Source: an uncultured Eubacteriales bacterium
GTDB lineage: Bacteria > Bacillota > Clostridia > UBA1381 > UBA9506
Assembly: GCA_949299615.1 (NCBI GenBank)
Contig: CASGBM010000005.1
Location: 1 to 36,216 of the forward strand
Reading direction: 5' to 3'
DNA length: 36,216 nt
Part shown: piece after piece, positions 1-36,216 of the stretch
Layout of the letters: every line of letters starts with the position of its first letter
Numbering within the stretch: position 1 is the first letter of the stretch
Translations under genes and position numbers: made by a program
Notes under the pieces: generated by a model
What the model was told of the DNA's origin: nothing
The model's database searches: none
What the model saw: only the letters and a program-made list of their open reading frames with translations

Positions 1-464
1 CAATCCGGGTCGTCGTCATACATTCCTATTTCCTGCCCGATAATTCCTTGCTCTTTTGCTACATTTTCATCTGTAAAATAAGGCTGGCGTACAAAGTCAA
101 GCAAAATTCCCAGGTTTTCTAAGATGTCCTGCGTGCTTTCAAAAAGGTAAGCCGTCAAGTTAAAACTGGTATACGCATTGGCATTTGCGCCATGGCGGGC
201 ATAACTTTCAAAAACATTGCCGCCGTCCGGCTGTTCGAACATTTTATGTTCCAAAAAATGCGCAACGCCGTCCGGTATCTCCGTAATCTCCGTTTGCCCC
301 GGTGTTATAAATTTTCTGTCAATGGAACCAAAATGCGTTCCAAAAACAGCATAACTTTTGCTGTATCCTTTTTTCGGCATAACATAAACGGCAAGACCGC
401 TTTCATGAACCCCGCTGTAAAGCGTTTCTTTGACAATATCATTATAAATCGGTTTCAGTTCCAT
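1..464 (-). CDS. yfmH: M16 family metallopeptidase, YfmH-type (partial, C-terminus outside window)
   Basis: Only the first ~154 residues are present; the gene runs off the left edge. The fragment has the inverted zinc motif of M16 peptidases, His-Phe-Leu-Glu-His at residues 69-73, and a likely third zinc ligand Glu145 in a QEIGMY segment, so this partner keeps a complete active site as far as it can be seen. In Bacillus subtilis the paired proteins (locus names ymfF/ymfH; spelled YfmF/YfmH in common annotation pipelines) are linked to 5-aminopentanol modification of elongation factor P. The ATG at 464 lies one base past the stop of the upstream yfmF, with AAGGAGG at 474-480 as ribosome binding site, so the two are translationally coupled. 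The family is certain; the EF-P role is inferred from the pairing. Confidence 0.9.
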   Translation of the reverse strand, partial: MELKPIYNDIVKETLYSGVHESGLAVYVMPKKGYSKSYAVFGTHFGSIDRKFITPGQTEITEIPDGVAHFLEHKMFEQPDGGNVFESYARHGANANAYTSFNLTAYLFESTQDILENLGILLDFVRQPYFTDENVAKEQGIIGQEIGMYDDDPD

Positions 465-465
465 T

Positions 466-1743
466 TTACTTTACCTCCTTGCCGGTCAAAAAATATACCA
501 TTTGCGGCTGGATTCGTTTTGCAACCCGCACAACATCATCAACCGTCACTTTAGAAATTAAATTGATGTAATCCTCCAGGCTCAGTTCCATTTGGCTAAC
601 CGTTTGCCCTAAATAATAATCTTCCAGGTATCCGATGTCATCTCCTAAAGAACGCAGAGCATTGACAATGCTTTTTACCGCCGCATCAAATTCGTAGTCG
701 GAGATTTTCCCGCTGCACATATCCTCCATTTGTATTTTGATTTCATCCATTGCTTTTTTCTTATTTGCAATCTCAATACCGGAAGAAATCAGCAACAGCC
801 CTTTATACCGCTCTAACCGTGAAGCCGCATAGTAAGCCAGGCTCAATTTTTCCCGTACATGATTAAACAATTTTGAATGTGCTCCGCTCCCTAAGATCCC
901 ATTGTACACCATCAGAGCCGGATAATCGCTGTCAGAGGGCGCAATTCCGGTATAAAAACCCATGCAAAGCTTTGCTTGTGTCACATCAAACTCCTCTGTA
1001 ACTTCTTGCATATCCGCCGCAGGGCAAAATAGGGCGGTGGCCGGAGTCTTTTCATTTTTTAGAGTAAGCACAGCAAAACGTTCTTGAAAATATGCACACA
1101 TTTCGTCAATGGAAACTTTCCCAGTCACAAAGATGTCAATGGGACCTTCCTGCAGCAGATTCAGATAGTGATGATATAGCATTTGCGGCGTAATGGCGTC
1201 AACGTCTTCTTTGGTTCCCAGTTCGTGAACGCCATACGGCTCGTCCTTGCACATCAATTCAACCAAACGCCAAACGGCATAGGAGCGTTTATCATTAATC
1301 AGCGCATCAATATCATTTTTTAAATTAATTTTTTCCTGCGCAACATAATCTGCAGAAAATCCACCATTTTCTATCAGCGGATTTAAAAGCATTTCAAAAA
1401 GCAGATCCATAGCGCGGCGCTGCACCGTTTCTCCCTCAGGCAAAAAACTGTCGGAAACAGTATTCAGCATAAAAGAAAGAATCTGGTCTTCTCCTTTTCT
1501 TCTCACGTCAATGTCAAAATATGCGCCGTAAAGTTCCTGCTGATATTTCATTACCGCAGCCTGCGTAGGATATTTGGCACAGCCTCTGCGCAAAACATCT
1601 GCCAACAGCGCGTTATAAGAGGCTTCCTCTTTTTTCAGTGCCCGATGAAAATTTACGCTGACAGATACTGTTTTAAATTTTTCAGCAGGAATATAATAAA
1701 GCCGTATTCCTGGTTTTATATTAAAACATTTCACACTATCCAT
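466..1743 (-). CDS. yfmF: M16-like protein, YfmF-type (inactive protease partner)
   Basis: A 425-residue M16-fold protein. Where an active family member has HxxEH, this protein has a segment around NALLADVLRRGC (residues ~44-55) with no zinc-binding residues, so it is probably the non-catalytic half of a heterodimer with the next gene, which keeps HFLEH. The length fits a two-domain M16B subunit. The pair is associated with EF-P 5-aminopentanol modification in B. subtilis (known for the family, inferred here). The ATG at 1743 has a strong AGGAGG eight bases upstream. It follows rsmI after about 54 bases and is the penultimate gene seen of the minus-strand housekeeping operon. Confidence 0.88.
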   Translation of the reverse strand: MDSVKCFNIKPGIRLYYIPAEKFKTVSVSVNFHRALKKEEASYNALLADVLRRGCAKYPTQAAVMKYQQELYGAYFDIDVRRKGEDQILSFMLNTVSDSFLPEGETVQRRAMDLLFEMLLNPLIENGGFSADYVAQEKINLKNDIDALINDKRSYAVWRLVELMCKDEPYGVHELGTKEDVDAITPQMLYHHYLNLLQEGPIDIFVTGKVSIDEMCAYFQERFAVLTLKNEKTPATALFCPAADMQEVTEEFDVTQAKLCMGFYTGIAPSDSDYPALMVYNGILGSGAHSKLFNHVREKLSLAYYAASRLERYKGLLLISSGIEIANKKKAMDEIKIQMEDMCSGKISDYEFDAAVKSIVNALRSLGDDIGYLEDYYLGQTVSQMELSLEDYINLISKVTVDDVVRVAKRIQPQMVYFLTGKEVK

Positions 1744-1797
1744 AATTTACCTCCTAATTCTTTCCAACTCATTTATATTCTGTCCAAAAAATCATAT

Positions 1798-2652
1798 TTA
1801 TTCCTTTTTCATCGTTTGATTATATATTTCTCTGCGGCTGACTCCGCGGTCTTGCGCCACCTTTTTTATGGCTTCTTTTTTCTCTATTCCCTGATTGATG
1901 TAAAACGACAAATGATCCAAAAGATTTAAAGCATTTAATTCGTTTTCCGCCTTAACCGGCTCTGCTCCGGAAATGACTAAAACATACTCCCCTTTTGGCT
2001 CATTGGATGAATAATACTCCTTTGCCTGGCGCAGGGTTGTAGGAATAATTTCTTCATACTTTTTCGTCAGTTCTCTTGCAATCGTAATATCCCTGTCCCC
2101 AAATGTCTCCAGCATATCTTTTAAGGTATTCTGCAGTTTATGCGGCGCTTCATAAAAAATTAAAGTGTAGGGACTGTCTTTCACGCTCATCAAGTGATCC
2201 AGCCTGCTCTTTTTATTTACACTCAAAAAACCTTCAAAAGAAAAACGGGAGGTGGAAAGCCCGGAACAAATTAAGGCATTAATGCCCGCCACCGCTCCAG
2301 GTATGGGAATCACCCGTATTCCTTTTTCATGGCAAAGCCGGACCAGATCCTCTCCCGGGTCGGAAATGGCTGGCGTACCGGCATCAGAAATTAACGCTGC
2401 GGTTTCTCCCGCAAGTATTTTCTCTGTGATATATTCCCCTTTTTGGCGTATGTTATGTTCAAAATAACTCGTCATAGGTTTTGCAATTCCCAAGTGGTTT
2501 AATAGCTTTAGCGAATGCCTGGTATCTTCTGCCGCGATAAAATCAACCTCATTTAAAACTTTCACCGCACGGTAAGTAATATCCTCCAAATTTCCGATTG
2601 GCGTTGCTACCAAATATAACACCCCTGGTTTTTGCTGTTCATCCGTCATCAT
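1798..2652 (-). CDS. rsmI: 16S rRNA (cytidine(1402)-2'-O)-methyltransferase
   Basis: RsmI uses S-adenosylmethionine to 2'-O-methylate C1402 in the decoding centre of 16S rRNA. The protein shows the tetrapyrrole-methylase-type fold with the hallmark VATPIGNLEDIT near the N-terminus, AEDTRHS shortly after, and a glycine-rich SDAGTPAISDPG loop. A C-terminal helical part ends in a basic tail. The 284-residue length is normal for the family. A longer GTG-initiated reading (from 2691) exists, but the ATG at 2652 (or the adjacent one at 2649) follows GGGGGAG at good spacing and gives the usual N-terminus. The start lies inside the end of the upstream methyltransferase gene by about 14 bases, indicating coupling. 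Confidence 0.95.
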   Translation of the reverse strand: MMTDEQQKPGVLYLVATPIGNLEDITYRAVKVLNEVDFIAAEDTRHSLKLLNHLGIAKPMTSYFEHNIRQKGEYITEKILAGETAALISDAGTPAISDPGEDLVRLCHEKGIRVIPIPGAVAGINALICSGLSTSRFSFEGFLSVNKKSRLDHLMSVKDSPYTLIFYEAPHKLQNTLKDMLETFGDRDITIARELTKKYEEIIPTTLRQAKEYYSSNEPKGEYVLVISGAEPVKAENELNALNLLDHLSFYINQGIEKKEAIKKVAQDRGVSRREIYNQTMKKE

Positions 2653-3376
2653 TTTCTCCCCCGATTTCTTTTGCTCCGCCTGCACCGACACTCTTGGCTA
2701 AAATGGGTCCGTGCACAATCAAACCGCTTTTTCTTCCCTTTTGTCCTTCCAGCAAGACCAAAGACGGCGGCTGTTCTAGTTTGGAATGTACAAACTGCAA
2801 ACGTTTGGGTTCCAAACGGTAATACCGCATCCAGTAAAAAATATCCGCAAGGCGTTCCGGACGATGAACAAGATAGAACCTTCCACCGGTTCTTAAAAGA
2901 TATCCTGCGTTTTGAATTACATCTTTTATCGTACAGCACACTTCATGCCGGGCTATGGTTTTACTGTCGTTTGTGTTTTGTTTTCCGGTGGTGTTGCACA
3001 TATACGGCGGATTACAGGTAATCACATCCACACTTTCTGCCGCAAAGTACCTTTTTGATTCCCGCAAATCCCCGTCTATGATTTTGATATTCGATTCTAA
3101 ACCATTCCATTTTACGCTTCGCCGCGCCATATCGGCAACCGCAACTTGAATTTCCAATCCTGCCATATCCATACATTTTGATCTTGAAAAAAGCAATAAG
3201 GGAATAATTCCGGTTCCGGTACAAAAATCAACCAATTTCTCCCCAGGTTTTACTGCCGCAAACTGCGCCAACATTACCGCATCCGTACCATAGCAAAACC
3301 ACGCGGGGTTTTGAATCACTTTTAGGTCGTTTCCGATATTTTCTAAGCGTTCATCCGGTTTTAACTCAATCCTCAT
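2639..3376 (-). CDS. tRNA1(Val) adenine-37 N6-methyltransferase-like protein (TrmN/YfiC/YabB type)
   Basis: A class I SAM-dependent methyltransferase of 245 residues. Motif I reads LVDFCTGTGIIPLLL (from residue ~48) and the catalytic NPPY of amino-methyltransferases is at residues 122-125, in the context VITCNPPYM. This combination is typical of the TrmN6 group, which methylates N6 of A37 in tRNA1(Val); the substrate here is inferred. The ATG at 3376 lies 11 bases inside the preceding ATPase gene, whose last codons supply a GAGGTG ribosome binding site. Neighbouring rsmI is also an RNA methyltransferase, and these two often sit together in Firmicutes. Confidence 0.9.
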   Translation of the reverse strand: MRIELKPDERLENIGNDLKVIQNPAWFCYGTDAVMLAQFAAVKPGEKLVDFCTGTGIIPLLLFSRSKCMDMAGLEIQVAVADMARRSVKWNGLESNIKIIDGDLRESKRYFAAESVDVITCNPPYMCNTTGKQNTNDSKTIARHEVCCTIKDVIQNAGYLLRTGGRFYLVHRPERLADIFYWMRYYRLEPKRLQFVHSKLEQPPSLVLLEGQKGRKSGLIVHGPILAKSVGAGGAKEIGGENDDG

Positions 3377-4193
3377 TTTTCACCTCAACCGCTTTGACGA
3401 TTACATCAATCCGCAAGACATTAATAGAAGTATAATATTCAATGGAGTCCTTTACCGCTTTTTGGACTTCCTTGCCGGTCAATTCCAAGTTTTGTTTTAA
3501 ATCCGCGGTGATTTCCACCGTCAAAGAAACACCCGCAGGATGAGAATAAACAGACGTTTTTAAATAATTCACTACATGCGGGATCCGCAGTGTTTCTGTT
3601 TTTGCAAGCGCAGTTATGACATGATTGGAAATGTGATATTCTCCTAAATAGCTATAAGTAGGCCGCACAACCGTTTTTTCTGTATGAAACGCATCTTGCT
3701 GACCTTTCCCGTAATTTAAAATAATTTTTAGCGTATCAATAAAATAACCGGAAAAATCTTTTTTCACTTCAAATGTCGGAACCGGGATTACGTGTTTGCC
3801 CTGCTCTTTCCGAATTTTTTGTGCATACTCCATTTCTTCCGGCGTTGCAATCTCTTCAATTCGGATCATTTGAGAAACCGGCGGCAGATCCAGCGCTTCT
3901 GCAATTCGTTTGATCATACGCTCAGAAGTGCCTAAAATCAAAATCTTATCCGGAGCATATTTTGCAATGGCGGCTTTTACCTCCGAGGCATGTTTGGCGT
4001 CGGTAAACAGTGCGCGTCGGATACTGGCCACTTTTGTTTTCTCCCGTTTTGCCGAAGAACCCGCCAAAATACGTTTGGAATTAATCAAAAGACCATCATC
4101 AATAATATAATGAATTTTATTTTGTTTTGCAACATAAAGAGAACGGTAACTTTTACCCGTTCCGCTCGGTCCGACAAATCCAATTGTTTGCAT
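3366..4193 (-). CDS. P-loop ATPase with C-terminal Asp23/Gls24-like domain
   Basis: A 275-residue soluble protein with two parts. Residues 8-15 are a Walker A loop, GPSGTGKS, followed by a region with a conserved-looking IIDDGLLI and SSAKREKT stretch, then ILILGTS and HVIPVPTFEVKKDFSGYF. The last ~90 residues (from about YSYLGEYHISNHV) resemble an Asp23/Gls24 alkaline-shock domain, ending in a strand rich in Val and Ile. Asp23-like domains are known from cell-envelope-associated proteins, but the function of the fusion is unknown to me. The ATG at 4193 is preferred over the upstream GTG at 4202, because AGGAAG sits eight bases before it and the P-loop normally starts right after MQTIGFVG. It lies 17 bases after recR. 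Confidence 0.75.
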   Translation of the reverse strand: MQTIGFVGPSGTGKSYRSLYVAKQNKIHYIIDDGLLINSKRILAGSSAKREKTKVASIRRALFTDAKHASEVKAAIAKYAPDKILILGTSERMIKRIAEALDLPPVSQMIRIEEIATPEEMEYAQKIRKEQGKHVIPVPTFEVKKDFSGYFIDTLKIILNYGKGQQDAFHTEKTVVRPTYSYLGEYHISNHVITALAKTETLRIPHVVNYLKTSVYSHPAGVSLTVEITADLKQNLELTGKEVQKAVKDSIEYYTSINVLRIDVIVKAVEVKNED

Positions 4194-4210
4194 ACATTCC
4201 ACTTCCTGCC

Positions 4211-4804
4211 TTAAATTTCGTGTCTGCCTTCCAATGCTTTTGTAAGCGTAACTTCATCCGCATATTCCAAATCGCCGCCAACTGGAATACCATGTGCAAT
4301 CCGCGTCACTCTTACTCCCAGCGGGCGCAGCAGTTTTGCCACAAACATTGCGGTTGCTTCTCCTTCAATATTTGGGTTGGTCGCCATGATAACCTCTTCG
4401 ACGCCGCCCTGGTTGATCCGCTCCAGCAGTTCCTTCATTTTCAAATCATCGGGTCCGATTCCATCCATCGGAGAGATGGCACCATGCAAAACATGGTACA
4501 GTCCCTTATACTCCCGGGTCTTTTCCATTGCCAAAACATCCTTTGGGTTTTCTACAACACAGATGATACGATGATCTCTCTTCTTGTTTGAGCATATTTC
4601 ACACGGTTTTTGATCGGTCAAATTCTGACACACCGGACAAAACGTAATTTGATCCTTTGCCGCTATCAGCGCGTCAGAAAAAGACTGCACTTCTTCCCTG
4701 CTCAGCCTTAAAACATAATATGCAAGGCGTTCTGCGGTTCTTTTCCCGATCCCAGGCATTTTAGAAAATTCTTCTATCAGCCGTGCAATTGGCAACGCGT
4801 ACAT
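4211..4804 (-). CDS. recR: Recombination mediator protein RecR
   Basis: RecR works with RecF and RecO to load RecA on gapped DNA during recombinational repair. The 197 residues match the family length. Visible in order: a helix-hairpin-helix with [15 protein letters not shown] (16-30), a four-cysteine zinc site (Cys56, Cys59, Cys68, Cys71), and a Toprim domain starting at [15 protein letters not shown] with the downstream glycine-rich [14 protein letters not shown] and [10 protein letters not shown]. The ATG at 4804 has AGGAGGG about eight bases before it. In many Firmicutes recR follows dnaX and an EbfC-type gene; here it instead follows a homocysteine-methyltransferase-like gene by three bases. 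Confidence 0.97.
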
Positions 4805-4807
4805 ATT

Positions 4808-5872
4808 CTAACCCTCCTGTTTCGGCATAACAAAAGCGCCGAATTCTTTGGCAGCAATTTCCCCATATTCGTCCGAGCTCACTGCCGGTCTGCCCGGATA
4901 TAACTTAAGAGCACGTTCTAAAGCATCTAAATCTTTGCTTTTAAAACAAACAGGCGGTGCCTGCGCAGAAATTAATTTTTTTATAATTGCTTCTGTTTCT
5001 TCTTCTTTTTCAATGGATATTTCCAACAACCGTTTCTTCGACCCAATCACTTGACCGTTAAAATCATAAAAGAAAATATCATGGATCCCTGTAACTGCAT
5101 TAACCTCATAAAAATCCGGACGAAACGGTTCGAGCTGCCAAATATTTTTGCTCACAGCCGCAGTATAAGCCGGTCCGCCGTTTATTGTGCCCAATATAGC
5201 CGCTTTGTAATTTACATATTCCGGCATATATTCACCAAATGCTTCTGGTGTCATAAACTCGGATATGCCCGGGATCGCAAATAAAGGCACAGCAGAAAAT
5301 TCCTTCATCTGGGCTAGGAGTTCCAGTGTATCATCCGCGCTACTGTCAGACAGCACACCAATGGCATTCACGCCTAGCGCTTGCAGCGTTATAACGGCTT
5401 TTGCCGGATCAATTCCGCTTTCCAAGCATAAATCATCACCAAAAGACAAGCCCACGCACAGGGGCAAAGAACATGCTTCTTTTGCGGCAAAAACCGCGCA
5501 TTTTGCCTCTGTTAAATTAGAAAATCCGCCAAGGAGCAGAAACGAAATCCCCGTTTTGTCACACAGCTGCGCCTGCACTAAAATATGTCTATAATAGTCT
5601 TCATAAGAATTTTTCCCTCCATACAGAGCCAGTCCCCCGGGTACCGGCGGAATACACGCCGCTGAAAAAGCTTTTTCCCCTGCCGCCTCGACAGTTTGCT
5701 TGAGCAAATCCGTCTGCAGTCCAAATATACGAAAATCCGGCGCAAACAAAACGTTTGCGCCGCATTCCATTTCCATTTCATAAAATTCCTTTAAGTTCTC
5801 TTTTTTTTGTGGGCGAGAGGAAAGCAGCAAAAGATTGCAGTCTAAGATTTTTTTTAATTGTCCCCTTGTCAT
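4808..5872 (-). CDS. Degenerate homocysteine S-methyltransferase / pterin-domain-like protein
   Basis: A soluble protein of 354 residues. Its first ~245 residues follow the strand order of the homocysteine S-methyltransferase barrel of MetH: VGLSFGDDLCL (140-150), then AVITLQALGVNAIGVLSDSS (159-178), then a PLFAIPGIS segment (196-204), then ILGTINGGPAYTAA (226-239). The cysteines that bind zinc in active enzymes (one in a GxNC-type strand, two in a GGCC-type loop) are absent at the matching places. Residues 307-333 resemble the MetH pterin-binding part (alignable to 'DS...LEaaLk.y.Gk..inS'), but the domain is cut short. It is probably non-catalytic or uses another chemistry. The ATG at 5872 with GGAGG is preferred to an upstream TTG; it begins 11 bases past the stop of the DUF4340 gene. 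Confidence 0.6.
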   Translation of the reverse strand: MTRGQLKKILDCNLLLLSSRPQKKENLKEFYEMEMECGANVLFAPDFRIFGLQTDLLKQTVEAAGEKAFSAACIPPVPGGLALYGGKNSYEDYYRHILVQAQLCDKTGISFLLLGGFSNLTEAKCAVFAAKEACSLPLCVGLSFGDDLCLESGIDPAKAVITLQALGVNAIGVLSDSSADDTLELLAQMKEFSAVPLFAIPGISEFMTPEAFGEYMPEYVNYKAAILGTINGGPAYTAAVSKNIWQLEPFRPDFYEVNAVTGIHDIFFYDFNGQVIGSKKRLLEISIEKEEETEAIIKKLISAQAPPVCFKSKDLDALERALKLYPGRPAVSSDEYGEIAAKEFGAFVMPKQEG

Positions 5873-5883
5873 GGTTTCCTCCG

Positions 5884-7254
5884 TCAATTACTAATTGCCT
5901 GCGATAAATGCTCCAAAACACTTGTCACTTGCTTTTTACGGCACAGCAAATTCCCTTCACCGTTTACTAAAACCAAGTAATTGCGTTCATCCCAGTTATA
6001 GAACGAAACTACAGAATCTGAGCCGTCTTTTTTATGGTACGTAAACGTACATTCCGGTTCTCCTGTCGGCTGCGTACCTGCTATGACAAAATCATCCAAG
6101 CTGATTCCCAAAACATATTGGTAAGCAACCTTAAAGTCATCTTCCGAAAGCGGCGTCCCATTAATCTTATACCCAGCGTTCTCACCGCTTCCCTCAATTT
6201 GAAGTTCATAATTTGCGTTTGCACTGTGAACCGTTACGCCGTTTACGTCTTCTATATTTTCCAAATGAATCAGCTTATCCACCAGTTGAATATATCCTAC
6301 ATTTAGAAAATCAAGCTTCGAGCTTTCTACCAGATATACCGCAGGAGAATCTGTCGTTTTTATATATCTGCTTCCATCCGTTTCATTGCCGACATAAATC
6401 GCATATGTCGTTTCTTGATCTGAAACCGAATAGGTTGCATAAGGCGAATCCAGACCATAGGCCTGCAGATCCTGTGCATTATCAGCCGCAACACTATCAA
6501 AAGATAGTGAAATAATTTTTTGAATTACATTTTCATTTAAATTATACTCATTCACATCTTTTACTAACGGGGATTTCATTTTCCATAAATAAACCGGTTC
6601 TTCCCCTTCTTGGGTAGGCTGCTCTTCTTTTGCTAAAACGATTTTATTGCTGCCTTGTTTTTCTATGCTGATTCCGGTCAGTTCTTCTTCGCTAACAGAA
6701 TAGAGAGACGCATCCCTTAATTTTTCCAATTTTAAAGCCAAGCTCTCTGAGCCCGATGCGCTTTTTGCATATACCTTGTCTTCCCCTTCGAGCATAATGT
6801 AACGCAGACTTCCGTCCGCAGTTTTAGAACCGATCAAAACATTTTGACCCGTCCCATCGCTTAGGCTGATTTCAACCTTTGCATACGGTTCGCTCAATCC
6901 ATAAGGCGTAAAATCTGTTACTGCCTCTGCAACCAATTGTTTCACGGTAATTGAGCTGCATTCATATGCCAGCGTATCCGCTTTGGATTGGCTGATTTTG
7001 ATTGACGGATCGTTATTGACCACCCATCTATCATCATCCGTTTTTGCAACTGTATAACTTTCTCCCTCTATGGTAATTTTAATTTGCGTGATATTTTCTT
7101 TTTCCGTTTTATAAATATTAATCGTCGGAGATGAGGTATAAGAAGGCTCGGCCTCTTCCTCCTCGCTTGGTTCCATTTTCAGCAAAAAGAAAAAGCCTGC
7201 CCCCAAAACGGCAATAATCGCAATTACAATGATAATTGTTCTAATCGGTTTCAT
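5884..7254 (-). CDS. DUF4340 domain-containing membrane-anchored protein
   Basis: 456 residues: one N-terminal membrane segment (about 6-25, rich in Ile/Val/Ala), an acidic linker with a run of glutamates, then a long extracytoplasmic region. Repeated blocks such as YGLSEPYAKVEISLSDG and YGLDSPYATYSVSD, each followed by a 'VLIGSKT..G..RYI' or 'IYVGNET.GSRYIK' strand pair, are typical of DUF4340 proteins. Members often accompany gliding-type ABC exporters; no such exporter is seen here, and the gene is first behind its own promoter (7284-7312). The ATG at 7254 has GGAGG seven bases upstream. The biochemical role is unknown. Confidence 0.82.
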   Translation of the reverse strand: MKPIRTIIIVIAIIAVLGAGFFFLLKMEPSEEEEAEPSYTSSPTINIYKTEKENITQIKITIEGESYTVAKTDDDRWVVNNDPSIKISQSKADTLAYECSSITVKQLVAEAVTDFTPYGLSEPYAKVEISLSDGTGQNVLIGSKTADGSLRYIMLEGEDKVYAKSASGSESLALKLEKLRDASLYSVSEEELTGISIEKQGSNKIVLAKEEQPTQEGEEPVYLWKMKSPLVKDVNEYNLNENVIQKIISLSFDSVAADNAQDLQAYGLDSPYATYSVSDQETTYAIYVGNETDGSRYIKTTDSPAVYLVESSKLDFLNVGYIQLVDKLIHLENIEDVNGVTVHSANANYELQIEGSGENAGYKINGTPLSEDDFKVAYQYVLGISLDDFVIAGTQPTGEPECTFTYHKKDGSDSVVSFYNWDERNYLVLVNGEGNLLCRKKQVTSVLEHLSQAISN

Positions 7255-7283
7255 TTTCTTCCTCCAAATTCGATATTATGATA

Positions 7284-7312
7284 ATTTTACTACAAATTAT
7301 GTCTAATTTCAA
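7284..7312 (-). promoter_or_regulatory. Sigma-A-type promoter for the DUF4340-recR-rsmI-yfmFH operon
   Basis: Read on the minus strand, TTGAAA at 7312-7307 is followed by 17 bases and TAAAAT at 7289-7284. It lies about 30 bases before the start codon of the DUF4340 gene and just past the terminator of the preceding locus. Confidence 0.7.
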
Positions 7313-7364
7313 TCCAAAACAAGAGAAAGTCATAAAAAGTTTAATTTTTATTTTCAAGCTGTAC

Positions 7365-7401
7365 AAAAATGCCCGAACGTGAATGAACTTCACATTCGGG
7401 C
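7365..7401 (-). terminator. Intrinsic terminator at the end of the glycan locus
   Basis: Arms at 7389-7401 and 7371-7383 form a 13-bp stem with one G-U pair when read as minus-strand RNA and a 5-base loop (7384-7388). A short U-rich run (AUUUUUG) follows. It sits 19 bases beyond the stop of the HAD gene, so it closes the long minus-strand locus. Confidence 0.85.
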
Positions 7402-7420
7402 ACAGCGGTTTATAATTTTT

Positions 7421-8296
7421 TTATAAAAGTTGTAATACATCGGCAAGCTTATCCACCATATGCGTGCAAAGGGATTCCACCCCTGCCTGCTGGATATTGC
7501 CGTCCGTCAAACCGATAGGCGCAACACCCGCCAGCAAAATAGAAACAACTCCGGCGGAACTGTCTTCCAAACCTATCACATGGTGCCTGTTTTCAAACGG
7601 GATTCCCAGACCTACGCGCATCGTTTCTGCATACAGCCACGGATGCGGCTTGGGCGCAAGTTCGCCGAGAGTGCCGACGCGTCCCTTACCCAGAGGATAT
7701 CCTGCGGTAATGATGGAATCATAAAAATCAACCGGGTCACCCATGCCAAGCGTTTGGAAAGCGGATATAATTTCCGGCATAGCTTTTCTGTAAAGGCCGC
7801 TTGTGACAAGGCCGATTTTTATTCCTCTGCCTTTTAATTCCAAAAGAAAATCCTTTAAGCCTTCTGCTGGGGTAAACGCCCCTTTTCTGCCGCGTCCGGC
7901 AAGAATTTCTTCCATTTCATAATCTGTGATTTCATAATAATGGTTTCTAGCTTCCTCTACCGTTTTTTCGGGGCAGTATTTTTTGATGCAGTACTGCAAA
8001 TGCTCGCTGACACTATGGCCGGAGACAAATGGAAGATCTGCATCTTCCAGTTCAAATTTTGGGTTTCCCATCATTTTCGCAATCGAAGACTGGATAATCC
8101 ATACCCAAAATTCTTCGCTCTTTACGCTGGTACCGTCTAAATCCATCAAAACAGCTTCCACTGGGTGTTCAATTTTCACTTCGTGCAAAGGATATATGGC
8201 AGGATAGCCCATATCGGATTTTACTTCGATATACTTTCCGCTTTCATCCTCTAAAATATCAATTTTTCCGTCTTTCGGCGTCCATATTTTTTTCAT
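7421..8296 (-). CDS. HAD superfamily hydrolase (beta-phosphoglucomutase/phosphatase-like)
   Basis: A 291-residue cytoplasmic HAD protein. Motif I is D52-L-D-G-T56 with Asp52 as the expected nucleophile; motif II is GLVTSGLYRK; a PKPHPWLYAE segment supplies the conserved Lys; motif IV is GLEDSSAG. The helical cap between motifs I and II places it in subfamily I. About 45 residues precede motif I, longer than in most relatives, and include a LEDESGKYIEVKS hairpin. The ATG overlaps the GH38 stop as ATGA, so it is translated with the mannosidase-like protein and probably acts on a sugar phosphate made from the imported glycan. The substrate cannot be told. It is the last gene before the terminator at 7365-7401. 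Confidence 0.85.
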   Translation of the reverse strand: MKKIWTPKDGKIDILEDESGKYIEVKSDMGYPAIYPLHEVKIEHPVEAVLMDLDGTSVKSEEFWVWIIQSSIAKMMGNPKFELEDADLPFVSGHSVSEHLQYCIKKYCPEKTVEEARNHYYEITDYEMEEILAGRGRKGAFTPAEGLKDFLLELKGRGIKIGLVTSGLYRKAMPEIISAFQTLGMGDPVDFYDSIITAGYPLGKGRVGTLGELAPKPHPWLYAETMRVGLGIPFENRHHVIGLEDSSAGVVSILLAGVAPIGLTDGNIQQAGVESLCTHMVDKLADVLQLL

Positions 8297-10965
8297 TTTA
8301 GTTTCACGCTCACAATCTTGTTCGGTTCTATTTTTCCGTCAAAGGCACCCAATTCTTCCTCATTGAGATTTACTTGTGTGCCCAACAGTGCAACCGTTTT
8401 TGTCTCCTCGGTCGGATTAAACATTCTGACAATCGTTTCTTTTGAATCGCACGCCTGCTTAACCGCAGATACAACAACTCCTTCAATTTTCAAAAAGCTC
8501 TTGGAAAGAGGCAGTTCTTTTCCTTCTCCCTTGCTGATTTGAACAGACTTAACCGGCGCGTTAAAGCGTTCTGCTGCGGCAAACATATCCTTTTCAAACG
8601 TCAGCGCATATTCATAAGTATGTTCGCCCAGACTTTGTCCCCCGTCTTCGTGCAGGAATTTGCCGGCGCTTCTAAACTCTGTACAAATAATGTTTTTTAC
8701 GCAGCGCATGACAGAAACTGCCAGCGTGCCGCAATCGTTGTTTATGCCCTCATATTCGCAAAACGCATTATGCACAAGCCCAAGATCGCCGCGCTTTACA
8801 AAATAACCCATAGGAAGCGTCTGCATTTCCGGATAGAATTTCCCGTCTTTTGCCACCGGCCGCCGATCCACTCCAAAATGTCCGGCGCTTTCAACAAAAT
8901 TCGTATTTTCCCCGCTGTCAAACAAGATGCGCAGCCTGTGATCCTTTACGGTATTTAAAATTTTTACTTTTACATCCACTTGTTTTGCATCCTGCGTCAG
9001 CGTATAATAAACGGTCAGCGGCATTTTCCGCATGGCTTCGCTTCTCCCATCCAGCGTGCTTTCTTCCGGGAGCAGCCAGTCAATTTTAACGCCGATTGTT
9101 GCAGAAACCGGACCGTTTTCCTCTGTCCAGATCTGCGCCTTTTCGCCGAGCGAAGTGTAAATCCGGTTTTTATAAGGCGGATAATAAATCCAGTAATCAC
9201 CGGCATCGCCGGCATCTTCAAAATAATTGAGTCTGCGGAAAGTTTTTCCATCGGCTTTGCGCAGAACATCAATCGTACCGTTTTCGTTCACCGTTGCTTT
9301 TAAATATTGGTTTTCCAGCGTGTTTGCAGACTTTGCAATCTCTTTGCCTTCTGACGTCCGTATATCCTGCCAGAAAATAGCTTTCCGGTTAAAGCTTTGC
9401 GTTTTGACAATTTTTAGCACTTTATATCCCATAGCAGGAATCTCATTGACCTTTACAGCAATTTCAAAACGGTCTACAAAAAACGGATATGGCCTTGAAT
9501 GCAAAGACGAGACCGGAAGCTTGACCTCTTTGCGCGACAGGATCTGTTTCTCCAATTTTGTTCCGTCAACATCTAAAATGTCAAAATCCCAAACATTATC
9601 CCTCTGCGGCAGATCAATAAACAAACGCAGCGACTCGCTTCTTGCAAATGGAAGTGTATTAAATACGGTAATTGCACAATCTTCCGCGTCAAATCCAGAC
9701 ATATCTATTTTTCTTACAATCGCCTGGCACGCCCGGTCGCACAGTACCTCGCTGATTTCCAGCGCCTGGTTTAAATTATTTATAGTATCCGCAACCGTTT
9801 TATCCTGTGTTACGCCGTTAATACTGTCATGCGGATGGGAAAGCAGCAAAAATTTTTCCGCCAGTTCAAAAAATGCATCTTCCTCAATCCCTGACATAAA
9901 CCGCAGCGGCTCTGCCATTTTAAAAAGTGTATTTTCTGCCTTTTTATTCAGCTGCTTAATTTTCGGACGCGTTGCCAACGCATTTGCGCTGCATTTATAG
10001 GTGGGTCCGTCGCGCAGTTCCCCAACCACAGTTTTTAAATCTTTAGACAGATAATGCTCTTTTGCCAATGCGGCAAACTCCTCTAAACTGCAATGCTCAA
10101 ATTGAATGTCGTCATAAAGCGCATTCATTTTTTGAATCAGTTCACTGATTTTGGGCTGTGCTGTAGTAGAATCGCTGCCGTCAAACAACGCGAGCATTTC
10201 CTGATCCACGCTGTCTTTCATAGCGGCAATCGCAACATCAACCGAAGGCTTTATGTATTCCTCATGAATCTGTTCATCATTATTTAATTTGTGAAAATCA
10301 TTCCAGTATCCGTTGGTATCCGCGCGGTGATATACAAACCCATGTTTTCCCCAGGCAAACTCATATTCATCTGAGTTATAGTCCAGCCCTGTCATAATCT
10401 TTAGATAGGCATTCATAAAAAAGTTAGCGCGCGCATGCTCACCCAGCCTCGTCGCCAAAATTTTTGAGCCGTCCGGCGCTTCCCAAATAAACTCACAGTT
10501 CGGCGCTCTGTCTTTTGAAACATTTTTTGCAACCACACAAAAATCCAGTCCAAATTGTTTGTATATCTGCGGAAACTGCGCTGTCTGTCCCCATCCAAAG
10601 CTCTCATAAGCTACCTTTGTGCATTTCCCCAGACGCTCTGCCAGGCGGGTCCCTTTTAAAAGGTTTCTAACCAGGCTTTCTCCGCAAACCGGATATAAGT
10701 CAGGCAGTGTGTACCAAGGACCAACTTCCATCCGCCCTTCTTTAATATACTTTTCCACTTTTTCGCGGTTTTGCGGACGTACTTCTAAATAATCCTCAAT
10801 AATAACTGTCTGTCCATCTAATACAAAGGATTTATACTCCGGCTGTGTATCCAGTATTTCTAGCAATTCATCCATCATATTGCACAAATACATCCGGTTT
10901 TCCCACAGCGGATATCTCCATTCTCTGTCCCAGTGGGTATGAAGCACCAGTTTACCCTTTTTCAT
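8293..10965 (-). CDS. GH38-like alpha-mannosidase family protein
   Basis: 890 residues, no signal peptide. The N-terminal HTHWDREW (9-16) gives zinc ligands His11 and Asp13, and SHPHDSINGV (376-385) gives the His379-Asp380 site, as in GH38 alpha-mannosidases (retaining, zinc-dependent). The middle helical domain and C-terminal beta-sandwich region bring it to normal bacterial family length. The segment that normally carries the catalytic Asp (D-x-F-G, nine residues before Pro-Gln) reads ESFGWGQTAQFPQ (121-133): Glu121 in place of Asp, with two extra residues. This may mark a divergent subfamily or a changed activity. A GGGGA ribosome binding site precedes ATG 10965. Predicted to trim imported oligosaccharides in the cytoplasm. 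Confidence 0.88.
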   Translation of the reverse strand: MKKGKLVLHTHWDREWRYPLWENRMYLCNMMDELLEILDTQPEYKSFVLDGQTVIIEDYLEVRPQNREKVEKYIKEGRMEVGPWYTLPDLYPVCGESLVRNLLKGTRLAERLGKCTKVAYESFGWGQTAQFPQIYKQFGLDFCVVAKNVSKDRAPNCEFIWEAPDGSKILATRLGEHARANFFMNAYLKIMTGLDYNSDEYEFAWGKHGFVYHRADTNGYWNDFHKLNNDEQIHEEYIKPSVDVAIAAMKDSVDQEMLALFDGSDSTTAQPKISELIQKMNALYDDIQFEHCSLEEFAALAKEHYLSKDLKTVVGELRDGPTYKCSANALATRPKIKQLNKKAENTLFKMAEPLRFMSGIEEDAFFELAEKFLLLSHPHDSINGVTQDKTVADTINNLNQALEISEVLCDRACQAIVRKIDMSGFDAEDCAITVFNTLPFARSESLRLFIDLPQRDNVWDFDILDVDGTKLEKQILSRKEVKLPVSSLHSRPYPFFVDRFEIAVKVNEIPAMGYKVLKIVKTQSFNRKAIFWQDIRTSEGKEIAKSANTLENQYLKATVNENGTIDVLRKADGKTFRRLNYFEDAGDAGDYWIYYPPYKNRIYTSLGEKAQIWTEENGPVSATIGVKIDWLLPEESTLDGRSEAMRKMPLTVYYTLTQDAKQVDVKVKILNTVKDHRLRILFDSGENTNFVESAGHFGVDRRPVAKDGKFYPEMQTLPMGYFVKRGDLGLVHNAFCEYEGINNDCGTLAVSVMRCVKNIICTEFRSAGKFLHEDGGQSLGEHTYEYALTFEKDMFAAAERFNAPVKSVQISKGEGKELPLSKSFLKIEGVVVSAVKQACDSKETIVRMFNPTEETKTVALLGTQVNLNEEELGAFDGKIEPNKIVSVKLK

Positions 10966-11103
10966 GGTTTTTCCCCTTTCATTCTTGTTTTTGATAATTT
11001 TATCACAATCGGAAAATAATAGTAAGAGTCAATATAAATTTTCCTGTGTCAGCAATATTTTAAATACTTTATTTTATTTTTGTCTGATTTTTCCTTACGA
11101 AAA
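10966..11103 (-). other. 138-base AT-rich gap with an inverted repeat upstream of the GH38-like gene
   Basis: No gene is seen. The stretch holds a TGATAA-N2-TTATCA inverted repeat (10992-11005), close to the start of the GH38-like gene, and a TTGACT hexamer further upstream on the minus strand without a well-spaced -10 element. It may hold an internal promoter and operator, but the evidence is weak. No terminator hairpin for the preceding gene is visible. Confidence 0.35.
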
Positions 11104-13230
11104 TCATTCTTCCTCATTTGCATTTCCTTTAAAAATAACATCTACAACAGAAATTCCTGCAGGCGGTATCTTCATAACAAAGCCTTTTGCTTCATGCATT
11201 AATTTTCCGTCAGCGGAACAATCTACTGCCATAGATCCATCCGCCAGCAAAAGTTTTAGAGGTTGTGCAGGAAAATCACTGGTATTGTGAATTTGACATA
11301 TTTCGCGATTCGTATGGATTAGAACATCTTTATACTGGGAAAAGCAATCATTTTCAGCAATATAACGAACTCTGCCTCCGCTCATACGATAAACCGTTAC
11401 CTGTTCATCTGAGCTGCTTTTGCCCGGAGCTCTTGTGACCGCGCGCATCAAACGTGCACACGCTTGAACAAACTGTTCGGATGCCTCCCGAAATAGAAGA
11501 TCAACCAGCCAAACATCTGGATCGGGGATATAGCGCGGTTCTCCTTTTAATGGATGATCCACCTGCGCCTCTGCCAGCGGCAAGGTTACATCAGCATAGT
11601 CTAAATAGCCGATATTTGCCGCACCGACGCACATCCGATAGTCCTCACGCACCACTGCCGGATCTTCAAAATATATATCTGCTTTTTTACCCGGAATCTG
11701 AAATTTCTTTGCAGATAAGCTGGTATAGATGATAGGTCCCCCTTGGTAATCAGCCAGAGTTTTCAGTTCCTCTTCTGGAAGCAGATCCGCGAGCGGGACA
11801 AAAATTGCCCCTTTTGCGCGATGCAGGTTTTCAATCCGCACCACACCTCCAATTTTTCCGCCGCATTTGGACAGTTCCGCTACAAATTTATGGGCAGACC
11901 AGCGGCGCGTTTCCATGTATTCTGGCAAAAACTTATCCATCATGGCATCTGACCAGACAAGAATCGGCGAAACCGATCCGCTGGCTGTTTCTTCAAAAAC
12001 TGCTGCATATTTTTCCCTTAAAATTCCCCATTCTTTTTTATGCAGCGCATCCGCAAGGCAGACAAAAAAGCCGTCTGACGCGCGCGAAATTTGTTCCTCT
12101 CCATAATAAAGTTTGGAAGAAAGAATTTGAATTTCTCGTTCATTTGCGCAGGGAATGTGATTTAAAATTGAAAGCTCCTCTGTGGAATCTTTCGCAAAAT
12201 TAATGGATAATATTTTTACATTCGGCGCGTATGCTTTCATAATCATCGGCGTTTGCATATATTCATGAATTCGGTAAGCCGCACCGGATGCATCACAAGA
12301 ATGCACTGCAGTCGCTTGATCTTCCACACAGATAGCATCGACTCCGGCACGTTCCAAACCCTTATAGTCAATTCCATAACGGTAAATGGCTTCAAACGGT
12401 TCACTCGTCCAAGAATTGTTCACCATCACCTTTTTCCCGTCTGCATGAAGGCCTTTGCAGAGCTTTGCAAAAAATTGTTCCCAGCGGCGGCTGATAAACC
12501 GAATCCACTCAGCACGATAGTGATACCAAATATACTGTGTTCTCCCCTGCAGGCCAGCGCTTTTAGAATCTGTAAGCGGCAGTGTAATTTCCGACGGAAG
12601 GGAAATGCCTGTCATTTCTACAAACTGCCCTATGAGGTCATCTGAAAAATCCCCGCTGTTTAATGTAGAATTCGGCGGACAAAATCCATCAGACAGGTGT
12701 ACGCCGTCAATTCCGTAATCCCTCAGTGTTTTCCGCGCCATTTCTACAAAATAATCCTCAAAATAGGTCCCATCGTCAAACCGTTTTAGAGCATATAAAT
12801 TATGCGTGCCGCCATATCCCTGCATAATCAATTCCGGATGCTGCAGCAAAAATTTTTGCGTGCTGCTCTGACCAAACCAGGTCGTCTGATCCGGAGTATG
12901 GTTGCCCATCACTCCCATATATGTCTCAATTCCATTCTTATGCAGTTGCCCTGCTAACTCTTTCAAATTATAATTTGTCCAGGGCTGAACCGAGCGCAGC
13001 TCGTTTCTAAGGCTTCCATAATAATTGCAGTAGTCCTGAGGAAACGTATATTCCTCCGCCATCCCCTTATGCAAGTTGATAATGTCTGCATTAAAGGCAA
13101 AAAGAGAGATGGCGCTTGGGCGAAACCCTATTTTTTCAAGGTATTCTTCTGCTCCGCATCCGGGAAGATCTCGGTCAAACCCTACCAATGGGGTCCAAAG
13201 CGCCGCTTCTCCGTGTTTTAGTTCCATCAT
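11104..13230 (-). CDS. Putative TIM-barrel glycoside hydrolase-like protein, family not recognised
   Basis: 708 residues, no signal peptide. The first ~380 residues read as a beta/alpha barrel: YMGVMGNHT (~104-112), DYGIDGVHLSDGF (171-183), KVMVNNSW (267-274), AGVDAICVEDQA (295-306) and KILSINFAKDS. Asp181 and Glu303 are plausible strand-end acids. Residues ~415-560 look like an alpha/beta domain (IFVPLADLLPEEELKTL, GGPIIYTSLSA) and the end like a beta-sandwich, an order like that of GH42 beta-galactosidases, although no GH42 signature was recognised. ATG 13230 (or 13227) overlaps the stop of the upstream gene, with GGAGG ten bases before it. By context it is probably a cytoplasmic glycosidase of the locus. 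Confidence 0.5.
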   Translation of the reverse strand: MMELKHGEAALWTPLVGFDRDLPGCGAEEYLEKIGFRPSAISLFAFNADIINLHKGMAEEYTFPQDYCNYYGSLRNELRSVQPWTNYNLKELAGQLHKNGIETYMGVMGNHTPDQTTWFGQSSTQKFLLQHPELIMQGYGGTHNLYALKRFDDGTYFEDYFVEMARKTLRDYGIDGVHLSDGFCPPNSTLNSGDFSDDLIGQFVEMTGISLPSEITLPLTDSKSAGLQGRTQYIWYHYRAEWIRFISRRWEQFFAKLCKGLHADGKKVMVNNSWTSEPFEAIYRYGIDYKGLERAGVDAICVEDQATAVHSCDASGAAYRIHEYMQTPMIMKAYAPNVKILSINFAKDSTEELSILNHIPCANEREIQILSSKLYYGEEQISRASDGFFVCLADALHKKEWGILREKYAAVFEETASGSVSPILVWSDAMMDKFLPEYMETRRWSAHKFVAELSKCGGKIGGVVRIENLHRAKGAIFVPLADLLPEEELKTLADYQGGPIIYTSLSAKKFQIPGKKADIYFEDPAVVREDYRMCVGAANIGYLDYADVTLPLAEAQVDHPLKGEPRYIPDPDVWLVDLLFREASEQFVQACARLMRAVTRAPGKSSSDEQVTVYRMSGGRVRYIAENDCFSQYKDVLIHTNREICQIHNTSDFPAQPLKLLLADGSMAVDCSADGKLMHEAKGFVMKIPPAGISVVDVIFKGNANEEE

Positions 13231-15359
13231 AAAGATTCATCCTCCAATATTTTTTGCAGTACAATCCGATAGTCGGAAAGCGTTTTGACAATAAACGGCG
13301 TATCCAGCTCGCCGCGGTATGCTACGGTGATGATTTTTGCTGTTGAATCTACGTGCAAATCCATTTTTACCGTGCGCCAAGCAACATTTTTTACAGACAC
13401 GGTTTTCAATTCTCTCGGTATGTTGGGGGAAAGCAAAATTTGATCTCCTCTGGGATCGTATCCCAAAAAACCAAATAAAATGGCACACATTGGAAGCTGA
13501 GATTCAAAGAACTCCGCCGTAATGCCTATGCAGCCACCGTCTCCCTCCCCTTGCAAAACAAGCCCGCGATTGTGGAAATAACTGCGGTAACCGCCTTCTT
13601 TGCACACATCATCATACCAATCTAAAATTTGCTTCAGCCTCTCCCACGCATTATCCGCACCATACTGCCTGATTCTAAGCATTAAATCAAAAAACGAAAC
13701 CATGAGGACACATCCGCCATCTTGTAATTCTGTGCCAAACGGCAAATCTGTTCTCTGATACCACAGCAAATAATCCTTGTTTTTTTTTGTGGAAATCAAC
13801 GGTGCAAAACGATAACGGTATATTTGAGCCCCTTGTGCATCATCGCCTTCTACGGTTCTTACTCCGCTAATCCAATCAAGAACAAGTTTTTCATGTTTGT
13901 CATACGCGATTCCGGAGTATAAAATTTCTAAATTTGCCATGACGTTCGCATTGCGCCATCGGCGTCCGGACAAATCTATGCTTGCATAAAATCTGCCGTT
14001 TTCCTGATCCCAGAACAACTGGTTAAATTGTTTTTTCACCTTTTCGGCATGTTCCCTTAAAGCAATTGGATCCAACGCTGAATACTCATTCTCCGCGCCC
14101 CATTCCGGATGCCGGCAGACCATTTCCTCAAGCTCCGCCATTTTTAGAACCGCTTGATAATAATACGCCGTGCAATAGCTGTCATAGCCCCCATATGGCT
14201 GATTGTCCATCCAATTGCTCGTAAGACCTGCTCCTTTTTTACGGATTTCATTTCCGTATTCGTCCCGTAAAACACCGCTGCTGCCATCATGCCCGACCCA
14301 AGTCGTTTTCACAACTAATTCCTCTAAGGTATGATGCGTATACTGAAACGCCGTCAGCGCCATGCGCATTTTATGGATATTAAACCGCAAAAACTCCAAA
14401 TCTCTCGTGGCGTTAAAGTACGCACAGCAACCTTTGAGGTATTGGACATTATTAATATTGTGCCGGGAATCTAATTGCGTAAACACTGACAAAATGTGCA
14501 GTTTTCCTCCCGTATTTTGATTGCCGAGGCAAATTCTAATCCGGCGGATCCTGCCATTCCACATAGGATGCTTAAACAGTGGAATCATTGCAAAAGCGTG
14601 GTCTTCATAATCTTTTTTTCTCTGCAGGCAATTCATTTCCGGACACCGGGAAAAATACATTCGCTGTTTTTGCGTGTCATTTTCTTCTGCTTCGCGCAAC
14701 CATTCTAAATAAGGCTCATGTTTGCCCACGTTTTCTCCGCACCAGCGAATTTGTAAAAATGGGGCGCAAAAGGTATCAAACGATACCGCCGGCAGCTCTA
14801 TCCATGCATTTTTTTCTGTTATTTGCAGGTTTAGTCCGGTTTCATCTATTTTCATTCGGCGCAATCCGCGATAGGAAAAGCCAACATCGTCATTCAGCTT
14901 TTCCGGCGCATAATACTGCGCCTGCGCAAAAAAAGTAAAAATCCAGCCAACTCCTACATTTTCCTGTGTATAATATGGAAAAGGCCACCCCCGGTTATGA
15001 GCAAAAAATACCCCTTGTTTTGTTTCTATGTAGCCATCCGAATCCAACCTCCGCGCAAGCAAGGATTGTCTCCACGATTCCCGCAGGCGGGGATAAATCC
15101 TGTCTGTTTCCGTTCCCTGCCAAAGTTCCGCTTCGCAAAGCCATCCATCCCAAAGCGTTGCCTTTGCGCCCGACGGAAGCTCCGGATATTTTGGAAAACC
15201 TTTTTCCCCATCAAGCCAATCATCCCATTGTGGTCCATATGGGATTGTGTGTTGCCACAAAAGGCGTCTGGCAAGCTGAGAATATCTCGCCTGCGTACCC
15301 AGCTCAAATTCCGGAAAATCTACCGGAGGATTTTCCGGCTTATCTGCATTCCGATTCAT
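13227..15359 (-). CDS. Six-hairpin (alpha/alpha)6-barrel glycosidase-like protein
   Basis: 710 residues, no signal peptide. A mostly beta N-terminal third is followed by a helical toroid with blocks seen in six-hairpin glycosidases: TTWVGHDGSSGVLRDEYGN (353-371), NWMDNQPYGGYDSYCTAYYY (382-401), NGRFYASIDLSGRRWRNANV, and ELQDGGCVLMVSFFDLMLR (from ~556). It is related in layout to GH63/GH78/GH95-type enzymes, but the exact family was not recognised. The ATG at 15359 with GGGGGAAG is chosen over an ATG six codons upstream that lacks a ribosome binding site. It starts 21 bases after the discoidin gene and ends overlapping the TIM-barrel gene, so the two are probably made together. Confidence 0.6.
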   Translation of the reverse strand: MNRNADKPENPPVDFPEFELGTQARYSQLARRLLWQHTIPYGPQWDDWLDGEKGFPKYPELPSGAKATLWDGWLCEAELWQGTETDRIYPRLRESWRQSLLARRLDSDGYIETKQGVFFAHNRGWPFPYYTQENVGVGWIFTFFAQAQYYAPEKLNDDVGFSYRGLRRMKIDETGLNLQITEKNAWIELPAVSFDTFCAPFLQIRWCGENVGKHEPYLEWLREAEENDTQKQRMYFSRCPEMNCLQRKKDYEDHAFAMIPLFKHPMWNGRIRRIRICLGNQNTGGKLHILSVFTQLDSRHNINNVQYLKGCCAYFNATRDLEFLRFNIHKMRMALTAFQYTHHTLEELVVKTTWVGHDGSSGVLRDEYGNEIRKKGAGLTSNWMDNQPYGGYDSYCTAYYYQAVLKMAELEEMVCRHPEWGAENEYSALDPIALREHAEKVKKQFNQLFWDQENGRFYASIDLSGRRWRNANVMANLEILYSGIAYDKHEKLVLDWISGVRTVEGDDAQGAQIYRYRFAPLISTKKNKDYLLWYQRTDLPFGTELQDGGCVLMVSFFDLMLRIRQYGADNAWERLKQILDWYDDVCKEGGYRSYFHNRGLVLQGEGDGGCIGITAEFFESQLPMCAILFGFLGYDPRGDQILLSPNIPRELKTVSVKNVAWRTVKMDLHVDSTAKIITVAYRGELDTPFIVKTLSDYRIVLQKILEDESL

Positions 15360-15380
15360 AATCTTCCCCCTTATCATTTG

Positions 15381-17099
15381 CTAGCGAAACCGAACAATTT
15401 CCACATTCTCGCACAATGGCTTTTGCGTTGCCTCTGTCCAGACATAACAGGAATAAATGCCCTCTTCTTTTGCCGAAAGCTCCCGGGTAAGCGCATAAGA
15501 TTCCGTATTAGCGGGGATGGTAAATGAAAATGCCTGCACACTCATCAGGATTTCTCCGCTTTTTCTGGCAAAATAAAGCGTACCGTTTACATCATTTTCT
15601 GACATATTTTGCAATTCCGCATAAAAAACCATTCTGCCGTCATATGGCACTTCAAAAATCGGTGTTTGATTTTCCATAGAACGCACAAAACCAGGATGCT
15701 TTGCCCCCTCATACAGAGGATCTGCTGTAAAAGCTTTTAACTCTTTAACGCCCAGCATTTGTCCTGCCTCTTTTTTTTGCACCCGGATGTAGCGTGCAGA
15801 AACCGGAGTTTCCAAATACAGATATTTTTCTCCTCTCAGCTCTTTCCCTTTCGGCTGATCGTAAATGGTTATTGCGTTAACAAAGTCCTTGCGCTCAGAA
15901 AATTGTATGGTAAATCCGTCACAGTTCCCCCAAAGCGTTTTTGTTTCAAAACACAGCGCCTGTATGCTGTACGATGTCCCCAAATCTACCGTAATCATAG
16001 CCGCCTCTTCAGGGAGGGTACATTCATTCGAGCACCAAAACGTAGTGTGGTTGCCGTCTACGGCTGCTCCCGGATGATATGCCGGCGAATAAGAATGAAC
16101 GGTATTTGCATAGGCATATCGGTTTGCGGCAGCATTTTCCCCAAGATACGGACGCGCAAACACTTTCACATCATAAATCGCAAGCGGCTCGCCTATCCTG
16201 GTTTTTTGCACACGAAGATAGCGGTAACGCTGCGTATGTTTCGATAGGTCAATTCTGATTTCCCCGGTTGACACCACGTCGCCGTGCTCATAAACTATAT
16301 TGCCGTCTGAAAAACTGCTGTCATTGGATAGCATAACACAGAACCTGCGGCCGCAAAGAGGATCCTTTTCCGTATTTCCCACCATGACGGACACTGTTTC
16401 AATAGTATAGGCATATGCCGTCTCACCGAAGTCCGCCTGCCAATAGCTCATTTCATCCGGAGAAGGAACACTTTGCCACATAGTATCCATTTTTCCGTCG
16501 ATGGCAAGGCGTGCATCCGTCCCTGGTTCTGAGGAGGATGGCTCGCTGACGGCACACAATTCCTCCACATACTCTTGTGTCCAAACCTCAACTTCATTAA
16601 GCGTCAGGTGGGTATCGTACCGGTCATTTTTCATAAACCGAATATAGCGGTATCTTGCATCTACCTCGATTTCATGCATTATCTCCGGAGCATAGGCAGG
16701 CTCGCCGGGTAAAATTTCGTACAAAACATCTGCATCGCTAAAGTCTTTTTTGTCTGCCCCTTCGACCCGAAAAGCAGACCTCTCCTCTTCCGCTTCATTT
16801 CGTCCATAAAAGCAAATGTGGGAAATGTCATAGCTGTATCCCAAATCCAGTGCCCAAAAACTGTAACCGGTAGGATAATAAGCAGAAGCCCAGCCCGTGG
16901 TTGTATCCCCGTCTGTTACATTTTCCGGCGAAAAAACCTCCAGCGGATAAGTAGCACTGACCCAAGCTTCGCCACGCGATGCCACATTCGTTTGAACAGG
17001 CTCTGCAAATGACTTCGGCGAAACAAACAGCACGGCAGCCGCCGCAAACGCGGCGGCTGCACATCGAAGATATAAGATTTTCTGATAGAAACTCTTCAT
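15381..17099 (-). CDS. Secreted protein with three discoidin (F5/8 type C) domains
   Basis: 572 residues. A signal peptide (1-32, alanine-rich core, cut after SFA) is followed by three discoidin-like modules at about 33-172, 175-318 and 321-460. Each has the pattern DG...WxS..., then a 'WqvDLG..y.I' strand, then a 'RYIRfqK' strand. A final ~100-residue Ig-like module ends the protein. No catalytic domain is visible. Discoidin (CBM32-like) modules bind glycans, so this is probably an exported glycan-binding protein; no SLH or sorting motif explains how it stays at the cell. Its ATG overlaps the stop of the upstream paralogue by one base (TAATG). Confidence 0.8.
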   Translation of the reverse strand: MKSFYQKILYLRCAAAAFAAAAVLFVSPKSFAEPVQTNVASRGEAWVSATYPLEVFSPENVTDGDTTTGWASAYYPTGYSFWALDLGYSYDISHICFYGRNEAEEERSAFRVEGADKKDFSDADVLYEILPGEPAYAPEIMHEIEVDARYRYIRFMKNDRYDTHLTLNEVEVWTQEYVEELCAVSEPSSSEPGTDARLAIDGKMDTMWQSVPSPDEMSYWQADFGETAYAYTIETVSVMVGNTEKDPLCGRRFCVMLSNDSSFSDGNIVYEHGDVVSTGEIRIDLSKHTQRYRYLRVQKTRIGEPLAIYDVKVFARPYLGENAAANRYAYANTVHSYSPAYHPGAAVDGNHTTFWCSNECTLPEEAAMITVDLGTSYSIQALCFETKTLWGNCDGFTIQFSERKDFVNAITIYDQPKGKELRGEKYLYLETPVSARYIRVQKKEAGQMLGVKELKAFTADPLYEGAKHPGFVRSMENQTPIFEVPYDGRMVFYAELQNMSENDVNGTLYFARKSGEILMSVQAFSFTIPANTESYALTRELSAKEEGIYSCYVWTEATQKPLCENVEIVRFR

Positions 17100-18937
17100 T
17101 ACACTGCCCGGCTAATTTCTCCCGGTTGATATAACGGCTGTAAGGTACCGTCTTCCCATACATAGAACCGGAAAGAATCCCCTTCTGCGTCCGCGGTCGA
17201 TACGGACTGCACCATCGGCAAAGCCGAAACACCGGCAGGGATAGACATTGTGTATAATTTCACAGATGCGAGGTTCCCATCCGTATAGCCTGCCTGAATG
17301 AGCGTGACATTTTTTACCTCATTCCCGCTGTTTGCGCCCTTAAAGCGGACGGCAAACGCATTGCTTTCCGGAACCGTGCCGACTGGTGTTGCATCCGCTT
17401 CAGAAGTTAGGAATTCGATAGAATCCGACGGCGTATATGGAAGGTCGGTGCTGTAAGCCGCAAGCTCTGCAACGCCGAACTGCTGCCACTGGTCGCCAGG
17501 GATATCCGTCAGGGACTGGATTTTAATATAACGGCAAACTCCCTCGTCTCCCTCAAGCGAAACGGATATTCTGCCTGTTACTGTCGCTTCCTGCGGCGTC
17601 ACGTAAACGGCTTTGGAATCTTTAAGCGTCCCTGCCAATACATCTTCTGCAGCCTTTGCAATTTCCACCTGAAAATTTTGATAGGACACCGGGTCTATCG
17701 CAGGATCCGAACTGGAACCTTTCATCTGGAACACCAGGGAATTCAAACGGTATTCTGCGCCCAGATCCACCACGATCCACGGCCTGTTTTTATCCGTACC
17801 ATCTGTTAACCATCTGTTGCCATCGACACCTTCCGGCACGAATAATCCATCCACCGCAGCCGTATTCGGATACCACGCGTGTGCGGAGCTTGATGTCACG
17901 GTTTTTCCCTTTGCAACATTTGCACCCTCGCCGGCAAGCTTGCGGCCGAGGACAGAAATTTCGCTAATTGACTTCTGTTGGCCAGTTGCCAAAGCTGTTA
18001 TACGGATATATCGGAAAGTTTTTGCTGCGCCGGTCTGTAACTGCATTGCTTCGGATATATCAATTCTCAATTCTTCTGCAACCGGTTGATCCTCTCCAGC
18101 AGTGTTGCGGTAAACCTCAACCGTTGTGCTGTCTTGAGGGAAAGCCTTATTAGAGGACATAATGATTCTGAAATTACTATTTGCTGTATCGTCAAAGTTA
18201 TTACCGCCAGGACGATAAACGATTTCCTCTAGATCATATTTTTGATAATCTTCACCCAAATCTATGTCCAGATAAGAAACATTTGCGCCAAGAAACCTGT
18301 TTGCCCAGTCGCCTGCCGGCATACCGTCAACTACCAACTCAGAGCCAAGGCCATCAAAACTGTAAGGGGCTTCTGTTGTCTTGCCACGCGCAACGTCAAC
18401 CAAATTTTCTTTCGCCGACATGACGGCAACCTCTGCCAGACCGAAACCACCTTCTCCATTGTCCATTTTTATGAACCGGACATATCTGGCCGTTTTCGGC
18501 ACATCTAATTTCACCACATGTTCCTCTCCATATGACACAGCCGGAACCGTCTCATACACTGTTTCTGCGCTGGTAAATTCACTGTCTTCTGAAATCTCAA
18601 TTTTAAAATTTTCCCGTGCCCAGTCAATCCCGTCTCCGCTGCGTACGTAAAAACGAATTTCTGAAATGGGGTAGCTTTTCAGCAAGTCTACAGCCCAGTA
18701 ACATTGCCCACCTTCCACTGGCTTTTGGCTTATGGAACCATTTGCCCATTCTGTGGAAATATTACCGTCCACAACCAGCGTCGGGTTCATATCAGCACTA
18801 TAATAACTATTCGCCCATACATATTTGTTGAGCGAAACATTATTAAGCTCCGCCTCCTCTGCCGACACGAGCGGCAGGCAGGAAAGCGACATGACGGCTG
18901 CAAGACATAAACCTAGGGATTTTTTAAGTAATTTCAT
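17099..18937 (-). CDS. Secreted protein with three discoidin domains, paralogue of its neighbour
   Basis: 612 residues. The signal peptide (1-26, MKLLKKSLGLCLAAV start, cut near VSA-EE) is followed by discoidin-like modules at about 33-180, 182-335 and 340-495 and a C-terminal Ig-like module (505-612). That last module carries the 'VTLIQAGYTDGNLASVKLY' and 'FRFYVWEDGTLQPL' strands common to Clostridial surface proteins. It has the same layout as the next gene but low identity, so the duplication is old. There is no enzyme domain. It is likely an extracellular glycan-binding protein made just after the binding lipoprotein (47-base gap). Confidence 0.8.
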   Translation of the reverse strand: MKLLKKSLGLCLAAVMSLSCLPLVSAEEAELNNVSLNKYVWANSYYSADMNPTLVVDGNISTEWANGSISQKPVEGGQCYWAVDLLKSYPISEIRFYVRSGDGIDWARENFKIEISEDSEFTSAETVYETVPAVSYGEEHVVKLDVPKTARYVRFIKMDNGEGGFGLAEVAVMSAKENLVDVARGKTTEAPYSFDGLGSELVVDGMPAGDWANRFLGANVSYLDIDLGEDYQKYDLEEIVYRPGGNNFDDTANSNFRIIMSSNKAFPQDSTTVEVYRNTAGEDQPVAEELRIDISEAMQLQTGAAKTFRYIRITALATGQQKSISEISVLGRKLAGEGANVAKGKTVTSSSAHAWYPNTAAVDGLFVPEGVDGNRWLTDGTDKNRPWIVVDLGAEYRLNSLVFQMKGSSSDPAIDPVSYQNFQVEIAKAAEDVLAGTLKDSKAVYVTPQEATVTGRISVSLEGDEGVCRYIKIQSLTDIPGDQWQQFGVAELAAYSTDLPYTPSDSIEFLTSEADATPVGTVPESNAFAVRFKGANSGNEVKNVTLIQAGYTDGNLASVKLYTMSIPAGVSALPMVQSVSTADAEGDSFRFYVWEDGTLQPLYQPGEISRAV

Positions 18938-18984
18938 ACTGATTCCCTTTCCTTTCGTTAATTATATTGATCCTTGGCAACTTT

Positions 18985-20466
18985 TTATTTCCCATTTGCC
19001 TCGTACCATTCATCAATCTGTTTCTGCATTTCATCAATTACTTCCTGTACGCCTGCATCTTCCAGTTTCTGAATAAATTTTGGATACAAATCATCCGTGT
19101 CGCCAACGCCCTGATCCAGCGTATCCAAATATTCTTTTACCGCTGTTTTACAGTTGGTGAGCTGAACATTTACCGGTGTGAGGTTTGGCGCAAAACCGTA
19201 AATGGGGGAAATAGTCGCATTATTATTGATCTCTTTCGTTTCTTCCCATGTGGTATCCGCTTGATTCCCGTACAAATAAGAATTATAAACACTGCCGATT
19301 GCCCAGTTAGCAACAATATAACGGTTTTCTTCACTTAATTCAATACGGGTGTCATTCAGCTTTGTATAATGTCTGCCTTCAATTCCAAAACTTAAGAGAT
19401 TATAAAGCTCTTTATCCGTATTGACGAGATTTAACAACATCATCGTACGTTCTGGGTTTTTAGAAGTATCCGCAATACTGTTTAAAGATGCTGCGGCGCC
19501 GGAAGTGGTGAGCAGCGCACCGCCAATGCGGTTAAACACAGGACGAACTTTCGTCTGAGCCTCTGTTTCATCCTCAAGACCGGGCTTATAGGTGTTCATT
19601 GCGCCAATAGGTGTAATGATTTGGTCATTCTTATACTGTTCTACCGCATTTTCAGGCTCAACCAAAACTTTTTGAGTCAAACCCTCTTCGTTCCATTTTT
19701 TTCTGGTTTGAATATATTCCTTAAACTCATCACTTAAAAATTGGTTAAATACAACCGGTTTGCCTTCTTCATTATAACGAATTGCTGACGGTGCACTTTC
19801 ACCGAGAAATTCTTCAATTCCAACCATTTGCGCGTAGGTCGGCCAAATGCTCGCCGGCAGAGTGTTGCACTCCGGATACTTGCTCTGTACCAGACGGATC
19901 CATTCTTCCACATCTTCTAGTGTCACTATCTGGCTGACATCATAGTTAAATTCCTGAGCAAATTTCTCCGGAACACTCCAGCCGCCTTCTCGTGCAAGAA
20001 TCTGCTGATTGATTACGCCGTAAATTTTGCCTTGTACTCTAACGCCGTCCCAAAACTTCTGATCGATTTGCTGATACAATTCCGGCGCATATTCCGGCAA
20101 CAATTCGTCAAGGGCGATAATGTTGCCTTTTTCAACATTTTGATAATAATTGTTCAGCCAGTTTGATGTAAAACTGATGTCATACTCATCCCGTCCGGCA
20201 TTAATAACCTGAAGCTTTTGATCATAGCTTCCAAATTCCACGGGGATAAATTCTACTTCTGCATTGATTTTCTCTTTGATAATTTTGTTTGCCGCTTCAT
20301 AAACCATGCCGTTGTCTTCCTGAGTTGCACAAGGCACATACCATTTTAAGGTGACCTCAGCGTTTGGGTCATTGGTTGCAGCTGAATCCTCCCCTCCTTT
20401 TGCACATCCTGCAGAAAACAATATACATATCGCTGCAAGAAAAGCAATCCAACGTTTCATTTTCAT
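18985..20466 (-). CDS. ABC transporter substrate-binding lipoprotein, LplA-like (DUF3502 C-terminus)
   Basis: 493 residues. The signal peptide ends in a lipobox, SAGC with Cys21 as the lipid anchor. The body is a cluster-type extracellular solute-binding fold: VTLKWYVPC start, NAEVEFIPVEFGSYDQKL, later PERTMMLLNLVNTDKELYNLL. The end has the DUF3502-type pattern IYGFAPNLTPV ... VKEYLDTLDQG ... MQKQIDEWYEANG typical of LplA proteins, which bind oligosaccharides for LplBC permeases. It is separated from those permeases by the two SLH genes, an unusual order. GGAGG precedes ATG 20466. Confidence 0.93.
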   Translation of the reverse strand: MKMKRWIAFLAAICILFSAGCAKGGEDSAATNDPNAEVTLKWYVPCATQEDNGMVYEAANKIIKEKINAEVEFIPVEFGSYDQKLQVINAGRDEYDISFTSNWLNNYYQNVEKGNIIALDELLPEYAPELYQQIDQKFWDGVRVQGKIYGVINQQILAREGGWSVPEKFAQEFNYDVSQIVTLEDVEEWIRLVQSKYPECNTLPASIWPTYAQMVGIEEFLGESAPSAIRYNEEGKPVVFNQFLSDEFKEYIQTRKKWNEEGLTQKVLVEPENAVEQYKNDQIITPIGAMNTYKPGLEDETEAQTKVRPVFNRIGGALLTTSGAAASLNSIADTSKNPERTMMLLNLVNTDKELYNLLSFGIEGRHYTKLNDTRIELSEENRYIVANWAIGSVYNSYLYGNQADTTWEETKEINNNATISPIYGFAPNLTPVNVQLTNCKTAVKEYLDTLDQGVGDTDDLYPKFIQKLEDAGVQEVIDEMQKQIDEWYEANGK

Positions 20467-20500
20467 TTAATACTCCTCCTTTTTTAATTCTGCATACAAT

Positions 20501-23500
20501 TTAATTTATATTTTCAAAATCATATCCTACAATAAACTGAAGGTTGGCGCGCGCTGTAATAACAATTACACGACCGTTTGAATTAATATCGTAGACAATG
20601 TTATCCAAATCCGCAGCGTTTACCTTTTGAAGGCGATTGGCAGCTTCGCTGTAAAGATATATCGGTTTCGCATCTGTATTATATATTTCTGTGCGTGTAT
20701 AAATATCCTCCTCATTGCTTCCTGTCGGTATCCGGTCGCAAACAGAAAGCAAAGACTTGTTTCTCTTCAAAGCAAGACCGTATACCGCCCTTGTGCTGGC
20801 CGCAACCTGGTCATACGTTGCCCAGCCGGCAGAATACCACACCTCAAGCCCTGGTTTTGACTCCATAAGAGCTTTATCTTCACTGCAGTCAAAGATCAAA
20901 ACAAACGCGCCAATTTCACTATTTCTAGGGGTATAATGAATGATATCGCCTTTACTTAAAGAAGTGACCGGGAATGATTCGGTTATGTTGCCTGCATCAT
21001 CTTCCTGCACATATAATAAATCTTCTTTTGCAGTGAACTGTACTTCACCCGATGCATTGTAGCCGGAAATTTTAACAACTTCCAATCCGTTTTCATCAAT
21101 CGCTCTAGTGGCCGAATCAATTAGCATAACGGGATCTGTTTCGTCAACCGTTTGTGCAGTTGTTCCCGCACTAACATGTTTTACAAACGCCGCCGGTGTT
21201 TTTGAAAACTCATCCACATCGTAATACGAATATATATTGGTGTTGTTTTCATCAATAAATTCCGTTCCAACTGTTTGACTTTCATATATTTTTTGATCGC
21301 TTGTGGCATTTGACGGTTTTCCGGTGTCATCTACCGGAATAACAAACACAGGAGAAGAAAGTTCTGTCCGCAGATACATTCTATAATCTCCGGCGCGATA
21401 CAAACACGGAAGCGCTGCTTTATAATAGATTGCTTTTGACGCGTCAGCTATTGTCTCATCCAGAGAATTTTCCTTTGTCTCGCCCGCTGAAACATTAATA
21501 TAAGGCGTATCGATCTCACTGATGCCGTTGTCTGTGAATCTGGCACGGACAACACCGGCAGGGAGCAAGCTTTCGTCTCCTGATGCAAGCCGGTCAGAAA
21601 CCTCTTCCAGTTTCATGCGGACTCCATCAATTACGATAGGATCCGTAAGATTCCAAATTTCGTGCGTTCCGCTTTGCCGAAATACTTTCAGACGAATATT
21701 ACCGGCGATTCCCTGGTCAATATCCGCTGCAATCAGGATCGTATACTCAAACATTCCACTTTCGCTGCTTGCGCTAAGCGCAGCAATTTGTCCTAACCAA
21801 TTCAGGCGAAGAGACACTTTGTTGCCGGGTTCTAATTCCTTAGCAATAGAAGAGCCATTCTCAAGCGACGCAAAATAAGAGGAATCCACTTCGTAGTGAA
21901 CGCCACCGATCACTACATATGTAATCTCTCCCTCCTCAATCTCATCGATCGTACCGCTTACTATTCGTTCACCGGCGTATAATTTAACTGCATTCCCGTC
22001 CCTGCTTATCGCAAAGGTTATCAAATCTCCGCTCTCCAGCATATCCGGTCTTACCAAACCTCCATCAATTGTACGAAGATATAAATAGCCCTCTGAATCA
22101 TCCACAGGCAGAACCAAAGACCCTCCGCTTTCCAGAGTAATACGAATCTCATCGTTATTTCTTCCTGCAGAAGCAATTACCGCTGTCTGATACGTGTCTA
22201 AAAATACAATTTCATATTCACCGTCATTATTGTTATCTAAAAATGTGATTTCCGCATTGTGATCTTTAAAATCATATCCTGTGTATTCAACATCGGCAAC
22301 GCCGTTATAAATTACGCTGAATCCACGCGATAAAGCAAAAGATTGATTTGCGCCGGCATCTGACGTAAAACGAAATGACCCATTCATAATATCATCGTTG
22401 CTCGAAATCAAATCTCTGCCCTGCATAACAGCAGTGTTATTGTCCGATGAGGAACAGTCGTACAGCACAATTTCATTTTCGCCATCCGATATATCCACAA
22501 AATAATCCACCCGGTAACCCAACCATCTATTCATATCGCCCACAAGATCTTGATAATCCTTTTGACCGATTTTAATATGTCCGGTAAAATAAGAAACGGC
22601 ATTTGTTAAGTTGGATACATTATTTTCTGTTATAATACCCCTCTCTTCCTTTAACTGATACTTTCCTGTTAAAAGGCTTTCTCCCTCTTCTAAGGTTAGT
22701 CTGTCTGTCTCAATCAAAACATCTGCAGCAGGAACTGTAAGGGCATTGTAAAGAAACAGCGCCATTGTTTGCTGGTCAACAAAATCATAACCATCAACAC
22801 TCATTTTTTGATACAAACCCACATCTGCTGCTTTCCGGCGAACATTAGCCGGAAAAGTGCCCAGGTAGTCCAAAGAATCTCCATATCCTAGTGCATGCAG
22901 CAAAATTTTCATCAGCGCATCTCCGGTAATAAAAGCTTGAGGACGGAACAAACGGTCATCCGGACAATCAATCCAACCCATAGCCCAGGCTGTCTGAACC
23001 GTTTGATAATATGGATGATCCGGCAAAACATCATAAAACATTTGCTCACTTGCATCGTTTGCAAACACATTCTCATCCAAGCCCAATACAGCAAATGCTA
23101 GTTTTAACGCTTCTGCCCGTGTCACAAGCTGTTCCGCTTGAAATGTTGCCGTACTCATAATTCCGAGATAATCTAATAATTTTGCTGCTTTGGCATATTT
23201 TTGACCTTCAATATTGCCGTAATTTTGACCTGCTGTCTCCATTTCATATACTTCGACTTCTCCAAGCGTGAAATATTCCCCGTCCATCTTCTGCAACCTT
23301 AAATAGCGGTATGCCTGCGACGCTGAAACATTAACACTTAAAGACTCATGATATGGAAATCCTTCCTCGCCCATCGAATAAACCGTCTCATACTCCCCAA
23401 AGTTTACGTCATTTGACAGTTGAATCTCAAAATTTCTTCGAGATGTATCATTATCCATATCCCAACGCGCATGGACAATAACTTTCGAAATAAAATACGG

Positions 23501-23737
23501 TTGTAAAAGATCAACTTGCCAAAAACTATTGATCCCCGAATAACCCTGAGACCACGTTGTATAAATGTCTCCATCATTGGCAAGCTCCGGACCCATTCCG
23601 CCCAAGCCATATTCACTGTCTGCCGTAACCGGCTTTCCCAAAGCGATATTCGGTGTGGAAGTTTTAATAGCAAATACAGTGCAGCATCCTGCAATCATAC
23701 ATAACGCCAATAACAGAGCAATAATATTCTTTTTCAT
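20501..23737 (-). CDS. Secreted discoidin-SLH surface protein with a large C-terminal region of unknown fold
   Basis: 1078 residues. Signal region 1-23; it contains IAGC (15-18), so Cys18 could be lipidated, though cleavage after VFA is also possible. A discoidin module occupies ~30-168 (WQVDLLQPYFISKVIV; YRYLRLQKMDG). Residues ~178-345 hold SLH repeats (TRAEALKLAFAVLGL, FYDVLPDHPYYQTVQTAWAMGWIDC, FRPQAFITGDALMKILLHALGYG). The remaining ~700 residues are mostly beta-strand with an acidic DNNNDGEYEIVFLD stretch that recalls calcium-binding loops; its fold is not recognised. SLH domains bind pyruvylated wall polymers, so it probably displays the C-terminal part at the surface. AAGGAGG precedes ATG 23737. 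Confidence 0.8.
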   Translation of the reverse strand: MKKNIIALLLALCMIAGCCTVFAIKTSTPNIALGKPVTADSEYGLGGMGPELANDGDIYTTWSQGYSGINSFWQVDLLQPYFISKVIVHARWDMDNDTSRRNFEIQLSNDVNFGEYETVYSMGEEGFPYHESLSVNVSASQAYRYLRLQKMDGEYFTLGEVEVYEMETAGQNYGNIEGQKYAKAAKLLDYLGIMSTATFQAEQLVTRAEALKLAFAVLGLDENVFANDASEQMFYDVLPDHPYYQTVQTAWAMGWIDCPDDRLFRPQAFITGDALMKILLHALGYGDSLDYLGTFPANVRRKAADVGLYQKMSVDGYDFVDQQTMALFLYNALTVPAADVLIETDRLTLEEGESLLTGKYQLKEERGIITENNVSNLTNAVSYFTGHIKIGQKDYQDLVGDMNRWLGYRVDYFVDISDGENEIVLYDCSSSDNNTAVMQGRDLISSNDDIMNGSFRFTSDAGANQSFALSRGFSVIYNGVADVEYTGYDFKDHNAEITFLDNNNDGEYEIVFLDTYQTAVIASAGRNNDEIRITLESGGSLVLPVDDSEGYLYLRTIDGGLVRPDMLESGDLITFAISRDGNAVKLYAGERIVSGTIDEIEEGEITYVVIGGVHYEVDSSYFASLENGSSIAKELEPGNKVSLRLNWLGQIAALSASSESGMFEYTILIAADIDQGIAGNIRLKVFRQSGTHEIWNLTDPIVIDGVRMKLEEVSDRLASGDESLLPAGVVRARFTDNGISEIDTPYINVSAGETKENSLDETIADASKAIYYKAALPCLYRAGDYRMYLRTELSSPVFVIPVDDTGKPSNATSDQKIYESQTVGTEFIDENNTNIYSYYDVDEFSKTPAAFVKHVSAGTTAQTVDETDPVMLIDSATRAIDENGLEVVKISGYNASGEVQFTAKEDLLYVQEDDAGNITESFPVTSLSKGDIIHYTPRNSEIGAFVLIFDCSEDKALMESKPGLEVWYSAGWATYDQVAASTRAVYGLALKRNKSLLSVCDRIPTGSNEEDIYTRTEIYNTDAKPIYLYSEAANRLQKVNAADLDNIVYDINSNGRVIVITARANLQFIVGYDFENIN

Positions 23738-23749
23738 GTGCTACCTCCT

Positions 23750-25510
23750 TTATTGAGCGTCCTGTAGGTCGGCGCCGCTATCAAACAGGTTAATTAGCCG
23801 TGATATGATAACTGCCGCCTGCGCTCTTGTAGTGCCGGTTTGCGGTCGGACAGTGCCGTCTTCAAAACCATTGATAATGCCCGATTGCGCTAAGCTCATC
23901 ATTGCCTGATGTGCATAGGGAGATATTTCTTCAGAATCAGCAAAATTAAAATCCTGTGTTTGATCCGTTAAGGCTCCTTTGGATTGGCAAGCTCGGTAAA
24001 TCATAACTGCCATATCCTGCCTGCTGATTTCGTCTTGTGCGCCAAACGTTCCATCATCTCTTCCAGTAACAAAGCCATACGCATATGCTGCAGAAACATA
24101 CGGATAAAACCAGTCGTCTTTCAAGCAATCTGTAAATTCTACTCCTTGTGCATTTGTGGAAATTTCAGAAGCCAGCACGAGCAATTTTGTAAATTCCGCC
24201 CTTGTAATTTGCTGGTTGGGATAAAATTTTCCTTGATCACCGGATATAATTTTTTTCTCATACAGTGCTGTAATATCCGCTGCTGCCCATTCGCAATCGT
24301 ATAAATCAGAAAAAACAGCTGTATCTTCCTGATTTTCTAACTCCGGCACAGGTACTGGCTGTGTTGTCGGCCCTGTCGAAACCGGAAAACTTTGACCGCC
24401 GCCGGAGCTGCTGCTTGAGCCGCCGGAACCGCCGCCTCTGCCGCCTTCATCTCCTTTTTTATTCTCCGCAGCTAGCTTGACTGCTGTTTCAAAAGCATTT
24501 GCAGCCTCAGAAGGTGATGACGCACCCGTCATTTGCTGCACAACTTCTACCAATGTTACATCATTTTTCTCTGCTAAGGTCAAATCAATCGAAAATTCTT
24601 GTGCATACTCTTCCAATGCATCTGCTTTTTCTTTCAGCGTGCCGCTGTTAATATAAGTAAGACCCAGCGCAGTCCGAATTTTTTTCGTTTGTTCAAAAAG
24701 GGATGTTTGTACACCATCGCGCAGCTGAACAAATTCTTTTGCAAACTCCTGCCGCATGTCTTCTAAAGATTCTCCCTCTCTCCCGGAGAAGGCATATCCT
24801 TGTGTTTCCTCTCCTATGACGCTGTTATATAGATCCATTTTTTCCAGCACTTCTGTCTCATCGCCTGTATTTAAAGCATCCATCAGCACTACAAGACTGA
24901 GCGTATCATTAAGTTCTTTAAGACTAGCAAAAGCAGTTGGATATTTTTCTTGCCTAATATTCTCAAACAAAACTTCAAAATCTTCAAGTAACCGCGCTTC
25001 TTCCAGTGCTGAAAGATCATTCCCGATAATAATTTCTTTTTCAATGATATACTCATCCAGCTTATTTAAAATTTCGTCGCCGGTTGCAGCGTGGATTTCC
25101 TTCAGGGCTGTTTCCAATTCGCCTTCTGCCGCCATATAAATTTTTTGTGTATCTTCTGAAATAGTCCTTCCCTCTGCCGATGTCTGTATTGTGCGATAAT
25201 AATACATGCCGCGCGGTGCATCTGAAGGAATTTTTAAAACAAAAGAAAAGCTTTTGGGACCATTTGGAGTAACCGTTTCTGTTTCTAATTGATAAAGTGC
25301 CTGCTGGACTGTGTCGTCTGTTAGATTGTCAAACGTGATCTCAGACCCCTCTACCGGTCCTAATACGACAAATGTTACAAAGTATACAGACGAATCTTCC
25401 ACTGTTACTGTAACAGTTTTTTCATAGTCCTGCTCTGTTCCGTGAACCGGAATAAGCCAAACGCACAAAAGCAGACAAAAGAGCATTATTGTGATTCCTC
25501 TCTTTTTCAT
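23750..25510 (-). CDS. Secreted protein with three C-terminal SLH domains
   Basis: 586 residues from ATG 25510, which gives a clean signal peptide (MKKRGITIMLFCLLL, cut near VHG). A longer start at 25549 would bury that peptide. The N-terminal ~330 residues start with an Ig-like beta part (EKTVTVTVEDSSVYFV) and continue as acidic helices rich in Leu, Glu and Ala. A Gly/Ser linker near residues 355-385 leads to three SLH repeats: FSDLYDCEWAAADITALYEK, FTDCLKDDWFYPYVSAAYAY and FADSEEISPYAHQAMMSLAQ, each with a TRAEF/SRQDM/TRAQA-type motif. It has no enzyme domain and is likely a wall-anchored scaffold or adhesin of the locus. It lies 12 bases before the discoidin-SLH gene. Confidence 0.85.
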   Translation of the reverse strand: MKKRGITIMLFCLLLCVWLIPVHGTEQDYEKTVTVTVEDSSVYFVTFVVLGPVEGSEITFDNLTDDTVQQALYQLETETVTPNGPKSFSFVLKIPSDAPRGMYYYRTIQTSAEGRTISEDTQKIYMAAEGELETALKEIHAATGDEILNKLDEYIIEKEIIIGNDLSALEEARLLEDFEVLFENIRQEKYPTAFASLKELNDTLSLVVLMDALNTGDETEVLEKMDLYNSVIGEETQGYAFSGREGESLEDMRQEFAKEFVQLRDGVQTSLFEQTKKIRTALGLTYINSGTLKEKADALEEYAQEFSIDLTLAEKNDVTLVEVVQQMTGASSPSEAANAFETAVKLAAENKKGDEGGRGGGSGGSSSSSGGGQSFPVSTGPTTQPVPVPELENQEDTAVFSDLYDCEWAAADITALYEKKIISGDQGKFYPNQQITRAEFTKLLVLASEISTNAQGVEFTDCLKDDWFYPYVSAAYAYGFVTGRDDGTFGAQDEISRQDMAVMIYRACQSKGALTDQTQDFNFADSEEISPYAHQAMMSLAQSGIINGFEDGTVRPQTGTTRAQAAVIISRLINLFDSGADLQDAQ

Positions 25511-25588
25511 GCTGTGATCATCCTTTCCGTGAATTTGCGCCTCCAGCACATTTCTTCATCTAAAGCAATGGCATATAGCGTAAAATTT

Positions 25589-26467
25589 TTAACCCTTAAC
25601 CGAACCGATCGTAATTCCTTTGACAAAGTATTTCTGAAAAAACGGAAATATCAAAACCATTGGTCCAGCTGCAATGACGCAAATTGCCATGCGTACAGTT
25701 TCGTCCGGCAATGTCATTGAGCCCATCATTGTCTTGGCTGCACCGGAAGATTGAGTAAAGAAAGTAACACTTTCCATTATCCGGTACAAAAGATACTGAA
25801 GCGACACAATTTTGTCATTATCAATATAGATTAAAGACAAAAACCAATCATTCCAATATGCCAGCATAATAAACAATGTCACAACTGCAATTCCTACCTT
25901 TGATAAGGGAATTACAATTCGAAAAAAGATTGTAAACTCTGAAGCACCGTCTAATTTTGCAGATTCTATCAGCGAAATCGGTATTGTCATGAAAAAGGTT
26001 TTCAGCAAAAATACGTTCCAGGCGCTGACCATCATGGGTAAAATTAGCACTGCCAGCGTATCTTTTAAATGCAGATACTGAGAAAGCAAGATATACGTTG
26101 GCACCAAACCGCCGTTAAACACCATGGTTATAAAAATGTACAACGACAACGGTCGTTTCATTTTATAATCCGGACGGGAAATTGGATACGCAAGTCCAGC
26201 CGTTAACAGCACTCCTAAAATGGTTCCGATTGAGGTTACCGTAAGCGTTACGCCGTAAGAGCGCAAAATTTGTTGCGGGTATTCGAACACATACCGGTAT
26301 GCCTCAAGGGAAAATTTAAGCGGAATTAAACTGTAACCATAGTTTGAAATTGTTGCTTCATCTGAAAATGAAATTGCAAGCACCAATAAAAATGGTAAAA
26401 GGCAGCAAAGTGCAAGCAGAATTAGCGGGATGTGAACCCACAAGTTTTTAATCGACTTTGTCTTCAT
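25589..26467 (-). CDS. Carbohydrate ABC transporter permease, LplC/MalG-type
   Basis: 292 residues with six predicted membrane segments. The cytoplasmic coupling loop of binding-protein-dependent permeases is visible as IESAKLDGASEFTIFFRIVIP, matching EAA...G.........P. The end, ending in KYFVKGITIGSVKG, is characteristic of the LplC group. The ATG at 26467 with GGAGG eight bases upstream is preferred over the extended reading from 26515, which would overlap the LplB-type gene. It pairs with the upstream permease to form the import channel. Confidence 0.95.
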   Translation of the reverse strand: MKTKSIKNLWVHIPLILLALCCLLPFLLVLAISFSDEATISNYGYSLIPLKFSLEAYRYVFEYPQQILRSYGVTLTVTSIGTILGVLLTAGLAYPISRPDYKMKRPLSLYIFITMVFNGGLVPTYILLSQYLHLKDTLAVLILPMMVSAWNVFLLKTFFMTIPISLIESAKLDGASEFTIFFRIVIPLSKVGIAVVTLFIMLAYWNDWFLSLIYIDNDKIVSLQYLLYRIMESVTFFTQSSGAAKTMMGSMTLPDETVRMAICVIAAGPMVLIFPFFQKYFVKGITIGSVKG

Positions 26468-26480
26468 CTTACCGCCCTCC

Positions 26481-27446
26481 TTACAATAGCGCATTTTCTG
26501 AATTGATTTTTCCAACTACCCAATTTGTAATCATAACTAAAGCAAACCCTATAACCGACTGGAAGAAACCGATTGCTGAAGAAATGCTTACATCACCGGT
26601 CTGTTTCAACACTCGGAAAATGTAAGTATCAATAACATCCGTCACTTCATAGAGCATGCCCGAATTGTTCGGTATGTAATAAAACAACCCAAAGTCTGCA
26701 CGCATAATAGAACCGATGGCAAGTATCGTTAAAATAATTGCAGTTGGTTTAATCAGCGGCAGTACAATGTAACGGATAATGTGAACTCCCCGGCAGCCGT
26801 CAATCTTTGCTGCATCATATAACTCCTGGTCAATGCTCATGATGGCACCATAATATATGATTGTCTGAAAGCCTATGTTTTTCCACACATGGGCAAAAGG
26901 CAAAATCAAAAGCCACGGCTTTAGTTCTTGATACCAAGCAACATTCTCTCCGCCGAACATTTTTACGAATTGATTTAAGATGCCTTTATCAAATTCGAAC
27001 AAGGTTTGTGCCATATATCCCGCAACAACCCATGAAATAAAATATGGAAGAAAAAACGTTGTCTGATATATTTTTAAGCTGATTTTCCGTTTTACCGAAT
27101 CCAGCAAAAGGGCCGTTGCAATCGCGCAAACCATTAAAAGCAGGATAAAAAACAAGTTGTACCCTAAGGTATTTCTGATAATTCGAAATGCATCCTGAGA
27201 CTTAAATAAAAACTCAAAATTGCGAAGCCCTACCCATTCACTTCCCCAAAAACCCAATCTGTTATTGTAGTTTTTGAATGCAATTAAAATTCCGGCAATC
27301 GGAATATAATTAAATATAAACAAAACCAAAATTCCCGGCAATGCCATTATTGACAAATCAAGCGTGGAGCGAAGCGATAAACTCCGGTTTTTTTTCTGCG
27401 ATAACCGTTTTATTTTTCCCGATGTTACTGCAGCGCTGGATTTCAT
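26481..27446 (-). CDS. Carbohydrate ABC transporter permease, LplB/MalF-type
   Basis: 321 residues, six predicted membrane segments after a basic N-terminal tail (KIKRLSQKKNRS). The EAA loop appears as YDAAKIDGCRGVHIIRYIVLP. LplB-group marks such as FNYIPIAGILIAFKNYN and GSEWVGLRNFEFLF are present. ATG 27446 overlaps the stop of the upstream discoidin gene by four bases. No ATP-binding subunit is encoded in the window, so the pair probably uses a shared MsmX/UgpC-type ATPase from elsewhere, as is usual for Lpl importers. Confidence 0.95.
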   Translation of the reverse strand: MKSSAAVTSGKIKRLSQKKNRSLSLRSTLDLSIMALPGILVLFIFNYIPIAGILIAFKNYNNRLGFWGSEWVGLRNFEFLFKSQDAFRIIRNTLGYNLFFILLLMVCAIATALLLDSVKRKISLKIYQTTFFLPYFISWVVAGYMAQTLFEFDKGILNQFVKMFGGENVAWYQELKPWLLILPFAHVWKNIGFQTIIYYGAIMSIDQELYDAAKIDGCRGVHIIRYIVLPLIKPTAIILTILAIGSIMRADFGLFYYIPNNSGMLYEVTDVIDTYIFRVLKQTGDVSISSAIGFFQSVIGFALVMITNWVVGKINSENALL

Positions 27447-28717
27447 TGGACATTTCCTCCTTCATCAATTGTAAAGTCTCCGCACAACTGATTCATCTCC
27501 AGATAACTATCCACCAGAACTGCTTTTATCTTACATCCTGACGGCAACGTACCCGAAATTCCTGTTAAGTCTACCATAACCGTACCGTTTCCTGTAATTT
27601 GCTCTGTTTTTGCTCCACAGGCGATAACCTTCCCCTCTGAATCCGTAATTAGTGCGATAGCAGTGTAGTTTTTTGTGCTGCCTGTTCCGTTATAAACGGG
27701 AATGGATAAGCTTGCCGGTGTTTTTCCCTCTAAAGAGTTAATTTCGCCGGCAGCATCCGACAGCGTCCACCGGCCATAATTTTCTTCCGTCTGTGCAAAG
27801 ACAGAAAGTTCCATTAACGGCACAAAATCTTCTGTCACACAAGTAAATCTAATGTACCGATATTCCGAACCATCTACGTCAAAGCCATAGGAAGATAAGG
27901 CTACAAGCGGCTCGTTAAATTGCTTCAAAAGCACCATGTCATCGGGATCTGTAAATCCTGGCGTGTTTGAAGCATAGATTTGAATTCCCTCGCTTCTGCC
28001 TCCGCCCGTAGTATAATCATAAGTAAATAATTCAACACGGGAAATAGGAAATTTTTTACCAAGGTCTATGTCAATATAAAACGGCGGATATCCACCTTGT
28101 ATGGAAGCGGGCGTTGACACGCTGCCATCTACAAGCGCTGCTGCCGGAAGATTAAACGCATTATTACCGCCTGTGACCTTTTTGTCTTTTGCCACATTTA
28201 CCAAACCCACTTGGCTCTCCGGCACAAAAACTTTAAGATCTTTAATTCCTATTGTCCCATTGATTGCATGCGTAATAACAAGTACGCCAGAATATTTGTT
28301 GTTCGGGAACATCTTCTCAACTTGAAAGTCAGTCCGAACGGACATAGGTTCGTCCGGACCACATGTATGGAGCACATCATATCCTTCAGATGCATTACTT
28401 TTTAACAGCCTGATTTCAAAGTCTTTATCCGATCCAGGATACATTAAAATAGAAAGAGAATTTATTGTCATGCTATAAGCAAATGTCAACCGGAATGAAT
28501 TTTCTGTATTTGGACTATATCCATTTACCCATGCCGAATCATCATTGTCATCTACTACATATTCCGGCAATAATCCCAATGTGCCTCCTCCATAAGTTGA
28601 AGAAACCATAATATTTGACTCAGGCGCAATATTAATAAAATTTTCCTCAGCTCCAACGAACCCAACACCAGAAGCACTGAGAACTAAAGTCAGCAAAATT
28701 GCTACAATTTTTTTCAT
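27443..28717 (-). CDS. Secreted protein with two discoidin domains
   Basis: 424 residues: signal peptide 1-23 (MKKIVAILLTLVLSASG, cut near VGA-EE), discoidin-like modules at about 25-160 and 170-310 (AALVDGSVSTPAS, YIDIDLGKKFPISRVELFTYD, YRYIRFTCVTEDF), and a C-terminal Ig-like module (330-424) of the same kind as in the two triple-discoidin proteins. No catalytic domain. Probable extracellular glycan-binding protein. It precedes the permease gene with a 4-base overlap, which ties its expression to the importer. Confidence 0.78.
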   Translation of the reverse strand: MKKIVAILLTLVLSASGVGFVGAEENFINIAPESNIMVSSTYGGGTLGLLPEYVVDDNDDSAWVNGYSPNTENSFRLTFAYSMTINSLSILMYPGSDKDFEIRLLKSNASEGYDVLHTCGPDEPMSVRTDFQVEKMFPNNKYSGVLVITHAINGTIGIKDLKVFVPESQVGLVNVAKDKKVTGGNNAFNLPAAALVDGSVSTPASIQGGYPPFYIDIDLGKKFPISRVELFTYDYTTGGGRSEGIQIYASNTPGFTDPDDMVLLKQFNEPLVALSSYGFDVDGSEYRYIRFTCVTEDFVPLMELSVFAQTEENYGRWTLSDAAGEINSLEGKTPASLSIPVYNGTGSTKNYTAIALITDSEGKVIACGAKTEQITGNGTVMVDLTGISGTLPSGCKIKAVLVDSYLEMNQLCGDFTIDEGGNVQ

Positions 28718-28848
28718 TCTAATTCCTGACCTTTCTGCCCGCGATTTCCTTACTTTTTACATTTTTCCTTATTGCAGGCGATAAGAAAAAAATATTTTTG
28801 TCTTTCTGCTCGTCAATTAGAAAAAATTTCTATTTATCATATACTCGT
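28718..28848 (-). other. 131-base AT-rich gap, possible weak internal promoter
   Basis: No gene is seen between the beta-helix enzyme and the two-discoidin gene. On the minus strand TTGACG (28816-28811) and TATTTT (28794-28789) are 16 bases apart, a weak promoter match. No convincing terminator hairpin is present, so read-through from the upstream gene is possible. Confidence 0.3.
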
Positions 28849-31800
28849 TTACTTTACCATTACATGCAGTTGAGTATCCGGAGTATACACACCATAATAC
28901 CCCTGTCCCTGTGTGTTGTTTGTATCACAGAGTGCATTGATTGCAGTTTTTCCGTTTACTTGTATTGCCACACGTTTTTTACCGCCTTCTGGGACATAAT
29001 TGATACCAACTTGAATCGGTTCTTTGAGATTGCTAATGAAGTCTGCAGTATTAATGATGTCATCAAACACTTTTTCCTTATCATAGGGGCTGCCAAATAA
29101 AATTTGTTTTACGCCGCCTTCTATTCGGTACAAATACATCACGTCTTTCGCTATAACAAATTCAAAATAAGAATTTACGGCATCCAGCCCTTCCGGCATC
29201 AGCTCTCCATTTACACTGTCGAAAACAACTCTTGTACCATAAATTGTATCAACACGGTCCGCTCTCATCGTCAAATTAATAGAATTGGTCTGTCCACCCT
29301 GCCATAGGTATGGTTTGTCTGATTTTGCAAACAGCAATTCTGTCCCGTCTTTCACTGCTTCATCACCAAACCAATTCCACCACGTATCCGGTTCGGTAGA
29401 ATCCGATTGATAGCGGCTGACACGTATAGTCCAAACCTGACTTTTACAATGATTTTTCACGACTGCCTGAACCGGATAGGTAAAGTCTATAGGCTGGCTA
29501 AAATCGGGGAACAGTTCCGCGCCATCTGAAATTATCGCGTTTGCTGTCAAGTTTGTTAAATCAACACTTTCATCAACCATGATCTCTATGGTATGGTTTC
29601 CTTCATTAATTACTGCCGGAGCATCAATGCCATCCAGCCGAAAAGCTAATATGTCCGCTTTTAAAATGGAATGGTCAAATTCGCTGATTGCCTGTTCCAG
29701 CGTCCAAAGCCGGGTATATTCCTCTACAGAGCTGTCAGAAGCAGATGCAATAGCAGCTTCAAACGTATTTTTAGCCTCTTGCGTACAGGTGCCTAATTCT
29801 GTTCCAATCGGTGTTTCCTCCAGTAATTTCTGCGCAGCGGCAATGGTATCCGAAAGAGAAAGTCTTTGGAAGGAGTTTTCAAACTCGCGCATGGCAACTT
29901 CCAGACGATAATAACGTTCTGCCTGTCCAATCCCTCTTGCATCCGTTGTTCTCTCCTGCACCGTCATCTCGCTCAATCTGTCAGCAAGCATAAGTGCGGC
30001 ATCCGGGCTATATTGCCCCGGCAAATCACCGTAACGATCTGTTTCCAAACAGGTTTCAGCAATGGTTGCCATTTTTTTCGTCCACTCCGTATATGTTGTG
30101 CCGTCAAAGTGATAATAGAAAGAACTGTAATTATCCATTCGTTCTCTGCCATAGTATGCCTGCGCATCCGGCACCTGCTCTTTAATTGCCTGATATTCCG
30201 GACGAAGACCGGCATTGTCCATAATTGCTTTTGCTTCCGGCTGAGGATCCCCCGAAATAAAGGTTTTTACTGGATCACCGCTGCAATTGGTCCCAAGCAA
30301 CGTCACAGTCGGCGAATTGGCATAGGTATTGGTTACATGGATGTCCTGCTGGCTTTGATTCCAAATAAAATACACATTTGCCGAATTTTCTACCACGTTA
30401 TCATGAACCGTAAAATCCGATGAACCATCGTCAAAATACATAGCAGCAAACGGTCCATTTTCATTTTTAATATAGTTTCCATAATATTCACTGTTTGCCT
30501 GACGTCCTAATGTGTAAATTCCACCGCCGTCATGCAATTCCATGTTATAAGTATCTACCAGGTTCCCAACAATTTTTGTATTGGCTAAAGTACTTGGCAG
30601 ATTACTCCAGCCCCAGCCAATTGACATACCGCTGTAAGGAACGTAATAAATTTCATTGTGCATAAAAGAAATGCTGTCTCCATAATACATTCCTATCCCT
30701 GCACTACCATAATAATAATTTCCGGTGCGTGTTACGTAGTTATCTGCCACCATGATATTGCGGCACACATCTCTTTTAAACCATTCTATATCTTTAGTAT
30801 AAATCGCAAGTTCCGTAATCCGGAAATCCTCTACTTCTGTTTTGCGAATCATACAATATTTAAACTTTTCATTGGTGCCCGGCTTAAGAGAAAGAGATTC
30901 TCCCTCGTAGCTGGTTGCGCCCTGCCGGTGGACAACGGTATATGTATTAAAATCCGGATCATTGGATAGCAGAATCTCAAAATTGCGTTTTTGGGGAACC
31001 TCACCGGTATCCGCGCTTGTCGTAATTACAATTTCGTCCACACTAACCGGAATGTCAAATTCTAATTTGAAAAAAGATTTGCGGCCGACATATACATCAT
31101 TAAGCGGTACCCATCCATCCCCTGTTCCGTCATAAATCATTCTGGCATATTGTCCGAAGTTTCCAATATCCGACGGGGTAAAGGTAGAACGCAAAACCAT
31201 ATTTTGTCTCCAGCCCGCAGGCTTTTCTTCCTCGACGGAAGAATGGTCTGGCATTCCAATGCTAATTCCGCTTTCGCCGGTATCATAAACTGCATTTCCA
31301 ACAATGTTGCAGTCCGACACATTGTAATGCAGTCTAAGTGCCGCCGCCCCCATGCCAAACAGGACACAGCCCTGCATCGTAATATTTTTTGCATTTAAAA
31401 TGTCAATCGCGCCTTGTGTTGTGTTTTCTTTATAGCTTCTTCCAACGAAATTATCTCCCTGTTGTCCATGGCTGTAACCGCCAACTTCCGCCGGAAGGTT
31501 AAATGCTGCGTGGGCAAAGCGAAGACCTTCAAAGCGGATATTTTCAACCAGCTCCCCATCTCCGCCGTCAACAATCATGATTTTTTCCAACACCGGTGCA
31601 TAAACTTCCGCCGTCGTCATATCCTCGCCTTCACGCGGAATATAAAATAACTCTTTGGTATCACTGTTAAAATAATATTCTCCCGGCATATCCAAAAACT
31701 CAAAGGCATTTTCAATTCGGAAACCAAAATCCCAGCGGGCTGCATGCCCCCATTTGGGAACAGACGCTACACCATTATACTGCGGCTGCTGCATGATCGC

Positions 31801-32478
31801 AATTACGCGCGAGGAATCATTGGGATCTGGAATGATTTTCTCCAGCATAGCGCTGTTTCCCTTCCAGCCTACGCCCCAGCGGAAATCTACTTCGTCCGGA
31901 TTTTCCAAATCAGGAAGCACTCGTTTATCAAAATAAATTCCGTCATATTGATAACCAGTGTTTGGATCATCATAGTCTCCCAGACCGGTCACTTCCCTCT
32001 CTGTTGAAGCGCGATTGACACGGGTATCATTGACATACAATTCGCGCATCCGCTCAAATCCCTCAGCCTTTGCCTTCCACATTCCATTCCCAACCGGCTC
32101 AAAGCCCTCAATTTTCTGTCCGCCGGATATCAATGGGTAACCTTCGCCGCGGTACACTACTTCATAACCACTATTTCCAGAATCCTCTTTGCCAAACTGC
32201 AACGGTTCCTCTAATTGATACACACCTTCTAAAACAACAACTTCAATATTACCGGTCATCGGCTGTGCTGTCAGCTTCTTTACCGCTTCCTGTGCTTCTT
32301 TTATAGAAGAAAACGGATGGTTCTGCGAACCATCGCCGTCCGGCGATGCTGAAGCAGAAATATAAAAACGCTGCTGAAGGTTTTCCGTTTCTTCATAAAT
32401 AGATTCTTCTCCGAAAATTGTGCTGCTGGAACCAATCAACATCAATGAACACAGCAGCAAACTCATGATTTTTTTCAA
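28849..32478 (-). CDS. Secreted right-handed beta-helix enzyme, GH141-like, with inserted discoidin domain
   Basis: 1209 residues with a signal peptide (1-23). The N-terminus has YISASASPDGDGSQNHPFSS, an EGVYQLEEPLQF strand and an EDSGNSGYEVVYRG...PLISGGQKIEGF pattern (97-127) typical of GH141-type beta-helix proteins. Helix coils at ~305-415 and 567-735 carry HDGGGIYTLG (649-658) and YFDDGSSDF (682-690), likely site residues. Residues ~420-566 are a discoidin-like insertion. Later come a helical FIVAR-like part (~850-950), a DUF5018-like Ig domain (~960-1060) and a beta-sandwich-like end. Start: TTG 32478 with AAAGGAGG eight bases upstream; the in-frame ATG four codons later is badly spaced. 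Family placement is by pattern only. Confidence 0.75.
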   Translation of the reverse strand: MKKIMSLLLCSLMLIGSSSTIFGEESIYEETENLQQRFYISASASPDGDGSQNHPFSSIKEAQEAVKKLTAQPMTGNIEVVVLEGVYQLEEPLQFGKEDSGNSGYEVVYRGEGYPLISGGQKIEGFEPVGNGMWKAKAEGFERMRELYVNDTRVNRASTEREVTGLGDYDDPNTGYQYDGIYFDKRVLPDLENPDEVDFRWGVGWKGNSAMLEKIIPDPNDSSRVIAIMQQPQYNGVASVPKWGHAARWDFGFRIENAFEFLDMPGEYYFNSDTKELFYIPREGEDMTTAEVYAPVLEKIMIVDGGDGELVENIRFEGLRFAHAAFNLPAEVGGYSHGQQGDNFVGRSYKENTTQGAIDILNAKNITMQGCVLFGMGAAALRLHYNVSDCNIVGNAVYDTGESGISIGMPDHSSVEEEKPAGWRQNMVLRSTFTPSDIGNFGQYARMIYDGTGDGWVPLNDVYVGRKSFFKLEFDIPVSVDEIVITTSADTGEVPQKRNFEILLSNDPDFNTYTVVHRQGATSYEGESLSLKPGTNEKFKYCMIRKTEVEDFRITELAIYTKDIEWFKRDVCRNIMVADNYVTRTGNYYYGSAGIGMYYGDSISFMHNEIYYVPYSGMSIGWGWSNLPSTLANTKIVGNLVDTYNMELHDGGGIYTLGRQANSEYYGNYIKNENGPFAAMYFDDGSSDFTVHDNVVENSANVYFIWNQSQQDIHVTNTYANSPTVTLLGTNCSGDPVKTFISGDPQPEAKAIMDNAGLRPEYQAIKEQVPDAQAYYGRERMDNYSSFYYHFDGTTYTEWTKKMATIAETCLETDRYGDLPGQYSPDAALMLADRLSEMTVQERTTDARGIGQAERYYRLEVAMREFENSFQRLSLSDTIAAAQKLLEETPIGTELGTCTQEAKNTFEAAIASASDSSVEEYTRLWTLEQAISEFDHSILKADILAFRLDGIDAPAVINEGNHTIEIMVDESVDLTNLTANAIISDGAELFPDFSQPIDFTYPVQAVVKNHCKSQVWTIRVSRYQSDSTEPDTWWNWFGDEAVKDGTELLFAKSDKPYLWQGGQTNSINLTMRADRVDTIYGTRVVFDSVNGELMPEGLDAVNSYFEFVIAKDVMYLYRIEGGVKQILFGSPYDKEKVFDDIINTADFISNLKEPIQVGINYVPEGGKKRVAIQVNGKTAINALCDTNNTQGQGYYGVYTPDTQLHVMVK

Positions 32479-32514
32479 GTAGAACGCCTCCTTTAGATTA
32501 TCAGAACAGCTTTT

Positions 32515-33387
32515 TTATAGAAAAATAATTGATACTATTACCATACAAATTCCTATCCATTTTCTCAAAGTCACTTTTTCTCTTAAAACCAAGGCTGAAT
32601 AAAGCGTTGTCACCACCATTAATCCGCCGGACTGAATTGGATACTGTACCGCTGCATCAATACTTTTTGACACAATCATTGAAAGTTGATTCGCCGTACA
32701 TATGCTAACCCCTGTAACAAGACACGGAAAGATAAATGTCCGAAAATGAATTTTTTTTCTTTCTCTGCCTTTTAAGCGAAAGAACCCATACATTCCCGCG
32801 TTCATCAGCGCTGCAAAACCAAACATAAAAAAACTGAATTGAACTACTGTTGTCTCGGGATAACGAAATGGTTGATATTTTTGTACAAACATTGATGCCC
32901 CATTTAACAAAAATACCATGGATGCCAAAACAACAAATTTAAGACTACACTTTATTTTCTTTTCTTCCTTTTCATATACTACCAAAAACAGCGCCGAGAA
33001 CAAAAACAACAAAGCAATTCCTCTTTTTAAGTCAATCGATTCTGAAAAAACAAGCGGGCCCAGCAAGCAAGGAATCGCAACCGCGCCTGTTGCGAACATG
33101 ATACAGACCGAAAGCGGTCCGGAGGCCATCGCCTGATATAAAAAGAAATTACAAAAGACAAAACATACGGCTCCAGCAATTGCCAATAAAATAACTCCTG
33201 CATTTGCCTGCGGCAACTGCCCTGAAACAATGCTACTAATCAGATATACAATGGATCCTCCGGTCGTCCAAACCACGCCAAACAAAAACATAGAAGGCAT
33301 ATTGCCGGAATAATGCTGACTGAATACTTTTCCGAATACCTGATTGGTACCTGTAATGAAAACAATTAAGAATAAAATCAAATACAC
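32515..33387 (-). CDS. EamA/DMT-superfamily transporter
   Basis: 290 residues with about ten membrane segments in two five-helix halves, as in drug/metabolite transporters; short basic loops (EKEEKKIKCSLK, RLKGRERKKIHF) separate helices. The C-terminal half ends with ALVLREKVTLRKWIGICMVIVSIIFL, the classic EamA repeat ending. The start is GTG at 33387, with GGGAGG nine bases upstream; no ATG is available until residue 30, inside the first loop. It is the first gene of the glycan locus, right behind a promoter. The substrate cannot be inferred; it may move a sugar or an end product. Confidence 0.85.
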   Translation of the reverse strand: MYLILFLIVFITGTNQVFGKVFSQHYSGNMPSMFLFGVVWTTGGSIVYLISSIVSGQLPQANAGVILLAIAGAVCFVFCNFFLYQAMASGPLSVCIMFATGAVAIPCLLGPLVFSESIDLKRGIALLFLFSALFLVVYEKEEKKIKCSLKFVVLASMVFLLNGASMFVQKYQPFRYPETTVVQFSFFMFGFAALMNAGMYGFFRLKGRERKKIHFRTFIFPCLVTGVSICTANQLSMIVSKSIDAAVQYPIQSGGLMVVTTLYSALVLREKVTLRKWIGICMVIVSIIFL

Positions 33388-33409
33388 TTATCTGCCCCTC
33401 CCTTTGTCT

Positions 33410-33439
33410 ATTATAACGCTTACGGTTTTATAATGTAAA
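33410..33439 (-). promoter_or_regulatory. Promoter for the DMT transporter and glycan locus
   Basis: Minus strand: TTTACA (33439-33434), 18-base spacer, perfect TATAAT (33415-33410). The expected transcript start is only ~15-20 bases before the GTG, leaving room for little more than the ribosome binding site. Confidence 0.65.
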
Positions 33440-33577
33440 TCTTAAATATAGATAACTCTTATTAAAATGCCGCAATTTCTATTAAAATTCGGAAAACAAA
33501 TCAGGATATTCCCCTGCAAATTTACTTCGGAGGTCTTGGGTACACAAAGTTAATTCCTTTATTTTATTAGAAAAAGG

Positions 33578-33589
33578 TAGACATGCCTA
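33578..33589 (+). promoter_or_regulatory. Putative DtxR/MntR-family operator
   Basis: TAGACATGCCTA is an inverted repeat with one mismatched pair, extended outside by GG on the left and ACC on the right. It covers the -35 box of the feo promoter. Its half-sites resemble the TTAGG/CCTAA halves of DtxR/IdeR-type iron repressor sites. The regulator is not in the window. Confidence 0.5.
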
Positions 33590-33606
33590 ACCAAATGCGA
33601 TATAAT
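33578..33606 (+). promoter_or_regulatory. Promoter of the feoAB operon
   Basis: TAGACA (33578-33583), exactly 17 bases, then perfect TATAAT (33601-33606), about 31 bases before the feoA ATG. The -35 hexamer is part of an inverted repeat described separately. Confidence 0.75.
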
Positions 33607-33637
33607 AAATTTGATAATGAAATAAAGGATGGTTTGT

Positions 33638-33868
33638 ATGACGCTTGATAAACTGCCAGTTGGAAAAAATGCTGTTATTGTAGCGGTAAATGGGCAAGGT
33701 ATGCTCCGCCGCCGCCTTTTAGATATGGGATTGACTCCTAAAACTAAAGTAATGGTCCGAAAAATTGCACCTATGGGAGATCCCATTGAAATACATGTTC
33801 GCAGCTATGAATTAACCATACGCATGGAAGAAGCAAGAAATATTGTCGTGGAGGAGGAAACACTATGA
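33638..33868 (+). CDS. feoA: Ferrous iron transport protein A
   Basis: 76 residues, an SH3-like small cytosolic protein that supports FeoB. Visible features are the MTLDKLPVGKNAVIVAVNG start, the RRRLLDMGLTPKTKV turn and the closing strand pair PIEIHVRSYELTIRMEEARNIVV, all standard for FeoA. The ATG at 33638 with AAAGGATGG upstream is preferred over an ATG three codons earlier, which overlaps that ribosome binding site. It ends overlapping feoB by four bases (ATGA). Confidence 0.95.
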   Translation: MTLDKLPVGKNAVIVAVNGQGMLRRRLLDMGLTPKTKVMVRKIAPMGDPIEIHVRSYELTIRMEEARNIVVEEETL

Positions 33869-35868
33869 TTTTCGCATTGGCCGGTAACCAAAACTGCGGC
33901 AAAACGACATTATTTAACCAGCTTACAGGCTCCAATCAGCACGTCGGCAATTTTCCCGGCGTAACGGTTGAACGCAAAGACGGCCAAATTCGCGGACACC
34001 GCGAAGCATCCGTGGTGGATCTTCCCGGAATTTATTCCCTGTCCCCCTATACCAGCGAAGAAATTGTAACAAGGGATTTTCTTTTAAATGAACATCCAAA
34101 CGGGATTATTAACATTTTAGATGCCACAAACATTGAACGGAATTTGTATTTGAGCATGCAGTTGATCGAATTGGGAATTCCGATGGTAATAGCGCTTAAT
34201 ATGATGGATGAAGTAAGAGCAAACGGAGGAACAATTAAAATTAAAGAGCTGGAAGATGGTTTGGGCGTTCCGGTTGTCCCTATTTCGGCCAGCAAAAATG
34301 AAGGCGTGGAAGAGCTGATCGAAGTGGCCATCCAAACTGCCAAAACCCGGCAGGTCCCAAAACGGCAAGATTTTTGTTCTGGTCCGGTGCATAGGGCCAT
34401 TCACGCTATTGCCCACTTGATTGAAGACCACGCACAAAGCATCCAGGTTCCGCCGCGCTTTGCCGCTACAAAACTGGTGGAAGGCGACGAACCCATGCTA
34501 GAGGCGTTGGGACTGACAGAAAATGAACGGGATATGGTAGAACACAGCGTCAAAGAAATGGAACGCGATATCGGAACAGACCGTGAAGCCGCCTTGGCCG
34601 ATATGCGCTATCAGTTCATTGAATCCTTGTGCGCTGACGCCGTAGTAAAAGGTGCGGTCAGCAAGGCAAGCCAGCGCAGCATACGGATCGACCGTTTTTT
34701 GACGCATAAATATTTTTCTATTCCTATATTTTTAGGGATCATGATGCTGATCTTTTATTTAACCTTTGGTGTAATCGGCAGTGTTCTGAGTGATCTGCTT
34801 TCCTATGGAATTGATCAGATTGCCGCACTTACCGAGCGCGGTTTAACTGCATATGGCATCAATCCGGTTGTAAAATCTCTGGTGATTGACGGAGTTTTTG
34901 CCGGCGTTGGCAGCGTTTTGTCATTTTTGCCAATTATTGTTGTTTTGTTCTTTTTTCTATCCATTTTGGAGGACAGCGGATATATGGCGCGCGTTGCCTT
35001 TGTAATGGACAAGCTGCTGCGGAAAATTGGTCTGTCCGGGCGAAGTTTTGTTCCGATGCTGATTGGCTTTGGCTGCACGGTTCCGGCGATTATGGCTGCA
35101 CGGACACTGGCGAGCGAGCGAGACAGAAAAATGACTATTTTGCTGACTCCTTTTATGAGCTGCAGCGCCAAGCTTCCGATTTATGCCATGTTTTCTACCG
35201 CCTTTTTCCCCGGATATGAAGCGGTTGCTATGATTTGCCTTTATTTATTCGGCATTCTTATCGGGATTCTCAGCGGACTGGTGTTAAAAAACAGCGTATT
35301 TCGCGGTAAACCGGTGCCTTTTGTTATGGAACTGCCCAATTATCGTTTCCCCAGTTTAAAGAGTGTGCTCCTTTTAATGTGGGACAAAGCAAAAGACTTT
35401 TTAATTCGGGCTTTTACTATTATATTTATTGCAACGCTCATTATTTGGTTTTTCCAAACCTTTGATTTCCGTCTCAATGTGGTTTCGGACAGTTCGCAAA
35501 GCATATTAGCAGAAATCGGTCGGCTGCTTGCTCCTATTTTTGCGCCTCTCGGATTTAGCGATTGGCGCGCTTCCACAGCGTTGATCACGGGCTTTAGCGC
35601 AAAAGAAGCCGTTGTCAGCACTTTGGCCGTTTTAACAGGTGCAAGCACCTCTACCCTGCCGGCAATGCTTTCCCAAATGTTCACAACCCCTGCCGCTTGC
35701 GCTTATTTAGCTTTCACCTTGTTATATACCCCCTGCGTCGCTGCCATTTCTACCGTGCGAAAAGAAATGGACAGCGGTTGGTACGCTGTAGGAGTTGCGT
35801 GTTTTCAAACCGGTATTGCGTGGATTATCGCCTGCCTTGTCTATCAGACAGCGCGTTTGTTTCTGTGA
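33865..35868 (+). CDS. feoB: Ferrous iron transporter FeoB
   Basis: 667 residues. The N-terminal GTPase domain has G1 GNQNCGKTT (7-15), the G2 region around VTVE (33-36), G3 DLPG (52-55) and G4 NMMD (112-115). A helical GDI-like linker (about 170-265) leads to the membrane part with two Gate regions, recognised by GFGCTVPAIMA and MSCSAKLPIYAMF. Imports Fe2+ across the cytoplasmic membrane. Length is normal for Clostridial FeoB. Likely repressed by iron through the operator at 33578-33589. A GAGGAA just past its stop serves the next small gene. Confidence 0.98.
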   Translation: MIFALAGNQNCGKTTLFNQLTGSNQHVGNFPGVTVERKDGQIRGHREASVVDLPGIYSLSPYTSEEIVTRDFLLNEHPNGIINILDATNIERNLYLSMQLIELGIPMVIALNMMDEVRANGGTIKIKELEDGLGVPVVPISASKNEGVEELIEVAIQTAKTRQVPKRQDFCSGPVHRAIHAIAHLIEDHAQSIQVPPRFAATKLVEGDEPMLEALGLTENERDMVEHSVKEMERDIGTDREAALADMRYQFIESLCADAVVKGAVSKASQRSIRIDRFLTHKYFSIPIFLGIMMLIFYLTFGVIGSVLSDLLSYGIDQIAALTERGLTAYGINPVVKSLVIDGVFAGVGSVLSFLPIIVVLFFFLSILEDSGYMARVAFVMDKLLRKIGLSGRSFVPMLIGFGCTVPAIMAARTLASERDRKMTILLTPFMSCSAKLPIYAMFSTAFFPGYEAVAMICLYLFGILIGILSGLVLKNSVFRGKPVPFVMELPNYRFPSLKSVLLLMWDKAKDFLIRAFTIIFIATLIIWFFQTFDFRLNVVSDSSQSILAEIGRLLAPIFAPLGFSDWRASTALITGFSAKEAVVSTLAVLTGASTSTLPAMLSQMFTTPAACAYLAFTLLYTPCVAAISTVRKEMDSGWYAVGVACFQTGIAWIIACLVYQTARLFL

Positions 35869-35878
35869 GGAATGAAAA

Positions 35879-36016
35879 ATGGGATTTTTTGATTATCTTA
35901 TCCTAGGGCTTCTTGCCGCTGCCGTCTGCTGTGCTGTCAGAACAATGAAAAAAAGCAAACAGAAATGCCTCGGCTGCTGCCGACTTTGCCCCCAAAAACA
36001 TAATTGCAAAAATTGA
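35879..36016 (+). CDS. FeoB-associated Cys-rich membrane protein
   Basis: A 45-residue peptide: one membrane helix (FDYLILGLLAAAVCCAV, residues 4-20), a basic stretch (RTMKKSKQK), then a CxxCCxxCP cysteine cluster (Cys30, Cys33, Cys34, Cys37) and Cys43. This is the layout of the small Cys-rich proteins that follow feoB in Firmicutes and are thought to help iron transfer. The ATG at 35879 lies 10 bases past the feoB stop with GAGGAA at 35867-35872. Confidence 0.88.
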   Translation: MGFFDYLILGLLAAAVCCAVRTMKKSKQKCLGCCRLCPQKHNCKN

Positions 36017-36072
36017 TGAATTAAAAATTTGATTCTTTTCATTATTTAAAAATTCATGAAAAAAATAAATAT

Positions 36073-36091
36073 CCCCCCGTATAACGGGGGG
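36073..36091. terminator. Bidirectional intrinsic terminator after the feo operon
   Basis: An 8-bp GC stem, CCCCCCGT (36073-36080) against ACGGGGGG (36084-36091), with a 3-base loop. Read on plus it is followed by TATTTCATTTT. Read on minus it is followed by ATATTTATTTTTTT, a better U-tract, so it may mainly end a transcript coming from the right edge. Confidence 0.85.
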
Positions 36092-36216
36092 TATTTCATT
36101 TTCGGGCATAGCCCTATCCTCTACTGGCTGGGCACAAGTGCCCTTTTATTTGGCCTGCCAGCCATGCAACTATTACTTACTACCCATAAATGGGTCCCGT
36201 GGGTCGAACAGACTGA
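36092..36216 (-). ncRNA. Candidate structured RNA, 3' part (unidentified, runs off the window)
   Basis: No ORF is evident. Inverted repeats are dense: ACCCA/TGGGT (36182-36186/36191-36195), GGGCAC/GTGCCC (36130-36135/36138-36143), GGCTGG/CCAGCC (36126-36131/36158-36163, partly exclusive with the previous one) and GGGC/GCCC (36104-36107/36111-36114). On the minus strand these lead directly into the strong terminator at 36073-36091, as expected for the 3' end of a non-coding RNA or leader. I could not assign it to a known family. Confidence 0.4.

Follow-up and report, generated by a model that had tools for sequence, protein, structure and literature searches.

The β-mannan loci of Roseburia intestinalis are reportedly Gram-positive polysaccharide utilization loci of gut Firmicutes. 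The GH38 proteins are usually annotated as α-mannosidases, and the GH65 phosphorylases are paired with β-phosphoglucomutases in operons. In SpGH38 from Streptococcus pyogenes, the zinc ligands are His13, Asp15, Asp125, and His351; Asp125 occupies the nucleophile position, and Asp232 is the acid/base (PMC2815779). In the GH130 family, basic residues bind phosphate in the phosphorylases, at a place where carboxylates stand in the hydrolases (PMC4599007). GH141 members include α-L-fucosidase, endo-xylanase, and endo-fucanase (PMC12786026, PMC5593877), and residues D523 and D564 of BT_1002 are essential (PMC12786026).

The locus examined here is probably a modular Gram-positive glycan-utilization locus that includes a non-classical GH38-HAD cassette. 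The window, that is, the whole stretch of DNA that was analysed, is the complete contig C5 of 36,216 b, from a genome of 2.39 Mb in 208 contigs (97.7% complete). The sequences of its relatives are mostly from Clostridia MAGs of the ruminant gut. Fourteen open reading frames, g1 to g14, follow each other on the minus strand from 33387 to 7421, or 13 if the EamA gene g1 (32515-33387) is excluded. The features are as follows.

33439-33410, minus strand: promoter-like site 5' of g1, TTTACA-18-TATAAT, a consensus match only (11/12)
32515..33387, minus strand: g1, EamA-family transporter (PF00892, E 4e-11)
28849..32478, minus strand: g2, exported GH141-like β-helix enzyme of 1209 aa (BT_1002, 5mqp, E 7e-36)
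27443..28717, minus strand: g3, exported discoidin (F5/8) protein of 424 aa (PF00754, E 3e-8; hydrophobic leader)
26481..27446, minus strand: g4, LplB-type permease (PF00528)
25589..26467, minus strand: g5, LplC-type permease (PF00528; the frame opens at 26515, likely start 26467)
23750..25510, minus strand: g6, exported SLH protein with three SLH repeats (PF00395, E 6e-37; the frame opens at 25549, likely start 25510)
20501..23737, minus strand: g7, exported protein of 1078 aa with an N-terminal discoidin domain (PF00754, E 3e-10)
18985..20466, minus strand: g8, LplA-type binding lipoprotein (DUF3502, PF12010, E 7e-23; lipobox-like SAGC near the N-terminus)
17099..18937, minus strand: g9, exported protein of 612 aa with multiple discoidin repeats (PF00754, E 2e-27)
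15381..17099, minus strand: g10, exported protein of 572 aa with three discoidin repeats (PF00754, E 3e-30, 3 stretches)
13227..15377, minus strand: g11, predicted cytoplasmic protein of 716 aa (no Pfam family at cut-off; GH65-C at E 0.016, sub-threshold)
11104..13230, minus strand: g12, predicted cytoplasmic TIM-barrel enzyme of 708 aa (AF2 model and fold matches)
8293..10965, minus strand: g13, GH38-family protein (PF01074, E 1e-27)
7421..8296, minus strand: g14, HAD_2-family enzyme (PF13419; 4-b overlap with the end of g13)
7403-7369, minus strand: intrinsic terminator 3' of g14, a 15-pair stem with a T-tail (shuffles give 0.0)

Most of the intergenic gaps measure between -4 and about 80 b. 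Two are wider, 131 b (28718-28848) and 138 b (10966-11103), where internal promoters are possible; the promoter consensus matches inside them are near chance. The preliminary description had placed 13 genes between a promoter and a terminator. The same-strand run and the terminator stand, with 14 frames when EamA is counted, but the promoter is near the chance level, as 1.7 such sites are expected in the region. The genes downstream of the run (DUF4340, recR, methyltransferases, and M16 peptidases) appear unrelated. The divergent feoA-like and feoB genes upstream (33640-35868) have no evident connection to the locus. No Rfam family and no tRNA were found within the window.

A hydrophobic leader is present at the N-terminus of g2, g3, g6, g7, g9, and g10, and a lipobox-like leader in g8. 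No signal peptide-like leader was found on g11 to g14, which form, as judged from their sequences, the cytoplasmic set. Capture proteins, importer, and predicted cytoplasmic glycosidases are found on one strand, the arrangement of a Gram-positive glycan-utilization locus. The logic of capture, import, and finishing inside that had been put forward is supported by the surface proteins, the importer, and the leaderless g11-g14. According to this scheme, the SLH- and discoidin-bearing proteins would hold the glycan at the cell surface, g2 would trim it outside the cell, the LplABC importer would take up the oligosaccharides, and g11-g14 would finish them in the cytoplasm.

The surface genes largely answer to their earlier assignments. 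The GH141-like enzyme is confirmed by the match of g2 to BT_1002; when the two are compared segment by segment, both catalytic segments (HDGGGIYTLG and FDDGSSDF) contain acidic residues. This match and the two catalytic Asp segments place g2 in GH141; Pfam recognizes a β-helix in g2, the GH141_M model being below cut-off. Residues ~444-562 of g2 form an inserted discoidin domain, with a match (E 3e-10) to the F5/8 domain of g7. The expected number of five discoidin-bearing secreted proteins is thereby reached, with g3, g7, g9, and g10 recognized by Pfam. The LplABC-type importer is likewise found, as the DUF3502 binding protein g8 and the permeases g4 and g5. Of the two SLH proteins announced, g6 is certain but g7 is marginal, since its repeats are weak and below the Pfam cut-off; a large further region of g7 is without domain assignment. 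Fucose, which had been proposed from the GH141-like member, cannot be deduced from a family that spans several activities (PMC12786026, PMC5593877).

Three glycosidase-like proteins and a phosphatase had been described as lacking signal peptides. All four are leaderless, but g11 and g12 belong to no Pfam family at cut-off. The relatives of g11 that were found are partial; from its sub-threshold match, g11 is possibly an (α/α)6 glycosidase-like enzyme. With g12, no PDB profile match was obtained. A fold predicted from its single sequence was discarded (pLDDT 32). The AF2 model built from 57 sequences (pLDDT 92.7) combines a TIM barrel with a middle domain and, at the C-terminus, a β domain, and superimposes onto GH42 enzymes with Z values of ~15-16 over ~500 residues. 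With the barrel alone, the nearest folds are Cwp19 and PgaB (Z 18-20). The likeness to GH42 and GH112 is one of fold, with no sequence match. In total, 163 relatives of g12 were confirmed in genome contigs; the best 80 of them (L095-L174) are from Clostridia, Paenibacillus, Armatimonadetes, Lentisphaerae, and others. The family that g12 represents is broad and absent from Pfam and, according to the model, has three domains in a GH42-like fold. LplBC permeases neighbour its relatives mainly in Paenibacillus/Cohnella. Near the best 80 of the 163, g11 was not found and GH38 only as one partial match (L146).

The most unusual feature of the locus lies in g13. It belongs to GH38, with PF01074, PF07748, and PF17677 above cut-off and Alpha-mann_mid below. 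Its segment YESFGWGQ aligns without gaps in HMMER with YFPDTFGN of 2wyh and 5kbp, so that Asp125 of SpGH38 is replaced by Phe123; g13 thus lacks the Asp that serves as nucleophile and zinc ligand in classical retaining GH38 enzymes. The family assignment made earlier is retained, but the reading as an ordinary α-mannosidase is not, the catalytic Asp being gone. The remaining zinc ligands (H11, D13, and H379) and the acid/base (D265) are kept in all readable sequences. Among 43 readable relatives from the order and the class, position 123 is Asp in 13, Phe in 16, and Ser in 14, and the GH38 paralogue of the same genome, on C43, has the Asp. The Phe and Ser types form a single branch of 29 rows in a quick tree (SH-aLRT 92). 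Basic residues are typical of this clade, R17, R173, R179, and R318, and are missing from nearly all Asp-types. Residue 17 is R or K throughout the Asp-less clade and Tyr in all Asp-types; R179 sits in a segment that most Asp-types lack. No close relative of the Asp-less proteins was found in the 44 genomes behind the g12 loci, where all 13 readable GH38 motifs have the Asp. A search of the open-access literature yielded no report of Asp-less GH38 proteins.

The Asp-less GH38 genes are linked to the HAD gene represented by g14. Orthologues of g14 (58-66% identity) occur in 24 of the 95 genomes of the order, that of the window included. In the order, a HAD gene lies no more than 200 b away from 11 of the 27 Asp-less GH38 genes, a number that rises to 17 at 5 kb and to 19 at 20 kb, versus none of the 13 Asp-type genes at any of the three distances. 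The corresponding Fisher values (0.007, 1e-4, and 2e-5) are descriptive, as the genomes are related and fragmentary and the counts phylogenetically dependent; moreover, the choice of Asp-type genes followed availability, and short contigs carry some of the Asp-less ones. The pair extends beyond the order to other families of the class (G388, G197, G273, and G413). Exceptions exist in both directions: the HAD gene is present without a detected Asp-less GH38 in G075, G011, and G062, and Asp-less GH38 genes without a nearby HAD are found in G002:C48, G002:C41, G004:C155, and G064:C4, some of these being short contigs; in G002 and G004 the HAD gene is distant or on another contig. A mannose-6-phosphate isomerase gene is present on five HAD loci, a minority (G082, two loci of G036, G048, and G103). 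GH94 adjoins the HAD gene in G015, G048, G049, and G052, and in L283-L286 a GH94 phosphorylase, the HAD, and an Asp-less GH38 form a conserved triad whose genes overlap or nearly do so. In L321 the HAD gene overlaps a GH2 gene bearing an Ig-mannosidase domain, and in L271 (G066:C174, 3328-4260) the HAD orthologue is broken by an in-frame stop.

From the loss of the nucleophile, the existence of an Asp-less clade, and the linkage to HAD, we infer that g13 does not act as a classical retaining GH38 hydrolase. The leading mechanism, though a tentative one, is that g13 is an inverting α-mannoside phosphorylase and g14 its dedicated phosphomannomutase. Phosphate, held by the clade-specific basic residues, would take the place of the missing Asp, and the α-mannoside would be cleaved with inversion to yield β-mannose 1-phosphate. 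The HAD enzyme g14 would convert this product to mannose 6-phosphate, for use by mannose-6-phosphate isomerase. The lost nucleophile, the kept acid/base, and the gained basic residues fit the needs of a single-displacement phosphorolysis, and a HAD gene near an isomerase gene is in keeping with an enzyme that turns mannose 1-phosphate into mannose 6-phosphate. The poor resemblance of g14 to β-phosphoglucomutase speaks against a mutase: it scores 21 bits with the curated model, under the cut-off of 189, and matches HAD phosphatases about as well. At a position that we take to be that of the cap histidine of β-phosphoglucomutase, g14 has Trp64, and a PDB profile search gave no match. On these grounds g14 may be a phosphatase instead. 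No report of an α-mannoside phosphorylase was found in the open-access literature, and GH38 goes unmentioned in a 2022 review of glycoside phosphorylases. The pair suggests a hitherto undescribed route to break mannose linkages. That the whole Asp-less clade is an undescribed family of inverting α-mannoside phosphorylases, derived from a retaining zinc hydrolase and served by a HAD phosphomannomutase, is a similarly tentative extension.

About as likely as phosphorolysis, and as tentative, is a hydrolysis of a different kind: g13 would act on a mannoside that is phosphorylated or otherwise anionic, with a zinc-bound water or with assistance from the substrate, and g14 would be the phosphatase of the product. 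The clade-specific Arg residues would bind an anionic group as well, the zinc ligands are retained, and the equal match of g14 to HAD phosphatases is in keeping with this role. In addition, the NCBIfam model closest to g13 is that of mannosylglycerate hydrolase MngB (NF007331, E 1e-119), although the score of 401 bits is far under the cut-off of 1138. However, the locus shows no sign of a phosphate-bearing substrate or of a PTS, and the presence of an isomerase next to the HAD makes better sense if mannose 6-phosphate is the product.

Comparison with related genomes bears on the coherence of the 14 genes. In the 95 genomes of the order, no relative of g2, g11, g12, g13, or g14 was found in a locus with the full gene order, and about 390 genomes of the class gave the same result for g11, g12, and g14. 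The conserved 13-gene operon that gene-order comparison in related Clostridia was meant to reveal is therefore rejected, and the parts are separable modules. The surface part is one of them. A second, diverged copy of g2-g3-g6-g7 lies elsewhere in the genome, on contig C81 (L092, G000:C81, 118-9626), in the same order and without the permeases, with identities of 40, 34, 31, and 30%, respectively. GH141, SLH, and g7-like genes are found together on contigs of G002, G057, G085, G088, and G081. The surface part is therefore a recurrent module in this bacterial group. LplB-LplC-LplA immediately precede GH141 in G002, G088, and G076. A transposase-like frame (9687-10820) follows the module on C81. 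The g13-g14 pair is an independent cassette, which in a congeneric species (L202) is found apart from all the other genes of the locus.

It is doubtful that the run consists of two or three transcription units that adjoin without being related, with a GH38-HAD cassette that serves another glycan. The cassette does occur alone (G076) or with different neighbours (G082 and G388), full synteny was not found, and the gaps of 131 and 138 b could separate such units. Against this stand the single strand, the 4-b overlaps, the single clear terminator, and the association of GH38 with GH141, SLH, g7-like, and LplBCA genes in G002; in G012, too, the GH38-HAD pair is accompanied by an SLH protein, a GH141 fragment, and a protein with weak likeness to g7. 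The locus is that of a gut-type Clostridia species and is modular rather than a fixed operon.

The re-ordered cousin locus G002:C48, from another family of the same order, has a GH38 with 57% identity. Its minus strand reads Gfo/Idh - LplB - LplC - LplA - GH141 - SLH - g7-like - GH20C, followed by two discoidin proteins - GH141/discoidin - GH38 - GH94 - GH66-like - PHP, with the divergent genes NahK (4ocu, E 7e-91), NagB/ROK, NagA, and a nucleotidyltransferase. Because hexosaminidase and GlcNAc-catabolic genes adjoin GH38 and the importer, this locus suggests by analogy a glycan with mannose and N-acetylhexosamine. GH20, GH94, and Nag genes are absent from the window itself. The mannose-bearing glycan proposed beforehand gains from this gene set and from the GH38-HAD loci with mannose-6-phosphate isomerase: the substrate most likely contains α-mannose and, by the same analogy, is possibly an N-glycan-like chain of mannose and N-acetylhexosamine.

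The alignment of the clade also bears on two further readings of g13. That it is a GH38 hydrolase with an unrecognized replacement nucleophile is unlikely. Throughout the clade the acid/base persists along with three zinc ligands, as such an enzyme would need, but no carboxylate is both invariant in the Asp-less clade and missing from the Asp-types. Glu121 of g13 was considered as a substitute and rejected, as the clade has E, T, S, or N there; other positions, such as 403, judged from sequence, are E or D in most. A catalytically dead g13, acting as a sugar-binding sensor or chaperone, would account for the lost nucleophile but is improbable, since the acid/base, the zinc ligands, and many other residues are invariant over 30 genes and the linked enzyme is kept.

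The locus is an unusual version of an ordinary kind of system, and its notable part is the Asp-less GH38/HAD cassette. One GH38 clade, found in gut Clostridia, has no longer the residue on which the chemistry of the family depends and is linked to a phosphosugar-type enzyme, and therefore annotations as α-mannosidase may be wrong. If phosphorolysis is the true mechanism, two genes would provide an energy-saving cleavage of α-mannosides of which no description was found in the open-access literature. The pair also offers a way to recognize, in genomes, loci whose substrates may be mannose glycans of hosts or fungi.

Like other polysaccharide utilization loci of gut Firmicutes, this one has an ABC importer with a binding lipoprotein, a surface enzyme, and cytoplasmic finishing enzymes. 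It differs from them by its SLH/discoidin capture proteins, a GH141 enzyme with an inserted discoidin domain, the Asp-less GH38-HAD cassette, and two predicted cytoplasmic proteins outside Pfam. The g2 enzyme resembles the GH141 α-L-fucosidase BT_1002 (5mqp) by its significant match and its acidic catalytic residues, and departs from it by the discoidin domain within the β-helix and a long C-terminal extension. Similarly, g13 shares with SpGH38 (2wyh, PMC2815779) the family, three of the four zinc ligands, and the acid/base Asp; it is set apart by the change of the nucleophile Asp125 to Phe, an added segment (about residues 175-250) in which Arg is conserved, and the HAD partner gene. As in the GH130 mannoside phosphorylases, conserved basic residues replace a carboxylate (PMC4599007). 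In its operon logic the g13-g14 pair is the predicted α-mannose counterpart of the GH65/β-phosphoglucomutase pair, whereas the folds of GH65 and GH130 are unrelated to that of g13, for which phosphorolysis is a hypothesis.
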